A DNA stretch of 64,000 nt, from contig NZ_KI519516.1 in the NCBI RefSeq assembly GCF_000482865.1, forward strand, positions 118,574 to 182,573, written 5' to 3'. The first letter of the stretch is position 1. Every line of letters begins with the position of its first letter. The stretch is from Actinokineospora inagensis DSM 44258. GTDB lineage: Bacteria; Actinomycetota; Actinomycetes; Mycobacteriales; Pseudonocardiaceae. Under the pieces are notes generated by a model. It had not been told where the DNA came from. It ran no database searches and saw nothing but the letters and a program-made list of their open reading frames with translations. The translations under genes were made by a program, and so were the position numbers. Positions 1-64,000 of this stretch are shown piece by piece.

Positions 1-419
1 GTCGGTCGTGCCGACCGGCGGCAACGTCAACGACCGCACCCAACTCACCCGGGTCATGGCCGGCATCACGTTCCGACGACCGGGTCCGGGCCGCCCGGCG
101 ACCAGACCGGGCCGCGTCCTCGCCGACAAGGGCCACTCCACCAAGGCCATCCGCGACCACCTGCGCCGACGAGGCACCCCGGCCACCATCCCGGAACGCC
201 GCGACCAACAAGACAACCGCAAACGCAAAGGCCGCGCCGGCGGACGACCACCGGCCTTCGACCGCACCGCCTACACACGCCGCAACGTGGTCGAACGCTG
301 CTTCAACCGACTCAAACAGTTCCGCGCCATCGCCACCCGCTTCGACAAGACCGCCACCTCCCACCGAGGCATGATCGACCTGGCCACCCTCACGATCTGG
401 CTTTGAGGACAGGCCCTAG
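1..419 (+). mobile_element. Right end of an IS5-type insertion sequence
   Basis: This is the transposase end plus the few bases after its stop codon. The element probably ends near 415-419, where a CTAG tetranucleotide follows; CTAG-like targets are common for this IS group. The left terminal repeat is outside the window, so the boundary is inferred and not proven. Confidence 0.4.
2..406 (+). CDS. IS5-family transposase, C-terminal part (cut by window edge)
   Basis: The reading frame is open at the left edge and ends in TGA at 404-406, so only the last ~134 residues are visible. The sequence has the C-terminal half of an IS5-type DDE transposase: an Asp in VLADKGH (second catalytic Asp of the family), a basic stretch with IPERRDQ, and NVVERCFNRLKQFR, which carries the catalytic Glu and the conserved arginine helix. 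The enzyme would cut and join the ends of its own element. Whether the N-terminal half is intact cannot be judged. It lies about 190 bp beyond the 3' end of the prepilin peptidase gene, at the edge of a conserved housekeeping operon. Confidence 0.85.
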   Translation, partial: SVVPTGGNVNDRTQLTRVMAGITFRRPGPGRPATRPGRVLADKGHSTKAIRDHLRRRGTPATIPERRDQQDNRKRKGRAGGRPPAFDRTAYTRRNVVERCFNRLKQFRAIATRFDKTATSHRGMIDLATLTIWL

Positions 420-592
420 TGGATGAGGGGGCATTGGGCGAGTGGGCACTGGGCACGGGCGAGCCCCTTGGGGAGAGAAGGGCACGGCGGGACTTGATAA
501 GCGGGCCGACTTACTGGGGGCGGAGACGGCTCGATGGGCAGGCGGGACTTGGTGGGTGGTGGGCATCGGTGGGCTCCTTGAGGGGTGCGGGG

Positions 593-1033
593 CTATAGAG
601 GGGTGAGGGAGAGAGCGAGGGTGGCGGTGAGGAGGCCGGGGGCGTGGGGGATGCGGGTGCGCCAGGTGGGGTTGCGGGTGAGGCACAGGGCGAGGGTGAT
701 GCAGGAGGCGATGAGGGGAGCTAGGAGCAGGGCTAAGGGGCCCGCGGTGCCCAGGTAGAGGCCGAGGGTTGGGGAGAGTTTGATGTCGCCCCAACCGATG
801 GCGGGTGGGTGGATGGTGCGCACCAAAAGATGGAATGAGGTGAGGGCGCAGGCGCCCAGGAGGGCAGCGGGGAGGGTGTGGATGAGGAGGGCCAGTGCGA
901 TGGGGAAGCTGGGCAGGGTGAGGACGTTGGGGAGTCTGGAGGTGCGCAGGTCGATGATGGCGAGCGGCACTGCCAGGAGGGCGAGGAATAGCACGGGCAG
1001 AAGTGTTGGCGGGGAAGCGGATGCGATGGTCAT
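593..1033 (-). CDS. Small A24-type prepilin peptidase
   Basis: This 146-residue, almost wholly hydrophobic protein has the two aspartate motifs of type IV prepilin peptidases (peptidase A24): an Asp in AIIDLRTSRLPN near residue 27 and another in GWGDIKLSP near residue 80. Such aspartyl proteases cut the leader of type IV pilin-like precursors at the inner membrane. It lacks the N-terminal methyltransferase/zinc domain of full PilD, so it resembles the short TadV/CpaA form. The start ATG at 1033 follows AAGGAGCC. It is the most distal gene of the alaS-mltG-aroE direction, 102 bp after aroE. No pilin genes are visible, so its substrate is unknown. Confidence 0.8.
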   Translation of the reverse strand: MTIASASPPTLLPVLFLALLAVPLAIIDLRTSRLPNVLTLPSFPIALALLIHTLPAALLGACALTSFHLLVRTIHPPAIGWGDIKLSPTLGLYLGTAGPLALLLAPLIASCITLALCLTRNPTWRTRIPHAPGLLTATLALSLTPL

Positions 1034-1135
1034 GGCGGCTCCTTTCGGTACCTCCCAAGGTAAGGGCGGGAGGGCACGAGGGGCAGTCGCTCGATACGGT
1101 GGGGATGGGGAGTTGACAGGAAAGCGAAACCCTGC

Positions 1136-1978
1136 TTAGAGCGGCAGCGGCAGGATTCCGCCGGTGGCTGCGAAAAGGGCGTCGCGCATGGCGTGGCGGG
1201 GGGCCGGGTGGCCGGTGAAGCGGGTGACCTGGCCGAAAGCCTGGTGCAGCAACATGTCCAGGCCGGTGGCAACGGCTCCGCCCGCGGCAGAAACCGCCTC
1301 GGCGAGGGGAGTGGGCCACGGGTGGTAGATCACGTCGAGGAGGTGGGCGGCACTGGCCAAAGTGGACACCAGTGGAGCGGTGGCCGCAGGCGGGACGGTG
1401 GAGACGACGACCGAAGTCGTGGCTATGGCGGCGAAATCGGTGTCGGCCCAGCGGTGGACGGTGAGGGGGAGGCCCAATCGAGACGCGCAGGAGATGGCTT
1501 CGGTGGCGCGGGTGGGGTCGCGGACGACGACAGAGGCTGAGGTGATGCCCAGGTCGACGAAGGCGGCCAAGGCGGCGCACGCGGTGCCACCCGCACCGAG
1601 TACGGCCCCGGTGGATCCGTTGGCGAAGCCGGAAGACCGCAACGCGCCCACTACTCCGTCGACGTCTGTGCAGTCGGCGTGCCAACCGGATGCGGTGCGG
1701 ACAAGAGTGTTGGCGGCGCCGACGGCGATGGCGCGGTTGGTGGCGCTGGAGGCGTAAGACAACGCGGCGCGCTTACCGGGCATGGTGACTGACAGGCCAA
1801 CCCACTCAGGTCCTAGCGAGGACACTAGGCCGGGCAACTCCGCGTCCGTGCACTCGATGCGCGTGTACTCCCACGGCAAACCCAAAGCGGCGTAAGCGGC
1901 TCCGTGTAGGACCGGGGACAACGAGTGCTCGACGGGTGAACCGAGGACGGCTGCCCGTCGGTGGTCAGTAAGCGCCAT
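1136..1978 (-). CDS. aroE: Shikimate dehydrogenase
   Basis: The protein reduces 3-dehydroshikimate to shikimate with NADPH in the chorismate pathway. It is 280 residues, normal for AroE. The shikimate-binding Ser-x-Ser appears in VEHSLSPVLHG, the catalytic Lys in LSVTMPGK, the Asn in GAANTLV, the catalytic Asp in DCTDVDG, the NADP glycine loop in GAGGTA, and the C-terminal Gln in LLHQAFGQV. I chose the ATG at 1978. It overlaps the 3' end of mltG by 14 bp, and the residues before it are not AroE-like. The gene belongs to the overlapping alaS-ruvX-mltG-aroE operon and should be translationally coupled. Confidence 0.93.
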   Translation of the reverse strand: MALTDHRRAAVLGSPVEHSLSPVLHGAAYAALGLPWEYTRIECTDAELPGLVSSLGPEWVGLSVTMPGKRAALSYASSATNRAIAVGAANTLVRTASGWHADCTDVDGVVGALRSSGFANGSTGAVLGAGGTACAALAAFVDLGITSASVVVRDPTRATEAISCASRLGLPLTVHRWADTDFAAIATTSVVVSTVPPAATAPLVSTLASAAHLLDVIYHPWPTPLAEAVSAAGGAVATGLDMLLHQAFGQVTRFTGHPAPRHAMRDALFAATGGILPLPL

Positions 1979-3149
1979 TCCGTCCGGCCAGCGCGATGTT
2001 GGCGTTGTGTTCCTCAAGCGTGTTCGCGAAGCAGGAGGTGCCGTCCTTCTGGCAGCGCACGAAGAACAGCCACGTGCCGTCGGCGGGCTTCGCGGCGGCT
2101 TCGATGGCCTCTCGGGAGACGGAGGCGATCGGGGTGGGCGGCAGCCCCAGGTTGGCGTAGGTGTTGTACGGCCCCGCCTTGAGCCGGTCTTCGGGCTTCG
2201 TGCGGATCGCGGGGCGGTCGAGGACGTAGTTGACCGTGGAGTCGTATTCGAGCTTCATGGACTTCGCGAGCCGGTTGTAGGTGACTCGGGCGACCTTGGT
2301 GAAGTCGCCCGCGATGGCTTCGCGTTGGACCAGCGAGCCCATGACCAACACCTGGTACGGGGTGAAGCCGGTTGAATCGGCCAGGGCGGGCATACCGATG
2401 CTCTGCAGCCGCGCGGAGGAGTCGGCGATGAGACCCTTCAGCAGCTCCTCGGCCGTGGAGCCGGGTTTGACCTCGTAGACGTCCGGCATGATGATGCCTT
2501 CCAGGCGCCGCTTGGGCTCTGGGGACTTCGACGCGTCTGGCACCGCCCAGTCGGGGACGCCGAGAGCCGTAAGGTCGGCGGTTTCCACTACCTTGCGCAG
2601 GTCGTCAACGGCGACACAGGTGCTCTTACCGTTGAGCTGCGCGCAGGACGCCTTTGACAGCAGCGAGTACACGCCCGGCGTCACGGCGTTGCCGTTGACC
2701 ACGTCGTCGAACTGGGTGCCCGCCTTGATCTGCAGGTTCCCCACGCGCGAAGTGGGGTTGACCATCTTGGCGACGGCGTCGGCTCCCGAGACCTTGGTGC
2801 GCATCACGTAGTAGCCCGGTTGCACTGACCGGATTTTCGACTCGGACTCGGCGGCGTCGACGAACGCGCGCGAGCTGGCCACCACGTCGGCGTCCTTGAG
2901 GTGGTTGGCGATGGTGCCGGTGGTGTCGCCGGGCTGGACCTCGAAGACGACGTCGGACTCCCCCGCGCCCGAGTAGTCGTCGTACCCGCCGATGCCCGCG
3001 ATGGTGCGCAACCCGTACCAGACGCCCCCGGCGAGGATGGCCAGGACGATGGCACCGATGACGATGAGCCGGACGCGCCTCTTACTGCGTGACTTGCGCC
3101 TACCGGTGTCTTCTTCCTGCTCCTCGAACAGGTCGAGTTCGTCGCTCAT
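1965..3149 (-). CDS. mltG: Endolytic murein transglycosylase MltG
   Basis: MltG (YceG family) cuts nascent peptidoglycan strands at the membrane and sets glycan length. The 394-residue protein has an acidic, charged cytoplasmic N-terminus, one membrane segment at about residues 27-47 ([19 protein letters not shown]), a LysM-like stretch, and the catalytic domain with Glu in LVQREAI and the signature [14 protein letters not shown]. The ATG at 3149 overlaps the ruvX stop codon in an ATGA tetranucleotide, which fixes the start and implies translational coupling. Two cysteines in the ectodomain ([10 protein letters not shown]) and two near the end (CQKDGTSC) may form disulfides. Confidence 0.93.
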
Positions 3150-3648
3150 GATTCCGCCTCCCGGGTTCGGGCGAGAGCCGCCGCGCGGGCGTCGAGCCAC
3201 GACTGCAGGATCTCGACCGCCGCGGCCTGGTCGACGACCGCGCGCTGCCGTTTGCCCTTCACGCCGCGGTCGCTGAGCATCCGGGACGCGGACACCGTGG
3301 TCAACCGTTCGTCGGTGAGCCGGACGGGAACCGGGGAGATCCGGGTGGCGAGCGCGACGGCGTAGGCGTGCGCGGCCTCGGCGGCGGCGCCGTGTCGCGC
3401 GGCGAGCGTCCTCGGCAAACCCACCACCACCTCGACCACCTCGTACTCGGCGACGATCTCGGTGAGCCGGTCGATGTCGCTGCCCGACCGCTCGTCGCGG
3501 GACAGCGTAACCAGCGGAGAGGCGAGGATGGGAGTCGGATCGCTCACGGCGACGCCGACCCGGACGGAGCCGACGTCAACGCCGAGGCGGCGGCCCCGCC
3601 CCGGGTCGTCGGTCCCGGGGCGGTCCGGCCTGGGTTGCCCGGCCGGGC

Positions 3649-3652
<4 letters not shown>
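3146..3652 (-). CDS. ruvX: RuvX/YqgF Holliday-junction resolvase-like protein
   Basis: This RNase H-fold protein of 168 residues belongs to the YqgF/RuvX family, implicated in pre-16S rRNA 5' maturation and in Holliday-junction cutting. The first metal-binding Asp is in [15 protein letters not shown], followed by [16 protein letters not shown] and the terminal Asp in [11 protein letters not shown]. An N-terminal Pro/Arg-rich extension of about 20 residues precedes the domain, as in other actinobacteria. It sits between alaS and mltG with ATGA overlaps on both sides, the standard actinobacterial order. Confidence 0.92.
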
Positions 3653-6312
<2,660 letters not shown>

Positions 6313-6370
6313 TGGAGGTCCTCGGGTGGTCTGGTGGACGGCGGGCCGAGACGGCGAACGGCGGAACGGG

Positions 6371-6637
6371 TCAGCCGTTCGCCCGGCGTGCTCGCACGCC
6401 GGGGGTGACCCCGGAGCGGCGCTCGACGGTGTCGGCCAGTTCCTCCTCGCGCTCGACCATGCCCGCGCGGACGTCGGCGCCGAACGAGCCGATGGCACCC
6501 GCCAGCTCGTGCACGGCGTCGCCGAGGTTCTCCGCGATGCCCGCGGGCGTGATGGCGTGCGCGGTCTGCTTGACCTTGCGGCTGAGGGCTATCCCGGCGG
6601 CGATGCCCACGCCGAGCCAGAACACCCGGCGGATCAC
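6371..6637 (-). CDS. DUF6167 family small membrane protein
   Basis: This 88-residue protein has a short hydrophobic N-terminus ([13 protein letters not shown]) followed by a charged helical tail. It matches the DUF6167 family, found in actinobacteria between a DUF948 gene and alaS. The start codon overlaps the DUF948 stop by four bases. Function is unknown; genomic position is the main support for the family call. Confidence 0.8.
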
Positions 6638-7053
6638 GACTTCGCCCCGCGGCGCAGACGGCGCTTACCGCCACGCGTGTGCTTGCCCTCTGGGTCGGCC
6701 TTAGCCTTGCGGCGAGCCCTGATGGCCTTGCTGACGCCGTAAGAGAGCGCAGCGGCCTTGACCAGCGGTCCACCCAGGGTGGCGGTGAACACCGAGGTCA
6801 ACGCCGAGACGTTGCCCGTGACGGCCTGAGCGTTCGCGGTGATCCCGTCGACCCGTTCGAGCTGGGTGTTGACGTGGCTGAGCGTGGTGTTGGCACCGAG
6901 GAACAGCGGGTCGCTGTTCTCGTGCGCCTTGCGGATGGCGATGGTGGCCTCGTCGAGCGTGCGGCCGAGCTTGGCCAGCACGATGCCCAGCAGCACAACC
7001 AGCAGTACGAACGCGCCTGCGGCCACCAGCGCGGCGATCTGCCCTGCTGTCAC
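6634..7053 (-). CDS. DUF948 domain protein
   Basis: This 139-residue protein has one N-terminal membrane segment (about residues 5-27), a coiled-coil-prone middle (LGRTLDEATIAIRKAHEN ... THVNTQLERVDGIT type heptads), and a very basic C-terminal tail (RARRKAKAD ... RRLRRGAKS). This is the DUF948 pattern. It is conserved upstream of alaS in actinobacteria. Function is unknown; it is probably membrane-anchored with a basic cytoplasmic tail. Confidence 0.85.
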   Translation of the reverse strand: MTAGQIAALVAAGAFVLLVVLLGIVLAKLGRTLDEATIAIRKAHENSDPLFLGANTTLSHVNTQLERVDGITANAQAVTGNVSALTSVFTATLGGPLVKAAALSYGVSKAIRARRKAKADPEGKHTRGGKRRLRRGAKS

Positions 7054-7154
7054 GAGCCCTCCTCATGGCCTGACCCCGGATTTGATCGGGGGCCAGGTTA
7101 CCGTGCCGGTACGCGTGCCAGTGTGCGTGGTCAGGGCGCCGGGGGGCGACTCGG

Positions 7155-8498
7155 TTATTCCCCTCGGATGACCCTTCGCAGCTTCGGCACGCGGTCGGCC
7201 AAGTGCCGCTCCGAACCGCGTTGCGTGGGCTCGTAGTAGTCGCGATCGCGCAGGTTGTCGGGCGGGTACTGCTGGGTGAGAACGCCCTCGGGTACGTCGT
7301 GCGGGTAGCGGTACCCGGTGGCGTTACCGAGCTTCTTGGCACCGGCGTAGTGGCCGTCGCGCAGGTGCGGTGGCACCAGGCCCGCTCCCCCGGCGCGGAC
7401 GTCGGCGAGTGCCGCGTCGATGGCGGTGCACACGGCGTTGGACTTGGGCGCGGTCGCGAGGTGGATGGTGGCCTGGGCGAGCGCGAGGCGGCCCTCGGGC
7501 ATGCCGATCAACTGGACGGCCGACGCGGCGGCGACGGCCGCCTGGAGAGCGGTGGGGTCGGCCAGGCCGATGTCCTCGCTGGCGTGGACGACGAGGCGGC
7601 GGGCGATGAAGCGGGGGTCCTCGCCCGCCTCGATCATCCGGGCGAGGTAGTGCAGGGCTGCGTCGACGTCGGAGCCCCGGATGGACTTGATGAAGGCGGA
7701 GATGACGTCGTAGTGCTGGTCGCCTTGGCGGTCGTAGCGGACGGCGGCCTTGTCGACGGTGGCCTCGACGGTGGGGAGGTCGATGGTGCCGTCGTTGGCG
7801 GATAGCGCGGAGTCGGCGGCGGCCTCGAGAGCGGTAAGAGCGCGGCGGGCGTCTCCGCCTGCGAGACGGACTATGTGCGCCTCGGCATCGTCTTCGAGGG
7901 TGACTGTGCCATTTAGCCCACGCTCATCGGCGACCGCGCGGCGCACCAGAGCCTCTATGTCCGTATCGGTAAGGGGCTGGAGTTGCAGGACGAGGGAACG
8001 AGAGAGAAGAGGCGATACGACGGAGAAGAACGGGTTCTCCGTGGTAGCGGCAACGAGAAGGACAATTCGGTCCTCCACGGCGCCGAGTAGGGCGTCCTGC
8101 TGAGTGCGGGAAAATCTGTGAACCTCGTCGATGAACAAGACGGTGGACTCACCGGAGTGCGTTAGCCGCCGCCGGGCCTCATCGATGACGGCACGCACTT
8201 CCTTAACGCCCGCCGACAGCGCGGACAATGCCACAAACCGGCGGCCGATTGCGGACGACACCAAGGTCGCCAGGGTGGTTTTCCCGGTTCCCGGCGGCCC
8301 GTAAAGAAGAATGGAAGCCGGTGCGGCACCCTCGACGAGGCGACGCAGCGGGGCGCCGGGGCCGAGGAGGTGGTCCTGGCCGAGGACCTCGTCGAGGGTG
8401 GCGGGACGCATCCGAACCGCCAACGGGGCGTTCGCCGCCGCCTTGCGGACCGCGCTGTCCGAGGCGGGGGCGCCGAAGAGGTCGAACTCCTGTTCCAC
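7155..8498 (-). CDS. rarA: Replication-associated recombination protein RarA (MgsA)
   Basis: This clamp-loader-like AAA+ ATPase acts at stalled replication forks. The 447-residue protein has Walker [14 protein letters not shown], Walker [10 protein letters not shown], sensor 1 AATTENPFF, and the C-terminal MgsA tetramerisation domain with the family motif [13 protein letters not shown] and [10 protein letters not shown] used the GTG at 8498 (MEQEFDLFG...) because the preceding residues are low-complexity and FDLFG is a typical N-terminal start. The gene lies 101 bp upstream of the DUF948 gene. In Mycobacterium tuberculosis the same block (rarA, alaS, ruvX, mltG, aroE) is present. Confidence 0.93.
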
Positions 8499-8517
8499 AG
8501 GGGCCGACGCTACCCGG

Positions 8518-8712
8518 TCAGGCGAGCGGGTCGAACCGCCCGCTCTTGGTCGTGGTGAGGAAGGTGGACCAGGTGGTGGGTACGAGAGAGAGGGCACCGG
8601 CCGGCCGGTTCTTGGTGTCCCTGACCCCGACCACGGTGCTGGTCAGGCGCACCTCGACACAGTTCTCCTCGGCCGCCGCGCTGCGACTGCTCTTGAACCA
8701 ACCGGTGTCCAT
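8518..8712 (-). CDS. DUF397 protein, copy 4 of the array
   Basis: This 64-residue protein begins [20 protein letters not shown] and contains [10 protein letters not shown] and TWSTFL, the hallmarks of DUF397. DUF397 proteins are small partners encoded beside XRE/DUF5753 regulators in actinomycetes, where pairs have been described as toxin-antitoxin-like or developmental switches. This copy has the longest C-terminal tail ([12 protein letters not shown]) of the four and ends 19 bp before the rarA start. Confidence 0.88.
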
Positions 8713-8723
8713 CGCCGCTCCTC

Positions 8724-8900
8724 CTAGCTGCTCTTGACTCCTTCGACCAGCGAACTCCACGTTGACGGGGTGACGCTCAGCACGCCGGCCCCACGGTTCT
8801 TGGTGTCCCGAACCCGCACGACGGTGTGGGTCAGGCGCACCTCAACGCAGTTAGCCTCGGCAGCGGCGCTCCGGCTGCTCTTGAACCAACCGGTGTCCAT
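8724..8900 (-). CDS. DUF397 protein, copy 3 of the array
   Basis: At 58 residues, it is nearly identical at the N-terminus to the copy at 8518 ([20 protein letters not shown]), with VRDTKNRGAGVLSVTP and TWSSLV. The ATG at 8900 follows AGGAGCG. The near-identity of the first 20 residues with the neighbouring copy points to recent tandem duplication. Confidence 0.88.
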   Translation of the reverse strand: MDTGWFKSSRSAAAEANCVEVRLTHTVVRVRDTKNRGAGVLSVTPSTWSSLVEGVKSS

Positions 8901-8908
8901 CGCTCCTC

Positions 8909-9085
8909 CTAGCCGCTCTTGATATCCGTGACCAACGCACTCCACGTCGCCGGGGCGACGCGCAACACGCCAGCCGCGCGGTTCTTCGTGTCCCGAACCC
9001 GCACGTCGGTGTCGGTCAGGCGCACCTCAACGCAGGTCTCGTCGGCCGCGCCGCTGCGGCTGCACTTGAACCAACCGGTGTCCAT
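8909..9085 (-). CDS. DUF397 protein, copy 2 of the array
   Basis: This short gene of 58 codons plus stop starts at ATG 9085 and ends with TAG at 8909. I translated it by hand: it begins MDTGWFKCSRSGAADETCVE and contains VRVRDTKNRAAGVLRVAP and TWSALVTDIKSG. It is the only copy with Cys where the others have Ser in the WFKSSRS motif. Confidence 0.87.
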   Translation of the reverse strand: MDTGWFKCSRSGAADETCVEVRLTDTDVRVRDTKNRAAGVLRVAPATWSALVTDIKSG

Positions 9086-9093
9086 CTCGCCCC

Positions 9094-9285
9094 TTAGTTC
9101 ATCTTGATGTCAGTGACCAACGCACTCCACGTTGCCGGGGCGACGCTCAGCACGCCAGACGTGCGGTTCTTCGTGTCCCGAACCCGCACAATGGTGTCGG
9201 TCAGGCGCACCTCAACGCAGGTCTCATTGGCTGCGCCGCTGTAGCTGCTCTTGAACCAACCCGTGTCCCGGACCTGGGCACCCAT
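9094..9285 (-). CDS. DUF397 protein, copy 1 of the array
   Basis: This 63-residue copy is closest to the regulator and starts only 5 bp after the XRE stop codon. It has a slightly longer N-terminus ([20 protein letters not shown]) and the shared VRDTKNRTSGVLSVAP and TWSALVTDIKMN. By analogy with other actinomycete pairs this is the probable cognate partner of the XRE regulator; the other three would be paralogues. Confidence 0.88.
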   Translation of the reverse strand: MGAQVRDTGWFKSSYSGAANETCVEVRLTDTIVRVRDTKNRTSGVLSVAPATWSALVTDIKMN

Positions 9286-9290
9286 GCGTA

Positions 9291-10154
9291 CTACTCCTTC
9301 GCGATTTGCTGGATCAACCGGCGGGACTCTTCCCGGCTCAATGCCGTCTCCCACAACCGGTAGAACGCACGCAGCATAGCCGTGGTCTCAGGTTCCCCGT
9401 CGTAATAAGTTGACGGACCGAGAACGGGTGACGAGTAGCCGATTGGTGCCCCACGCTCACCGAAGCCGAGGATGGTCAACCCGTAGCCACGCAGCGGATT
9501 GCCATATGCGTCTGCGCGCATGACACGGATGTTGAGATCGGGCAGTTTGTCAAGCAAGCCCAGCAGGTGGTTCAACTGTTCACGCATGATCTCAGGGGCG
9601 CCCATGTTGGCCCGAAGAGCGTCCTCGGTCACCACGAACCGCATGATGCGTCGGTCGCCGTCACGAAGAATCCGCGCTTGGCGATCCGTGCGGTACACCC
9701 ACCGGTCTTCGCCTTGGGCATCTGCGGCTGCCCACCAGATGCCCTCAGCCTCCGCGAACAGCGCCTGAAGGTAGCCCGGCGACTGCAGGAGCCCGGGGAT
9801 AACACCTGTGTCGTAAACGTTGATCTCGACCGCGCTGGCTTCCAGATCAGCGAACCGCCGATAAGCATCAGGCAAATTGTCTACATGGATTCGTCGTTGC
9901 TGTCGACGACGGGCCTGAGCGCCTAGCTCCAGGGCTGTTGCTCGCTCATCACCGACGACACTGTAGTAGTCGAGGAGCTTTTCGAGATCCTCTTGGCTGG
10001 CTGTGGCGGTTCCGTCTTCCAACTGGACGACCCGTGAGCGGACCTTGCCCAGGGCGTCGGCGGCCGACTGCTGGGTCTTACCCGCGTGCTCCCGCAACCG
10101 GCGGAGTACCAAGCCGAGTTGCCTGCGTTCGAATGTAGGCCGTGCGTGGCCCAT
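9291..10154 (-). CDS. XRE-family regulator with DUF5753 (Scr1/WhiJ-like)
   Basis: This 287-residue protein has an N-terminal helix-turn-helix at about residues 12-70 (LGLVLRRLREHAGKTQQSAADALG ... RVVQLEDG) and a long C-terminal DUF5753 domain with the typical YDTGVIPGLLQSPGYLQALF and RQARIL motifs. Proteins of this class bind their own promoter and pair with DUF397 proteins. The ATG at 10154 was chosen because upstream translation is unrelated. The gene is divergent from the small gene at 10276 over a 121-bp intergenic region, the likely operator. The four DUF397 genes follow directly, suggesting one transcript. Confidence 0.9.
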   Translation of the reverse strand: MGHARPTFERRQLGLVLRRLREHAGKTQQSAADALGKVRSRVVQLEDGTATASQEDLEKLLDYYSVVGDERATALELGAQARRRQQRRIHVDNLPDAYRRFADLEASAVEINVYDTGVIPGLLQSPGYLQALFAEAEGIWWAAADAQGEDRWVYRTDRQARILRDGDRRIMRFVVTEDALRANMGAPEIMREQLNHLLGLLDKLPDLNIRVMRADAYGNPLRGYGLTILGFGERGAPIGYSSPVLGPSTYYDGEPETTAMLRAFYRLWETALSREESRRLIQQIAKE

Positions 10155-10275
10155 TGCCCACTCCCCTGGTTCACCCGATCGTGCGTCTACCGTAAGCCCG
10201 ACAGTCTCCCTATCGTTCAGCATGACAGTCGGGCTTGAGACCCGAGCGGCACGCAGAACCGGAGACGGCAACCCC

Positions 10276-10485
10276 ATGGCACTTTTCACCCAACCAGGTG
10301 TGTCCGTCGAGACCTGGGTCGACCTGGCGCACGACGTCCCGATGCGGATGGACGCGTCCGGGGTCGACCAGGCCACCCTCCACTTCGGACAGGGCGACGA
10401 GTACAGCATGACCATGAACCGGGCCAACCTCACCCAGTTGGTGGACCTCGCCACCCAGGCCATCGCCGCGCTGGACGCGGCTTGA
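10276..10485 (+). CDS. Small protein of unknown function, divergent from the XRE regulator
   Basis: This 69-residue acidic protein (MALFTQPGVSVETWVDLAHD ...) has no membrane segment and no recognised motif. It has a good GGAGA ribosome-binding site ahead of ATG 10276, GC-rich third positions, and a clean hairpin terminator just after its stop, all consistent with a real gene. Its position opposite an XRE/DUF397 array suggests it may be under the same regulator; its role is unknown. Confidence 0.7.
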   Translation: MALFTQPGVSVETWVDLAHDVPMRMDASGVDQATLHFGQGDEYSMTMNRANLTQLVDLATQAIAALDAA

Positions 10486-10493
10486 CCCCGGCG

Positions 10494-10525
10494 GGGCCGT
10501 GACCAGTAGCCCCTGGCCACGGCCC
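10494..10525 (+). terminator. Hairpin terminator after the small gene
   Basis: Inverted arms GGGCCGTG (10494-10501) and CACGGCCC (10518-10525), with an inner CCAG/CTGG pair and a six-base loop, start 9 bp after the stop codon. There is no long U run. Confidence 0.6.
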
Positions 10526-10824
10526 GGCCGAAACTATCAGCAACCCCGAATGCGGTGAACCCAACCCCTCGAGCCGTCCCGGGTGACCACGTCAGTGACT
10601 TGTGATGCACAGCCGTGACCAGTGCGGGGTGCCGCAAATGGCAGCCGGGTCGGTGTTCGGCGATCGACGGGGGACGTCAGCGAGGGGTGGTGGCGGGAAA
10701 GCGCGACGGACAAAGCGTGACCGGGGGCTGGGGTCGGACAACACGGGGTAAACATCGCTCGACGGGGCGTCGGGGAAGGGGCGGGCGCCGCTAGCGTGGC
10801 GGCACTTCGGCATGCGGAGGGGTC
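10526..10824. other. Intergenic region, no gene recognised
   Basis: About 300 bp lie between the small-gene terminator and the PstS-like gene. Neither strand shows a convincing coding frame. A GGAGG-type ribosome-binding site (near 10815-10820) at the right end serves the next gene. Nothing else stands out. Confidence 0.5.
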
Positions 10825-12369
10825 GTGGACGACTTTCCCCTGGGACTTGTGCTCACCCTGGCCGGCGTGGCGGTGTCGCTGCTGGCTTTCTGCTGGGAGT
10901 TCCTGTTCATCCGGCGCAAACGGATCGGGTACCGGGTTCAACTGGACACCAGGATCCAGGCGGACGACAACGGTCAGACCGAGGTGAATCCCGGGGCGTT
11001 GCGGCAACTGGACTTCGGTGACCACGGGACCAGGCTCATTGATCCGACCCTGGTTCTGCTGCGGCTGGAGAACGCGGGGTCGACGAACATCGACCTGGAC
11101 GACTACGCGGCCCGGGAAGGTGCCGACGTCGGTTTGCAGGTCCAGTTCCCGGGCCGCCGGGTCGTGGACAAGGCCATCACCGAAACCAGCGACCCGCACC
11201 TGGACCAATTCTTCGGCGCCGACTCCGGGCTCGGCCACCACGGCGACACGATTCGCCTGCCCAGGGTGCCGCTGAACCGGAAAGCGCACTACAAGGTGCT
11301 CGCCGTGCTGGAGCGGGACGGGCCGAACCCGGGGCGGGAATACCCGGAGCCGGTGCTGATCGGCGCCATCAAGGGCGGGGTCCGCAGTGGACGGCCGGTC
11401 AAGACCAGCAGCCAGACCGGGGCGTCGGCGTGGACGTGGTTGCTGGTTGCGTCACTGGCGGTGGCTCTGGTCGCGTTCGGACTGGACACCTGGTTGCTAC
11501 CGCCTGACCCGTTGGGGTGCACGAGCGGGAACCTGGTCATCACCGGTTCGACGGCGTTCGAGAACATCCTGCAAGAGTCGATGGACGGCTACACGAGCAC
11601 CTGCAGCCACGCGGAAGTGGTCCGCGATACGCGCAACAGTGCCGACGGCATTTTGAACCTGAACAAGATCGCCGAATCGGGCCTGCCAGACAAGACCAAG
11701 GACTACATCGTTTTCAGCGACGGGACAACCAGCTCGGGATCAGACAGGATAAAGGGCAGGCCAGTCGCCCTTGTGTCATTCAGCATTGTCGTCAACCCCG
11801 AGGCCACCGTACCCGACCTGAGCCTGCAAAACATCAAGGACCTGTTCAGCGGCAAAATCAAAAACTGGACGGAACTGGGTGGGGCGAACCTGCCGGTGCG
11901 GCTGGTCGGCCGAACGGGTGGGTCTGGCAGCAGGAAGGCGTTCGAGCAAGCACTCGACGGAGACGAGGGGGTGATGAACTCGGAGAACTGCAGGGACCTC
12001 AACCACTCGCTGCCCAGCGACCCGAATCGGGTGCGCCTGTGCGAACGATCCACGACCGAACTCCTGCTGGACGCCGTGGCGACCACGCCAGGAGCCATCG
12101 GCTACAGCGAGACGAACAAGGCGAGGGGGCACACGGGCGTGCACACAATCCTCATCTCCAGTGGCCGGTCCAGCCTGAACAACGTCAGCAAGGACGGGTT
12201 CTTCTGGGCGACCGAATACGCGTACACCATCGGCGAACCACCTGTCGGCTCGCCGGTCGCCGGGTTCCTGAACTACCTCACCGAGAGTGTCGGCAAGCAG
12301 GCCATCCGCGTAGGCGGGGCCAAGCCCTGCGCGGACCTCACCAGGGCAACCGAGTGCGTGCCCGACTGA
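10825..12369 (+). CDS. Membrane-anchored PstS-like substrate-binding protein
   Basis: The 514-residue protein has an unusual architecture. A first membrane segment lies at about residues 7-24, followed by a ~170-residue soluble domain. A second membrane segment is near residues 203-225 (TWLLVASLAVALVAFGLDTW). The C-terminal ~280 residues resemble phosphate ABC-type binding proteins (PBP-like fold: ITGSTAFENIL, LSLQNIKDLFSGKIKNWTELGG, GRTGGSGSRKAFE, PGAIGYSE). Those motifs are the classic PstS ligand loops. No pstCAB genes are adjacent, so a sensing or surface role is as likely as transport. The GTG start follows a GGAGG site. It ends 3 bp from the stop of the convergent mannosyltransferase gene. 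Confidence 0.8.
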   Translation: MDDFPLGLVLTLAGVAVSLLAFCWEFLFIRRKRIGYRVQLDTRIQADDNGQTEVNPGALRQLDFGDHGTRLIDPTLVLLRLENAGSTNIDLDDYAAREGADVGLQVQFPGRRVVDKAITETSDPHLDQFFGADSGLGHHGDTIRLPRVPLNRKAHYKVLAVLERDGPNPGREYPEPVLIGAIKGGVRSGRPVKTSSQTGASAWTWLLVASLAVALVAFGLDTWLLPPDPLGCTSGNLVITGSTAFENILQESMDGYTSTCSHAEVVRDTRNSADGILNLNKIAESGLPDKTKDYIVFSDGTTSSGSDRIKGRPVALVSFSIVVNPEATVPDLSLQNIKDLFSGKIKNWTELGGANLPVRLVGRTGGSGSRKAFEQALDGDEGVMNSENCRDLNHSLPSDPNRVRLCERSTTELLLDAVATTPGAIGYSETNKARGHTGVHTILISSGRSSLNNVSKDGFFWATEYAYTIGEPPVGSPVAGFLNYLTESVGKQAIRVGGAKPCADLTRATECVPD

Positions 12370-12372
12370 GGA

Positions 12373-13653
12373 TCAGCCCGCCCAGTTGCCCGCGACGAAC
12401 AGCAGGTAGATGGCTGCCTGGACGAGCGTCGTCGCGTACATCCAGATCTGCAGGGCCGGGCGCAGGGGGCGGTGGCGTTGGGATGCCAGGACCATGGCGA
12501 CGTAGATGACCACGCAGGGCAGCAGGTAGCGGTGGACCGAGACCACGTTGCTGTTGAAGGTGAACATCACGAAGGACGCCAGGCCGAAGAGGGCCAGCGG
12601 GATGCCGTCCTTGCGCAGGGCCACGAACGTGTAGACCGAGCTGGCGAACAGGACCACCAAGCCGACCACCGGCAGGAGGTGGCTCAGGAGCTGCCATGTG
12701 TTGGGCTTGCCGGTGAGCAACGCGTCCCAGGAGATCGAGACCTCTTTGCCGAACGTCCCCACGAAGTTGGGGTTGGCGACGTGGTAGGCCCAGGTCTTGA
12801 CCGTGTCGTACGCGTGGAACATGCCGAGGGCGTCGCCGGTCATGATCTTCAGCAGCACGGCGTACGCGGCGAAACCGGCGAAGGCGGCGGGGAACCACAG
12901 CAGGTGCCAGGACAGCAGGCCGCGCAGGCGCCAGTCCTTGGCGCGCCAGAACTCCAGGAAGCACAGGCCGATGAACAGCACGGCCGTGATCCGGGTGGCG
13001 GTGAGGGGCATCAGGACCAGGCCCATCAGCACCCACTGGCGGCGGAGGGCGAACGAGTAGGCCCAGAAGCCGAGGGCGCAGAACACGGCCTCCGTGTAGA
13101 AGGCGTGCATGAAGAACGCGGTGGGGGCCGTCAGGAACGCGGCGACGACCAGCCAGGCGGCTTGCTCGCCCGCGACGAAGTGGCGGGCGATGCGCAACAG
13201 GGCCCAGGCGGCCAACCAGGACGCGACGAAGTTGACGAACATGCCCGCGGCGAGGAAGCCGACCTTGCCGAAGGTCACGGTCTGCACGAGCCAGAGGCAG
13301 AACGGGAAGAACGGGTAGAACGCGGGGGTCCACGGGGTCGCGGGGTCGTTGTACGCGCCGTGGGTGATGTTGAGGTAGTTCTCGCTGTCCCAGCGGAAGG
13401 TGTGCGACAGCAGGCTCGGGTCGGCGCCGAGGATCTTGACCGGGTAGCCCTCGCCGACGGGCATCGAGCCCTGGAACAGCACAGCCACCGCGATCAGCAC
13501 GGCGTGCCAGGCGAAGACGACCAGCAGGGTGCCCACCCAGTCGGACGCCAGCACGGCGCGCAGGCGGGACGGAGCCGGGCTCGGGTCCGCGGGGTGCGAG
13601 TCCGGGTGCCGCGGCGCGGCGGTCGGCGACGGGGCCGTCGTCACGTCGGTCAT
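12373..13653 (-). CDS. PIG-V-like membrane mannosyltransferase
   Basis: This 426-residue polytopic membrane protein has roughly ten hydrophobic segments after a Pro-rich cytoplasmic N-terminus. Early loops carry FRWDSENYLNI and AFYPFFPFCLW, and a later one FYTEAVF, matching the PIG-V (GT76) pattern in which an acidic WD motif faces the outer side. Such enzymes transfer a sugar from a polyprenyl-phosphate donor to an envelope glycan or lipid. The ATG at 13653 overlaps the GtrA stop in ATGA. Together with GtrA and the GT2 enzyme it forms a donor synthesis, flipping and transfer unit. The exact sugar is inferred, not shown. Confidence 0.78.
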   Translation of the reverse strand: MTDVTTAPSPTAAPRHPDSHPADPSPAPSRLRAVLASDWVGTLLVVFAWHAVLIAVAVLFQGSMPVGEGYPVKILGADPSLLSHTFRWDSENYLNITHGAYNDPATPWTPAFYPFFPFCLWLVQTVTFGKVGFLAAGMFVNFVASWLAAWALLRIARHFVAGEQAAWLVVAAFLTAPTAFFMHAFYTEAVFCALGFWAYSFALRRQWVLMGLVLMPLTATRITAVLFIGLCFLEFWRAKDWRLRGLLSWHLLWFPAAFAGFAAYAVLLKIMTGDALGMFHAYDTVKTWAYHVANPNFVGTFGKEVSISWDALLTGKPNTWQLLSHLLPVVGLVVLFASSVYTFVALRKDGIPLALFGLASFVMFTFNSNVVSVHRYLLPCVVIYVAMVLASQRHRPLRPALQIWMYATTLVQAAIYLLFVAGNWAG

Positions 13654-14063
13654 GCGGTTGCTTCCTTGGCTCTGAAGACGACCCTGCTGTACAGGACGTA
13701 GTTCCAGGCGAGGCCGAACGCGACGGCGACGAGCTTGGGGCCGACGGTGGCGACGATGTGGTTGGCCCCGTCGAACGCGCCGGACACCAGCGCGATCACC
13801 ACCGGCTGCACGACCCACAGGCCGAACGCGGTGACGAGGAAGAACAGGATCGCCTGGGTGCGGGTGTTGCCCGCGGTGGCGCGGAAGGTGAACGAGCGGT
13901 TCAGCGTGAAGCTGCAGACCATGCCCGCCGACGTCGACAGCGTGTTCGCGACCAGCAGCGGCAGCCCGGCCAGCGTCAGCAGCGTGTAGCCGACCAGGTC
14001 GATGAGCGTGTTGGCGATGCCGACCAGGCCGAACCGGATCTTCGTCGCGAGCTCGGCCTTCAC
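13650..14063 (-). CDS. GtrA-like four-helix membrane protein
   Basis: This 137-residue protein has four membrane segments and the family motifs IRFGLVGIANTLIDL near the N-terminus and FTLNRSFTF after the second helix. GtrA proteins are proposed to flip polyprenyl-phosphate-linked sugars across the membrane. Both ends overlap neighbours by four bases (ATGA), so the three-gene operon is translationally coupled. Confidence 0.9.
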   Translation of the reverse strand: MKAELATKIRFGLVGIANTLIDLVGYTLLTLAGLPLLVANTLSTSAGMVCSFTLNRSFTFRATAGNTRTQAILFFLVTAFGLWVVQPVVIALVSGAFDGANHIVATVGPKLVAVAFGLAWNYVLYSRVVFRAKEATA

Positions 14064-15052
14064 GGGACGTAGCTCTCGCGGCTCGCGTCGTCGCGCGTGC
14101 GGAGACCAGTGCGCACGGCACCCACCGTGTACAACGGTCTACCTTGCGTCTGCGCGTACGTGCGGCCGACGTAGCTACCCAGGACGCCGAGCATGCTGAT
14201 CTGGATGCCACCCAGGAAGAACATGCCCACGGTGATGAAGGCCCATCCCGGCACGGCCGTCTCCGGCGCGAACAGCTTCACGGCGGCGACATAGAGGATG
14301 CCGAGGAAGCTGAGGAACGAGATCAGGTAGCCCATACGGCTGATGAGCTTGAGCGGCGCCACGGAGAACCCGAGGATGCCGTCGGCGGCGAAGCGCAGCA
14401 TCTTGCTCAGCGGGTAGCCGGTCTGGCCCGCGTGCCGCTCGTCGCGGTCGAACAGGACACCGGTCTGGCGGAAACCGATGGAGCTGACCAGGCCGCGCAG
14501 GAACCGGTCGCGCTCGCGGAAGCGGCGCAGCTCGTCGACGACCTTGCGGTCGATCAGCCGGAAGTCGCCGGTGTTCGGCGGGATGTCGATCGAGGCGACC
14601 TTGCGCAGGAACCAGTAGAAGGCGCTCGCGGTGAACTTCTTGAACGCGGAGTCCTGCCGGGACCGCCGCTGCGCGTAGACGACCTCGTAGCCCTGCTCCC
14701 ACTTCTCGATCAGCTCCAGGCTGACCCGGGGCGGGTCCTGCAGGTCGCTGTCCATGATGATCACCGCGTCCGCGTCCACCGCGTCGAGACCGGCGGTGAC
14801 GGCCATCTGGTGGCCGAAGTTGCGGGCGAGCTCGATGACGGTCACCCGGTCGTCGGCGTCGGCGACGGCGTGCAGGTGCGCGACCGAGTCGTCCTTGCTG
14901 CCGTCGTCGATGTAGATGAACGAGACGTCGTACCGCTCGACGAGCGGCTTGGTGACCTCGGTCACCATGCGGTGCAGCAGGTCGATGTTCCCGGCCTCGT
15001 TGTAGATCGGGAAGACGTAGGCGATCGTCCGCCTGCCGTTGTCGGTGGTCAC
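14060..15052 (-). CDS. GtrB-type polyprenyl-phosphate glycosyltransferase (GT2)
   Basis: This 330-residue enzyme would transfer a nucleotide-activated sugar to undecaprenyl/decaprenyl phosphate. The GT-A domain shows YNEAGN, IYIDDGSKDDS and the catalytic DSDLQDPP motif; two C-terminal membrane helices (about residues 235-255 and 268-290) are typical of GtrB/DPMS-like enzymes, and the end YVGRTYAQTQGRPLYTV is characteristic. I chose the GTG at 15052 because it has AAAGGA eight bases upstream and gives the usual short N-terminus (MTTDNGRRTIAYVFP); a longer frame to 15133 lacks such a site. Confidence 0.87.
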   Translation of the reverse strand: MTTDNGRRTIAYVFPIYNEAGNIDLLHRMVTEVTKPLVERYDVSFIYIDDGSKDDSVAHLHAVADADDRVTVIELARNFGHQMAVTAGLDAVDADAVIIMDSDLQDPPRVSLELIEKWEQGYEVVYAQRRSRQDSAFKKFTASAFYWFLRKVASIDIPPNTGDFRLIDRKVVDELRRFRERDRFLRGLVSSIGFRQTGVLFDRDERHAGQTGYPLSKMLRFAADGILGFSVAPLKLISRMGYLISFLSFLGILYVAAVKLFAPETAVPGWAFITVGMFFLGGIQISMLGVLGSYVGRTYAQTQGRPLYTVGAVRTGLRTRDDASRESYVP

Positions 15053-15122
15053 CCCAGCGTTCCTTTGCGTAGTGACACGGGACGCAAGTTCCCCCGAACG
15101 CGTCCCACAGGAATCTGCCAGG

Positions 15123-15149
15123 ACTATACGCATACGTTGTGTAGACCAA
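15123..15149 (-). promoter_or_regulatory. Possible promoter of the GT2-GtrA-mannosyltransferase operon
   Basis: On the minus strand a TTGGTC hexamer (15149-15144) and a TATAGT hexamer (15128-15123) are separated by 15 bp, about 70 bp before the GTG start. The spacing is shorter than ideal, so this is only a candidate. Confidence 0.3.
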
Positions 15150-15203
15150 ACCCCCGGATCTGGCGGATCACCTCACTCGGGTGAGTGACACACGAACCAC
15201 AAA

Positions 15204-15230
15204 GGGCCCATCCCGGGTGGGGATGGGCCC
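15204..15230 (-). terminator. Strong terminator at the end of the biosynthetic operon
   Basis: Ten-base arms GGGCCCATCC and GGATGGGCCC with a seven-base loop lie 15 bp after the aminotransferase stop codon. Read on the minus strand the hairpin is followed by TTTGTGG. It separates the biosynthetic cluster from the upstream region of the glycosyltransferase operon. Confidence 0.8.
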
Positions 15231-15244
15231 TCGGCCGTCGGCGC

Positions 15245-16567
15245 TCAGCCGGTGATGGAGTCGCGGATGAAGGCCGCCACCCGGCTGACGCCCTCGACGA
15301 TGGTCGCCGGGTCGAGCGCGCTGCAGGACAGGCGGAGCTGGTGGTCACCCGCGTTGTCGTGGTGGAAGTAGGACATCGGGGTCCACAGGACCCCGTACTC
15401 GCCCGCCGCGCGGTGCAGGGCCAGGTCGTCGGCGACGAAGGGGACCGTGACGACCAGGAAGAAGCCACCCTCCGGCGAGTTCCACGAGATGCCGAGGGCA
15501 GCCCGGACGTCCGCCGGGAACTGCCGGTCCAGTTCGTCCAGGACGGTCTGCAGGTTGTCCCGGTAGAACGCGATGGCCTGGGCGTTGGCGTCGCGCAGGC
15601 GGCAGTTCGCCGCGACGAGCATGCCGCCGATCGCCGCCTGGCTCAGCGCCGCCGTGTTGACCGTGGTCATGCTCTTGATCTTGGACAGGCTGTCCGCCAG
15701 CGGCGCCACCGTGCCGTCGAGCGCGGCCACCGGCTGGTCGGCCAGCACGTAGCCGACGCGGGCGCCGGGGAAACCGGTCTTGGCGAAGGAGCCCAGGTAG
15801 ATGACCCGGTGGGCCCGGTCGAGGGCCTTGAGGGTCGGCTTCGGGGTGCCCTCGCGGAGGAAGAAGCCGTACGGGTTGTCCTCCAGCAGCAGCAGGTCCT
15901 CGGACTCGGCGACGGCCAGCAGACCCTCGCGGGCGTCCAGGGTCATGCTCGAACCGGACGGGTTGGCGAAGTCGGGGACCAGGTACATCGCGCGTGGCCG
16001 CTTGCCCTGCGCCCTGACCTCGGCGGCGGCCGCGGCGACGAGGGCGGGGTCGACGCCGTTCGGGCCCTCCGGCACGGGGTGGATGGCGACGTCGAGCACC
16101 TTCGCCGTGCCGGTGATGCCGACGTAGCAGGGGGAGCTGACCAGCAGCACGTCGTCCGGGCCGGTGAACAGGGCGCGCAGGACGAGCAGCATGCCCTCCT
16201 GGCAGCCGACCGTCACGACCACGTCGCGGGGGGAGACCTCGATTCCCTCGTCGTTCGAGACGGTTCGGGCGATGAGGTCGTGGATGTGCCCGTTGGTGCG
16301 GCCGTACTGGAAGATGTTGGTGCGGACCTGGGACGGCGTGAAGCCCCGGTCGTCCTCCAGGTACTTGATGTAGGTCTTGAGGTAGTCGAAGACCTGCTCG
16401 GTCTCGAAGAAGCCCTCGTACGGCCGCCCGGGGGCGAACGAGATGGCGTCCGGGAACCGGCCGACGACCTCGTTGAGGAAGTTCATCGACTCCATGTCCG
16501 GATCGGTGACGCTGCCGTGGAGGTCGGCCGCCTGCAGCAGCACCCCCGGCAAGGCCTCTACTGACAC
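15245..16567 (-). CDS. hpgT: HpgT-type aminotransferase (4-hydroxyphenylglycine formation)
   Basis: This fold type I PLP enzyme of about 440 residues belongs to the MocR/aminoadipate aminotransferase-like class that includes HpgT of glycopeptide clusters. Visible motifs are FAPGRPYEGFF, the PLP ring-stacking region VGCQEGM, VPDFANPSG with the cofactor Asn/Asp, and the Schiff-base Lys in GSFAKTGFPGARVGY. HpgT converts 4-hydroxybenzoylformate to 4-hydroxyphenylglycine using tyrosine as amino donor, which regenerates 4-hydroxyphenylpyruvate for HmaS. HmaS and Hmo genes lie in the same cluster, which supports the assignment. The GTG at 16567 gives the usual N-terminus; a longer start at 16609 is possible. 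It is the last gene before the terminator. Confidence 0.8.
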   Translation of the reverse strand: MSVEALPGVLLQAADLHGSVTDPDMESMNFLNEVVGRFPDAISFAPGRPYEGFFETEQVFDYLKTYIKYLEDDRGFTPSQVRTNIFQYGRTNGHIHDLIARTVSNDEGIEVSPRDVVVTVGCQEGMLLVLRALFTGPDDVLLVSSPCYVGITGTAKVLDVAIHPVPEGPNGVDPALVAAAAAEVRAQGKRPRAMYLVPDFANPSGSSMTLDAREGLLAVAESEDLLLLEDNPYGFFLREGTPKPTLKALDRAHRVIYLGSFAKTGFPGARVGYVLADQPVAALDGTVAPLADSLSKIKSMTTVNTAALSQAAIGGMLVAANCRLRDANAQAIAFYRDNLQTVLDELDRQFPADVRAALGISWNSPEGGFFLVVTVPFVADDLALHRAAGEYGVLWTPMSYFHHDNAGDHQLRLSCSALDPATIVEGVSRVAAFIRDSITG

Positions 16568-16639
16568 GCCTGCACCCCTGTCTGTCGGGTCAACCTCGGT
16601 CGGAACCACACGCGGGAAACCACACAGATTCCCGCATAG

Positions 16640-17572
16640 CTACAGGAATTTCCGCAAGTATGCGGCTGCTTCTTCCTGGGCCCGAGCGCCGTCGTCCAGG
16701 TCGCCCGCCATCGCGAAGAAGCCGTGGATCATGCCGTCGTACCGGCTGAGCTCGACCGGGACCCCGGCCGCGGCGAGCTTGGCGGCGTACGCCTCGCCCT
16801 GGTCGCGCAGCGGGTCGTACTCGGCGGTGATCACCAGGGCGGACGGCAGACCGGTGTGGTCGGTGGCGCGCAGCGGTGACACCCGCGGGTCGAGGCCCTC
16901 GGTCGGGGCGTCGCCGAGGTAGTGGCTCCAGTACCAGGCCACCGAGCGGTTGTTGAAGAACGCCGAGTCGGTGTTCTCGGCCATCGAGCCGGTCGACGCG
17001 GTGTAGTCCGTGTTCGGGTACACGAGCAGTTGGCACTTAAGAGCCGGACCCTGCCTGTCGCGCGCCATGAGGGAGATCACCGCGGCCAGGTTGCCGCCCG
17101 CGCTGTCCCCACCGACCGCGATTCGCGTGACGTCCGCGCCGTAAGAGGCACCGTTCGCCGCGAACCACTCGACCGCGCCGTAGCAGTCCTCAAGCGCGGC
17201 GGGGAACCGGTGCTCCGGTGCCAACCGGTAGCCGACACCGACGACGAGACACCCGACCGCGTTGGCCAGACGGCGGCAGATGGCGTCCGCCGTGTCGATC
17301 GTGCCGAGGGTCCAACCGCCGCCGAAGAAGTAGAACAGGACCGGCAGCGGGCCCTCGGCCTCCGGCCGGTAGATCCGCAGCGGGACCTCCCCGTCCGGAC
17401 CGGGGTAGGACAGGTCGACCACCGAGCCGACCGGTTCCGGGGTGCCGCCCGCGGCCTGGATGGAGGCCAGATCGTCGGCGCGGGCCTGCTCAAGGGACAG
17501 CGTGTACAGCGGCGGGGTGTCCTGGGCGACGCGGCGCTCGCGCATGGCCGCGACCTGGGGGTGCAGTGGCAT
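16640..17572 (-). CDS. HSL-family alpha/beta hydrolase with altered oxyanion motif
   Basis: This 310-residue protein of the hormone-sensitive-lipase family has nucleophile Ser157 in GGDSAGGN, an Asp in EYDPLRDQG and His in MIHGF. The family's HGGG oxyanion-hole motif reads FGGG (residues 83-86), so the usual His is Phe. It may still be active, since the Gly backbone amides are kept, but the change is uncommon. Within the cluster it could release the product from ACP, hydrolyse an ester, or act as an acyltransferase. It starts 20 bp after the enoyl-reductase stop. Confidence 0.85.
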   Translation of the reverse strand: MPLHPQVAAMRERRVAQDTPPLYTLSLEQARADDLASIQAAGGTPEPVGSVVDLSYPGPDGEVPLRIYRPEAEGPLPVLFYFFGGGWTLGTIDTADAICRRLANAVGCLVVGVGYRLAPEHRFPAALEDCYGAVEWFAANGASYGADVTRIAVGGDSAGGNLAAVISLMARDRQGPALKCQLLVYPNTDYTASTGSMAENTDSAFFNNRSVAWYWSHYLGDAPTEGLDPRVSPLRATDHTGLPSALVITAEYDPLRDQGEAYAAKLAAAGVPVELSRYDGMIHGFFAMAGDLDDGARAQEEAAAYLRKFL

Positions 17573-17592
17573 GGTCGTAGTCCTAGCCGAGA

Positions 17593-18372
17593 TCAGGCAC
17601 CCATGGCCAGGCCCATGGCGTGCACGCCGCCATCGACCATGAGCACCGATGCGGTGGTGGCGGGCAACAGGTCGGTGAACAGCGCGCACACCGAGGTGGC
17701 GACCGGCTTGGCGTCGTGCGGGTCCCAGCCGAGTGGCGCGTGCGAGTCCCAGTCGGCCTTGAGCTGGGCGAACCCCGGGATCGACACGGCGGCCTTGGTC
17801 CGGACCGGACCCGAGCAGACCAGGTTGACCCGGATCCCCTTCGGACCCAGCTCGCGCGCCAGGTAGCGGGTGACGGCCTCCAGACCGGCCTTCGCCACGC
17901 CCATCCAGTTGTACGTCGGCCAAGCGACTCGACCGTCGAACCCGAGGCCGACCACCGACGACCCCGGGCCGAGCAGCGGCAGGCAGGCCGAGACGAGCGC
18001 GCTGAACGAGTACGTCGACACGTGCACCGCGGTGGACACGTCCTCCCACGGCGCCTTGCTGAACTCACCACCCAGGCAGGTGGGCGGGGCGAACGCGATC
18101 GCGTGCAGCACCCCGTCCAACCCGTCCACATGCGCGCGGACCTTGTCCGCCAGCCCGGCGAGCTGGGTGTCGTCGGTGACGTCCAGCTCGATGACCGGCA
18201 CGTCCGGCCCGAGTCGCTTGGCCAGCCGCTCCACGAGCGACATCCGCCCGTAGCCGGTCAGCACCACCCGGGCGCCCTGCTCGGTGGCGTACTTGGCCAC
18301 CTCGAAGGCGATCGAGGAGTCGGTGATCACCCCGGTGATCAGCAGTCGCTTGCCGTCGAGCAGTCCGGGCAC
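17593..18372 (-). CDS. InhA/FabI-like enoyl-ACP reductase in the cluster
   Basis: This 259-residue SDR is strikingly like mycobacterial InhA along its length: ITGVITDSSIAF (cofactor loop), LDGVLHAIAF, then the catalytic Tyr154 and Lys161 in PTYNWMGVAKAGLEAV, and GWDPHDAKPVA near the end. Enoyl reductases reduce trans-2-enoyl-ACP with NADH. The position matching InhA Ser94 is Ala91 here. The start GTG 18372 has GGAGGACCTGAG before it. No ketoreductase or dehydratase gene accompanies it, so it may either cooperate with housekeeping enzymes, reduce an unusual unsaturated intermediate, or serve as a resistant duplicate. Confidence 0.88.
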   Translation of the reverse strand: MPGLLDGKRLLITGVITDSSIAFEVAKYATEQGARVVLTGYGRMSLVERLAKRLGPDVPVIELDVTDDTQLAGLADKVRAHVDGLDGVLHAIAFAPPTCLGGEFSKAPWEDVSTAVHVSTYSFSALVSACLPLLGPGSSVVGLGFDGRVAWPTYNWMGVAKAGLEAVTRYLARELGPKGIRVNLVCSGPVRTKAAVSIPGFAQLKADWDSHAPLGWDPHDAKPVATSVCALFTDLLPATTASVLMVDGGVHAMGLAMGA

Positions 18373-18416
18373 CTCAGGTCCTCCACGTATGCGGTCTTTG
18401 CCAGTGGGTCGGTGGG

Positions 18417-18890
18417 TCAGGTTGAGCGGGCCGGGCCGAGGAGCGACAGGTGCGTCGCGCGCCACCGGTCGGTCCACGGCTCGGGGCGGAAGGTCTCCGC
18501 GTTGAGCTTCACCACCGCGCGCAGGCCGCTCGCGTGCAGTTGGCCCTGCGGGCCGAGGCAGCGGAAGCCGTAGCGCAGGCTGGTGGTGCCCAGGTGGTCG
18601 AGCCACAGGTCCACGTCCAGCGGACCCGACCCGGCGTACGGGGCGGCCAGGTCGACCTCGAACCGGCGGACCACGTGGAACTTGTCCGGGTTGTTCTCGA
18701 TCGACGCTTCCCAGAAGAAGCCGTTGCCCTCGAAGAACCGGGCCGTGGCGCGCTCGACGTGCACGGCGTAGCGGGTGTTGTGCAGGAAGCCCATCGCGTC
18801 CAGCTCGTCGAAGAACACGTGGCTGGTGTAGCGGAAGGTGCCCTGCTTGGCGGAGTCCGGTGCTCCACTGTGGACGATAGCCTCGGTCAT
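18417..18890 (-). CDS. Hotdog-fold acyl thioesterase (4HBT-like)
   Basis: At 157 residues, it is the size of 4-hydroxybenzoyl-CoA-type thioesterases. The active-site region VFFDELDAMGFLHNTRYAVHVERA carries the expected Asp31 and Asn/Tyr. It would hydrolyse an acyl-CoA or acyl-ACP thioester, either as product release or as an editing enzyme for mis-primed ACPs. It lies 44 bp ahead of the enoyl reductase in the same operon. Confidence 0.82.
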   Translation of the reverse strand: MTEAIVHSGAPDSAKQGTFRYTSHVFFDELDAMGFLHNTRYAVHVERATARFFEGNGFFWEASIENNPDKFHVVRRFEVDLAAPYAGSGPLDVDLWLDHLGTTSLRYGFRCLGPQGQLHASGLRAVVKLNAETFRPEPWTDRWRATHLSLLGPARST

Positions 18891-18930
18891 GGGCTCAACC
18901 TAGCACTGTCGTGCGCTCTCTTTGTCCGGT

Positions 18931-20901
18931 TCACCCGGTCGCCACCGCCTCGCGCGCGGCAGCCGGGGCGGCCGCGAAACCCAGGCAGGTCAACGAGATC
19001 GCGTCCGCGTCGCCCAGGGTCACCGAGTTCACGCCCGGCCGGATGCCCGCCGCGGTCACCCAGTGCACCGACTCGGTCGGCACGCCCAGGGCGAACCGGC
19101 GCGGGTGCGGGTGGTCGTCGACGTCGATGACGTGGTACGGCCGCTTGGTGACGGCGAGGCCGCGGGTCTCGTACGAGCCGCCGTCCGCGGACGGGACCCG
19201 GTGCGGCCTGCACTGGCCGGTGGCCAGCATCCGCGCCAGCAGCGGGTCCGCGGTGCGGCGCAGGTCGATCTCCTGCAGCCGCGCCTCGATGAGCACCTCG
19301 GCCCGGACCACCGACCCGGGCACCGCGGGCGACTCCAGCAGGAACCCCGGCTCGTCGTGGTCGACCCGCACCCGCACGTCCGGCCCCATCACCTGCAGCA
19401 CACCGGCCTCGATCAGCGCGACCGTCTGCTCGATGCGCGCCGCGGGCGGCCCGATGGACAGGAAGGCGTTGAGCGGCGTGTAGTGCCGGTCGAGGTGGTC
19501 CCGGTGCGACTGTCCACTGAGGCCGTTGTGGTCGACGACCAGTCGGATCTCGTTGCGCAGGTCGCGCAGCACGTCCAGCGCGGCCTTCAACGGGTTGGTG
19601 ACGTTGCCCGCGCGGGCGTCGTCCGCGTCGCGGCCGAGGTAGGCCAACAACCACGCCTGGAAACCGGCCTGGTCGGTGAAGACCTGGCCGCGGTACGGGG
19701 TGGCGATGCGGTCCCAGTCCCAGCGGTCGGTCGCCGGGACGTCGAACTCGTCGAGCAGCGCCGCCTCGGCCGGGTCGCCCCACGCGTGGTCGAGGTAGCG
19801 GTCGCGGAACCGGGCGGCGACGCACTGGCAGTCGCGCCGGGTCAACAGCGCCGAGTAGTAGACCGTCTCGGCTTCCTTGGCGATCAACGGCCACAGCTCG
19901 GCGCGGAAGTCGATCCCGGTTCCGGCGGCCGCCCGCGCCCGCAGCCCGGCGATCACCTCGGGCGTGATCACCAGCGGGTCGTGCCTGCCGGACGGGCCCT
20001 TCTCGTTCTCGCCCCGCGCGTGGTAGGGGATGCCGCGCCGGGAACCCGCGTACAGCTTGGGTTCGCGGCCCGACGGGTGGTACACGAGCTTGCCGTCCAC
20101 GCGCTCGAACCGCCCACCGCGGCCGAGCGTGAACAGGGCGATGTGGTCGAAGAAGTTCAACCCGAGGCCGCGCAGCGCCACGGCGGTACCGGGGTGGATG
20201 GCGGCGACGTCCACATCGGCCGGGTTGGACGGCAGCAGGTAGGTCAGGCCGTGTTCGGCGGCGTACCCGGCCAACGCCCGCTCGCCCTCGCTCGGGCGCA
20301 CCGGCACGTGCCCCTGGGCCAGGACGACGGCGGCCAGGCAGTCGAGCCGGGTCCCGTCCTCCAACAACACGGTCTGCAGGCCGTCGGCGGTGCCGGTGGC
20401 GTCCTCAAGGGACACCGCCCGCGAGCGGTGCACCTCCACCCGCACCGTTCCCGGTGACTGCCGGACGACCCGGCGGAACACCCACTTCAGGTAGTGGCCG
20501 TAGAAGGCGCGCGACGGGTAGTCGTCGGGCCCCAGCGTGCGGGCCTGGGTCAGCACCTCGGGCGGGTAGCCCTCGCCGCCGCCCATCAGCACCAGGAACC
20601 GGGCCCACTCGTACAGGCTCGGTCCCTCCTCCAGCCGACCGGCCATGTCCACGCTGCCGTCGGTGAACATCGACACCTGGGAGGCGACGGTGTTGAGCAG
20701 CAGGTGGTTGTCCTGGCTGGTCCGCCACACCGCCCCGGCGCCGGGGTGGTGCGGGTCCACCACGTGGACGGTGAGCTCCACACGGGGGAAGTCCTTGGCG
20801 TTGGCGCAGATCCGTTCCAGCACCGACAGGCCGCGCGGGCCCATGCCGACCACGCACACGGCAATCCGACCGGTGCGGGACGGGTCAACACTCACAGCCA
20901 T
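18931..20901 (-). CDS. FAD/NAD(P)-binding oxidoreductase-like protein
   Basis: This large protein of 656 residues begins with a Rossmann motif VCVVGMGPRGLSVLERI, typical of the FAD/NAD(P)-binding family PF13454. It continues with AVWRTSQDNHLLLNTVASQ and later ALRGLGLNFFDHIALFT. The last 300 residues have no motif I recognise. Related proteins occur in siderophore and other secondary-metabolite clusters as putative flavin monooxygenases, but a reaction is not established. The ATG at 20901 follows GAGAGGAACGAG. It is flanked by PhyH (39 bp) and the thioesterase (40 bp). Confidence 0.7.
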   Translation of the reverse strand: MAVSVDPSRTGRIAVCVVGMGPRGLSVLERICANAKDFPRVELTVHVVDPHHPGAGAVWRTSQDNHLLLNTVASQVSMFTDGSVDMAGRLEEGPSLYEWARFLVLMGGGEGYPPEVLTQARTLGPDDYPSRAFYGHYLKWVFRRVVRQSPGTVRVEVHRSRAVSLEDATGTADGLQTVLLEDGTRLDCLAAVVLAQGHVPVRPSEGERALAGYAAEHGLTYLLPSNPADVDVAAIHPGTAVALRGLGLNFFDHIALFTLGRGGRFERVDGKLVYHPSGREPKLYAGSRRGIPYHARGENEKGPSGRHDPLVITPEVIAGLRARAAAGTGIDFRAELWPLIAKEAETVYYSALLTRRDCQCVAARFRDRYLDHAWGDPAEAALLDEFDVPATDRWDWDRIATPYRGQVFTDQAGFQAWLLAYLGRDADDARAGNVTNPLKAALDVLRDLRNEIRLVVDHNGLSGQSHRDHLDRHYTPLNAFLSIGPPAARIEQTVALIEAGVLQVMGPDVRVRVDHDEPGFLLESPAVPGSVVRAEVLIEARLQEIDLRRTADPLLARMLATGQCRPHRVPSADGGSYETRGLAVTKRPYHVIDVDDHPHPRRFALGVPTESVHWVTAAGIRPGVNSVTLGDADAISLTCLGFAAAPAAAREAVATG

Positions 20902-20940
20902 CTCGTTCCTCTCGCCGGGGCGTCCGCCCACGTGATGGGG

Positions 20941-21852
20941 TCAGTCCTGCCAGGTGACCGGGCAGTACTCGGGGTCGGCGTAGTCGGGCGTGCCCGCGGC
21001 CGTCTTGCGCACCAGGAAGTCGTGGTTGTAGTTGACCTGCTTGCCGTCCGAGGTGCGGAAGTCCCGGTAGGCGTTGGCGCCGTCCTGCAGGTGCAGCGAG
21101 ATCGCCCGGCGCGGCCGGTCGCTGATGTTGGCGCCGGAGCCGTGGTAGGTGCGGCAGTGGTGGAAGCTCACGTGCCCCTTGGGGATCTCCATCGGGATCT
21201 TCTTCACCTCGACGCCGTTGAACTCGGCGTTCTCCTGCAGCATCTCGTCGAGCTCGGAGTTGTCCCGGTCGGCGAAGTGCCGGTTGGTCGTGTCGTTGTC
21301 GCCGATCTCCTTCCACACGTGGCTGCCGTCGACCATGGTGATGGTGCCCATGTCCTCGGTGCAGTCGTGGAAGGGGATGAACGCGGTCAGCATCGACGTC
21401 GAGGTCGAGGTCGACCAGTAGTGCTTGTCGAAGTGCCACGGCACGATGTTGCTGACCTCGTCCGGCTTCGGCTGCTTGTAGATCAGCGTCGACTGGAAGA
21501 TCCGGATCTGGTCGGCCTCGGCCAGCCGCGCGGCGACCGCGCCGAGCAGCGGCTTGCGCAGGATCGCGCCGATCGTGTCGTCCTCGTAGTGGACGTAGTC
21601 GTTGTGCCGCTGGACATCGCCCTTCTCGGGGGTCCAGTAGGCCAGCCGCGCCGGGTGCGACGGCAGCCTGCGGTCGCGGTGGCCGCCGTAGTACGCCTCG
21701 CTCGCGGCGAGGAGGGTGTCGATCTCCTCGTCGGTGAACACCTTCTTGCTCAGGTACCAGCCGTGCTCGGCGTAGAAGGCGACCTCTTCGTCGGTGGGCA
21801 GTAACGCCCGCTCCGCCTCGGTCAGCTCGAACGGCTGAAGTTGCGTGGTCAC
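20941..21852 (-). CDS. Phytanoyl-CoA dioxygenase-like Fe(II)/2-oxoglutarate oxygenase
   Basis: This 303-residue protein has the PhyH-family facial triad: His140 and Asp142 in VPWHFDKHYW, and His237 in CRTYHGSGANISDRPRRAIS, with Arg249 placed to bind 2-oxoglutarate. Such enzymes hydroxylate, halogenate or desaturate. No halogenase-type Gly/Ala replaces the Asp, so hydroxylation or desaturation is more likely. It starts at GTG 21852 with AAAGGGA upstream, 71 bp after hmaS, suggesting action on the aryl precursor or the carrier-bound chain. Confidence 0.85.
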   Translation of the reverse strand: MTTQLQPFELTEAERALLPTDEEVAFYAEHGWYLSKKVFTDEEIDTLLAASEAYYGGHRDRRLPSHPARLAYWTPEKGDVQRHNDYVHYEDDTIGAILRKPLLGAVAARLAEADQIRIFQSTLIYKQPKPDEVSNIVPWHFDKHYWSTSTSTSMLTAFIPFHDCTEDMGTITMVDGSHVWKEIGDNDTTNRHFADRDNSELDEMLQENAEFNGVEVKKIPMEIPKGHVSFHHCRTYHGSGANISDRPRRAISLHLQDGANAYRDFRTSDGKQVNYNHDFLVRKTAAGTPDYADPEYCPVTWQD

Positions 21853-21923
21853 GCTCGTGATCCCTTTCCCCGGTCCGCCCGGTGGGGCGTTGTTGCCTGT
21901 GGTTGTGCCCTGTGGTGGGAGCG

Positions 21924-23000
21924 TCAGCCCGCGTTGGCGGGGCTTTCCGATGCGCGCAGCACGGCCTCGTAGAGGGCGCGGATGTTGCCGCTGCCGAACG
22001 TCTTGGCGCCGTGCCGGTCGATGACCTCCAGGAAGTAGGTGCCCCTGGCGTGGATGGAGCGGGTGAAGATCTGGAACACCTCGCCCCAGTGGTCCCGGTC
22101 GACCAGCACGTTGGTGCGGCGCAACGCCTCGACGCCCAGGTCGACCCGACCCAGCCGCTCCTGCAGCGCGTCGTAGTAGCTGGCCGGGGTGGACAGGAAC
22201 TGCACGCCGCGGTCGGCGAAGGTCTCCACCGAGCCGACGATGTCGTCGGTGAGGAACGCCAGGTGCTGCACGCCGGCGCCGTCGTGGCGGGCCAGGAAGT
22301 CGTCGATCTGACCCGGGCGGCGCGAGCTGTCCGGCTCGATCAGGGTGAAGGTGACCGTGGTGGACTTGCTCTGCACCACCTTGGAGTCCATCGCCTGGTC
22401 GCCGATCTCGATGTACTCCTCGAAGATCTGGTCGAAGTCGAAGACATCTCGGTAGAACTGCACGGTCTCGGTCAGCGTGCCCGCGGGCAGGCAGACGGCG
22501 ATGTGGTCGACGACGTCGAGCAGGTTGTCGCCGTCCTCAACGTCCTGGGTCAGCATGCCGATGACGCCGGGCAGGAACTCGTCGCGCGCGCCGTGCCGCT
22601 CGATGAGGCGGTGCCGCACGTCGCCGAAGCCGATCACCTCGGCGATGACCACGGTGGTCTCGCCGTCGGTGAAGGTCTTGGGCTCGGCGACCGAGGTGGC
22701 GCCCCGGCTGATCGCCTGCTCGTAGGCGGCCTTCGCGTCCTCGACGGTGAACGCCAGGCTGGAAACACCATCGCCGTGGCGAGCGACGTACTGGGCGGCG
22801 GCGCTGCGCGGGTTGAGACCCGAGGTGAGCAGGAGCTGTATTCGACCGTGCCGCAGCAGCAGCGACCGGTCGTCGGGCAAGCTCGTCTCCGGCCCGCCCT
22901 GGCCCGCGACCCGGAAACCGAGCGCGGTGCACAGGTAGAACGCGGACTGCTGCACGTCACCCACGTACAGTTCCACGTGGTCGATGTCCTGGATATCCAT
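21924..23000 (-). CDS. hmaS: 4-Hydroxymandelate synthase
   Basis: This 358-residue Fe(II) dioxygenase belongs to the HPPD/HMS family. Iron ligands are His166 (VVDHIAVCL), His246 (GVQHLAFLT) and Glu325 (YFLEVIDR). Ile340 in TFGSGNIRALYEA aligns with Ile335 of Amycolatopsis HmaS, where HPPDs have Phe; this residue is known to steer the reaction to benzylic hydroxylation. It should turn 4-hydroxyphenylpyruvate into 4-hydroxymandelate, the first committed step to 4-hydroxyphenylglycine. A strong GGAGG site precedes the ATG. The 151-bp upstream gap may hold its own promoter. Confidence 0.9.
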   Translation of the reverse strand: MDIQDIDHVELYVGDVQQSAFYLCTALGFRVAGQGGPETSLPDDRSLLLRHGRIQLLLTSGLNPRSAAAQYVARHGDGVSSLAFTVEDAKAAYEQAISRGATSVAEPKTFTDGETTVVIAEVIGFGDVRHRLIERHGARDEFLPGVIGMLTQDVEDGDNLLDVVDHIAVCLPAGTLTETVQFYRDVFDFDQIFEEYIEIGDQAMDSKVVQSKSTTVTFTLIEPDSSRRPGQIDDFLARHDGAGVQHLAFLTDDIVGSVETFADRGVQFLSTPASYYDALQERLGRVDLGVEALRRTNVLVDRDHWGEVFQIFTRSIHARGTYFLEVIDRHGAKTFGSGNIRALYEAVLRASESPANAG

Positions 23001-23151
23001 TATCTCCCCCTCCGGGAAACAGACCTCACATGGTTGATCACAGGTTTACGGCACCGGAAACAAACGTGACCGAATCGCGCGGCCACGCTCAGGTCGGTAG
23101 TGGAGTGGACCGAATTCCCAGCACTGGAACATGTTTACCACAATTGCGTGA

Positions 23152-23739
23152 TCATTGGTCCATAACCGCGTGGAACCGACACACATCACCACCGGTGCGG
23201 ACGCAGGAGACCCGCTTGTCACGGACGGTGACGCCCATTCCCTGGAACCAGCCCTCGCGCATCTGCGGGCACGGGCACTCGTAGCCGTCGAGCGCGCGGG
23301 CGGCCTGCAACATCTTCAACGAGTAGTTCTTGGTGATGACGCTCTCCCACTCGTTGTCCCCGGTGACCTCGTGCTCGGCGCTCATCATCGCCTCGGTCCA
23401 GGAGATCTTCGGCACGGCGTCGAACCACTTGACGAACTCCTCGACCGACATGGCGGTGAAGTCGACCCCGTGCTGGTGGCGGTACCAGCGGCCGATCCGG
23501 CGGAACACGAACCGGATGGCCTCCGCGTTGATCTCGTTGGCCGCCTCCTGGCCGAACCTGCGCAGCACCCCCTGGTACCAGCGGGCGTCGTGCAGCCACC
23601 AGAACTCGTGCAGCGGCGGATCGTCCGGAAAACCGTGCGCGGAATCACCCGAATCGGAATCCACACCATTTCCGGCAATTCCGCATGCGCCATTCAGCTC
23701 AGCGCCCGACCGGTCTTTGTCGACTTCCGTGCCAGCCAT
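23152..23739 (-). CDS. Uncharacterised protein with Trp-rich domain and C-terminal Cys motifs
   Basis: This 195-residue soluble protein has about 40 disordered residues, then PLHEFWWLHDARWYQGVLRR and FGQEAANEINAEAIRF, reminiscent of DUF6125. The C-terminus has ECPCPQ (Cys155, Cys157) and VSCVRTGGDVCRFH (Cys179, Cys187), resembling the ligand or metal site of V4R/ATC-hydrolase-like proteins. The four cysteines could bind a metal. It lies between ketosynthase KS1 and hmaS and is co-directional with both. Its function is unknown; it could be a chaperone, cyclase or hydrolase of the pathway. Confidence 0.65.
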   Translation of the reverse strand: MAGTEVDKDRSGAELNGACGIAGNGVDSDSGDSAHGFPDDPPLHEFWWLHDARWYQGVLRRFGQEAANEINAEAIRFVFRRIGRWYRHQHGVDFTAMSVEEFVKWFDAVPKISWTEAMMSAEHEVTGDNEWESVITKNYSLKMLQAARALDGYECPCPQMREGWFQGMGVTVRDKRVSCVRTGGDVCRFHAVMDQ

Positions 23740-23776
23740 GTCGGCGTCCCTTCCCCCCGGAATGTGACTGCTCCGC

Positions 23777-25066
23777 TCAGCCGAACCGCCGCGCCCGGCT
23801 GCTCGCCGGTGCCAGCGCCAGGCTGATGTTGTGCCCGCCGAACCCGAACGAGTTCGACAGCGCCACCGAAATCGGACCCTGCCGCGGCTTGTCGACGATG
23901 TGGTCGAGTTCGCACTTCGGGTCGACGTCGAGCAGGTTGTGCGTCGGCGGCAGGGTGGCCTTGGCGATCGCGATGGCGGTGACCGCCGCCTCGATCGCGC
24001 CCGCCGCGGCCAGCGAGTGCCCGATCACCGACTTGGTCGCGCTGACCGCGGGCGCGTGGTCGCCGAACACGTCGTGCACGGCCTTGGTCTCGGCGGCGTC
24101 GCCGCGCTTGGTGCTGGTGCCGTGCGCGTTGATGTAGTCCACATCGGACGGTGTGAGCCCGGCGTCGGCGACCGCCCGGCGCATCGCCTCGGCCGCGCCC
24201 TCACCGTCGGCGCGCGGCGCGGTCAGGTGGTGCGCGTCGGTCGTGCCGCCCCAGCCGATCAGGTCCGCGTACCCGGCGACACCGCGGGCGTCGGCGTGCT
24301 CGGCGCTCTCCAGCACCACCACGCAGGAGCCCTCGCTGAGCACGAAACCGTTGCGGCCCTTGTCGAACGGGCGGCTCGCCTGGGCCGGGTCGGCCCAGCC
24401 GTTGGCGGTGGCGCGGGCGTTGACGAACCCGGTGGCGATGCTCGGGTGCAGCGGCGCGTCGGTGCCGCCGCAGACCACCACGTCCGCCTCGCCGCCGCGG
24501 ATGAGCCGCAGCCCCTCCGCGATGGACTGGGCACCGGCGGCGCACGCGGTCGCGATGGCCGCCGAGTAGCCGCGCAGGCCGAACCGCAGCGCGATCCGCG
24601 CGGCCGCCATGTTCGGCAGGATGCCGGGGATCATGTACGGGCTGATCCCGGTGCGGCCCTTGGCCCGGCGGGCGGACGCCTGGTCCTCGTAGGTGAGCAG
24701 GCCACCGCCACCGCTGGAGACCACAGTCGCGATCCGGTGCGGGTCGGCGTTCTCCCCCGGCACCAGGCCCGCGTCGGCCACGGCGTCGTCGGCGGCGGCC
24801 AGCGCGAGCAGGACGTAGCGGTCCAGGCACGGGTCGGCCCGGTCGTACAGCTCAGCCGGGTCGACGTCCGGGGCGACACCGGCGTTCTCGATCCAGGTGG
24901 CCACCACGTGGTCGCGCGGCGGGGTGACGATGCCGGACCGGCCCTCGCACTGCGCGTCGAACGTGGCGGTCAGCCCCCGGCCCGCGGGGGTGATCATCCC
25001 GATGCCGGTGATGACCACCGCTCGGCGAGTCGAGCGCATGGTTTCAGTGCGGCGTTCGATATTCAC
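23777..25066 (-). CDS. FabF-like ketosynthase KS1
   Basis: This 429-residue beta-ketoacyl-ACP synthase II-type enzyme has the full catalytic set: Cys175 in IATACAAGAQS, His in NAHGTSTKRGD, Lys/His in KSVIGHSLAAAG, and the C-terminal GFGGHN loop. It should catalyse decarboxylative Claisen condensation on ACP-bound chains. The GTG start overlaps the ligase stop by four bases (GTGA), showing coupling to the upstream ANL gene. It has no fused domains, so the system is dissociated (type II-like). Confidence 0.92.
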   Translation of the reverse strand: MNIERRTETMRSTRRAVVITGIGMITPAGRGLTATFDAQCEGRSGIVTPPRDHVVATWIENAGVAPDVDPAELYDRADPCLDRYVLLALAAADDAVADAGLVPGENADPHRIATVVSSGGGGLLTYEDQASARRAKGRTGISPYMIPGILPNMAAARIALRFGLRGYSAAIATACAAGAQSIAEGLRLIRGGEADVVVCGGTDAPLHPSIATGFVNARATANGWADPAQASRPFDKGRNGFVLSEGSCVVVLESAEHADARGVAGYADLIGWGGTTDAHHLTAPRADGEGAAEAMRRAVADAGLTPSDVDYINAHGTSTKRGDAAETKAVHDVFGDHAPAVSATKSVIGHSLAAAGAIEAAVTAIAIAKATLPPTHNLLDVDPKCELDHIVDKPRQGPISVALSNSFGFGGHNISLALAPASSRARRFG

Positions 25067-26709
25067 GTGGTCACCGGCTCTACCTGGGCGGCGGACCGCA
25101 GGCGGTCGGCGTGCTGCTGGCGGAGGACGACCTTGCGCACCTTGCCGGTCGGGCCGTGCGGGATGTCCTCCTCGTTCACCACGATGACCTCGCGGACGGT
25201 CGCGGCGACGTACTCGGGCAGCGACCGCTTCACCGACTCGGTGCGGTCGACCGAGGCGTCGGCGCCCGCGTTCAGGGTCAGCAGGATCGCGCTGGCCACC
25301 TGACCGTCGTCGTCCTTGACCGCGACGACGACGCAGTCGAGCACGTCGGAGTTCGCGGCGAGGACCCGCTCCTCGGACTGCGCGGTGTAGAGGCGCTTGC
25401 CCGAACCGAGGTCGATCGCGTCGACCGCGCGGTCGACGTGGTAGTAGAAGCCCTCGGCGTCGCGGTAGGCCAGGTCACCGGTGAGGAAGTAGCCCGCGAG
25501 GCGGCTGCGGTAGGTGGTGACCGAGTCGTTCCAGTAGCCCGGGGCCAGCGTTGGCGACCGCACACCGAGCTGGCCGACCTCGCCGACGGGCAGCTTGTCG
25601 CCGTTGTCGTCGAGCACCGCGATGTCGGCGAACGCGTGCGGCTTGCCGATGCAGCGGCCGTAGCGGTCGGTGTCCGGGGTGTGCGTGATGAAGAACTGCG
25701 AGTGGCCCATCTCGGTGGAGCCCAGGCCGTCGATGAACGCCGACCCGGTCACCTGGCTGACCCCGCTTGAGTTCACCACGGTGCGGGTGCCGACCGAGAT
25801 CAGGCGGCGGATGTGCGCCTCGTGCGCGCAGTCACCGGTGTTCCACCAGAACTGCACGGACGACACGTCGTACTTGGTCAGGTCGTGCGCGACCAGCTCC
25901 GGCCAGGTCGCGGCGAAACCCAGCACGCAGGTCGGCTGCCAGCGGTCGACCGCGGCCAGCACCGCGGTGCCGGACTGCTCGGACAGGCAGAGCAGTTGCG
26001 ACCGGTTGCTCAGCGCCAGGCTGGTGGCGATGACGATCGCGGCGTGGTTGGCGGGCAGCGCGCTCAGCATCCGGTCGACACCCTGGGCGCGCGGCAGGCG
26101 CAGCCGGTGCCGGACCGAGGCGAACAGGCTGGAGTGCGAGGCGACGACGGCCTTCGGCATGCCGGTGGTGCCCGACGAGTGGGTGATCACCACCGGGTCG
26201 TCGGCGTGGTGGCGGTACTGCTCCGGCGCGGCCGCCGGGTCGCCGCCCGCCAGGTCGGTCACGTCGATGAACTGGTCGACGCCCTCGACGCGGTCACCCA
26301 GCGCGGCGCGGTGGGCGGCGTCGGTCAGCACGGCGACCGGGCGCAGCCGGGTGATGTAGACGGCGGCGGTCTCGCCGGGCAGGTTCCGGTTCACCAGCGC
26401 CGGGATCGCGCCGAAGCGGGACAGGGCGAGGTAGTTGAGCACCAGGTCCGCGGCGCTGGAGACGTAGATGGCGACCGGGTCGCGCGACCGGATCCCCTTG
26501 GCGTAGAACACCGACGCCCGCGCGGCCACCTGGAACTCCAGCTCCCGCAGCGTCAGCGCCTGCCACGCGGGGTGGCCGTCGACGTCGGTGTCGAAGCTGA
26601 GCGTCGGCTCGTCGAGGCCGTAGCCGTTGTGCACGAGCGTGCTGAGCACGTTGCCGATCCCCAGGTCGGGGTTGGCGGCCAACTGCGCCCGGGTTGTCTT
26701 GACGGTCAC
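25063..26709 (-). CDS. ANL-superfamily acyl/aryl-activating ligase 1
   Basis: This 548-residue adenylate-forming enzyme shows ITHSSGTTGMPKAVV (P-loop-like A3), the A5 region FIDGLGSTEMGHS, YFLTGDLAYRD (A7) and the C-terminal catalytic Lys in PHGPTGKVRKVVL. It would activate a carboxylic acid with ATP and hand it to CoA or to one of the two cluster ACPs. It is coupled to KS1 by overlap. The acid is not predictable from the residues I can see; an aryl acid from the Hpg branch or a fatty acid are the main options. Confidence 0.87.
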   Translation of the reverse strand: MTVKTTRAQLAANPDLGIGNVLSTLVHNGYGLDEPTLSFDTDVDGHPAWQALTLRELEFQVAARASVFYAKGIRSRDPVAIYVSSAADLVLNYLALSRFGAIPALVNRNLPGETAAVYITRLRPVAVLTDAAHRAALGDRVEGVDQFIDVTDLAGGDPAAAPEQYRHHADDPVVITHSSGTTGMPKAVVASHSSLFASVRHRLRLPRAQGVDRMLSALPANHAAIVIATSLALSNRSQLLCLSEQSGTAVLAAVDRWQPTCVLGFAATWPELVAHDLTKYDVSSVQFWWNTGDCAHEAHIRRLISVGTRTVVNSSGVSQVTGSAFIDGLGSTEMGHSQFFITHTPDTDRYGRCIGKPHAFADIAVLDDNGDKLPVGEVGQLGVRSPTLAPGYWNDSVTTYRSRLAGYFLTGDLAYRDAEGFYYHVDRAVDAIDLGSGKRLYTAQSEERVLAANSDVLDCVVVAVKDDDGQVASAILLTLNAGADASVDRTESVKRSLPEYVAATVREVIVVNEEDIPHGPTGKVRKVVLRQQHADRLRSAAQVEPVTT

Positions 26710-26743
26710 TGCGAAACTCCTTCGGTCGTACTTCGGGCGCTGC

Positions 26744-27322
26744 TCAGACGGTTGGGCCCCTGCCGAGCAGGAGCGCGTGCGCGCTGTCGGTCGCCTGGTC
26801 CACCAGGACGAGCAGGACCTCGTCGGCGGCGTCGTCGGCGATCAGCAGGTCGGCGAGGGACAGCGCGTCGGCGGTCGGGTCGCCGACCGGGCTGGTGCAC
26901 ACCACCGGCCCGCGCAACCCCCAGGTCACCGCGACCCGGCCCGCCGCGGAGTTGGCCACGGACTGGAAGAACAGGATCGGCGGCATCCGGCGGCCGCGGT
27001 CGACCGCCTGGGCCACCGCGGTCGCGGTGCCGACGTCGCCGCGGGTGCTGACCACGACGACCGCGGTGCGGTCACCGCGCGCGGGGTCGGCGGGCGCCTC
27101 GCCGTGCACCTGGCGCAGGCACTCGTCGGCGGCCTGGGCGATCAGCGGCGCGAAGGACGAGCTGACGAACCCGGGCAGCGGCGCCGGTTCGGCCGGGCCG
27201 CCCGCGCTCGGGAACCGCCCTTCCGCGCGGACGACCAGGTCCGCCACCATGCCACCATCCACAATGGACTTGTCCACAACAGACCCGTCCAGAGTGGGCA
27301 GACCGGCGTCCGTCGTCGTCAT
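26744..27322 (-). CDS. Truncated ketosynthase-like protein, CLF-type, no active Cys
   Basis: At 192 residues this matches only the N-terminal half of a ketosynthase (Ketoacyl-synt_2-like, PF13723): FFQSVANSAAGRVAVTWGLRGP and VLLVLVDQATDSAHALL. Where a KS has its nucleophilic Cys the sequence is TSPVGDP, without Cys. It starts inside the stop codon of KS2 (ATGA), so it is probably made stoichiometrically with KS2 and could act as a chain-length-factor-like partner. Similar short proteins occur in aryl polyene clusters. There is no sign of a frameshift; the frame is clean and well coded. Confidence 0.72.
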   Translation of the reverse strand: MTTTDAGLPTLDGSVVDKSIVDGGMVADLVVRAEGRFPSAGGPAEPAPLPGFVSSSFAPLIAQAADECLRQVHGEAPADPARGDRTAVVVVSTRGDVGTATAVAQAVDRGRRMPPILFFQSVANSAAGRVAVTWGLRGPVVCTSPVGDPTADALSLADLLIADDAADEVLLVLVDQATDSAHALLLGRGPTV

Positions 27323-28473
27323 GCCCGTGCCACCACCAATGCCGTGTTCGCGCCGCCGAACGCGGCGTTGACGGAGAGCGCGTGGTCGACCTCGCGCTCC
27401 ATGGGCCGGTCGAGCACCAGGTTCAGCCCGAGCTTGTCGTCCGGACCGGAGTAACCGGCGTTGACCGGCAGCCGACCGGTGCGCAACGCGTGCACCGTGA
27501 CGGCCAGTTCGAGCAGACCACCGGCCTGCAGGGTGTGCCCGTGCACCGACTTCGACGAGCTGACCGGGACACGCCGCGCGTGCTCGCCCAGCGCCCGGTG
27601 CAGCGCGACGGCCTCGGCGGCGTCGCTCTGCGCCGTGCCGGTGCCGTGCGCGTTGACGTAACCGATGTCGGCGGGCGCTCGGCCCGCCTTGCGCAGTGCC
27701 GCGGTGATCGCCCTGGTCATCCCGCCGCCGTCCGGGTCGGGCTGGGTGATGTGGTACGCGTCGCCAGCCCGCCCCCACCCCGCGATCCGGGCCAGCGCCG
27801 TGGCGCCACGCTCGGCCGCCGCGGTCGCGGACTCCAGCACCGCCGCGGCGACGCCGTCGCCGAGCAGCATGCCCTGCCTGCCCGTGCTGAACGGCCGGAC
27901 CCGGCCGTCGGGGGCCAGCGAGCGACCCGCGTCGAACAGGGCGAAGTTGTCCTGTTCGACCAGGTAGCCCGCCGCGATCACCACCCGCTCCACGCGGCCG
28001 TGCGAGATCAGCGTCGCCGCGTCGGCGACCGCCGTGCTCGCCGCCACGCAGGCGGTCATGTACGCGCGGGGCGCGGGACCCAGGCCGGTCCGCTCGGCCA
28101 GCGACTCGGCGATGGCGCCGGGGCCGGTCCGCTCGTCCTCGGGCAGCCGGGCCACCGCCGGGTCGCCGTGCACGGCGACCAGCAGCGGGCTCGCCGACCG
28201 GCGCACCGGGTCCAGACCGGCCTGCGCGCAGGCAGTGCCGATCATGGACACCAGCTCGTCGGCCAGCACCGGGTCGCCGGGCAGTTGGGCGGCCAGGTCC
28301 GTGCGGTAGCGACCGGCGTCGAACCGGGTCACCGGCACGAACGCGCTGTCCCCCACCGCCGTCCGCTCACCCAGCGCGGCCAGGTCCCACCCGGTTCCCG
28401 CGATCGCGGCCAACCCGGTGATGACGACCTCGTGCCGCCCGCCCCCGTCCCGTGCCCCGCGCGCCTCAGCCAT
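27319..28473 (-). CDS. Ketosynthase KS2
   Basis: This 384-residue ketosynthase is shorter than FabF but has all catalytic residues: Cys142 in MTACVAASTAV, His in NAHGTGTAQSD, and SVHGHTLQAGG for the second His, then NAAFGGAN. Its start overlaps the ACP1 stop by 8 bp and its stop overlaps the CLF-like start. The ACP-ACP-KS-CLF order suggests it is the main elongating enzyme working with the truncated partner. Confidence 0.88.
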   Translation of the reverse strand: MAEARGARDGGGRHEVVITGLAAIAGTGWDLAALGERTAVGDSAFVPVTRFDAGRYRTDLAAQLPGDPVLADELVSMIGTACAQAGLDPVRRSASPLLVAVHGDPAVARLPEDERTGPGAIAESLAERTGLGPAPRAYMTACVAASTAVADAATLISHGRVERVVIAAGYLVEQDNFALFDAGRSLAPDGRVRPFSTGRQGMLLGDGVAAAVLESATAAAERGATALARIAGWGRAGDAYHITQPDPDGGGMTRAITAALRKAGRAPADIGYVNAHGTGTAQSDAAEAVALHRALGEHARRVPVSSSKSVHGHTLQAGGLLELAVTVHALRTGRLPVNAGYSGPDDKLGLNLVLDRPMEREVDHALSVNAAFGGANTALVVARA

Positions 28474-28735
28474 CCGTGCGACCGCCCACCAGTTCGGTGA
28501 GCACCTCGGCCGCGGCGGCCACGGTGTTCATCCTGGACAGGTCGGCGTCCTCCAGGTCGAGCTCGACGCCGTAGCGCTGCTCGGTCTGGTGCAACAGCCA
28601 GGCCAGCTCCAGCGAGTCGAGGTCGTCGGAGTCTCCTTTGGACACCTGGGCGCGGTAGCCGGAGACCATCTCCAGCACGTCCTGCCTGCTCAACCGGGCG
28701 GGCGCCGCGGTCACCGGCCGGTCACTCACGAACAC
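28466..28735 (-). CDS. Acyl carrier protein ACP1
   Basis: At 89 residues or fewer, it has the phosphopantetheine Ser in DDLDSLELAWLLHQTEQRYGV. The GTG at 28735 or the in-frame GTG at 28729 could start it; both overlap the ACP2 stop. As a free-standing ACP it would carry the growing chain. No dedicated phosphopantetheinyl transferase is in the window. Confidence 0.88.
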   Translation of the reverse strand: MFVSDRPVTAAPARLSRQDVLEMVSGYRAQVSKGDSDDLDSLELAWLLHQTEQRYGVELDLEDADLSRMNTVAAAAEVLTELVGGRTDG

Positions 28736-29000
28736 TGCCCTCGGCGACCGGCTCGAGGCGGGCGGCGATGTTGTCGACGAACTCGTCGATGGTCATCAGC
28801 GACACCTGCTCGATCTCGTCCTCGTCGATCTTGACGCCGAACCGGTCCTCCAACTGCACGGTCAGCTCGGCCATCGACAGCGACTCCAGGTCGAGGCCCG
28901 CCGGGCCGAGCTGGGTGTCGCCGGAGACGTCCGGGGTGGCGTACTGCAGGCCCACCAGCGCGTCGATGACGAACGCGCGCACTTCTTCCTTGCCGCTCAT
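28722..29000 (-). CDS. Acyl carrier protein ACP2
   Basis: This 92-residue acidic carrier protein has GLDLESLSMAELTVQLEDRFG, where the Ser of ESL is the predicted phosphopantetheine site (ESL in place of the usual DSL). The ATG at 29000 follows GAGAGGAAT. Two different ACPs in one operon suggest division of labour, for example starter versus extender loading. It lies 149 bp downstream of ligase 2. Confidence 0.87.
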   Translation of the reverse strand: MSGKEEVRAFVIDALVGLQYATPDVSGDTQLGPAGLDLESLSMAELTVQLEDRFGVKIDEDEIEQVSLMTIDEFVDNIAARLEPVAEGSVRE

Positions 29001-29149
29001 GGGAATTCCTCTCCGGACCTTCTCGGACATCACTACCGGACTACCGGCGGGGATCTCGCCGTCCCCGCCGCGGGGCGCGGCCGACCGGGCGCCGACCCGG
29101 GTGGGCCGTGCCTGGGGACCGACGTGTGGTGCTGGATGTGCTGGGTCTG

Positions 29150-30619
29150 CTAGGTCTGCTGCTCGGCCTGGACGGCCTCGGCCGCCGCGCGCAGGGCTAC
29201 CCGGTCGCGCAACAGCTTTCCGCTGGACGTGCGTGGCATGGTCGGCAGCACGTGCACCGCGCGGGGGCGCTTGTAGCCCGCCAGCCGCTCGCGCAGGAAC
29301 CCGTCGATGTCAGTGCTTGCCGTACCACTGGAACTGTCGGTGGCGACGACGGAAACGTAAGCCTTGATCCCCTCGTCGTAGAGGACGACCGCCGATTCCA
29401 CCCCGGGCGCGGCGGCCAGGGTCTGCTCGACCTCGGTCAGGTCCACCTTGAGACCGCCGATGGACACCTGCGAGTCCAGCCTGCCCCTGATGGTGACCCG
29501 ACCGGTGTCCGGGTCGACCTCGCCCGCGTCGCGGGTGCGCAGCCAGCCGTCGGCCCAGCGGGTCGGGTCGACCGGTCCGATGTAGGGGGACCGCTCCCGG
29601 CTGAGCAGCACCTCGCCGTCGACGACCCGGACCGCGATGCCGCGGGTCGGGGTGAGCGACGGCCGGTGCGCGCCCTCGATGTCGGTCGCGATCACGCCGA
29701 GCTCGGTCATCCCGTACATGTTGCCCAGGGTGATGCCGTACCCCTCGGTGACCGCGCGCCAGAGCTCGGGGCGGACCAGCTCGCCGCCGGTGATCATGCG
29801 CCGGAACCGCGGCAGGCTGGGCGGTTCGGCGACCGCGGCCAGGATCTCGGCCTGGGACGGGACGCCGATCAGGGTGGTCGGCTGGTCGCCGTCGGCCAGC
29901 GCCTTGAGGATGCCGTCGATGGTCAGCCGCGGCGGCACCACCATGGGCACACCGGCGTGCAGGCCGTGCAGCAGACCGCCGACCAGACCGAGCACGTGCA
30001 CCATGGACCCCAGCACCACCGCGCGTTCGCCGCGGCGCGGGAAACCCTCGATGGCGTCGTAGCGGTCGAGCTCGTCGACCACGTCCGCCGCGGTCCGACC
30101 GATGATCTTGGACGGTCCGGTCGAGCCGGAGCTGAGCTGGATCAGCGAGTGCGGGGTGCGCGCCGGGACGCCCGGCTCGTAGCGCAGGTAGTCCGGGTCC
30201 ACCTCGTACACCGCGCGCAGCGCACCGGAAGCGGGTTTCGCCGGCTGCACGAGCACCTGCGGGAGCAACCGGTCGAGCGCGCCGTCGATCTCGTGCGGGG
30301 TCAGCCGGTAGTCCAAAAGGGACACTTGGGCGCCCAGCCGCCACGCGGCCAGCAGCACGGTCACGAAGCACAGCGACGGGGGCAGTCGCAATGCGACCGA
30401 CCCGCCGGGGCGGACCCCGACAGCGGCCAACTCGCCCTCGCGCTGTTGCACCATGCGGCGCAACGCGGTTCGGTCCACCTGGGTGCCGAAGTGCAGCGCG
30501 AGCTCGGTGTCCGGCCCGCGCAGCAGGAGTTCGTCCACCCACGACCCGGCCGCGGGCGCGCCGTCCACAGTGACGGCACCCCCCGCCGCGACCGGGGATA
30601 AGTGGGTCTCGCTCGGCAT
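29150..30619 (-). CDS. ANL-superfamily ligase 2 (aryl/acyl-ACP or -CoA ligase)
   Basis: This 489-residue adenylate-forming enzyme has LIQLSSGSTGPSKIIGR (A3), MYGMTELGVIATD (A5), the hinge IRGRLDSQVSIGGLKVDLTEVE (A8) and the final Lys in PRTSSGKLLRDRVALR (A10). Its compact N-terminus and A8 sequence resemble aryl-acid ligases, but the substrate is not certain. It is the first gene of the long minus-strand operon and directly precedes the two ACPs, so aryl loading onto ACP is the favoured role. ATG 30619 has GGGGGA upstream. Confidence 0.85.
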   Translation of the reverse strand: MPSETHLSPVAAGGAVTVDGAPAAGSWVDELLLRGPDTELALHFGTQVDRTALRRMVQQREGELAAVGVRPGGSVALRLPPSLCFVTVLLAAWRLGAQVSLLDYRLTPHEIDGALDRLLPQVLVQPAKPASGALRAVYEVDPDYLRYEPGVPARTPHSLIQLSSGSTGPSKIIGRTAADVVDELDRYDAIEGFPRRGERAVVLGSMVHVLGLVGGLLHGLHAGVPMVVPPRLTIDGILKALADGDQPTTLIGVPSQAEILAAVAEPPSLPRFRRMITGGELVRPELWRAVTEGYGITLGNMYGMTELGVIATDIEGAHRPSLTPTRGIAVRVVDGEVLLSRERSPYIGPVDPTRWADGWLRTRDAGEVDPDTGRVTIRGRLDSQVSIGGLKVDLTEVEQTLAAAPGVESAVVLYDEGIKAYVSVVATDSSSGTASTDIDGFLRERLAGYKRPRAVHVLPTMPRTSSGKLLRDRVALRAAAEAVQAEQQT

Positions 30620-31049
30620 GTGTTTCCCCCTATTCGAACGCCTGTGGGAAATAGGGAAAGATCCGGTGATCGAACCTGTGATCGACTTGTGGAGCACACC
30701 TGCGGGTAAACCTGCTACATCGTCAAACGGCGAACAGCAGTACTGCGCACAACACCACCGGGAGGCGAAACCGGTCGCACCCACGCGTCAGGGCACCCGG
30801 CAACTTGACCCTCGACAACCACGTTACTGCGGTCAATCCGGCGAACGCAAGCGATTCGGAAAACTCGTCAACGTCGACGCGGTCACATCCCCAGACAAAG
30901 ATCGAATGAACATCTCGACCATAAGTGAGCACGCAGCGATTGCGCGCAGGAGAAGCGTACCGCCGGGTAGATACAGCGAACGACGGGAACATCGGAAACC
31001 CAATCGTGTGGTATCCAGCGAAATAGGACAGTCCAACCCGGACCGTACG
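30620..31049 (-). promoter_or_regulatory. Intergenic region upstream of the long operon
   Basis: About 430 bp lie between hmo and ligase 2, with no convincing coding frame and lower GC than the genes around it. It must hold the promoter of the ligase 2-ACP-KS operon. A direct repeat GTGATCGA occurs at 30666-30673 and 30678-30685, only about 50 bp before the start codon, so it may be an operator. Confidence 0.5.
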
Positions 31050-32123
31050 CTAAGGGAGCAATCCCGGGCCTATGTCGGCCAACCGGGGAGCACCGGCGAG
31101 CACCATCGCCTCCGCCAGCTCGTCGCGCAGCAGGCCGAGCACCGCACCGGCGCCCGCGGCGCCCGCCACGGCCAACCCGTGCAGCACCGGCCGTCCGACC
31201 AGCACCGCGTCCGCGCCGAGGGCCAGCGCCTTGAGCACGTCGGTGCCCCGGCGCACGCCGCCGTCGACCAGCACCGGTACCCGCCCGGCCACCTCGCGCG
31301 CCACCGCGGGCAGCGCGTCGACCGCCGCAATGGCCGAATCGAGCTGACGACCCCCGTGATTGGACACGATGACGCCGTCAACCCCGTGTTCCACGGCCAA
31401 CCGCGCGTCGTCCGGGTGCAGAATTCCCTTGAGCAGCACCGGCAACCGGGTGAATTCTCGCAACCACCCGAGATCCGACCACGTGATCGTCGGGTCGAAT
31501 TGCTCCCGGGAATGACTCTGAATCGACGAACCGGATTCGCCCGTTTGCGCGACCGCCATCGCGGCCGGGTCCACATTGGCCGCCGTGATATCCGGGGGAA
31601 CCGTGAATCCGCTTCGCAGGTCCCGAAGCCTGCGGGCCACCCGCGGCGCGTCCACGGTGAGGACCAGTGCGCGAATTCCCGCGTCCTCGGCCCGGCGGAT
31701 CAGATCGGCCAACGCGTCCCGGCGGCGCAGCCAGTACAACTGCAGCCACAGCGGGGCGGTGGTCACCGCGGCGACGTCGGCGAAGGTGCGGCTGGCGAAC
31801 ATGCTCAGCACGAACGGCACGCCGTGCTCGGCGGCGGCGCGCGCGGTGGCCACCTCGCCGTCCGGGTGCGCGAGCCGGTGGTATGCCATGGGCGCGATGC
31901 CGATCGGCGCCCGCACCGGGTCACCGAGCAGCGTCGCGCCCAGGTCCGTCTTCGCCACGTCGACCAGCACCCGCGGTCGCAGGGCCAGCCGGTCGAACGC
32001 GGCGCGGTTGGCACCCAGGGTGATCTCCGCCCCGCTGCCGCCCTGCAGGAAACCCCAGGTGGGCTCCGGTAATCGGTCCTCGGCCGCCGTCTCGTAGTCC
32101 GCCAGGCACAGCAAGTCGCCCAT
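31050..32123 (-). CDS. hmo: 4-Hydroxymandelate oxidase
   Basis: This FMN-dependent 2-hydroxyacid oxidase of 357 residues matches Hmo of glycopeptide clusters in size and motif: PIGIAPMAYHRLAHPDGE, the FMN-phosphate region, Lys in PVLLKGIL, catalytic His/Arg in VSNHGGRQLDS, and VDGGVRRGTDVLKALALGA. It should oxidise 4-hydroxymandelate to 4-hydroxybenzoylformate. Start ATG 32123 has GGAG nine bases upstream; the in-frame GTG at 32141 is an alternative. It stands alone between two intergenic regions, so it may have its own promoter with the motif at 32244. Confidence 0.87.
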   Translation of the reverse strand: MGDLLCLADYETAAEDRLPEPTWGFLQGGSGAEITLGANRAAFDRLALRPRVLVDVAKTDLGATLLGDPVRAPIGIAPMAYHRLAHPDGEVATARAAAEHGVPFVLSMFASRTFADVAAVTTAPLWLQLYWLRRRDALADLIRRAEDAGIRALVLTVDAPRVARRLRDLRSGFTVPPDITAANVDPAAMAVAQTGESGSSIQSHSREQFDPTITWSDLGWLREFTRLPVLLKGILHPDDARLAVEHGVDGVIVSNHGGRQLDSAIAAVDALPAVAREVAGRVPVLVDGGVRRGTDVLKALALGADAVLVGRPVLHGLAVAGAAGAGAVLGLLRDELAEAMVLAGAPRLADIGPGLLP

Positions 32124-32243
32124 CCCCTGACTCTCCGCCACGAAAGTCCCCCCACCACTGATGCCACAGGTCGATGCCCTTCCGGTGGGCCGGGACAACG
32201 CGTCCCGGCCCACCGGTCGACCTCGGCCGTCAGTGTACCCAAC

Positions 32244-32262
32244 AAGGCCGATCGTTCGTACG
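32244..32262 (-). promoter_or_regulatory. Candidate operator shared by hmo and P450 promoters
   Basis: AAGGCCGATCGTTCGTACG, about 120 bp before the hmo start, matches 17 of 19 positions with the site at 35245-35263 in the P450/tetR intergenic region. The divergent TetR is the obvious candidate ligand. Confidence 0.5.
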
Positions 32263-32334
32263 TTTTTCTCCCCAGACAGCGGTTTATCGACCGTTGCCCA
32301 CGTCAGAGCGGTAGCAGGGGTCCAGAAACAGGGG

Positions 32335-33840
32335 TCAGGCGTTGGGCCAGTTCAGCGACACCGCGCGCTCGGCGAGCATCAGCACCGGCAGCGTGGTGGT
32401 CGACCGCGGGCTCACCGGGATCGCGGCGGCGTCGATGACCCACAGGTCGTCGATCCCGCGCACCCGGCAGGTCTCGTCAACCACGGCACCGGCGTCCGAG
32501 TCGACCCCCATCCGGCAGGTGGCGACCGGGTGGTTGTACGTGCCGACCGTCGCGTGCACCGCCTGGACGAGGTCCGCGTCCGCGACCCCCGCGCCGGGCA
32601 ACCGCTCCGCCGACACGACACTCGCCAGCGGCGACTGCTCGACCAGCCTGCGGATCACCCGCAGCCCCTCGGCGACCCGCTCGGCGTCGCGCGGATCCCG
32701 GTAGATGCCCGTGTCGACGACGGGCAGGGCGGCCGGGTCGGCGGAGGCCAGCCGCACCGAGCCGACCGAGTGCGGGGCGACCAGCGCCGAGGTCATCCGC
32801 AGGTCGAACCCGGTCGGGTGGCCCTCGGCCGGGCGGGCGGGCATCGCGGCCATGGCGTGGATGTGCACGTCCACGTCCGGCTCGGCCGGGCTGGTCTTGA
32901 TCGACAGCATCGTGCGCAGCGGCGCGGGCCGCTGCGCCGGGCGGTCCTCGGCGACGGCGAAGATCGCCGGGGTGGCCGGGTGCTCCAGCAGGACCGAACC
33001 GACGCCGGGCAGGTCGGCGACCACGTCCACGCCGACCTCGCGCAGGTGCTCGGCCGGGCCGACCCCCGAGCGCAGCAGGATCGCCGGGCTGCCGTAGGCG
33101 CCCGCGCTGAGCACGACCTGCTTGGCGGTGATCTCCTCACCGGAGGCCAACCGGACACCGACCGCGCGGCCGTCGCGGATCAGCACGGTGTCCACCTCGG
33201 CGTCCGACCGGACGGTGAGGTTCGGCCGGTCGGCGGCGTCGGCCAGGTACACCAGCGCCGCGTTGTAGCGCCTGCCGCCCACCTGGTTGAGCGGGGTGCT
33301 GCCCGCGCCCAGCGAGTCGGGCGCGTTGTGGTCGTCGACCAGCGCGAAACCCGCCTTCTCGCAGGCGGTCAGGAAGCGCTCCTGGGTGTCGGTCAACTCG
33401 TCGCGGGCGTACCGCCGGATCGGGACCCGGCCCGCTGGCACCCGCGGCTCGGCGTTGTAGTCGTGCTCGATGGCCTGGTAGACGGGCAGCACCTCGTCCC
33501 AGGACCAGCGCGGCAGGCCCAGATCCGCCCACGCGCGGTGGTCGGTGGGCCTGCTGCGCAGGGCGACGCAGAAGTTGACGGCGGTCGACCCGCCGACGAC
33601 CTTGCCGCGCGGGATCGGGAACGTGTGCCCACCGTTGACCAGCGGGGCGCTCACGACCCCCCAGTCGTGGTCGCGCGGGAAGCCGAGCCCGTCGAGCAGC
33701 TCCGGCGGCCACTGCTCCTCGGTGGCGTAGTGCGGACCCGCCTCGAGCAGCAGCACCGAGCGGTTGGCGTCCTCGGTGAGCCTGGCGGCCACCACGCAGC
33801 CCGCTGCGCCCGCGCCGACGACGATCACATCGTGTGTCAT
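32335..33840 (-). CDS. GMC-family FAD oxidoreductase
   Basis: The 501-residue flavoprotein has the N-terminal VIVVGAGAAGCVVAARL dinucleotide motif, the GMC signature VVGGSTAVNFCV (PS00623-like), the second signature SAGAYGSPAILLRSGVGP, and the active-site His in TYNHPVATCRMG. The usual second Asn/His near the C-terminus appears to be Thr (TTTLPVLMLAER). GMC enzymes oxidise alcohols to aldehydes or ketones. In context it may oxidise a hydroxyl introduced by PhyH or P450. It lies 43 bp after the P450 gene, probably in one transcript with it. Confidence 0.87.
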   Translation of the reverse strand: MTHDVIVVGAGAAGCVVAARLTEDANRSVLLLEAGPHYATEEQWPPELLDGLGFPRDHDWGVVSAPLVNGGHTFPIPRGKVVGGSTAVNFCVALRSRPTDHRAWADLGLPRWSWDEVLPVYQAIEHDYNAEPRVPAGRVPIRRYARDELTDTQERFLTACEKAGFALVDDHNAPDSLGAGSTPLNQVGGRRYNAALVYLADAADRPNLTVRSDAEVDTVLIRDGRAVGVRLASGEEITAKQVVLSAGAYGSPAILLRSGVGPAEHLREVGVDVVADLPGVGSVLLEHPATPAIFAVAEDRPAQRPAPLRTMLSIKTSPAEPDVDVHIHAMAAMPARPAEGHPTGFDLRMTSALVAPHSVGSVRLASADPAALPVVDTGIYRDPRDAERVAEGLRVIRRLVEQSPLASVVSAERLPGAGVADADLVQAVHATVGTYNHPVATCRMGVDSDAGAVVDETCRVRGIDDLWVIDAAAIPVSPRSTTTLPVLMLAERAVSLNWPNA

Positions 33841-33883
33841 GAACCCGATCTTCGTGTGAGTGCCAGTGATGGGGTAGCGCCGA

Positions 33884-35164
33884 TCAGTCGACCCGGACCG
33901 GGAGCGTGCTCAGCCCGCGGATGAGGGTGTTGGACTGCCACACCAGACTGGCCGGGTCGACCGCCAGCCGCAGCTTGGGGAAACGGGTCAGCAGCTTCTC
34001 GAAGGCGACCCTGCCCTCGATCCTGGCCAGCGGGGCGCCGACGCAGTAGTGGATGCCGTGGCCGAAGGTCATGTGCCCGCCCATCGGCCGGGTGATGTCC
34101 ATCCGGTCCGCCTCTGTGAAGAACTCGCCGTCCCGGTTGGCCGAGGTGAGGATGGTGGCCACGAACGAGCCCGCCGGGATGGTGGCCCCGCCGATCTCCA
34201 CGTCCTCGGTCGAGTACCGCATCATCGAGGTGTTCGCCGGGCCGTCGTAGCGCAGGAACTCCTCGACCGCGTTGGGCAGCAACGTGAAGTCCGCGCGCAG
34301 CTTGGCCAACTGGTCGGGGTGGGTGAGCAGGCTGAGCGTGCCGTTGCCGATCAGGTGCACCACGGTCTCGTGCCCGGCGAACAGGGTGAGGAACGCCATC
34401 GACACGACCTCGACCGCGGTGAGCTGCTGGTCCTCGTCGCGGGCGGTGATCAGCGCGGTGAGCAGGTCGTCCTCGGGGTGGCGCTGCTTCTCGGCGATCA
34501 GCTCGATCAGGTAGGCGGCCATCGCGGCGGCCGAGGACTTGGCGGCCTCGGACCGGTTGTCCGAGGTGAGCGCGACCGGGGCGCTGTCGGTGCCCACGTC
34601 CAGCGCCCAGCCGTGGAACGCGGTGCGGTCGGCCGCGGGCACGCCGAACAGGTCGCAGATCACGGTCAGCGGGAGCGGGCTGCCGAACTGGGAGATCAGG
34701 TCGACCTCGCCGGACGGGTCGATCGCGTCGAGCAGGTCGTCGACCAACTGGAGGACGTTGGGCTTGAGGCCCTCCATCCGGCGCGGGGTCAACGCCTTGG
34801 CCATGAAGCGGCGCAGCCGGGTGTGGTCCGGCGGGTCGACGTTGAGCAGGTGCCTGCCGAACTGGGTGCCGTACTCCTCCTGGGTGGGCGGCACGTCCGA
34901 GCCGGTCTCGACCATCTTGCGGCCGCGGACCAGGTCGCTGGAGAAGCGGCGGTCCGCCATCACCGCCCGGACGTCCTCGTGGCGGGTGACCATCCAGACG
35001 CGCAACCCGTTGGGCATCAGGACCTCGCGCACCGGCGACTCGGCGCGCAGCCGGTCGTAGATCGTGTGCGGGTCCTGCATGTCGGTGACCTTGAAGACGA
35101 ACAGGTCCTTGTCCTCGGGGCGGGCGGATTGTTGGTCTTGCCGTAAGGCGCTTTCCTGAGACAC
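33884..35164 (-). CDS. Cytochrome P450
   Basis: This 426-residue soluble bacterial P450 has the I-helix FAGHETVVHLIGNG, the ExxR motif EEFLRYDGP and the heme-binding loop FGHGIHYCVGAPLAR with the Cys ligand. Start GTG 35164 has GAGGAG upstream and removes a long unrelated N-terminus. It would hydroxylate or couple the product using reductase partners encoded elsewhere; no ferredoxin gene is adjacent. It is divergent from tetR and probably controlled by it. Confidence 0.92.
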   Translation of the reverse strand: MSQESALRQDQQSARPEDKDLFVFKVTDMQDPHTIYDRLRAESPVREVLMPNGLRVWMVTRHEDVRAVMADRRFSSDLVRGRKMVETGSDVPPTQEEYGTQFGRHLLNVDPPDHTRLRRFMAKALTPRRMEGLKPNVLQLVDDLLDAIDPSGEVDLISQFGSPLPLTVICDLFGVPAADRTAFHGWALDVGTDSAPVALTSDNRSEAAKSSAAAMAAYLIELIAEKQRHPEDDLLTALITARDEDQQLTAVEVVSMAFLTLFAGHETVVHLIGNGTLSLLTHPDQLAKLRADFTLLPNAVEEFLRYDGPANTSMMRYSTEDVEIGGATIPAGSFVATILTSANRDGEFFTEADRMDITRPMGGHMTFGHGIHYCVGAPLARIEGRVAFEKLLTRFPKLRLAVDPASLVWQSNTLIRGLSTLPVRVD

Positions 35165-35244
35165 GACACTCCTCGGTTGGACCGGATCGGCTCTGCTATC
35201 CCCCGTCGCAGTCTGACGACCGGACGCGCCCGAGACTAACACGA

Positions 35245-35263
35245 AAGGCCGATCGGTCGTGCG
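35245..35263 (-). promoter_or_regulatory. Candidate operator, P450/tetR intergenic copy
   Basis: AAGGCCGATCGGTCGTGCG lies 81-99 bp before the P450 start and about 195 bp before tetR. It shares 17 of 19 bases with the site upstream of hmo. Confidence 0.5.
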
Positions 35264-35269
35264 GCTTAT

Positions 35270-35288
35270 TTTAGTACGCTGTACTAAA
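35270..35288. promoter_or_regulatory. Perfect palindrome, likely TetR operator
   Basis: TTTAGTAC-GCT-GTACTAAA is a perfect 8-bp inverted repeat with a 3-bp centre in the 293-bp region between divergent P450 and tetR. It is AT-rich in a GC-rich genome and adjoins a TAAAAT-like -10 on the P450 side. The size and symmetry fit a TetR dimer site. Confidence 0.65.
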
Positions 35289-35457
35289 CGTGACCGACCG
35301 ACCTGCGCCGACCCTCCCTCCCAATCGGACGGACCCGAACGCCGCCACCACCGGAAACACCGGCCCCGCGCGGCGGCATCCGGACCAAACCGGCGTAGGA
35401 TCGACATCCACCGCACAACCACCGTCCCCGCGAAATCCCCCAAGAGAGTGTTGAGTG

Positions 35458-36099
35458 ATGACCCAGGCTCGAGTGGACGGACGTGTCCAACGGGGCAACC
35501 ACACGCGCGGGCTGGTCGTGGCCCGCGCGGTCGAGATCGCTTCAGTGGAAGGGCTCACCAGCCTGTCGCTGGGCAGGCTGGCCGGTGACCTCGACCTGAG
35601 CAAGAGCGGGGTGTTCGGGCTGTTCGGCTCCAAAGAGGAGCTGCAATTGGCCACAATCGACGCCGCGCTGCGGATCTACGCCGAGACCGTGATCGCCCCG
35701 GTGCTGGAGCTGCCGCCCGGGGTGGACAAGGTGTGGCGGCTGTGCGAGAGCTGGCAGGACTACTCCCGGGGCCGCGTCTTCCCCGGCGGCTGCTTCTTCT
35801 TCGCCGTCTCCGCCGAGTTCGACGCCCAGCCGGGCCGGGTCCGCGACACCCTGGCCGAGCTGTCCGGCCGCTGGTCCCGGCTGATCGAGACCACCATCGA
35901 CGCGGCGAGGGCGATCGGCGAGGTCACCGCCGAGGTGCCCAGCGAGCAGGTCGCCTTCGAGCTGATCTCGTTCATGGAGACCGCGAACGCCAACTCGGTG
36001 CTCAACGACGACTTCTCCGTCTACGACCGCTCCCGCGCGGCCATCCTGCGGGTGCTGCGCGGCATCGCCACCGACCCGGGCCTGCTCCCCGTGAGCTGA
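35458..36099 (+). CDS. TetR-family transcriptional regulator
   Basis: This 213-residue protein has the N-terminal DNA-binding domain VVARAVEIASVEGLTSLSLGRLAGDLDLSKSGVFGLFGSKEELQ split by a helix-turn-helix at about residues 42-61, and an all-helical ligand domain with Cys/Phe-rich GGCFFFAVSAEF. It is divergent from the P450-GMC genes and is the only regulator at this end of the cluster, so it is probably the local repressor. A ligand-responsive derepression by a pathway metabolite is inferred. Confidence 0.9.
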   Translation: MTQARVDGRVQRGNHTRGLVVARAVEIASVEGLTSLSLGRLAGDLDLSKSGVFGLFGSKEELQLATIDAALRIYAETVIAPVLELPPGVDKVWRLCESWQDYSRGRVFPGGCFFFAVSAEFDAQPGRVRDTLAELSGRWSRLIETTIDAARAIGEVTAEVPSEQVAFELISFMETANANSVLNDDFSVYDRSRAAILRVLRGIATDPGLLPVS

Positions 36100-36111
36100 C
36101 GAGGCGGGCTG

Positions 36112-36153
36112 AAGGGGTACGGGGTCCACGCCACCCCATCGGGCGCACCCCTT
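36112..36153 (+). terminator. Possible terminator after tetR
   Basis: Nested inverted repeats AAGGGGT (36112-36118)/ACCCCTT (36147-36153) and GGGGT/ACCCC start 12 bp after the tetR stop. No U tract follows, so strength is uncertain. Confidence 0.45.
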
Positions 36154-36217
36154 CCCACCCGGTGGACGTCCCGGCGCCGTGGTTGACCGACATCGGGACC
36201 GGTGTTCGGATGGACCC

Positions 36218-36304
36218 GTGTCCACCGCGAAGCCCGCCCGCCGCCTGACCAGGCGCAGGCACGTCGACTTCGCCCGGGTCTGCAGTCAGGCCTGTCCGCG
36301 CTGA
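36218..36304 (+). CDS. Cysteine-type leader peptide upstream of the sulfur operon
   Basis: A 28-codon frame starts at GTG 36218 and ends at TGA 36302-36304, too short for usual gene finders. It has a basic middle LTRRRHVDFARV and ends CSQACPR with two Cys codons close to the stop. This fits the conserved actinobacterial 'putative leader peptide' (R-x-x-H-x-D-x-x-R ... C) that precedes sulfur assimilation operons and acts as a cysteine-responsive attenuator. It lies 70 bp before sfnG, so low Cys-tRNA would be expected to raise expression of the scavenging operon. The ribosome-binding site is weak. Confidence 0.75.
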   Translation: MSTAKPARRLTRRRHVDFARVCSQACPR

Positions 36305-36374
36305 ACCCCTCTCCCGGCACCGTCCCCGTTCGGCGGTGTCCTCGGCGTGCCCGGCAACCCCCGTGGAGTCACCC

Positions 36375-37502
36375 GTGCCCGAAGCCCATGACGTCCGTCC
36401 GCTCCAGTTCGCCTACTGGGTGCCCAATGTGAGCGGTGGCCTCGTTGTCAGCGACATCGAGCAGCGCACCGACTGGTCGTATGAGTACAACCGGAAACTC
36501 GCCGTGCTGGCCGAGGACAACGGGTTCGACTACGCGCTGACCCAGGTTCGCTACATGGCGAGCTACGGCGCGGCCTACCAGCACGAGTCGACCAGCTTCA
36601 GCCTGGCGCTGCTGCTGGCGACCACCCGGCTCAAGGTCATCGCCGCGGTGCACCCCGGGCTGTGGCACCCGGCGGTGCTGGCGAAGCTGATCGCCACCGC
36701 CGACCACCTGTCCGCGGGCCGGATCGCGGTGAACGTGGTGTCCGGCTGGTTCAAGGGCGAGTTCACCGCCCTCGGCGAACCCTGGCTGGAGCACGACGAG
36801 CGCTACCGGCGCGCCGAGGAGTTCATCCGGGTGCTGCAGGCGAGCTGGACCGCCGAGCGGGCCGAGTTCGCCGGTGACTTCTACCGGCTGCGCGGCTACG
36901 ACCTCAAGCCCAAGCCGGTGCAGAGTCCACACCCGGAGATCTTCCAGGGCGGCAACTCCACCGCGGCCCGCGCCATGGCCGGTCGGGTGTCGGACTGGTA
37001 CTTCAGCAACGGCAAGGACTTCGACGGCGTCGCCGAGCAGGTGGCCGAGGTCGGCGCCGCCGCGGCGGCGAACGGGCGGCGGGTCCGGTTCGGCCTCAAC
37101 GGTTTCCTCATCGCCAGGGACACCGAGGCCGAGGCCCGCGAGACGCTGCGCGAGATCGTCGCGAAAGCCGACCCGGAGGCGGTGCGCGGATTCCGCGACG
37201 CCGTGCGCCAGGCGGGCGGCTCCACGACCGACGGGAAGGGGATGTGGGCGGACTCCTCGTTCGACGACCTGGTGCAGTACAACGACGGGTTCCGCAGCAA
37301 GCTGATCGGCACCCCGGAACAGATCGCCCACCGGCTGGTCGACTACCGCGCCCGCGGCGTCGACCTGGCCCTGCTCGGATTCCTGCACTACCACGAGGAA
37401 GTCGAGTACTTCGGCAGCCACGTGCTCCCCATCGTGCGCGCTCTCGAGGCCGACGCCGACCGCGGCGCAGGCGTACCCGAACCGATCCCGGTGAAAGGCT
37501 GA
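36375..37502 (+). CDS. sfnG: FMNH2-dependent dimethylsulfone monooxygenase (SfnG-like)
   Basis: This 375-residue luciferase-like flavin monooxygenase begins LQFAYWVPNVSGGLVVSDIEQRTDW, the SfnG signature. It also has the TADHLSAGRIAVNVVSGWF and EIFQGGNSTAARAMAG motifs of the SsuD/SfnG group. SfnG cleaves dimethylsulfone to methanesulfinate using reduced FMN. Start GTG 36375 has GGAG seven bases upstream; GTG 36363 is an alternative. It is followed 4 bp later by a DszC/SfnC-like gene and then a flavin reductase, a complete two-component oxygenase set. Confidence 0.88.
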   Translation: MPEAHDVRPLQFAYWVPNVSGGLVVSDIEQRTDWSYEYNRKLAVLAEDNGFDYALTQVRYMASYGAAYQHESTSFSLALLLATTRLKVIAAVHPGLWHPAVLAKLIATADHLSAGRIAVNVVSGWFKGEFTALGEPWLEHDERYRRAEEFIRVLQASWTAERAEFAGDFYRLRGYDLKPKPVQSPHPEIFQGGNSTAARAMAGRVSDWYFSNGKDFDGVAEQVAEVGAAAAANGRRVRFGLNGFLIARDTEAEARETLREIVAKADPEAVRGFRDAVRQAGGSTTDGKGMWADSSFDDLVQYNDGFRSKLIGTPEQIAHRLVDYRARGVDLALLGFLHYHEEVEYFGSHVLPIVRALEADADRGAGVPEPIPVKG

Positions 37503-37506
37503 ACTC

Positions 37507-38715
37507 GTGACCACGACCGCTGACTGGACCAAGACCGCGCCCACCGACGCCCGAGGCTGGCTGGACCGCGCCGCCGAGGTGTCGGCCCTGCTCGCCGTCG
37601 ACGCCGTCACCCGCGACCGGGAGGGGAAGACCCCGCACGCGGAAATACAGTTGCTGAAGGACTCCGGGCTGGTGACGCTGCTCGGCCCGACCGGGCACGG
37701 TGGCGGCGGGCAGGACTGGCCGACCGCGTACCGGGTCATCCGGGAGATCGCGAAGGCGGACGGGTCCATCGGCCAACTGCTCGGATACCACTACCTGTGG
37801 TTCTGGGCGGCGCGGCTGGTCGGCACACCGGACCAGATCGCGGCGGTGGAGGAACTGGCGACGACCAACCGGTTCTTCTTCGGTGGGGCGGTGAACCCGC
37901 GCGACTCCGACCTGACCATCACCGAGGACGGCGACGACATCGTCTACAACGGACGGAAGTCGTTCTCCACCGGGAGCAAGGTGTCCGACCTGACCGTCCT
38001 GGAAGGGGTGCTGGCGGGCACGGACAAGCACATCTTCGCGATCGTGCCGTCCGACAGCGAGGGCATCACCTTCCACGACGACTGGGACAACATCGGCCAG
38101 CGGCTCACCGAGTCCGGCAGCGTGACCATCACCGACGTCCGGGTGCCGTGGGCCAGTGCCGCCGGGTACGTCGACAAGGAGTTCACGCCCAGGGTCTACA
38201 ACACGCTGAACGTGCCGGTGATCCAACTGGTGTTCGTGAACTTCTACCTCGGCATCGCCCGCGGCGCGCTGGAGACCGCCCGCACCTACACGACCGAGAA
38301 GACGCGGCCGTGGCTCTACAGCGGCCACACCCGCGCCGTCGACGAGCCCTACATCCTCGACACCTACGGCGATCTCACCGCCAAGCTCTGGGCGGTCGAG
38401 GCGTTCGCCGACCAGGTGGCCGTCGAGGCGGACGCCATCCACCGGGCACCCGACGCCGTCACCGAACGCGGCCGCGGCGAACACGAGATCCGGGTCGCCG
38501 CCGTCAAAGCGCGGGCGACCGAGGTCGCCCTGGAGATCACCGCGGGTGTATTCGAGGTCACCGGCGCCCGCTCCACCGCGAGCCGCGAGGGCCTGGACCG
38601 GTTCTGGCGCAACGTGCGCACGCACACCCTGCACGACCGCGTCGCCTACAAACGCCGTGAGGTCGGCACCTTCATCCTCACCGACGAGATCCCCCAACCC
38701 ACCTGGTACTCCTGA
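37507..38715 (+). CDS. SfnC/DszC-like flavin monooxygenase (acyl-CoA dehydrogenase fold)
   Basis: This 402-residue protein has the acyl-CoA dehydrogenase fold with the DszC-type features: an ILRE-like GSIGQLLGYHYLWFWAARL, KSFSTGSKVSDLTVLEG, WDNIGQRLTESGSV and the C-terminal FWRNVRTHTLHDRVAYKRREVG. This class uses FMNH2 to oxygenate organosulfur compounds and not to dehydrogenate acyl-CoA. In sulfur scavenging operons SfnC-type proteins act beside SfnG. It may oxidise sulfinates or sulfides. GTG start with AAAGG upstream. Confidence 0.83.
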   Translation: MTTTADWTKTAPTDARGWLDRAAEVSALLAVDAVTRDREGKTPHAEIQLLKDSGLVTLLGPTGHGGGGQDWPTAYRVIREIAKADGSIGQLLGYHYLWFWAARLVGTPDQIAAVEELATTNRFFFGGAVNPRDSDLTITEDGDDIVYNGRKSFSTGSKVSDLTVLEGVLAGTDKHIFAIVPSDSEGITFHDDWDNIGQRLTESGSVTITDVRVPWASAAGYVDKEFTPRVYNTLNVPVIQLVFVNFYLGIARGALETARTYTTEKTRPWLYSGHTRAVDEPYILDTYGDLTAKLWAVEAFADQVAVEADAIHRAPDAVTERGRGEHEIRVAAVKARATEVALEITAGVFEVTGARSTASREGLDRFWRNVRTHTLHDRVAYKRREVGTFILTDEIPQPTWYS

Positions 38716-38724
38716 GGAGCCCCC

Positions 38725-39258
38725 GTGTCCACGATCGTCGTCCTCTCCGGCAGCCCCTCCGCCACCTCCCGCACGGCCGCCCTCGCCGAACTCCTCGCCG
38801 CCCGCCTGCGCACCGACGGGCACACCGCGCGGCTGATCCGCGTGCGCGACCTGCCCCCGGTGGCGCTGCTGCACGCCGACGTCACCGACCCGGCCATCGT
38901 CGAGGTCGCGGCGGCCATCGAGGCGGCCGACGGCGTGGTGGTGGCCAGCCCGGTCTACAAGTCCGCCTACACCGGCGTGCTGAAGGCCCTGCTGGACCTC
39001 CTGCCGCAGTTCGCGCTGGCGGGCAAGACCGTGCTGCCGGTGCTGACCGGCGGCAGCCCGGCCCACGTGCTCGCCCTCGACTACGCGCTGCGGCCGGTGC
39101 TCTCGTCCCTGGGCGCGCACCACGTGGTGCCGGGCTGGTTCGTGCTCGACCAGCACATCACCGTGACCGACGCGGGCGTGGTGCTGGACCCGGTGGCCGA
39201 GGGGCCGCTGCTCTCGGTGGTGGACACCTTCTCCCGGGTACTGCCGGTCGCGGCCTGA
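38725..39258 (+). CDS. NAD(P)H-dependent FMN reductase (SsuE/MsuE-like)
   Basis: This 177-residue flavodoxin-fold reductase begins STIVVLSGSPSATSRTAAL and has VVASPVYKSAYTGVLKALLDLLP and the GGSPAHVL loop, as in SsuE/MsuE. It would supply FMNH2 to the two monooxygenases just upstream. It ends the sulfur operon 14 bp before a perfect hairpin. Confidence 0.9.
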   Translation: MSTIVVLSGSPSATSRTAALAELLAARLRTDGHTARLIRVRDLPPVALLHADVTDPAIVEVAAAIEAADGVVVASPVYKSAYTGVLKALLDLLPQFALAGKTVLPVLTGGSPAHVLALDYALRPVLSSLGAHHVVPGWFVLDQHITVTDAGVVLDPVAEGPLLSVVDTFSRVLPVAA

Positions 39259-39272
39259 AGCCGGGGCGAGCT

Positions 39273-39311
39273 GGGAAAGGGGCGGATTTCCGGGAAATCC
39301 GCCCCTTTCCC
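39273..39311. terminator. Perfect 19-bp bidirectional hairpin
   Basis: Arms 39273-39291 and 39293-39311 are exact reverse complements, each starting or ending with GGGAAAGGGG or CCCCTTTCCC. The hairpin sits between the convergent FMN reductase and alcohol dehydrogenase genes, stops being at 39258 and 39315. It should end transcription in both directions. Confidence 0.85.
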
Positions 39312-39314
39312 TTG

Positions 39315-40361
39315 CTACGGACGCAGCAGTGGCTTGACCACCTTGCGGTTGTCCATGTCGGCGTAGGCGTCGGCGACGGTGGTGAGGCTGTAGTCCGCGT
39401 CGAAGACCTTGCCAGGGTTGATTTTCCGGTTCAGCACGTCGGTCAGGAGTTCCGGCAGGTAGGCGCGGACCGGGGCGACGCCGCCCGCGACGGAGATGTT
39501 GTTCGAGAAGAGGTGGCGGACGGGGAACTCGGGGCCACCGGCGGGGACCCCGACGTAGCCGATGCGGCCGCCGGGGCGCACGGAGTAGAGGGCCTGGTCC
39601 ATGGATTGCTTGGTGCCGACGCATTCGAGGACGGCGTCAGCGCCGCCGGAGAGCAGGTCGCGGACCTCTTGGACGCCGTCGTCGCCACGGGCGGAGACGA
39701 TGTCGGTGGCGCCGAAATCGGTGGCCAGCGCCTGCCGGTCGGCGTGCCGGGACATGGCGACGATCCGCTCCGCGCCGAGGCGGGCGGCGGCGAGGACAGC
39801 GCTGAGGCCGACCGCGCCGTCGCCGACCACGACGACCGTGTCGCCCTTGCCCACCTTGGCGGACACGGCGGCGTGGTGGCCGGTGCCGAGCACATCGGAC
39901 AGGCTGAGCAGGCTGGGCACCAGGTCCTGGTCGGGTGCCTCGGGGGTGGCGACGAGGGTGCCGTCGGCGAACGGCGACACGACGTACTCGGCCTGGCCGC
40001 CGCCGGTCGGGTACCCGGCGCGGACCTCGCCACCCCAGTACCCGCCGCGCTCGCAGGACGTGTGGATCCCGTTGCGGCACGCGGCGCAGGTGCCGTCGCT
40101 GATCGCGAACGGGGCGATCACGAAGTCCCCCGGCCGAACCGTGCGGACCTCGGTGCCGACGTCCTCCACGACACCGACGAACTCGTGCCCCATCTGACGC
40201 GGGCCGTCCTGCGGGTTGACGCCCCGGTACCCCCACAGGTCCGAACCGCACACGCAGGACGCGACGATCCGCACCAGCGCGTCGGTCGGCCGCTGCACGA
40301 CCGGGTCGGGCAGGTCTTCGAGCCGGACGTCACCCGCACCGTGCATCACGGTGGCGCGCAT
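39315..40361 (-). CDS. Zinc-dependent alcohol dehydrogenase (MDR family)
   Basis: This 348-residue MDR enzyme has the catalytic zinc ligands in CVCGSDLWG and MGHEFVGVVEDVG, a structural zinc lobe with CAACRNGIHTSC (three Cys in place of four visible), and the NAD(P) loop VVVGDGAVGLSAV. It oxidises or reduces an alcohol/aldehyde; the substrate is not predictable. It starts 42 bp after the class V aminotransferase, with an AGGAATG near the start, and may be co-transcribed with it. Whether it belongs to the biosynthetic cluster is uncertain. Confidence 0.88.
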   Translation of the reverse strand: MRATVMHGAGDVRLEDLPDPVVQRPTDALVRIVASCVCGSDLWGYRGVNPQDGPRQMGHEFVGVVEDVGTEVRTVRPGDFVIAPFAISDGTCAACRNGIHTSCERGGYWGGEVRAGYPTGGGQAEYVVSPFADGTLVATPEAPDQDLVPSLLSLSDVLGTGHHAAVSAKVGKGDTVVVVGDGAVGLSAVLAAARLGAERIVAMSRHADRQALATDFGATDIVSARGDDGVQEVRDLLSGGADAVLECVGTKQSMDQALYSVRPGGRIGYVGVPAGGPEFPVRHLFSNNISVAGGVAPVRAYLPELLTDVLNRKINPGKVFDADYSLTTVADAYADMDNRKVVKPLLRP

Positions 40362-40403
40362 AGGTCATTCCTCCACAGTAGACAGATAATTTCCGGGGCC
40401 GGG

Positions 40404-41498
40404 TCAGGCCATCGCGCGGCGCAGCGCGGCGAGCACCAGCTCGACCCGGTCCGGCCGGGCGTTGTGGCCCATCAACCCGATGCGCCACACCGAACTGGCG
40501 AACGCGCCGACCCCGGCGCCGATCTCGATGCCGTACTCGGTGAGCAGGACCTGGCGGACCTTCGCCGAGTCGACCCCCTCGGGCACCCGGACGGTGGTCA
40601 GCTCCGGCAGCCGGTGCCCCTCGGCGGCGAACAGCTCCAACCCCAACTCGCGCAGGCCGTCGTGCAGTTGGGCGCCCGCGGCGCGGTGCCGCTCCCACAC
40701 CTGCTCCAAGCCCTCCTCCATGACCCGGCCGAGCGCGGCGTGCAGCGAGGCGATCATGGCGACCGGCGCGGTGTGGTGGTACGTGCGGCCACCACCGGAA
40801 CCGTCCACATAGGCCCCGATGAGGTTCAGGTCCAGGTACCACGTCGGCGGGCGCTGGACGCGGCGGTCCCACGCGCGCGGCGACACGGTGAACGGCGCGA
40901 GGCCCGGCGCGACCCCGAGGCACTTCTGGGTGCCCGAGTACGCGATGTCGACCCCCCACCCGTCGACGGCGACCTCGATGCCCGCCAGCGACGTGACGCA
41001 GTCCGCCAGCACCAGCCCGCGCTCATCCCGCTTGTGCACCGCGAGCGACAGTTCGCGGATGTCGCTGCGCACACCGGTCGACGTCTCCGCGTGCACCGCG
41101 GCCACCAGCGAGGGCTCCGGGTGCGCGGCCAGCACCCGCTCGGTGTCCACCGGGGTTCCCCAGTCGTGGTCCACCCGGACCACATCGGCACCGTACCGAC
41201 CGGCCACCTCGACCATCCGCTCGCCGAACATCCCGTTCACACCGACGACCACCACGTCGCCCGGGTGCACGAAGTTCGCGAACGCCGCCTCCATGCCGAT
41301 GGAACCGGTGCCCGACAACGGTAACGTGCGCGCGTTCGCCGTTCCCCACACCACCCGCAGGCGGGTGCAGGTCTCGTCGAGGACGCGGAGGAACTCCGGG
41401 TCGAGGTGCCCGAGCAGCGGGGCGGCCAGGGCGGCCGTCGCCTCCGGGTACGGGTTCGACGGTCCGGGGCCGAGCAGGGTGCGGTCAACCAGTGCCAT
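40404..41498 (-). CDS. Class V aminotransferase (alanine/serine-glyoxylate type)
   Basis: This 364-residue PLP enzyme belongs to the alanine-glyoxylate aminotransferase family. It begins LLGPGPSNPYPEATAAL, has the SGTGSIGMEAAF glycine region, DCVTSLAGIEV for the cofactor Asp, and the Schiff-base Lys in YSGTQKCLGVAPG. Typical reactions are glyoxylate transamination and purine or photorespiratory-like nitrogen shuffling. The ATG at 41498 was chosen because upstream translation is unlike the family. The SGNH gene ends 10 bp upstream of it. Confidence 0.88.
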   Translation of the reverse strand: MALVDRTLLGPGPSNPYPEATAALAAPLLGHLDPEFLRVLDETCTRLRVVWGTANARTLPLSGTGSIGMEAAFANFVHPGDVVVVGVNGMFGERMVEVAGRYGADVVRVDHDWGTPVDTERVLAAHPEPSLVAAVHAETSTGVRSDIRELSLAVHKRDERGLVLADCVTSLAGIEVAVDGWGVDIAYSGTQKCLGVAPGLAPFTVSPRAWDRRVQRPPTWYLDLNLIGAYVDGSGGGRTYHHTAPVAMIASLHAALGRVMEEGLEQVWERHRAAGAQLHDGLRELGLELFAAEGHRLPELTTVRVPEGVDSAKVRQVLLTEYGIEIGAGVGAFASSVWRIGLMGHNARPDRVELVLAALRRAMA

Positions 41499-41508
41499 GC
41501 CGGGAACT

Positions 41509-42441
41509 CTACGGACGCAGCCCCGCCTCCGCCTCAAGTTGTCCACAGGCCAACACCGGCCCTGGCAACGACGGCGAACCCGACGGGGACACCGGCGCCG
41601 CGACCGGGTCGGCGTACCCGCGCCACATGATCCCCACCGCGTACGGCACCAGGTCCCGGCCACGCCGCCACAGCCACGGGATGCCCTTGATGACCAGCCA
41701 CGCCACGTGCGCCGCCGGACTGGCCTGCAGACCGCCCTCGCAGGCCAGGCTCACCGGGTTCCGGACCACGCAGCCCCGCGCGGCCAGCACCTCGGCGAAC
41801 CCCTTGGCCAGCAGGCGGTGCCCCAGCTCCGACGGGTGCAGCCGGTCCACGCTCCAGGCCGTGGTCTCGTAGGCGCCGGGCAGGCCGTCGAGGTCCAGGT
41901 ACGGCGCCCCGGTCGCGGCGACCACGGCGTCGATCATCACGTTGAGCCGCTCGATCCGGGTCCGCAGCGCCCGGCGCAGCGACGTCGGCAGCCGGAACAC
42001 CCGCGCGTGGTCGTGGTAGCGGGCCAGCACGACGACGGTGCCGACCCGCTGCAGCTCGGCGACGACGTGGGTCAGGTCGACCCGCATCTCCTCCGGGTCG
42101 AAGTCCGACCGGAGCGTGTCGTTCATGCCGACGATCACCACCGCCGCGTCCGGCCGGGCCGCCAGCGCCGCCGGGAGCTGTTCGGCGCGGACGTCGGCCA
42201 TCCTGGCCCCGGTCACCGCGACGTTGTGCGGCACGGCGCCCAGCGCGTCGGCCAGCAGCGGCCCGATCCCGCGCCACCGGCCGCCGGGCAGCGGGTCGCC
42301 GATGCCCACGGAGGTCGAGTCGCCGAGGACGGCCAGCGTGCCCGCCGCCCAGGCGCCGTTCGGTGCCGTGGCCGGTCTCGTGGTCGGTGTGATGGTGGGT
42401 GTGGTGGTCGGTGTGCTGCGTTCGGTCCCCAGCGCGGTCAC
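41509..42441 (-). CDS. SGNH/GDSL hydrolase
   Basis: This 310-residue protein has a Thr/Pro-rich N-terminus, then GDSL block I (LAVLGDSTSVGIG), block III (GMNDTLR with Asn) and block V (DRLHPSELGH) with the catalytic Asp-His. There is no signal peptide, so it is probably cytoplasmic. The end (about the last 90 residues) is unusual for the family and contains WLVIKGIPWLWRRGRDLVP. Start GTG 42441 is a choice among several; upstream residues look non-coding. Confidence 0.85.
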   Translation of the reverse strand: MTALGTERSTPTTTPTITPTTRPATAPNGAWAAGTLAVLGDSTSVGIGDPLPGGRWRGIGPLLADALGAVPHNVAVTGARMADVRAEQLPAALAARPDAAVVIVGMNDTLRSDFDPEEMRVDLTHVVAELQRVGTVVVLARYHDHARVFRLPTSLRRALRTRIERLNVMIDAVVAATGAPYLDLDGLPGAYETTAWSVDRLHPSELGHRLLAKGFAEVLAARGCVVRNPVSLACEGGLQASPAAHVAWLVIKGIPWLWRRGRDLVPYAVGIMWRGYADPVAAPVSPSGSPSLPGPVLACGQLEAEAGLRP

Positions 42442-42523
42442 GCGGACTACGATGCGACCCCATGGCTCACCGGCGGTGAGATCGCGGTGTCCGTGCGGGG
42501 TCGGACCGGCGAAGACTTCGGTT

Positions 42524-43747
42524 TCAGTCGAACGCGGGGTAGAGCGGCAGCGAACGTTCGCCGAACCGCGCCGTGAGGGCCGTGACAACGCCCTCGGCGT
42601 GCTCGGCCACCTCGACCGCGTGCGCCCGCCGCGCCGCCGCCGCCAGCCCCGCCCACCTGGCCACCAGCACGTCGGCCTGGTGCGGTCGGGACACGGCGCC
42701 GCCGGAGCCGAGCTGCTCCACGTCCGGCACGGTCAGGTACTGCCAGGTGGTCAGCCACACCCAGAACACCTGGGCGTCGAGCAGCCGGGGCAGCAGCACG
42801 GTGTCGTCGTCGAGGTCGGGCCACATCACCCGGACCTCGGCCCGCCAGGCGGCGAGCATCGCGTCGGTCATCCCGGGCGGCAGCGCGTAGGCGCACCAGC
42901 AGGAGGGGAACGGGACGGTGAGGTAGGCGGCGTCGAACATCATGTTCCGCACGCAGCCGCCCTCGAAGTCGAGGAACCGGACACCGCGGTTGGTGATCAG
43001 GTTGTTGTCCGGGCAGGAGTCCGACGGGCTGAACGCCCGGTGCCGCGCGGTGTCGAGCAGGGCCAGCGTCCGCCGGGCCGCGTCGTGCGCGGCGGCCGAG
43101 GTCACCACCCCGTACTCGGTCCGGAGTAACAGCGGCAGCGCCTCGACGGCGATGGGGCCGTCCACGGTCAGCGGGTCCTTCGACTTGGGCGGGCTGAGCC
43201 TGCGCAGCAGGGCGTCGAAGTCGGCCTCGCGGCCCGCGGTCGAGGCGTGCAGGCGGCCGAGCGAGCGGGCCCAGGACAGCAGGGCACCCTCGGCGGCGCG
43301 GGCGTCGTCGCCGTGCAGCTTCTCGGCGAGCGTGGGCGCCCGGCCCAGGTCCTCCATGACCAGCAGGTTGGTGCCGGGGTCGTGCGCGAACAGCTCCGGG
43401 CACATCCGGTCCTCGGCGGCCAGCGCGGTGAACAACTGGTAGCTGACCGCCTCGCGGACCCAACTGTCCCGGGTGGCGGTGCCCGCCGGGTGGACGTACC
43501 GCTTGACGGCGAGCGTGCGCGGGAGCGAGAACGGGCTGGCGGCCACCTTGACCCGCAGCACGATGGAGCGTTCGCTGCCGCCGAGGTCTTCCGGCTCGGC
43601 GAGCCGGATGCGGGCGCCGAAGCGCTTGGTGAGCACGGACTCCGCGGCCACCACGGTGGCCAGTACGTCCGCGCTGGGCTGGACGGGTTCGCCGGGGCCG
43701 CCCGGTTCGCCGGTGCCCGGCGGATCGGCGGCGATCTCCACACTCAT
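42524..43747 (-). CDS. Aminoglycoside phosphotransferase-fold kinase
   Basis: This 407-residue APH/choline-kinase-fold protein has VKRYVHPAG (Lys of the N-lobe), VMEDLG, and the catalytic loop SPSDSCPDNNLI then VRFLDFEGG. Canonical HGD of the catalytic loop is PSD here, keeping the catalytic Asp and the metal-binding Asn and Asp. Substrate is unknown. Start could be ATG 43747 or GTG 43741, the latter better spaced from AGAGGAG. Confidence 0.82.
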   Translation of the reverse strand: MSVEIAADPPGTGEPGGPGEPVQPSADVLATVVAAESVLTKRFGARIRLAEPEDLGGSERSIVLRVKVAASPFSLPRTLAVKRYVHPAGTATRDSWVREAVSYQLFTALAAEDRMCPELFAHDPGTNLLVMEDLGRAPTLAEKLHGDDARAAEGALLSWARSLGRLHASTAGREADFDALLRRLSPPKSKDPLTVDGPIAVEALPLLLRTEYGVVTSAAAHDAARRTLALLDTARHRAFSPSDSCPDNNLITNRGVRFLDFEGGCVRNMMFDAAYLTVPFPSCWCAYALPPGMTDAMLAAWRAEVRVMWPDLDDDTVLLPRLLDAQVFWVWLTTWQYLTVPDVEQLGSGGAVSRPHQADVLVARWAGLAAAARRAHAVEVAEHAEGVVTALTARFGERSLPLYPAFD

Positions 43748-44144
43748 CTCCTCTGACCCTACTCCCGATCGTAGGGGGCCGAACCGGCCCGGTGAGCTGT
43801 ACCTGAGATTGCCTCGTGCAAGTCCACGTGCTGGCGCAGGTCTCCACGATGGCCGCCCGCGCCGCTGTTGACCAGATGACCGTAATGGTCGGAACCGATT
43901 CGCGACGAGGGGCCTGCCAGGAAATCACAGCGGTGTCCCAGTATCCGGTTTGTCACCCACCACAGAGTTCCCACCGGGTGGGAAGATCACCCGCCGCCGC
44001 CCGCGGGCAAGAACCGCGGTACACCGGACACCGACCGCGCACCGACCGCGCCGGGGCGCGAATAAGAGCAGGTCAACAGCGTGAACCGCCGCCGGAGCGC
44101 GGAAAACGCGCCCCGGCGGATTCAGCGAAGAAAGCCCGATCGGC
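43748..44144. other. Intergenic region, no gene recognised
   Basis: About 400 bp lie between the kinase and aspS, both on the minus strand. Short open frames on both strands lack family resemblance and ribosome-binding sites. It should hold the promoter of the kinase and the terminator of aspS, but I see no clear hairpin. Confidence 0.4.
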
Positions 44145-45998
44145 CTAACCGACCTGCCCAGTGGCCGACTGCGCGGTCGCCGACGGACCGGTGGCCGACT
44201 GCTCGGTCTTGTCGTTCTTGTCGCTCTTGGCCGGAGGCTGGAAATCAACACCGGCCTCCTTGCGCTGGGCCGCGCTGATCGGCGCCGGAGCCGCGGTCAG
44301 CGGGTCGAAGCCGCCGCCGGTCTTCGGGAAGGCGATGACCTCGCGGATCGAGTCCAGCCCGGCCAGCAGCATGACCAGCCGGTCCCAGCCGAAGGCGATG
44401 CCACCGTGCGGCGGCGGGCCGAAGGCGAACGCGTCGAGCAGGAAGGCGAACTGCTCGCGCACCTGCTGCTCGTCCAGGCCCATCACCGTGAAGACGCGCT
44501 CCTGGACGGCGCGGTCGTGGATACGGATCGAGCCGCCGCCGATCTCGTTGCCGTTGAGCACGATGTCGTAGGCGTAGGCCAGCGCACTGCCCGGCTCCTC
44601 CTCGAACCGGTCGATCCACTCCGGCGTGGGCGAGGTGAACGCGTGGTGCAGTGCGGTCCACTTGCCGCCGCCCAGGGCCACGTCACCCGCGCTGACCGCG
44701 GCGGCCGCCTCCTCGAACATGGGGGCGTCCACGACCCACAGGAACGCCCAACGGGACTCGTCGATGAGCCCGCAGCGGCGGCCGATCTCCAACCGGGCCG
44801 CGCCGAGCAGGGCGCGCGCGTCGGCGACCGGGCCCGCGGCGAAGAACACGCAGTCGCCCGGCTCGGCGCCCGCCGCCTTCGCCAAGCCCTCCCGCTCGGC
44901 CTCGGACAGGTTCTTGGCGACCGGACCACCCAGCGTGCCGTCCTCGCCGACGAGCACGTACGCCAAGCCCTTGTGGCCGCGCTGCTTGGCGAACTCCTGC
45001 CACGCGTCGAGCTGCTTGCGCGGCTGGCTCGCCCCACCCGGCATGACCACGGCACCGACGTACGGCGCCTGGAAGACCCGGAACGGGGTCTCGGCGAAGT
45101 ACTCGGTCAACTCGGTCAGCTCCACGCCGAAGCGGACGTCCGGCTTGTCCGAGCCGTACCGGGCCATCGCGTCGGCGTAGGTCATCCGGGGCAGCGGCAG
45201 CGGGATCTCGTACCCGGCCAGCTCGGCCCAGATGGCGCCGAGGACCCGCTCGGCGACGGCGATCACGTCGTCCTGGTCGACGAAGCTCATCTCGATGTCG
45301 AGCTGGGTGAACTCGGGCTGCCGGTCGGCCCGGAAGTCCTCGTCCCGGTAGCAGCGGGCGATCTGGTAGTACCGCTCCAGGCCGCCGACCATCAGCAACT
45401 GCTTGAACAACTGCGGCGACTGCGGCAGCGCGTACCAGGAACCGGGCCGCAGCCGGGCGGGCACCACGAAGTCGCGGGCGCCCTCGGGGGTGGACCGGGT
45501 CAGCGTCGGCGTCTCCACCTCGACGAACCGCTCCGCGTGCAGCACCTGCCGGGCGATCCGGCTGACCTCGCTGCGCAGCCGAATGGCCGATGCCGGGGCG
45601 GTGCGGCGCAGGTCGAGGTAGCGGTAACGCAGCCGGGCCTCGTCGCCCACGGTCAGGTGGTCGTCGAGTGGGAACGGCAGCGGCGCGGACTCGCTGAGCA
45701 CCTGGAGCTCGGTCACCAGTACCTCGATGGCGCCGGTCGGGATCTCCGGGTTCTCGTTGCCCGCGGGCCGGGCGGCGACCTCGCCGACCACCTTGACGCA
45801 GAACTCGGCGCGCAGCCGGTGCGCCCGCTCGGCCATCTCGCCCTCGCGGAAGACGACCTGCGACACGCCCGAGGCGTCGCGCAGGTCGATGAAGATGACA
45901 CCGCCGTGATCGCGCCTGCGGGCCACCCACCCGGCGAGGGTGACGGTCTGCCCGGCGTGCTCGGCGCGGAGGGTTCCGGCCTCGTGCGTGCGGATCAC
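44145..45998 (-). CDS. aspS: Aspartyl-tRNA synthetase
   Basis: This class II synthetase of 617 residues has the OB-fold anticodon domain ([23 protein letters not shown]), motif 2 in [20 protein letters not shown], the bacterial GAD insertion, and motif 3 [15 protein letters not shown]. It may be non-discriminating, as in many actinobacteria that lack AsnRS; that cannot be decided here. The last ~25 residues form a low-complexity Ser/Ala/Thr/Gly tail not usual for AspRS. In M. tuberculosis aspS is a near neighbour of rarA-alaS, which suggests the block between them here is inserted. Confidence 0.97.
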
Positions 45999-46346
45999 GG
46001 TGTGCGTTCTCCTGTCCAGGATTGGCTCGGATGGCGCGCGGGCTGCGGAAACACCGCGCTGTGCCGGTCAGGCTAGCCAACCGCCCGAGGGGGGTGTCCA
46101 GCAGGTTTCTCCCCGCCGGTCCGAGCGTGCGCAGCGCTCCCGCCGACTGGCAATGGGAACGCTTCCGGTCAACCCTTTGGAGGGTGATCATGGACCGTTC
46201 GGGGGTATAGCACCGGGGTTGTTCAGGCTATCCGGTGACGGCAGGGAGCGATCCGGTTACCCATGAATTAACACTGATGCTATCCAGCGGGGCCCCTAAG
46301 ACGTAATGTGACCGTCAGGGCGTAAGGGGTAACCCAGGGAGTGAAC
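45999..46346. other. Divergent intergenic region of aspS and the HTH gene
   Basis: About 350 bp hold promoters for both genes. A tiny frame at 46190-46210 (ATG GAC CGT TCG GGG GTA TAG) follows a strong GGAGGGTGATC site; it is too short to call. The stretch near 46270-46300 is AT-richer and may hold the promoter of the plus-strand gene. Confidence 0.45.
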
Positions 46347-47336
46347 ATGGGTAGCGGTATCACCCGCGAGCCAGTTCGTGAGCTTCACCAGAACGGGAGC
46401 GTTCGCCATGCGTTGACGGCCGACCAGCCGGACTCGCTGGCGGCCGACGCGTTCCCCACCGCGTTGCGGTCGGCCATCCAGGCCTCCGGCCTGAGCCTGG
46501 ACCGGATCCAGTACCGGCTGCGCGCGCGTGGCGTGTCCATCAGCGTCACCGCGCTGAGCTACTGGCAGTCCGGGCGGCGCAGGCCCGAGCGAGCGGAGTC
46601 GTTGGCCGCGCTCGGCCATCTGGAGGACGTCCTCGGGGTGCCCACCGGCTCGCTCATCGCGCTGCTCGGCCCACCACGGCCGCGCGGACGGGTCAACCGG
46701 GAGTCCTCCCGGCTGACCGTGGAAGCGTTGTGGGGCAACAGCGAACCGGTATCGCACCTGCTCAAGCGGATCGACTACACGACGGACTCCGCGCTTACCA
46801 AGATCAGTCAGCACGACAAGATGGAGATCGCCGTCGACCGCGGCGAGAAGGCCCTCACCATCCGCCAGGTATTCCGCGCCGAGCGGGACGGGGCCGATCG
46901 CACGCTCATGGTCTACGACCTCGAGGTCCCCGGGAGACCCTTCCCGGAGATCACCGCCGGTGACACCTGCCGGATCGGCCGGGTCGCCCAGGACCCCACC
47001 GCGGGCCTGGTCGCCGCCGAGATCCTGCTGGACCAGCCGCTCAACCGGGGCGAGACCACCATCGTCGACTACGCGCTGCGCCACCCGGGGCCGCCGTACT
47101 CGCGCGGTGACGACAGCTACTGCCGCAAGTTCCCCGGACCCGTGCGCGAGTTCGTGCTGGAACTGCGGTTCGACCCCAGGGCGCTCCCGGCGTACCTGGA
47201 GCAGTACACGGTGGACATGGACGACCAGGTGACCAACCGGCGCAAGCTGGACGTGACCCTGGACGGCAAGGCGCACGCGGTCGCCCTGGACTTCGGTCCC
47301 GGCATCCTGTGCGTGCGCTGGGAGTGGCCGGACTAG
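46347..47336 (+). CDS. Helix-turn-helix protein, actinobacterial, unknown role
   Basis: This 329-residue protein has an N-terminal Cro/XRE-like helix-turn-helix at about residues 40-95 (SGLSLDRIQYRLRARG ... TALSYWQSGRRRPERAESL). It is followed by a ~200-residue beta-rich domain with no recognised motif, ending LCVRWEWPD. The ATG at 46347 follows AGGGAG. The C-terminal part may sense a ligand. The gene stands alone, convergent with the Ig-like gene. No specific family function is known to me. Confidence 0.8.
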   Translation: MGSGITREPVRELHQNGSVRHALTADQPDSLAADAFPTALRSAIQASGLSLDRIQYRLRARGVSISVTALSYWQSGRRRPERAESLAALGHLEDVLGVPTGSLIALLGPPRPRGRVNRESSRLTVEALWGNSEPVSHLLKRIDYTTDSALTKISQHDKMEIAVDRGEKALTIRQVFRAERDGADRTLMVYDLEVPGRPFPEITAGDTCRIGRVAQDPTAGLVAAEILLDQPLNRGETTIVDYALRHPGPPYSRGDDSYCRKFPGPVREFVLELRFDPRALPAYLEQYTVDMDDQVTNRRKLDVTLDGKAHAVALDFGPGILCVRWEWPD

Positions 47337-47366
47337 TTCGGCGGAGTTCCCGGGACACCGGCGCGG

Positions 47367-48044
47367 TCACCCCTGTTGCCCGCGCCGGTCCCACTCGGTG
47401 ATGGTCAGGGTGAAGACAGCCTCGCCGACGCGCCCGTGCGCACCCGACGCCACCACGGTGACCGGGTGGGACCCGGGCGCGGCGGTCGGGCTGGTGAAGA
47501 TCCACAACGTGCTGGCACCACCGCCCGCGGGCAACCGCGCCGGGCTGAACGTGGCCCGGGTCCCGGGTGGGGCGCCGTCAACGCCCAACTCCACGGGCTC
47601 GTCCGTGGAGACGGTGACCCGCGTCTGGGCGAGGAAGCCCGGCTGCGTGATCGATTCCTCCGGGACCAACCGCACCCGGATGCCCTCGTGCGCCGTCGCG
47701 TCGTCGACGGTCAGCGACAGGTACGCGCGCGCGGTCATGCCGTTGGCCGCGGTGGCGTGCACGGTGACCGGGTAGACGCCCGGACCGGCCTTCTCCGAGA
47801 TCGCGATGCTGAGCCGGGTGGTGCGCCCGGCGACGACGACCCTGGGCTCGAACGTGGCCAACGCGCCGCAGGGCAGCCCGGTGACCGACATCGACAGCAG
47901 GTGCGCCTCGGTGCCCGCCTTCGTCACGACGACAGCGGTCACGCCACCCGGCCGGTCCGCGCGGAGCGAGAGCGGCTCCACGGACAGGCTGAAGTCACCC
48001 GGGCTGGTGCTCGGGCTCAAGAACGGGTCGATCGCGTAAGCCAC
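47367..48044 (-). CDS. Protein of two or three Ig-like beta-sandwich repeats
   Basis: At 225 residues without a signal peptide or membrane segment, it has repeated segments of the type LPCGALATFEPRVVVAGRT and PPGTRATFSPARLPAGGGA, typical of bacterial Ig-like/NPCBM-associated domains that usually lie outside the cell. GTG start at 48044. Its location without export signal is odd. Function is unknown. Confidence 0.7.
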   Translation of the reverse strand: MAYAIDPFLSPSTSPGDFSLSVEPLSLRADRPGGVTAVVVTKAGTEAHLLSMSVTGLPCGALATFEPRVVVAGRTTRLSIAISEKAGPGVYPVTVHATAANGMTARAYLSLTVDDATAHEGIRVRLVPEESITQPGFLAQTRVTVSTDEPVELGVDGAPPGTRATFSPARLPAGGGASTLWIFTSPTAAPGSHPVTVVASGAHGRVGEAVFTLTITEWDRRGQQG

Positions 48045-48137
48045 GGGGGTCCCCTCTGTCGTGGACCCTTACGATCAGGCCCGTGACATACGGGGAACAA
48101 TCCGTAGTAACCGCAGTACGGGTACGGATTGTTGTCG

Positions 48138-49349
48138 CTAAGCGAGCGCGGAATTAAGTCCCGCGACCGGACCGATCACCGTGACGGCGGGCGGGCGGAT
48201 TCCCGCCGCGAGCACGTCAGCGGCGATTTCGTCCAATGTGGAACGCACGACTCGCTGGGTGCGGGTGGTCCCCTCCTGGATCACCGCGACCGGCGTCGCG
48301 GCGTCCCGGCCCCCCGCCACCAGGGTCTTCGCGATCGCGGCCAACTTGTCGACCCCCATCATGACCACGATCGTCCCGGTCAGGCCCGCCAGCGCGGCCC
48401 AGTTGGTCAACGTGTTCGGGTCGTCGGGTCCGATGTGCCCGGAGACCACGACGACTTCGTGCGCGACCCCGCGGTGGGTCACCGGGACATCGGCGACGGC
48501 GGGCACGGAGAACGCGGACGTAACGCCCGGAACCACCTCGACCGAAACGCCTGCCTTAGCGCAGGCGATGAGTTCCTCGAACCCACGGCCGAACACGTAC
48601 GGATCGCCGCCCTTGAGGCGGACGACGAACTTGCCCGCTTTCGCGTGCTCGACGAGAGCGGCGTTGATCGCGTCCTGGCTGGCCGCCCGGCCGTACGGGA
48701 TCTTCGCCGCGTCGATCACGGTGACCGAGGGCGCCAACTCGTCGAGCAGGTCCCGCGGCCCGAGCCGGTCGGCGACCACCACGTCCGCCCTGGCCAGCAG
48801 CCGCCGACCGCGGACGGTGATCAACTCCGGATCGCCGGGACCGCCGCCGACGAGCGCGACCCCGGCCGGTTCCCGCTCCTGGTCGGCGATCCGGCCCTCC
48901 CGCAGGGCGTCCACGAGCCCGTCCCGCACGGCCGCCGACCGCTGGTGCTCACCGCCCGCGAGGACACCGACGAGCAGACCGTCGTAGTCGGCCGTCGCGG
49001 GGGTCACCGCGCTGCCCGCGCTGCCCGCGTCCGCGCGCACGCAGAAGACCCGCGTCCGCTCGGCCTCCTCGGCGACAGCGGCGTTGACCTCGGTGACGGA
49101 GGTGCAGCAGAGCACGTACCAGGCGTCGCGCAGGTCCCCGGACTGATAGGCCCGCCGGTGCCAGGTGATCTCACCCGCGTCGGCCATGCCCTGCACCGAG
49201 GGGGTCACCTCCGGGGACACGACCTCCACCGCCGCGCCGCACCGGACCAGCCGGGGCAACCGCCGCTGCGCGACGGTCCCGCCACCGACGACGACCACCC
49301 GGCGACCCGCCAGGTCGAGCCCGGCCAGGTAGTGCTGCTCAACTGCCAT
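48138..49349 (-). CDS. cobA: Bifunctional uroporphyrin-III C-methyltransferase / precorrin-2 dehydrogenase
   Basis: This 403-residue CysG-like protein has an N-terminal NAD-binding part (VVVVGGGTVAQRRL) for precorrin-2 dehydrogenation. The C-terminal SUMT domain shows VGGGPGDPELITVRG, RLKGGDPYVFGRG, VVPGVTSAFSVPA and PVTHRG. It makes precorrin-2 (and sirohydrochlorin) for siroheme and cobalamin. It lacks the third CysG activity motif region of enterobacteria only in the ferrochelatase half, which cannot be judged without alignment. ATG 49349 gives the normal N-terminus. Confidence 0.9.
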   Translation of the reverse strand: MAVEQHYLAGLDLAGRRVVVVGGGTVAQRRLPRLVRCGAAVEVVSPEVTPSVQGMADAGEITWHRRAYQSGDLRDAWYVLCCTSVTEVNAAVAEEAERTRVFCVRADAGSAGSAVTPATADYDGLLVGVLAGGEHQRSAAVRDGLVDALREGRIADQEREPAGVALVGGGPGDPELITVRGRRLLARADVVVADRLGPRDLLDELAPSVTVIDAAKIPYGRAASQDAINAALVEHAKAGKFVVRLKGGDPYVFGRGFEELIACAKAGVSVEVVPGVTSAFSVPAVADVPVTHRGVAHEVVVVSGHIGPDDPNTLTNWAALAGLTGTIVVMMGVDKLAAIAKTLVAGGRDAATPVAVIQEGTTRTQRVVRSTLDEIAADVLAAGIRPPAVTVIGPVAGLNSALA

Positions 49350-49445
49350 GCCGGACAGCATGCACGCCAACCCCGCGCGAACCCGGTACCGCCGCCCGAC
49401 AGTGTGATGGAACGAACGGGGCCTGCGACAGAACGAGCGGGCTGA

Positions 49446-50354
49446 TCAGCCCGCCTTGCGCCAGAGCCCCTCGATGCCCTCGGCGCGGGCCCGGTAGTCG
49501 ACGTAGAACAGCGAGGTCATCGTGTTGCCGACCGGGACGGTGAGCGCGTAGCCGACGGCGACGGACAGCATGTCCCCGGCGACGCTGTGGCCGCTGATCC
49601 GGCCGAACAGGGCGTCCACGATCGCGGTCACGATGGCCAGCACCACCCCGACCAGCAGGGTGAACCCGAGCAGCCGCCACCAGCCCACGGCGCGCACCAG
49701 ATCCCGGGAGCGGACCAGCGCGTCGGCCGGGCCGATCCCCTCCACCACCGCGGCCGACGGGGCGAGCGAGAACGCGACGCTCAGGTGGATCAGCACCGCC
49801 GCGAGCGGCAGGGCGGCCAGGGCGCCGACCGGGCCGACGACCAGGATCAGGCCCAGGGCCAGGGCGGCGATCAGCGCGGTGATCAGCACGACCAGCAGGT
49901 CGACGCCGAGCAGCCGCCACAGCGCGGGCAGCGCGAGCCGCACGGCCTCCCGGGTGCCGGTGGTGTGCCCGAAGACCGCGCGCGGCACCACCACGTTCGC
50001 CACCGCCACCAGCAGGATGCCGAAGGCGCCGAAGGTGAGCGTGGTGATCAGCAGGCTGCCGCCGTAGCGCACCAACTCGTCCGCCGACAACGTCCGCTGC
50101 TGGTTGAGCGCCCCCAGATCGGGCACGGAGCCGATGAACACCGCCTGCAGCAGCTCGTTCACCAGCTCGGCGACCGCGGTCAGCCCGAGGGCCAGCCACA
50201 CCAGTGGGCCCGCGTTGCGCCGCAGCGCCTGGAACGTGCCGCTCACCAGGTCGGGCAGGGTCAGTGGGCGCAGCGGCACGATGCCCAACTGGATGGCGCC
50301 GGTGGAATCGGTGGTGGGCGCCGGTCTGTCCGGGAGGGCGGGCTGTTCGGTCAT
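49446..50354 (-). CDS. Multi-pass membrane protein (GDPD-associated/DUF7847-like)
   Basis: This 302-residue integral membrane protein has about six hydrophobic segments and the C-terminal motif TSLFYVDYRARAEGIEGLWRKAG, typical of actinobacterial 'glycerophosphoryl diester phosphodiesterase membrane domain'-like proteins. N-terminal 30 residues are cytoplasmic and Pro-rich. Function is unknown. It is followed by cobA after 96 bp and preceded by a lipoprotein gene. Confidence 0.75.
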   Translation of the reverse strand: MTEQPALPDRPAPTTDSTGAIQLGIVPLRPLTLPDLVSGTFQALRRNAGPLVWLALGLTAVAELVNELLQAVFIGSVPDLGALNQQRTLSADELVRYGGSLLITTLTFGAFGILLVAVANVVVPRAVFGHTTGTREAVRLALPALWRLLGVDLLVVLITALIAALALGLILVVGPVGALAALPLAAVLIHLSVAFSLAPSAAVVEGIGPADALVRSRDLVRAVGWWRLLGFTLLVGVVLAIVTAIVDALFGRISGHSVAGDMLSVAVGYALTVPVGNTMTSLFYVDYRARAEGIEGLWRKAG

Positions 50355-50403
50355 GCGTGGTCCCCAGGTCGTCGACGCGGTCCGTCCGCGCCGAACGCGA
50401 AGG

Positions 50404-51249
50404 CTACAGGTAACCGGCGACGAACTTGAGCGCGTCGGGCAGCACCCGCTTGAAGTACGCGTCGTCGTGACCGCCCGCGGTGAACGACGACTTGACGGCG
50501 TTCGCGCGCTGGGCCAACTGCCTGGCCAGTTCGATGTACGCGTTGTCCTCCGTGCCGCACCACAGACCCAGCGGGGCGTTGGTGAGCTCCACCGTGTGCC
50601 GCATGGGTTCCGTGCGTTCCCACTGCGCCTGGTCGGTGAAGATCCGCGCCCGGGACGCGCTGTCCCACGAGGAGAACAGCGTGGGCGCGATGGCGGCGAT
50701 CGCCTGGAACCCCGGCGACTTGGCCTGGTTCAACGCCGCCGACCCGCCCTCGCCGAAGCCGAGCACGGCGAACGGGGTGCTGGCCAGGTCGTGGTAGCTC
50801 AGCCAACCCGGCAGGTCGTCGTCGAGCATCCGCTGCGGGTCGTCGTCCTTGTTGCCGACCCAGTTCCCGCCGTCCACCGCGGCGACCGCGAACGGCTGGG
50901 TGCCCGCCTTGACGAGGTCGGTGAGCATCCGCGGCAACCCGTACTCCAGGAACACCTTGGCGCCAGCCAGACCGCCGTGCAGCGCGACGCACACCGGGAT
51001 CGGCTCCGGCGGCGCGCCCTCCGGTCGGATGATCACCACGTCCACCTCGCGGTAGCGGCCGGTGGACAGGTTCCGCGCGGTCATCACCGGCTGCGACTCG
51101 GCGGAGGACGGCGGCGCGGCCAGCGCGTTGGCCCCGGGACCCGCCTGCTCGGGCGCCCGCTGGCACCCCGTGAGCAGGCCCGCGCCGAGAGCGGCTCCCG
51201 CCGTCAACAGCAGGCGACGGGACACCTGAACAGTTCGCGCAGTGTTCAC
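50404..51249 (-). CDS. Tat-type lipoprotein of the esterase family lacking the nucleophile Ser
   Basis: This 281-residue secreted protein has SRRLLLTAGAALGAGLLTGC, which joins a twin-Arg-like start to a lipobox with Cys29. The alpha/beta hydrolase domain resembles antigen-85/esterase-D-type enzymes. In place of the GxSxG elbow it has LGFGEGGSAAL, with Gly where Ser should be. The catalytic Asp (GTEDNAY) and His (GGHDDAYFKR) are kept. It is probably a binding or pseudo-enzyme on the outer face of the membrane, or the neighbouring Ser is used. GTG start. Confidence 0.8.
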   Translation of the reverse strand: MNTARTVQVSRRLLLTAGAALGAGLLTGCQRAPEQAGPGANALAAPPSSAESQPVMTARNLSTGRYREVDVVIIRPEGAPPEPIPVCVALHGGLAGAKVFLEYGLPRMLTDLVKAGTQPFAVAAVDGGNWVGNKDDDPQRMLDDDLPGWLSYHDLASTPFAVLGFGEGGSAALNQAKSPGFQAIAAIAPTLFSSWDSASRARIFTDQAQWERTEPMRHTVELTNAPLGLWCGTEDNAYIELARQLAQRANAVKSSFTAGGHDDAYFKRVLPDALKFVAGYL

Positions 51250-51774
51250 AAGTTCTCCGCTCGTCCCGGACCCCTGTGCCGGATCTTATTGGTCTACTGA
51301 CCCGGTTGGGGGCGACCGAGGCCATCCCGTTGTCGGGGAGCGCTCCCAATTCCGCATCCGGGAACACTGTTAAAAGTCAACACCGGGTGCCGGATCGCCG
51401 CTGCCACAAGACTTTCGCCACGCTCCGACACCACCCGGTTTCACGCGAACGGCCTAACCGCGTCCGACGGTCGGGCCGAGTCTCCCGGACAGGTGACGAG
51501 CCCGGTTCGTGGACCACTTGACGCATCTTGCAGACCGCACAACAGGAAAACCGACGCGTCGCGAGGGCGATGACCGGAAGCGAGGCGGCAGTGGACAACC
51601 GGTCCCGCACCGCCGAACCGACTGTCCACACCGGATTGTTCTACGAACACCGGGTGCGGCACAAGGTTCAAGTTCCGCCCACGCGGCAACCCAGTGGCTC
51701 ACGGGTCCACGGTGGACGGTTGTCCGGCCGGACGCGGACGTCCTCCGGCGTGGTCGTGGTCTAGACCACGCGGG
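51250..51774. other. Intergenic region with a palindrome near the cobM-like stop
   Basis: About 525 bp show no convincing gene. A perfect 16-bp palindrome CGTGGTCTAGACCACG lies at 51755-51770, just after the stop of the minus-strand methylase gene, and may help end its transcript. The region upstream of 51250 should hold the lipoprotein promoter. Confidence 0.5.
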
Positions 51775-52752
51775 TCACTTCTTCGTGGTGCGCCTGGTGG
51801 TCGCGCGGGCGGTCTTGGCCGGTTGCTTGCGCGCGGCAGCGACCCGCTTGACGGGCTTCGGCTGCGGCTCGTCGACCACCGCGTCGACCACGGCCTCGAC
51901 CACTTCGGCGGACGGGTGGATCTCGACGGGGACCTCGGTCAGGTCCTCGGCGGGCGTGGTCTGGTCGTCGCCGCCGGTGCGCTTGGCCCAGGACCCCGTG
52001 GACCGCCAGGAACGAGACGTCCAGCGGCGTTCGGGCTCGCGTTGGGTGTAGCCCGCGCGCGGCTTGGCCTGGCGCAGCGCGTCACCGACCAGGAACAGCG
52101 CGTGACGCCAGAGGTTGGCCGCCTTGACCTCGGCGACCAACTCCCCCACGGTCGTACGCAGGATGGTCTCGTCGGCCCAGGAGACCTTGTGCGCGACCAC
52201 CACCGGCACCTCGTGGTCCAACCCGGCGGCGGTAAGAGCCTCCACCAGCTCGGCCGCGCGGGCGGCAGGCGCCTGGACGGCGATGGTCCGGCTGTCGGCA
52301 GCGAGCTCGCGGACCCGCGCGAAGTCGGCCTCGGTGACGACGACGGTGTCGGCGCCGGTGGTCTCGGTCAGCGCGTTGCCGGTCGCGGCGGCGGCCGCCG
52401 AGACCGGCGAGATCCCCGGGACCACCTCGACGTCAAGACCGAGACGGGTGCACAGCTCACGCTGTTCGCGCAGGTCGGCGGCCAGCGCCGGATCGCCCGC
52501 GACCAGCCGGACGGCGCGGTGGCGCCTGCTGGCCAACCGCCGGTACAGCTCGGCGAGCTCGTCGGCGCCCAGCCGGGCGTGGTCGACCAGCTCGGCGTCC
52601 GGGCGGGCCTGCCCGCGCAACCACAACGGGTCGACCGCGGCCGGTGTGTAGAGCACCAGGTTCGCCTCGGCGATGCGGCTCGCACCGCGCAGGGTGATGA
52701 GGTCGGCCGCTCCCGGGCCTGCCCCCACGAAGGTCACGGTGCCACGCAGCAT
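51775..52752 (-). CDS. CobM-like tetrapyrrole methylase with basic C-terminal tail
   Basis: This 325-residue protein opens with VTFVGAGPGAADLITLRGA, the SAM-dependent tetrapyrrole methylase motif most like precorrin-4 C11-methyltransferase (CobM). It also has VEVVPGISPVSAAAAATGNAL. The usual GDPSVYGA motif is altered to GDPALAADL, so activity is less certain. After residue ~245 comes an extra ~80-residue tail rich in Glu/Val and then Lys/Arg/Ala/Thr (PVKRVAAARKQPAKTARATT), like histone H1 or AT-hook tails, not part of CobM. Divergent from the bioF-like gene across 66 bp. Confidence 0.78.
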   Translation of the reverse strand: MLRGTVTFVGAGPGAADLITLRGASRIAEANLVLYTPAAVDPLWLRGQARPDAELVDHARLGADELAELYRRLASRRHRAVRLVAGDPALAADLREQRELCTRLGLDVEVVPGISPVSAAAAATGNALTETTGADTVVVTEADFARVRELAADSRTIAVQAPAARAAELVEALTAAGLDHEVPVVVAHKVSWADETILRTTVGELVAEVKAANLWRHALFLVGDALRQAKPRAGYTQREPERRWTSRSWRSTGSWAKRTGGDDQTTPAEDLTEVPVEIHPSAEVVEAVVDAVVDEPQPKPVKRVAAARKQPAKTARATTRRTTKK

Positions 52753-52818
52753 TGCCCGACCGTATCGCCCCCGCCCCCTGAGCGTGGCCGACGGGTGCCC
52801 GGTGTCAGACTCGGTGCC

Positions 52819-53982
52819 GTGCACCCCGACGCAGCCGCCCCCGCCGACCAGGTCTTCGCCTGGCTGGACGAGCACGCCGAAGACCGCAAACGGGCCGGGC
52901 TGACCAGGCAGTTGCGGCCGCGCGGGCCCGGGTCGGACCTGCTGGACCTGGCGGGCAACGACTACCTGGGGCTGGCGCGGGACAAGCGGGTCGCGGGCGC
53001 GGCGGCGGCGGCCACGCTGCGCTGGGGCGCGGGGTCCACCGGGTCGCGGCTGGTCACCGGGAGCACGGAGCTGCACAGCGAACTGGAGTTCGAGCTGGCC
53101 CGGTTCTGCGGCACCCAGTCGGCCCTGGTGTTCTCGTCCGGCTTCGCGGCGAACCTCGGCGCGGTGACGGCGTTGTCGGGGAAGAACTGTTCGATCGTCA
53201 CCGACTCGCACATCCACGCCTCCCTGATCGATGGCTGCCGGTTGTCGCGCGCGGAGGTCGCCGTCGTCGGCCACAACGACCCCGCCGCCGCCGGTCGCGC
53301 GCTGAAGACCCGCCGCACCGAGCGCGCCGTGTACGTCACCGACTCGGTGTTCAGTGTGGACGGTGACCTCGCCCCGCTGAACGCGCTGTCCGAGGTGTGC
53401 CGGGAGAACGGCGCGGCGCTGGTCGTCGACGACGCGCACGGCCTCGGTGTGCTGGGCGAAGGCGGTCGCGGAGCGGTCGCGGCGGCGGGCCTGGCGGGCG
53501 AGCCGGACGTCGTGACGACGGTGACGCTGTCGAAAGCCCTTGGCGCGCAAGGGGGTGCGGTCCTGGGGCCGCGCCGGGTCATCCGCCACCTGGTGGAGAA
53601 CGCGCGCAGCTTCATCTTCGACACCGGTCTCGCGCCGAGCAGCGCGGCGGCGGCCCTGGCGGCGTTGACGGTGCTGAAGGAGGAACCAGACCGCCCGGAA
53701 CGCGTGCTGACGGTCGCGCAAACCCTTGCGGAGCGGCTCAAGGCCGCCGGTCTGTCGGTCAGCACGCCGACGGCGGCGGTCGTGGCGGTACGCGCCCCCT
53801 CCCCGGAGGCGGCACTCGCGTGGGCCAACGACTGCCGGGAGGCGGGCGTGTGGGTGGGCTGCTTCCGCCCGCCGTCCGTGCCGGACTCGATCTCCCGGCT
53901 CCGGCTCACCGCCCGCGCCGACCTGACCGAGGCCGACATCGACCGCGCCATCGACGTCATCACCGGCTGCGCGCCCCGCTGA
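52819..53982 (+). CDS. bioF: 8-Amino-7-oxononanoate synthase (BioF-like)
   Basis: This 387-residue alpha-oxoamine synthase has LLDLAGNDYLGLA, GSTGSRLVTGSTELHSELE, SHIHASLIDGCRLS, VVDDAHGLGVLG, and the PLP Lys in TLSKALGAQGG. It would condense pimeloyl-ACP/CoA with alanine for biotin, though alpha-oxoamine synthases also work in other pathways. No other biotin genes are adjacent. Start GTG 52819 gives the usual N-terminus; the ribosome-binding site is weak. Confidence 0.88.
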   Translation: MHPDAAAPADQVFAWLDEHAEDRKRAGLTRQLRPRGPGSDLLDLAGNDYLGLARDKRVAGAAAAATLRWGAGSTGSRLVTGSTELHSELEFELARFCGTQSALVFSSGFAANLGAVTALSGKNCSIVTDSHIHASLIDGCRLSRAEVAVVGHNDPAAAGRALKTRRTERAVYVTDSVFSVDGDLAPLNALSEVCRENGAALVVDDAHGLGVLGEGGRGAVAAAGLAGEPDVVTTVTLSKALGAQGGAVLGPRRVIRHLVENARSFIFDTGLAPSSAAAALAALTVLKEEPDRPERVLTVAQTLAERLKAAGLSVSTPTAAVVAVRAPSPEAALAWANDCREAGVWVGCFRPPSVPDSISRLRLTARADLTEADIDRAIDVITGCAPR

Positions 53983-54016
53983 AACCCGCTCGACACGCGG
54001 GATCGACGACCCGACC

Positions 54017-54832
54017 ATGGGGGCCGTGGACTACCTCGCGATCAACAGGGCCAACTGGGACGAGCGCGCCCCGGCGCACGCAGCCTCGGCCGACTACGGG
54101 TTCGACCGGTTCCGCGCCGACCCGGCGCACCTGAGCGACGCGGTCCGCTTCGACCGCGCCCGGCTCGGCGACCTGACCGGGGTGCGCGGGGTGCACCTGC
54201 AGTGCCACATCGGCACCGACACGCTGTCGCTGGCCCGGCTCGGCGCCAGGATGAGCGGCCTTGACTTCTCCCCCGAGTCGCTGCGGCAGGCCCGGTCGCT
54301 GGCCGGTGACCTGGTCGACTTCCACGAGTCCGACGTCTACGCCGCCCTGGACGTGCTCGAACCGGGCGGCTACGACCTCGTCTACACGGGTCTGGGCGCG
54401 CTGTGCTGGCTACCGTCGATCACCCGGTGGGCGGGCGTGGTGGCCGGGCTGTTGCGCCCCGGTGGTCGGCTGTTCCTGCGTGAGGCCCACCCGATGCTGT
54501 GGGCGTTCGACGAACAGGCCGACCCGCTCGCGTTGCGGTACTCGTACTTCGAGCACGCCGAACCGCTCGTGCTCGACGAGTTCGGCACCTACGTGGCCAC
54601 CGACGTCGAGTTCACCCACGGCCGCACGCACACCTGGAACCACGGCCTCGGCGAGATCATCACCGCCCTGCTCGACGTCGGGCTGCGGCTGACCGGGCTG
54701 GTGGAACACGACAGCGTCCCGTGGAACGCGCTACACGGCCAGATGACCGAGTCACCGAACGGTGAGTGGCGGCTGACCGAGCACCCCGAGGCACTGGCCG
54801 CCAGCTACACCCTCCAGGCCGTGCTGGACTGA
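54017..54832 (+). CDS. SAM-dependent class I methyltransferase
   Basis: This 271-residue protein has VHLQCHIGTDTLSLARLGARMSGLDFS, the GxGxD-like SAM-binding loop in the variant form of the UbiE/COQ5-like family, and LRPGGRLFLREAHP after strand 5. The substrate is unknown. It starts 34 bp after bioF on the same strand. Its last 28 bp overlap the convergent GNAT gene. Confidence 0.85.
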   Translation: MGAVDYLAINRANWDERAPAHAASADYGFDRFRADPAHLSDAVRFDRARLGDLTGVRGVHLQCHIGTDTLSLARLGARMSGLDFSPESLRQARSLAGDLVDFHESDVYAALDVLEPGGYDLVYTGLGALCWLPSITRWAGVVAGLLRPGGRLFLREAHPMLWAFDEQADPLALRYSYFEHAEPLVLDEFGTYVATDVEFTHGRTHTWNHGLGEIITALLDVGLRLTGLVEHDSVPWNALHGQMTESPNGEWRLTEHPEALAASYTLQAVLD

Positions 54833-55260
54833 CCGGGCCTGCGCATGCGGACGTGCTCGATGCCGTCCTCCAGGAACGGGGCGCCCTGCGGTTCGTAGCC
54901 GAACCTGGCGTAGAGGGACTGGGCGGGCAGTTGGGCGTCGAGCACGCTCGGGTCGGGGCCGAGGTGGTCGATGGCGGCGGCCATCAGGCGGCTGCCCAGG
55001 CCCGCGCCCCGGGCCTGGGCGGCGGTGCAGACGCGGCCGACGCGGCGCTCGGTACCGGGGGCGCCGAGGACACGCAGGCAGGCCAACGGTTCCGCGCCCG
55101 GCTGCCACCACACGTGGATGGTGTCGGGCAGCAGGTCACGACCGTCCAGGTCCGGGTACGGGCAGTCCTGTTCCACCACGAACACGTCCACCCGGAGCTT
55201 GAGCAGGGCGTAGAGGTCGGCGGCGGAGAGGTCCGGCCCGAGCGCGGAGTGCAGGGTCAC
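54805..55260 (-). CDS. GNAT acetyltransferase (ElaA-like)
   Basis: At 151 residues it has the ElaA-type start LYALLKLRVDVFVVEQDCPYPDLDGRDL and the acetyl-CoA loop ARGAGLGSRLM. ElaA-family targets are poorly known. GTG start. It overlaps the methyltransferase 3' end by 28 bp in antisense and is 13 bp downstream of the trypsin gene. Confidence 0.88.
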   Translation of the reverse strand: MTLHSALGPDLSAADLYALLKLRVDVFVVEQDCPYPDLDGRDLLPDTIHVWWQPGAEPLACLRVLGAPGTERRVGRVCTAAQARGAGLGSRLMAAAIDHLGPDPSVLDAQLPAQSLYARFGYEPQGAPFLEDGIEHVRMRRPGQSSTAWRV

Positions 55261-55273
55261 GGGCCCGTGGATA

Positions 55274-56056
55274 TCACAGGTGCTTGGCGATCAGGTCGGC
55301 GTAGGCGGCGACCCGGGTGTAGACGCCGGGCTTGCCCGCCTCCGCGCACCCCTGGCCCCACGAGGCGATGCCCGCGAGCCTGCCGTCGACGATGAGCGGA
55401 CCGCCCGAGTCGCCCTGGCAGGTGTCGATGCCGCCCTGCGGGAGACCGGCGCAGACCATGGCGGTGCTCTTGAAGTTGACGTAGTCGAAGGCGCACTCGG
55501 TGTCGGAGATGATCTGTACCTGCGCGCCGAGCAGGTAGCGGGACGCGCCGCCGGTCTCGGCCATCCGGCCCCAGCCGAGGATCGTCGCGGTCGTGCTCGG
55601 GGCGAGGCGGACGCGGTTGGTGGCGAGCGGCAGCGGTCGGTAGGGGACCCGGTCGGCCAGGGTCATGACCGCCACATCGTTACCCTCGGTGACGTCGGTG
55701 AAATCGGGGTGCACCCACACGTCGGTCACGTGGGTGACCACGCCCTCGGTGCTCCGCTTGTCCTCGCGGCCCGCCACGACCCGGATGTCGGCTGGGGCGA
55801 ACGCGAGGGCGCAGTGCGCGGCCGTGATGACCTTGTCGTGCGCCACGAGGGTGCCACCGCAGAACTGGAAGCCGTCGGGTGTGGCCAGGTAGACGGCGTA
55901 AGGGTGGGCGGTGATGGAGACCCGGTCGCCGCCGACGATCTGCGCTCGCGCGGTGGACTGGGTGGCGGCGACGGCGTGGAAGAACTGGCTGAGCAGCGCG
56001 ACGACGATCGCGACGGCGGCCAGGACGCCGAGCACCAGGCGGGCGGTACGCCCCAT
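55274..56056 (-). CDS. Secreted trypsin-like serine protease
   Basis: This 260-residue S1 protease has a signal/anchor at residues 5-27, the activation site AQIVGGDRV, His in VITAAHCALA, Asp in GNDVAVMTLA, and Ser in IDTCQGDSGGPLI with the preceding Asp that gives trypsin-like Arg/Lys specificity. Disulfide cysteines are in the expected places. It is a likely exported zymogen with a very short pro-region. ATG 56056 was chosen for the intact signal sequence. Confidence 0.92.
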   Translation of the reverse strand: MGRTARLVLGVLAAVAIVVALLSQFFHAVAATQSTARAQIVGGDRVSITAHPYAVYLATPDGFQFCGGTLVAHDKVITAAHCALAFAPADIRVVAGREDKRSTEGVVTHVTDVWVHPDFTDVTEGNDVAVMTLADRVPYRPLPLATNRVRLAPSTTATILGWGRMAETGGASRYLLGAQVQIISDTECAFDYVNFKSTAMVCAGLPQGGIDTCQGDSGGPLIVDGRLAGIASWGQGCAEAGKPGVYTRVAAYADLIAKHL

Positions 56057-56184
56057 GGCGTGGTCTCCTGTTCGAGTCGAGCGGGGACTGGGCAGGCTCG
56101 CCACGGTAGGGCAATTCGGCACCAATCCGTTACTCTGCGCTGTCGCTCGAACGGGTGGACCTTGCGGTCGGGCATGCTGGACGG

Positions 56185-57066
56185 GTGCGTCGTCTCGTGC
56201 TCGCCCTGTGCGTCCTGCTGACCGTCGCGGGATGCGTGACCCCGGATCAGCAACGCGCCTCCGGCACGCCGGAGGCGGCGACAACGACACCCACGCCTCG
56301 TCGGACGACAACTACATCCACTCCCCCGGCTACAACATCCGCCCCTCCGGCGCGAACGACTGAGGCTCGGCCGACGTGGGTGGTTGGCGCGACGCCGTTG
56401 CCGCTGGGGCCGGATGGGTTCGGGAAGGTGCTGCCGACACCGGCCGCGTTGGTCAACCGGTCGTTGCCGACCAAGGATTTGTTGCCGCCACCTGTCGACG
56501 GGCGATACGCGGCTACGGTCGCCGAGGTGCCGGATGTGGTGTTGCGGCGGAGCACCTGGCAGTCGGGGTGTCCGGTGCAGCCTGCGCAGTTGCGTTATCT
56601 GACGATGTCGTTCTGGGGGTTCGACGGCAAGGCGCATACCGGGGAAATGATCGTCAACGCGCGGGTGGCGGTGGAGGTCACCAAGGTGTTCGGTCAGTTG
56701 TTCGCCCAGCACTTTCCGCTTGAGGAGATGCGGGTGACGGCTCTGCCGGAATTGAGCGCTCCGCCTACTGGCGACGGGAACAACACCGGTTCTTTCGTTT
56801 GCCGGGCGGTGCGTACGGCGACGAACTGGTCAGCGCACGCTTACGGACTTGCGGTGGATGTCAATCCGTTTTGCAATCCTTACACGAAGGGGAAACTGGT
56901 GCTGCCGGAGCTTGCCTCGTCCTATGTGGACCGAGGGGATCGGCGGGCGGGGATGGTCTACCCGGGGGACGGGGTGGTGCGGGCGTTCGCGGGCATCGGG
57001 TGGACGTGGGGTGGGGGCTGGAGCTCGCCGGTCGATCGGCAGCACTTCACGGCGACCGGCGGCTGA
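56185..57066 (+). CDS. Lipoprotein M15-family (D-Ala-D-Ala carboxypeptidase-like) peptidase
   Basis: This 293-residue protein starts RRLVLALCVLLTVAGC with a lipobox Cys17, then a Thr/Pro linker and a C-terminal zinc-peptidase domain of the M15 type (VanY/extensin-like): NWSAHAYGLAVDVNPFCNPY with His and Asp, and VDRQHFTATGG with the second His. It would trim peptidoglycan stem peptides at the cell surface. GTG 56185 fits the signal peptide. Confidence 0.85.
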   Translation: MRRLVLALCVLLTVAGCVTPDQQRASGTPEAATTTPTPRRTTTTSTPPATTSAPPARTTEARPTWVVGATPLPLGPDGFGKVLPTPAALVNRSLPTKDLLPPPVDGRYAATVAEVPDVVLRRSTWQSGCPVQPAQLRYLTMSFWGFDGKAHTGEMIVNARVAVEVTKVFGQLFAQHFPLEEMRVTALPELSAPPTGDGNNTGSFVCRAVRTATNWSAHAYGLAVDVNPFCNPYTKGKLVLPELASSYVDRGDRRAGMVYPGDGVVRAFAGIGWTWGGGWSSPVDRQHFTATGG

Positions 57067-57245
57067 TGATCACCGATAGCTGGGATGTGTAACGCTGCGC
57101 ACAGGGGAGGCGACCCTGAAATGGACCGCACGCAGCACCCGAGACACCAGCGTAGGCCGGACACCACAGCGGGTTCGGCCATCCGCACCCGGCCGGGCGG
57201 ATACGCGCGTTGGTGACCCACAGCGATCAATGAGCAGGAGGACCG

Positions 57246-57476
57246 GTGGTGACAAGTACGAACGCAGCGCCCAAGAGTGGCCGGAGATGGCTGTTCCTTG
57301 CCGTCTGGCTGCTCTGGTTCGCGGTTGGCTTCCCCTATCCGACACCCACGTGGCCTGCCGTCGGCATGGCCGCTCTGCTGGCGAGCGGAGCGGCGACGCT
57401 GATGGTGTTGGCGGCGACGGGGATCGGGTGGTGGCAGCACCGGCCGCGGACGGTGCGTGGGGAGCAGCGGTCGTAG
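57246..57476 (+). CDS. Small two-helix membrane protein
   Basis: At 76 residues with two membrane segments (about residues 15-33 and 38-62) and a basic tail, it follows AGGAGG. No family recognised. Either GTG 57246 or 57249 may start it. Confidence 0.65.
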   Translation: MVTSTNAAPKSGRRWLFLAVWLLWFAVGFPYPTPTWPAVGMAALLASGAATLMVLAATGIGWWQHRPRTVRGEQRS

Positions 57477-57616
57477 GGGGTGAGTGGTTTTGCGGGCGTC
57501 CGGGGATGGTGCGGGCGCCCGCTTGGCTTTGGGAGTCACTGGGCCTCGGCTGCGCCTCGGGGTTCGGCCTGGTCGCCTTCGGCGACGCCGGCCGCGGGCG
57601 CCAGATAAAACGGGGG

Positions 57617-57767
57617 TGCCCGCTGGGGTGAAGTTGTTTTGTTCGGGGCCCCTAGCGGCAGCCTCAGGTAAGGCTAAAAGGCGGGGCCACTGGAAAGCGT
57701 GGCCTTACCCGCCAGCCGGCTTAGGCCACCGCCTCCCCCAAACAAAACAACTCCACCCCAGCGGGCA
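57617..57767. repeat. 151-bp palindromic element (MITE-like)
   Basis: The ends, about 32 bp each (57617-57648 and 57736-57767), are inverted copies with two mismatches, beginning TGCCCGCTGGGG. The interior also pairs in part, for example GGCCAC with GTGGCC. It codes for nothing visible. The form suits a small non-autonomous mobile element or a large RNA hairpin. Confidence 0.6.
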
Positions 57768-57785
57768 GTTGGCATCGGCGGCTCC

Positions 57786-57865
57786 CGAGGCGCGCGGCGC
57801 GGGAGTGCTGTGGTGCTCCTATGGGGCGGGTTTCGAGGCGCGCGGCGCGGGAGTGCTGTGGTGCT
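57786..57865. repeat. Two exact 32-bp direct repeats
   Basis: Copies at 57786-57817 and 57834-57865 are identical (start CGAGGCGCGCGGCGCGGGAG) and begin 48 bp apart. A degenerate third similarity, GGGTTTCGAGGC, follows at about 57893. Confidence 0.7.
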
Positions 57866-58184
57866 TCAGCCCAGCGGGCGGTTGGGGTCGGCGGGTTTCG
57901 AGGCCCGTGGTGCGGGCTGGCGGGCTTCGTTGATGGGTCGGGGGATTTCGGGTGGGCGGTGCAGGCTCGCGGCCTTTGCTGAAGCCCGACCTCACGAGCG
58001 ATCACCGAATGATGTCGACCCAACATCCGCCCAATCGCCTGAACGAACAACCCACACGTAATTCCCGCGAAATCGTCTCCCGCTCCGCAACACTCAACAT
58101 CTCACGACACGCCATCACACAATCTCCACTCACCCACCTACGCGGAGATCATCCCACACATGGCGCCTCGACCACTTGAGGTGG

Positions 58185-59267
58185 CTAGTTGGGGTCGGCG
58201 TTGGTGTTGGTGGTGTCGTCGGTGGGGCGGGGGGTGGGGGTGAACTTGCTGAAGACCTTGCCCGCGGTGTCGAAGATGGTTTCGCCGACGGTGGTGAGGA
58301 GGGTGGTGAGGGGGTCGGTGGATTGGGTGAAGGATTCCTTGTAGGAGCTGGCGGCGGATTTGAGGTCGTCGGCGAAGTCTTTGGTGGGGGTGTCGGTGTC
58401 GCGGCGAGGGTATTGCGCGGTGAGGATGGTGCGGTAGTCGTCGGAGGCGGCCCAGCGTTGGAGTTGGGCGGCGCGGACTACGGCGAAGGGGTGGTTCATG
58501 CCTTCGACGTTGCGGAGTTTGTGGATGCTGTCGCGGATGTCGTCGACTTCTTCGTATTCCTTGGCTTGTTGGAGGAATGACGGGAGGTCGATCTGGGTGA
58601 GGTCGGTGCCGCCTGCCAGGTAGACGTGGGCGCGGAGGGCGGCGGCGGGGTCCTGGCCTGCCAGGAGGCCCGCGCGGTCGGCCGTCAACTCGGCCTTGCG
58701 GAACCATTCGCGGAGGGCGGCGATGATGGCGCGCAGGCCGAGGGCGCCCATGGGGACGAACGAGATGGTGGCCTGGAGGTTGACCAGGCGTACCAGCAAA
58801 GTCCTCAGCACGGCGTGGCCGGAGAGGACGTGACCCATCTCGTGGCCGATGACGAAGCGGAGGCTTTCGGTGTCCAGGGCCTCGACCAGGCCGGTCGTCA
58901 AGACGATGAACGGCTCGTCGATGCCGATGGTGAGGGCTTGGGCGTCCGGGTTTCGCTCGACGAACACATTGGGCACCGTGTCGAGGTCCAGGGTTTCGGC
59001 GCAGTCGAGGCGGAGTTGGTTGAGCTTGGGGTACTGCTTCTCGCCGACCCGGATGGACGAGGCCAGGGCCATCAGGCGTTCGCCGCGTTCGGTGAACAGG
59101 CCCGCGGCGGTCTTGAGAACATCCGAGAGGCCGGGGATGGCGCGCAGGCCCGCCATGGCGCCGCGGTCGGCGGGGTGTTCGTAGGCGCGGGGGCTGATCC
59201 GCGGGAAGCGGACCCGGGTCGTCGAACGGGACACCTCATGGTCCGGGTGGTCAGGGCTCTCGGTCAC
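58185..59267 (-). CDS. M48-family metallopeptidase
   Basis: This 360-residue protein has the zinc motif VIGHEMGHVLSGHAVL and the downstream Glu region KAELTADRAGLL. One or two hydrophobic segments lie near residues 175-205, as in HtpX/Ste24-type enzymes. C-terminal 60 residues form an acidic, Thr-rich tail. It probably degrades membrane or envelope proteins. GTG 59267 follows GAGGAAG. Confidence 0.87.
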   Translation of the reverse strand: MTESPDHPDHEVSRSTTRVRFPRISPRAYEHPADRGAMAGLRAIPGLSDVLKTAAGLFTERGERLMALASSIRVGEKQYPKLNQLRLDCAETLDLDTVPNVFVERNPDAQALTIGIDEPFIVLTTGLVEALDTESLRFVIGHEMGHVLSGHAVLRTLLVRLVNLQATISFVPMGALGLRAIIAALREWFRKAELTADRAGLLAGQDPAAALRAHVYLAGGTDLTQIDLPSFLQQAKEYEEVDDIRDSIHKLRNVEGMNHPFAVVRAAQLQRWAASDDYRTILTAQYPRRDTDTPTKDFADDLKSAASSYKESFTQSTDPLTTLLTTVGETIFDTAGKVFSKFTPTPRPTDDTTNTNADPN

Positions 59268-59410
59268 GGCGGCTTCCTCCCCAAATGGTCTGGTAACCCC
59301 CACATTAGGCCGAACAGGCCGGACGGTGTCGGGGTTTGTCCACAGGCGAGCAAGCACCCGGACTAGATTCGGTGGCGACGAAACGAAACACGACGGCTGG
59401 AGGAAGACAG

Positions 59411-59947
59411 ATGAGCCTGGACCGCCCGGTCGCCCCCGATCCCTACGCGCTGCTGCCCGCGGTCGGCACGTTCGACGTGACCTCGACTGACGTGCGGGAC
59501 GGCGCGAAGCTGGACCTCAGGTACGTGCACGGGTCCGCGGGTGGCGAGAACGTGTCGCCGCAGTTGGCGTGGAGTGGGGCGCCGGAGGGCACCAAGAGCT
59601 ACGTGGTCACCTGCTTCGACCCGGACGCCCCGATCCCAGGCGGGTTCTGGCACTGGGTCGCGGTGAACCTGCCCGCCGACACGACCGAGTTGCCCACGGG
59701 CGCAGGTAGCGGCGACGACAGCCTGCCCGGGGACGCGTTCCACGTCCGCGCCGACTACGGCTCCCGCGAGTACGGCGGTGCCGCGCCGCCGCAGGACGAC
59801 CAGGACCACCGGTACTTCTTCGTGGTGCACGCGGTCGACGTCGAACGACTGGACGTGGATGAGAACGCCTCGCCCGCGGTGGTCAGCTTCAACCTGGCGT
59901 TCCACACGTTGGCTCGCGCGATCATCACCCCCACCTACGCGCACTGA
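59411..59947 (+). CDS. YbhB/YbcL family PEBP-like protein
   Basis: This 178-residue protein has the Raf-kinase-inhibitor fold motifs: GENVSPQLAWSGAPEGTKSYVV, CFDPDAPIPGGFWHWV, and DHRYFFVVHAVDV. Bacterial PEBP-like proteins bind small ligands; their role is obscure. A GGAGGAAGACAG site precedes the ATG. Confidence 0.92.
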   Translation: MSLDRPVAPDPYALLPAVGTFDVTSTDVRDGAKLDLRYVHGSAGGENVSPQLAWSGAPEGTKSYVVTCFDPDAPIPGGFWHWVAVNLPADTTELPTGAGSGDDSLPGDAFHVRADYGSREYGGAAPPQDDQDHRYFFVVHAVDVERLDVDENASPAVVSFNLAFHTLARAIITPTYAH

Positions 59948-59992
59948 CGAGCGTGGGAATGCGGGAACCGGTTGGTGCGGTTTGATGTGGTC

Positions 59993-61387
59993 GTGGCCCA
60001 CTACGACCTGGTGATCATCGGAACCGGCTCCGGCAACTCGCTGCTGGACCCGCGGTTCGCGCACCTGCGCACGGCGATCGTGGAGCGCGGGGTGTTCGGC
60101 GGGACCTGCCTGAACGTGGGCTGCATCCCGACGAAGATGTTCGTGCACACCGCTGACGTCGCCGCCACGCCGGGGCACTCGTCCCGGCTCGGTGTCGACG
60201 AGACGCTGGACCGGGTGCGGTGGCCGGACATCCGGGACCGGGTCTTCGGCCGGATCGACCCCATCGCCGCCGGTGGTGAGCAGTACCGGCGGGAGCACCC
60301 GGACAACGCCAACGTCACGGTGTACGCGGGGACCGCGCGGTTCACCGGGCAGCGGCGGTTGGAGATCACGCCCAACGACGGCGCCGCGGCCGAGACGATC
60401 ACCGCTGACCGGATCGTGCTGGCCGCCGGTGGGCGCGCGGTCGTCCCGGACATCGATGGCATCCACGACGTCGACTTCCACACCAGCGACACGGTCATGC
60501 GGCTGGCCGAGCTGCCCGAGCGCATGGCGATCTTGGGCGGCGGGTTCATCGCGGCCGAGTTCGCGCACGTGTTCTCGGCGTTCGGGGTGGCCGTCACCGT
60601 GATCGCCCGCTCGGGTGCGCTGCTGCGCGCCGAGGACCGCGACGTCAGCCGCCGGTTCACCGAGCTGGCCCGGCAACGCTGGGACGTCCGGCTGGACCGC
60701 AAGGCCGTGCGGGTCGAAAAGATCGAGACCGGGGTCCGGCTGCACCTGGAGGGTCCTGGCGGCGCGGAGACCGTGGACGCGGACCTGCTGCTCGTCGCGA
60801 CCGGCCGCACGCCGAACACCGACCGGCTCGACGTGGCGGCGGGCGGCATCGAGGTCGCGCCGACCGGGCACGTGGTGGTCGACGAGTTCCAGCGGACCAG
60901 CGCGGCGGGCGTGTGGGCGCTGGGCGACATCAGCTCGCCGTTCGAGCTCAAGCACGTCGCCAACCACGAGGCGCGGGTCGTCCAGCACAACCTGCTGCAC
61001 GCGGACGAGCTCATCGCCGCCGACCACCGGTTCGTGCCGCACGCGGTGTTCACCTCGCCGCAGATCGCCTCGGTGGGGCTGACCGAGCAGGAAGCCGAGG
61101 AGCGCGGGCTGCCCTGGGTGGCGGCGACCGAGGCGTTCGGCAGCATCGCCTACGGCTGGGCGATGGAGGACACGACCGGGTTCGCCAAGATCATCGCCGA
61201 TCCGGACACCGGGTTGATCCTGGGCGCGCACATCATCGGCCCGCAGGCGCCGACCCTGCTGCAACCGATCATCCAGGCGATGAGCTTCGGCCTGGACGCC
61301 CGCTCGATGGCACGCGGCCAGTACTGGATCCACCCCGGCATGCCCGAGGTCGTCGAGAACGCCCTGCTGAACCTGAAACTGAACTAG
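59993..61387 (+). CDS. mtr: Mycothione reductase
   Basis: This 464-residue flavoprotein disulfide reductase reduces mycothiol disulfide with NADPH. It has YDLVIIGTGSGNSLLD, the redox Cys pair in GTCLNVGCIPTKMF, the second Rossmann AILGGGFIAAEFAHVF, the FAD motif ALGDISSPFELKHVANHEA and the C-terminal His in GQYWIHPGMPEVVENALL. The whole sequence follows M. tuberculosis Mtr closely. Its presence marks a mycothiol-using actinobacterium. GTG 59993 gives the usual start. Confidence 0.95.
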   Translation: MAHYDLVIIGTGSGNSLLDPRFAHLRTAIVERGVFGGTCLNVGCIPTKMFVHTADVAATPGHSSRLGVDETLDRVRWPDIRDRVFGRIDPIAAGGEQYRREHPDNANVTVYAGTARFTGQRRLEITPNDGAAAETITADRIVLAAGGRAVVPDIDGIHDVDFHTSDTVMRLAELPERMAILGGGFIAAEFAHVFSAFGVAVTVIARSGALLRAEDRDVSRRFTELARQRWDVRLDRKAVRVEKIETGVRLHLEGPGGAETVDADLLLVATGRTPNTDRLDVAAGGIEVAPTGHVVVDEFQRTSAAGVWALGDISSPFELKHVANHEARVVQHNLLHADELIAADHRFVPHAVFTSPQIASVGLTEQEAEERGLPWVAATEAFGSIAYGWAMEDTTGFAKIIADPDTGLILGAHIIGPQAPTLLQPIIQAMSFGLDARSMARGQYWIHPGMPEVVENALLNLKLN

Positions 61388-61415
61388 TGGCTCGACCCAG
61401 AAGGTTGGGCCACTA
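61385..61415. terminator. Bidirectional hairpin built from both stop codons
   Basis: TAGTGG at 61385-61390 pairs with CCACTA at 61410-61415, with an inner CCCA/TGGG pair. The arms contain the TAG stops of mtr and of the convergent MFS gene. Confidence 0.55.
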
Positions 61416-62672
61416 AACCGTCCTGGGCCGTCCGGCGGCGTAGCCGAAGACGGCCTGCACCGCCGTGACGACCAGGACGAGGACCAACGACGCGGTCCAG
61501 TTGCCGGTGGCCCCGCGCAGCACCCCGAACAGGAACGGGCCACCGGCGGCGATGAGGTACCCGATCGACTGGGCCATCGCGGAGAGCGACGCCGTGTCGG
61601 CCGGGTGTTCGGTGCGCAGCGCGAGCACGGTGATGAGCAGCGGGAACACCCCCATGCCGACCCCGGCGAGCACCGTCCAGGCCAGCGGCGCGGCGCTCGG
61701 GGCGACCAGCAGGCCGACCATGCCGAGCCCGCCGACGAGCGTCAACGCCACGATCAGGCCGGACTGCGATCGCATCCGGACGGCCAGCGGCGGCAGCAGG
61801 AGCCCGGTGGGGACGCCGAACAGGGTGCAGATGGCCAGGTAGAGACCGGCGGTGTTCCGGTCGACCCCGGCGTCCACCAGGACCTCGGGCAGCCAGCCCA
61901 TGATCACGTAGGCGATGAGCGACTGCAGGCCGAAGAACAGCGTCACGATCCAGGCGAGCCGGTTGCGGTACAGGGACCGGCGGGGCTGCGGCGGCGCCGA
62001 CCCGGTCACGGCGGTGTGCCGGGCGGCGGTGACCCACAGGAGCAGGGCGGCCGCGCCGAGCAACGCCCACGAGCCCAGCGCCAACCGCCAGTCGGCGAGG
62101 GCGTCCGCGAGCGGTGGGGTCAGCGCGGCGCCGATCGCGCCGCCGCCGGAGAGGGCGCCCATGTAGATCCCGGTGACCAGACCGATCCGGTCCGGGTACG
62201 ACTGCTTGATGACCACCGGGAGCAGGACGTTGCCCACGGCGATGCCCGCGCAGGCGACCAGCGTCCCGCCGAGCACGACGAGCGGGCCGTCGAGCACGCG
62301 GATCGCCAACCCGGCGGTCAGCAGCGCCAACGCGCCGCCGATCGACCGGGCGAGACCGAAACGCCTGTTCAGCCGGGGCGCGAGGACGCCTGCGGCGCCG
62401 AAGCAGACGGCCGGGAGCGCGGTGAGCGCGCTGGCCCAGGCGTGACTGGCGCCCAAAGACCCGCGCACCTGCTCCAACACGGATGCCAGACTGGTCACCG
62501 CGGGCCGCAGGTTCGCCGCGGCCAGGGCGACCCCGACAACCAACAGGACCGTGCCGACCAGGGCGGTGCCGCGCGGAGTGATTCCGGCCGGGTCCGTGGT
62601 CGGTGCCCCCACGGCAGGGCCCGGCGTGGCAGTCTTGACGTCCCCGGCGCTCCGCCTGTCGTGGAGCGTCAT
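61413..62672 (-). CDS. CynX/NimT-type MFS transporter
   Basis: This 419-residue protein has 12 predicted membrane segments and family signs such as LAAANLRPAVTSLASVL and FFGLQSLIAYVIMGWLPEVL. CynX/NimT-like carriers export or import small anions and 2-nitroimidazoles. It is divergent from a GntR regulator across ~50 bp, with a palindrome between, so it is probably under its control. Confidence 0.9.
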   Translation of the reverse strand: MTLHDRRSAGDVKTATPGPAVGAPTTDPAGITPRGTALVGTVLLVVGVALAAANLRPAVTSLASVLEQVRGSLGASHAWASALTALPAVCFGAAGVLAPRLNRRFGLARSIGGALALLTAGLAIRVLDGPLVVLGGTLVACAGIAVGNVLLPVVIKQSYPDRIGLVTGIYMGALSGGGAIGAALTPPLADALADWRLALGSWALLGAAALLLWVTAARHTAVTGSAPPQPRRSLYRNRLAWIVTLFFGLQSLIAYVIMGWLPEVLVDAGVDRNTAGLYLAICTLFGVPTGLLLPPLAVRMRSQSGLIVALTLVGGLGMVGLLVAPSAAPLAWTVLAGVGMGVFPLLITVLALRTEHPADTASLSAMAQSIGYLIAAGGPFLFGVLRGATGNWTASLVLVLVVTAVQAVFGYAAGRPRTV

Positions 62673-62688
62673 GGTCCGAGTATCACAT

Positions 62689-62703
62689 AAACATAGGATG
62701 TTT
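62689..62703. promoter_or_regulatory. Palindrome between the MFS gene and GntR gene
   Basis: AAACAT-AGG-ATGTTT is a perfect inverted repeat in the 49-bp divergent gap. It is a likely operator of the adjacent GntR protein. Confidence 0.55.
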
Positions 62704-62721
62704 GTCGGAAAGGATGGCGCT

Positions 62722-63396
62722 GTGCCGTTGGCCACTACCCGGCGTTCCGGCCTCGTCGACCAGGTGATCGACCAGATGCGGGCGGCGATCACCAACGCGG
62801 AGTGGAAGGTCGGCGAACGCATCCCGACCGAGCCCGAACTCGTCACCGCCCTCGGCGTCGGCCGCAACACGGTCCGCGAGGCGGTGCGCGCCCTGTCCCA
62901 CGCGGGCCTGCTGGAGGTGCGCCAGGGCGACGGCACCTTCGTCCGCGCCACCAGCGAGTTCTCCGGCGCGGTCCGGCGGCTCGCGGGCACCGAACTGCGG
63001 GACGTGCTGCAGGTCCGGCGGACCCTCGAGGTCGAGGGCGCCCGGCTGGCCGCGGCGCACCGCACCGAGGAGGAACTGACCGACCTGACCGAGCTGCTCA
63101 ACGCCCGCGACCACTCGATGACCACGAAGGACTACGAGCTCGGGGTCGACCAGGACGCCGCTTTCCACCTCGCGGTCGTGCGCTGCTCGCACAACTCCCT
63201 GCTGGCGGAGCTGTACCAGGGGCTGACCGAGGTCGTGCGCGCGTCGGTGGCCAGCACGGTCAGCACCAAGCCCAGCATGGCCGCGGTCGACCACCAGCGG
63301 CTGCTGGCGGCCATCCGCGACCGGGACACCGCCCGCGCCGCCGCGGAGGCCGCGGGCTTCCTCGACGAGCTGCTGGCCGACCTCGACCAGGACTGA
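62722..63396 (+). CDS. GntR-family (FadR subfamily) regulator
   Basis: This 224-residue protein has the winged helix IPTEPELVTALGVGRNTVREAVRALSHAGLLEVRQGDGTFV and an FCD ligand domain (DAAFHLAVVRCSHNSLL with His, and AVDHQRLLAAIRDRD). FadR-type proteins sense carboxylates bound to a metal. GTG 62722 follows GGAAAGGA. Likely represses the divergent transporter. Confidence 0.9.
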   Translation: MPLATTRRSGLVDQVIDQMRAAITNAEWKVGERIPTEPELVTALGVGRNTVREAVRALSHAGLLEVRQGDGTFVRATSEFSGAVRRLAGTELRDVLQVRRTLEVEGARLAAAHRTEEELTDLTELLNARDHSMTTKDYELGVDQDAAFHLAVVRCSHNSLLAELYQGLTEVVRASVASTVSTKPSMAAVDHQRLLAAIRDRDTARAAAEAAGFLDELLADLDQD

Positions 63397-63432
63397 GCCG
63401 CTCACCCCCGATCGAGCCCCGATCGAGCACGG

Positions 63433-64000
63433 TCACGCCCCTGGCGGCAGGACCGGCAGACCCGGCGGTGCGCCGTGCTCGATCAGGTGCGTGATCGCCC
63501 GGGTGTCCAGGTGGTCGGCCACCAGGTCACCGAGCAGGTCGAGTTGGGCTTGGCGGGCGGCGGCGAAGTCGGTGTCGACAGCGGGGCGGAAGCCCGCGCG
63601 GCCCGCGCGGTCAGCCGCCCACACCAGGAACGCGCGACGGACACCGTCGTTCTCCAGCAGCCCGTGCCAGTGGGTGCCGACGACCGCGTCCGCCAGCGCG
63701 CCCTCACCCGAGCCGTCCGGGAGGGTGATCAGCGACCGCTCGGCGTGCCGGGTGACCCGGCCGTGGTGGATCTCGTAGCCGGTCGCGGGCGCGTCGAAGA
63801 CGGTGCCGTGCGGACGGGTGAGGGTCTTACCGGTGGCGAACTCGACGTCGAGGTCGAGGAGGGCGAGGCCGTCGACGGTACCCGCGCCGGACTCGACGCG
63901 GTCGTCGATCCGGTTGGCGAGCATCTGGAAACCACCGCAGATGCCGAGCAGCGGCAACCCGCGGCGGTGGTGGTCGACGACGGCATCGGCCAACCCGGTG
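63433..64000 (-). CDS. cobQ: Cobyric acid synthase, C-terminal part (cut by window edge)
   Basis: The frame continues beyond the right edge, so only the last ~188 residues are seen. They form the GATase_3 glutamine amidotransferase domain of CobQ: nucleophile Cys in LLGICGGFQML, GYEIHHGRV, and the catalytic His in VGTHWHGLLEND. The full enzyme amidates four side chains of adenosyl-cobyrinic a,c-diamide. It fits with cobA and the cobM-like gene upstream in the window. Confidence 0.88.
   Translation of the reverse strand, partial: TGLADAVVDHHRRGLPLLGICGGFQMLANRIDDRVESGAGTVDGLALLDLDVEFATGKTLTRPHGTVFDAPATGYEIHHGRVTRHAERSLITLPDGSGEGALADAVVGTHWHGLLENDGVRRAFLVWAADRAGRAGFRPAVDTDFAAARQAQLDLLGDLVADHLDTRAITHLIEHGAPPGLPVLPPGA

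What the first reader, a model, noticed from the sequence alone, without database searches (positions are those of the whole stretch)
15245..35164. NRPS-free cluster that joins the hydroxyphenylglycine pathway to dissociated ketosynthases and ACPs
Seen: hmaS, hmo and an hpgT-type gene beside two intact ketosynthases, a Cys-less half-KS, two ACPs, two ANL ligases, a thioesterase, an InhA-like reductase, a PhyH enzyme, FAD protein, GMC and P450, in about 20 kb with no condensation or peptidyl-carrier module. Known: HmaS-Hmo-HpgT normally feed NRPSs making vancomycin-class or related peptides. Inference: the Hpg or 4-hydroxybenzoylformate unit is a starter or building block for a type II-like PKS assembly, which I do not recognise from any described pathway.
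Basis: partly seen in the sequence, partly recalled or inferred. Interest (0 to 1): 0.85.

Follow-up and report, generated by a model that had tools for sequence, protein, structure and literature searches.

The report
Hydroxyphenylglycine-fed, nitrite-linked polyketide gene cluster
This actinomycete gene cluster pairs a tyrosine-derived hydroxyphenylglycine supply with a small polyketide assembly line and with relatives of enzymes that build nitrogen-nitrogen bonds from nitrite, a combination whose product I could not identify.

Summary
In detail: 18 minus-strand genes (15245-35164) carry HmaS, an Hmo-like flavoenzyme, an HpgT-like aminotransferase, two ketosynthases, a Cys-less half-KS, two ACPs and two ANL enzymes, without a condensation domain. 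Four other species of the genus (Actinokineospora) keep the block gene for gene. The A7 reductase and AHBA synthase were not found; Hpg genes and PhyH stand in their place. HmaS, PhyH, ANLa, ANLb and KS2 occur together in 67 of 80 related loci. The Hpg pathway thus probably feeds a type II-like PKS making an aryl compound with an N-N bond. Against this: 11 of 12 Micromonospora/Kribbella-type genomes tested lack CreE, ANLb scores 494 bits against the diazotase cut-off of 975, and ANLa lacks the acidic residue expected for an alpha-amine. The product and the amine attacked are unproven. New variant of a known kind.

The parts
33884..35164 (-). cytochrome P450 (tailoring)
   Evidence: PF00067 100 bits; NF045816 234 bits, far below its cut-off of 700
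32335..33828 (-). GMC oxidoreductase (MftG-like; tailoring)
   Evidence: PF00732/PF05199; TIGR03970 338 bits, cut-off 387
31050..32123 (-). Hmo-like FMN alpha-hydroxyacid oxidase, presumed 4-hydroxymandelate oxidase
   Evidence: PF01070 447 bits; PDB Hmo 5zzp 304 bits, glycolate oxidase 1gyl 312 bits, tandem lactate oxidase 7f22 417 bits over two stretches
29150..30568 (-). ANLa, AvaA1/CmaA1-type acyl-ACP ligase
   Evidence: PF00501; 43% to the A1-position protein of an ava/cma-type cluster; V at the Asp235-equivalent position
28722..29000 (-). ACP1, A2-type (extender) ACP, LESL site
   Evidence: PF00550
28466..28729 (-). ACP2, A3-type (starter) ACP, DSLELAWLLH with the W/H signature
   Evidence: signature described in PMC10777205
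27319..28473 (-). KS1, A4-type ketosynthase (Cys142, His276, His313)
26744..27250 (-). half-KS = short chain-length-factor-like partner (A5 position), no catalytic residues
   Evidence: NF058659 40.9 bits (cut-off 80); fold matches include ApeC CLF 6qsp_B and ishigamide CLF 6kxd_B
25063..26709 (-). ANLb, AvaA6/Tri17-group ANL, presumed nitrite-activating
   Evidence: NF058622 494 bits (cut-off 975; next family 173); PDB 8ztz 390 bits, Tri17 345 bits
23777..25018 (-). KS2, FabF-like ketosynthase with complete C-H-H
   Evidence: NF005589 438 bits, cut-off 387
23152..23664 (-). AvaB/CmaB-position protein (ATC_hydrolase-like, four invariant Cys)
   Evidence: PF14196 24 bits, cut-off 28.1; 37% to the B-position protein of the ava/cma-type cluster
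21924..23000 (-). HmaS, 4-hydroxymandelate synthase
   Evidence: best PDB hits 3zgj and 2r5v (322, 313 bits; HmaS by recall), then HPPDs 7yvv (287) and 1t47 (246); S-V-Y site residues; also passes the HPPD model TIGR01263
20941..21852 (-). PhyH Fe(II)/2-oxoglutarate oxygenase, conserved partner of HmaS
   Evidence: PF05721; HxD motif in 96 of 96 members
18931..20859 (-). CreE-type L-aspartate N-oxygenase (nitrosuccinate former)
   Evidence: 61% to 8cp2 over 590 aligned residues, 11 of 11 core residues kept
18417..18890 (-). hotdog thioesterase-like protein
   Evidence: TIGR02799/PF13279, below cut-offs
17593..18372 (-). FabI/InhA-type enoyl-ACP reductase
   Evidence: NF005908 393 bits, cut-off 299; InhA model 333 bits, cut-off 430
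16640..17572 (-). HSL-type alpha/beta-hydrolase (LipP1-like)
   Evidence: NF058653 393 bits, cut-off 350
15245..16543 (-). HpgT-like PLP aminotransferase
   Evidence: PF00155; 51-55% to aminotransferases beside other HmaS genes
35473..36099 (+). divergent TetR-type regulator, conserved at the border
   Evidence: PF16925; present in 4 of 4 collinear relatives

Best explanation
A cluster of the ava/cma kind (small type II PKS plus nitrite-activating ANL enzyme) in which the 3,4-AHBA supply has been replaced by the hydroxyphenylglycine pathway. HmaS turns 4-hydroxyphenylpyruvate into 4-hydroxymandelate, the Hmo-like enzyme oxidises it to 4-hydroxyphenylglyoxylate, and the aminotransferase can give Hpg. 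ANLa loads an aryl acid (glyoxylate, benzoate or Hpg) on ACP2, and KS1 with its half-size chain-length factor adds malonyl from ACP1. KS2, FabI, the hotdog protein, PhyH, P450 and GMC elaborate the chain. The CreE homologue makes nitrosuccinate, CreD from the paralogous cluster on contig C31 releases nitrite, and ANLb uses it to form an N-N bond on an Hpg-derived amine. With no AvaA7-type reductase, the nitrogen is probably kept as a diazo or downstream N-N group. Shown by sequence: the enzyme families, the CreE site, the conserved order, and that searches for A7 and AHBA synthase found nothing convincing in this genome. Inferred: reaction order, which acid ANLa loads, which amine ANLb attacks, and the product.
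For: Order and homology with an ava/cma-type cluster in G193, identified by its A6 at 1061 bits against a cut-off of 975, AHBA-type aldolase and DHQS-II, and E and D genes. CreE: 61% identity to 8cp2, 11 of 11 core residues (structure identified in PMC10404684). ANLb: best NCBIfam hit is the AvaA6 diazotase and its PDB hits include Tri17 (Tri17 named in PMC11705231). ACP2 carries the starter-ACP W/H signature described in PMC10777205. HmaS: PDB ranking and Tyr344 (Phe in the two clear HPPDs). Aminotransferase 55% identical to one in G051 that follows HmaS, an Hmo-like gene and a 2338-aa protein with an AMP-binding-like stretch, which I take for an NRPS but did not scan. No AHBA synthase (DHQS-II) match in G000. 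Each of the 5 species with this cluster has a single CreD match, directly beside the CreE of its second cluster. In Streptomyces loci such as L074 and L081 the HmaS/PhyH/ANLb set lies beside adjacent CreE and CreD genes.
Against: ANLb reaches only half of the AvaA6 equivalog cut-off, so its substrate probably differs and its activity is untested. 11 of 12 Micromonospora/Kribbella/Catellatospora/Longispora/Salinispora-type genomes with the same cassette have no CreE match at E<=1e-30; over the whole search 14 of 34 had none. About half of ava-like clusters lack it too (72 of 134, PMC10777205). No CreD in this cluster. The diazo-forming members described in PMC11705231 act mostly on aryl amines (Tri17 on hydrazones), and no aryl-amine gene is present. 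The Hmo-like enzyme is not separable from glycolate oxidases by PDB score. In KS1 relatives the first catalytic His is Asn in 42 of 66 rows, so KS1 chemistry may vary in the family. Relatives without KS1/CLF (Streptomyces type) or without any KS in the stretch read (G088 type) show that the PKS part is not essential to the core.
Confidence: 0.5

Rival explanations
1. Diazotisation is only a way to remove an amine, as in avenalumate and p-coumarate: the final product is a plain 4-hydroxyphenyl polyketide with no nitrogen left.
For: Same backbone as ava/cma, where diazotisation is followed by loss of N2 (PMC10777205). FabI or another reductase could supply hydride (inference).
Against: No convincing AvaA7 homologue: best match in G000 is 28 bits; three of the four collinear relatives have 60-70-bit matches elsewhere in the genome. 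The arene supplied here has no ring amine to remove.
Confidence: 0.15
2. One reading: Hpg or 4-hydroxybenzoylformate is simply a starter unit for type II-like chain extension; ANLb is an ordinary acyl ligase and CreE belongs to other chemistry.
For: HmaS-Hmo-aminotransferase, ACP2 starter signature and KS1-CLF; Micromonospora/Kribbella-type relatives keep ANLb without CreE.
Against: ANLb scores 494 bits with the AvaA6 diazotase model against 173 for the next family and matches Tri17; CreE keeps every core residue tested and sits inside the conserved block.
Confidence: 0.25
3. A cispentacin/coronafacate-like KS-CYF system that makes a cyclopentenone from 2-oxoglutarate, attached to Hpg.
For: Half-KS matches AmcG (40.9 bits) and KS1 matches AmcF (197 bits); FabI reduces the cyclopentenone in cispentacin synthesis (PMC10698177).
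Against: Both scores are below the curated cut-offs (80 and 325). ANLa is 54% and 39% identical to the ANL of clusters with PABA and 3,4-AHBA genes; the KS1/half-KS pair sits in the ava/cma gene order.
Confidence: 0.07

Closest known systems
ava (avenalumic acid) and cma (p-coumaric acid) clusters, PMC10777205
   Same: A1-A2-A3-A4-A5-A6 order, B-position protein and CreE homologue; small type II PKS with two ACPs and short CLF; nitrite-linked ANL enzyme
   Different: No AvaH/AvaI, AvaA7, ketoreductase or CreD gene in the block; Hpg pathway, PhyH, KS2, FabI, hotdog, P450, GMC and esterase added; ANLb far below the A6 equivalog cut-off
HmaS-Hmo-HpgT cassettes of glycopeptide and other NRPS clusters
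   Same: All three enzyme types together; aminotransferase 51-55% identical to those near HmaS in six other loci
   Different: No NRPS in the block; PhyH and esterase are added; no prephenate dehydrogenase gene in the block
Cispentacin KS-CYF system (AmcF-AmcG), PMC10698177
   Same: KS paired with a half-size partner without catalytic residues, small ACPs, an ANL loader, FabI-type reduction
   Different: AmcF/AmcG models below cut-off; loader resembles aryl-acid loaders; the aminotransferase is class I/II, not class III like AmcC
dob cluster (4-diazo-3-oxobutanoic acid), PMC13061610
   Same: A carrier-bound nitrogen-containing acyl unit extended by a PKS towards a diazo compound is the same general idea
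   Different: dob uses hydrazone oxidation; here CreE and an AvaA6-group ANL are predicted

Membership tests
ava/cma-type diazotase type II PKS clusters | acyl-ACP ligase, two ACPs, KS and CLF in the order A1-A5 | tested here: met
ava/cma-type diazotase type II PKS clusters | A6 diazotase (NF058622 equivalog) | tested here: not met
   494 bits against a cut-off of 975; same group, not the equivalog (positive control G193 1061 bits)
ava/cma-type diazotase type II PKS clusters | 3,4-AHBA synthase genes (AvaH/AvaI) | tested here: not met
   no DHQS-II match at E<=1e-5 in G000 or G244; found in control G193 and in 3 of the 4 collinear relatives elsewhere in the genome; the aldolase was not searched in G000
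ava/cma-type diazotase type II PKS clusters | A7 denitrification reductase | tested here: not met
   best in G000 28 bits
ava/cma-type diazotase type II PKS clusters | ANS pathway, CreE and CreD | tested here: inconclusive
   CreE in the cluster with intact site; CreD only on contig C31
CreE L-aspartate N-oxygenase | residues named for the flavin site, aspartate chamber and tunnel of 8cp2 | tested here: met
   11 of 11 kept; the two outer residues Arg593 and Arg597 are not
HmaS-Hmo-HpgT pathway | HmaS rather than HPPD | tested here: met
   3zgj and 2r5v rank first (tool labels HPPD and PCZA361.1, HmaS by recall); Tyr344 in 93 of 93 cassette rows, Phe in the two clear HPPDs. Against: passes the HPPD model TIGR01263, 369 of 277 bits
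HmaS-Hmo-HpgT pathway | 4-hydroxymandelate oxidase | tested here: inconclusive
   Hmo 304 bits, glycolate oxidase 312 bits; co-location only
HmaS-Hmo-HpgT pathway | transaminase to Hpg | tested here: inconclusive
   51-55% to aminotransferases near HmaS in six other loci, 52% in four more; no characterised HpgT compared, activity not tested
KS-CYF (cispentacin) systems | AmcF and AmcG equivalogs | tested here: not met
   197 of 325 bits and 40.9 of 80 bits
KS-CYF (cispentacin) systems | 2-oxoglutarate loading by AmcH | not testable with these tools
   needs biochemistry

The most novel reading that the evidence does not exclude
An actinobacterial family, with 226 loci of its marker gene in one scan of species genomes, in which hydroxyphenylglycine is loaded on a carrier protein and its alpha-amine is diazotised with enzyme-made nitrite, giving an alpha-aryl alpha-diazo acyl unit that small type II ketosynthases, or in some members condensation domains, build into unknown reactive natural products.
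Probability: 0.25. Interest if true: 0.85.

Novelty: new variant of a known kind. Interest (0 to 1): 0.62.

Why it matters
It would move the Hpg pathway from peptide antibiotics to type II polyketides, and nitrite-dependent N-N chemistry from ring amines to a tyrosine-derived unit. The HmaS/PhyH/ANL cassette occurs in Micromonospora, Kribbella, Catellatospora, Salinispora, Kitasatospora and Streptomyces, and my searches showed no described product, so a capture reagent for diazo compounds could reveal a whole product family at once.

Tried and rejected
A cyclopentenone (KS-CYF, cispentacin) reading was my first lead from the AmcF/AmcG hits. I dropped it when relatives of ANLa turned up beside PABA genes (L067) and 3,4-AHBA-type genes (L068) and the ava/cma order became clear.

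A 3,4-AHBA starter was rejected for G000 because no DHQS-II homologue was found there. One exists in 3 of the 4 collinear relatives, elsewhere in their genomes.

An NRPS elsewhere using this Hpg: 43 condensation-domain matches in the genome. In the stretches fetched from seven contigs, 24 adenylation domains were found by a motif; none has Phe, Tyr or His at the 239 position of the Hpg code, one has Val (code recalled, not from a call). The scan misses domains without the motif.

Literature: ten searches. Those aimed at this gene combination (13, 38, 56, 87; 25 of 33 papers listed in 38, complete lists in the other three) showed no paper whose title or visible abstract describes it; a subscription-journal paper would be missed.

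The conserved KS1 triad that I expected does not hold: Cys142 is kept in 66 of 66 rows, but the first His is Asn in 42 of 66 and the second is Gln in 10 of 66; the window has all three. The KS1 count of full rows printed used a wrong Cys column and is not used.

The composition, ORF and plasmid searches gave mainly context. The model of the B-position protein is moderate (pLDDT 71.7) and is not used as evidence.

It lowered the HpgT test to inconclusive and added the HPPD-model hit.


Full report
What is there. Gene calling by codon-position composition gives 18 genes on the minus strand between 35164 and 15245. In order of transcription: P450, GMC, Hmo-like, ANLa, ACP1, ACP2, KS1, half-KS, ANLb, KS2, ATC_hydrolase-like, HmaS, PhyH, FAD protein, hotdog, FabI-type, esterase, aminotransferase (families; gaps). 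None hits the condensation-domain family.

Where it is. The half-KS search over 297 genomes of the family found close matches (77-79%) in four same-genus genomes. Three of these share contig lengths with Actinokineospora terrae, diospyrosa and globicatena. In 4 of 4 the 18 genes are collinear and the flank with the TetR-type and SfnG-type genes is the same, while the other flank differs from the window. The window genome and these four species also carry a second, related cluster (C31 in G000). The half-KS matched 9 of the 16 same-genus genomes listed. The four with only the second type (G045, G078, G119, G201) keep the aminotransferase in it, while the second clusters that coexist with the window type show none in the stretches read.

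What the backbone is. ANLa-ACP1-ACP2-KS1-half-KS-ANLb, then the small B-position protein and the FAD protein, follows the ava/cma order A1-A2-A3-A4-A5-A6-B-(A7)-E given in PMC10777205 (parts 1 and 2 of 4 read). A family genome (G193) serves as control: its A6 scores 1061 bits with the AvaA6 model (cut-off 975), it has AHBA-type aldolase and DHQS-II genes, and E and D genes. Window ANLb scores 494 bits with the same model, the next family 173. Its best solved relatives are 8ztz (390 bits, function not known to me) and Tri17 (345 bits; 9BQ0/8TF7 named as Tri17 in PMC11705231, passages read). Three ANL signatures (G[ST][ST]ExG, TGD, [ST]GK) are in 92 of 92 ANLb members; the strict SSGTTGxPK form is in 41 of 92, the window among them.

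The FAD protein is CreE-like. Its best solved relative is 8cp2 (712 bits), identified in PMC10404684 as L-aspartate N-hydroxylase (passages read). Over 590 aligned residues, 360 are identical (61%). Eleven residues named in that paper for the flavin site, the aspartate chamber and the tunnel are all kept; two outer Arg are not. CreD is missing from the cluster. The five species with this cluster each have one CreD match at E<=1e-30, in each case directly beside the CreE of the second cluster (C31 in G000). In G000 the best A7 match has 28 bits, and no DHQS-II of the AHBA pathway was found.

The half-KS. AlphaFold gives pLDDT 88.2. Foldseek's best PDB matches are FabF-type synthases, with the short chain-length factor ApeC (6qsp_B) third and the ishigamide CLF (6kxd_B) sixteenth. 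KS1 keeps Cys142 in 66 of 66 aligned rows; its first His is kept in 24 of 66 (Asn in 42) and its second in 56 of 66 (Gln in 10); the window has both. KS2 has the full triad in 89 of 97 rows; the eight others are additional KS-like genes near the ends of Micromonospora loci. ACP2 has the W/H signature of starter ACPs in the window and, by motif, in 61 of 72 members; ACP1 in 0 of 78.

The Hpg part. HmaS ranks with 3zgj and 2r5v (322 and 313 bits) above HPPDs such as 7yvv (287) and 1t47 (246). The tool labels 3zgj as HPPD and 2r5v as PCZA361.1; that both are 4-hydroxymandelate synthases is recalled. The gene also passes NCBIfam's HPPD model (369 of 277 bits), as no HmaS model was among its hits. 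Three positions that align with residues changed in 3zgj (mutant description recalled) read S-V-Y in the window and S-V-Y (90) or S-A-Y (3) in 93 of 93 cassette sequences longer than 320 aa; two HPPDs at 36-37% identity read S-V-F, so only the Tyr discriminates. Of three intermediate sequences (41-44%), two have Tyr and one Phe. The aminotransferase is 51-55% identical to those near HmaS in six other loci and 52% in four more. One of the six (G051) has HmaS, an Hmo-like gene and a 2338-aa protein with an AMP-binding-like stretch, which I take for an NRPS but did not scan. The Hmo-like enzyme cannot be told from glycolate oxidases by PDB score.

Spread. A genome-contig scan with the PhyH alignment found 226 encoding loci, 80 kept. 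Of these 80: HmaS 80, ANLb 74, KS2 73, ANLa 68, KS1 with half-KS 60, Hmo 23, esterase 20, FAD protein 11, aminotransferase 11 within the stretch held, at the identity thresholds; GMC and P450 at 45% or more in none (the stretches of the three Actinokineospora loci end before those genes). Two of the six loci without ANLb (L099, L128) end near the contig edge. Four (L072, L073, L075, L138) have HmaS, PhyH, aminotransferase and Hmo without a KS or ANL match. In L073 three ATP-grasp enzymes and a prephenate dehydrogenase lie beside it, and in L138 an EamA transporter. I read this as a module for a modified Hpg amino acid. Four family genomes (G088, G030, G159, G172) have ANLa, ACP2, ANLb, HmaS, PhyH, aminotransferase and esterase but no KS match in the 20 kb read. 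E1-type subunits and a C-T protein were identified in G088, a C-A-T protein in G030.

Mechanism. HmaS, Hmo and the aminotransferase supply 4-hydroxyphenylglyoxylate and Hpg. ANLa loads an aryl acid on ACP2, and KS1-CLF extends it from ACP1. CreE (with CreD in trans) makes nitrite, and ANLb forms an N-N bond on an Hpg-derived amine. Because the KS-free relatives keep ANLa, ANLb, ACP2 and the Hpg genes, the amine is likely in the Hpg part rather than in the polyketide part; this is inference. Against it stands the Val at the Asp235-equivalent of ANLa (77 V, 3 S, 1 T, 1 A among 82 typed of 86; 4 untyped; the position was read from the alignments and the numbering is recalled). Three loaders with Ser include the two whose neighbours make 3,4-AHBA-type precursors (G193, L068), and the PABA-linked one has Ala. 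The loaded acid may therefore be the keto acid or benzoate, with the amine introduced later or on a separate Hpg. Also against it, 11 of 12 Micromonospora, Kribbella, Catellatospora, Longispora and Salinispora genomes tested have no CreE match at E<=1e-30 (20 of all 34 genomes searched do), so nitrite would have to come from elsewhere, or ANLb has another role there.

Comparison and verdict. Works like: ava/cma. Member of: not strictly, since the A6 equivalog, A7 and AHBA tests fail. I call it a new variant of a known kind. In the literature searched (open-access full texts, ten searches; relevant ones) I found no description of HmaS with a diazotase-type type II PKS. PMC10698177 was read in parts 1-3 of 8, PMC11705231 and PMC10404684 in passages, PMC13061610 as abstract, outline and one section.

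Noticed in passing
window 23152-23664; alignment A3: The AvaB/CmaB-position protein (AvaB is reported to stimulate its PKS in an unknown manner, PMC10777205) has four Cys invariant in 7 of 7 sequences, and its moderate AlphaFold model (pLDDT 71.7) matches H-NOX, Bet3/TRAPP and the phenol-sensing domain of PoxR. It may be a metal-bearing small-molecule binder.
   Followed up: partly
G000 contig C31 (L066, L027, L028): A paralogous HmaS cluster with KASIII-like gene, ACP, a 264-293-aa protein without family hits, PPTase, aaRS-like ligase, E1-type subunits, two condensation proteins, ABC transporter, glycosyltransferase and adjacent CreE-CreD (families read in the relative G201). It lacks the aminotransferase, which the window cluster has; the two may share supplies.
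   Followed up: partly
G000 contigs C2:116915-118789 and C28:7538-9427: Two more CreE homologues (57%) although only one CreD match is found in the genome at E<=1e-30.
   Followed up: no
G000 contig C10 near 76120 (L041): A third half-KS-like gene (36-37%) with an ANLa-like gene (36%) in a different gene setting.
   Followed up: no
KS1 family, alignment: The first catalytic His of KS1 is Asn in 42 of 66 rows, the ava/cma-type control G193 not having the full triad either, while the window copy has His.
   Followed up: no
L067 (Streptomyces sp. NBC_00335 plasmid): Same ANLa-ACP-ACP-KS1-CLF-KS2-B-ANLb set linked to pabB and a class IV aminotransferase, with a YcaO/TfuA region nearby: probably a PABA-fed sister version.
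   Followed up: partly
L073 (Streptomyces djakartensis), also L072 and L075: HmaS-PhyH-prephenate dehydrogenase-aminotransferase-Hmo beside ATP-grasp ligases (three in L073) and a luciferase-like monooxygenase: a possible NRPS-free route to a peptide with a modified Hpg.
   Followed up: partly
window 12373-15052: GT2, GtrA and a 426-aa protein without Pfam hit downstream of the cluster, not found beside it in the collinear relatives.
   Followed up: no
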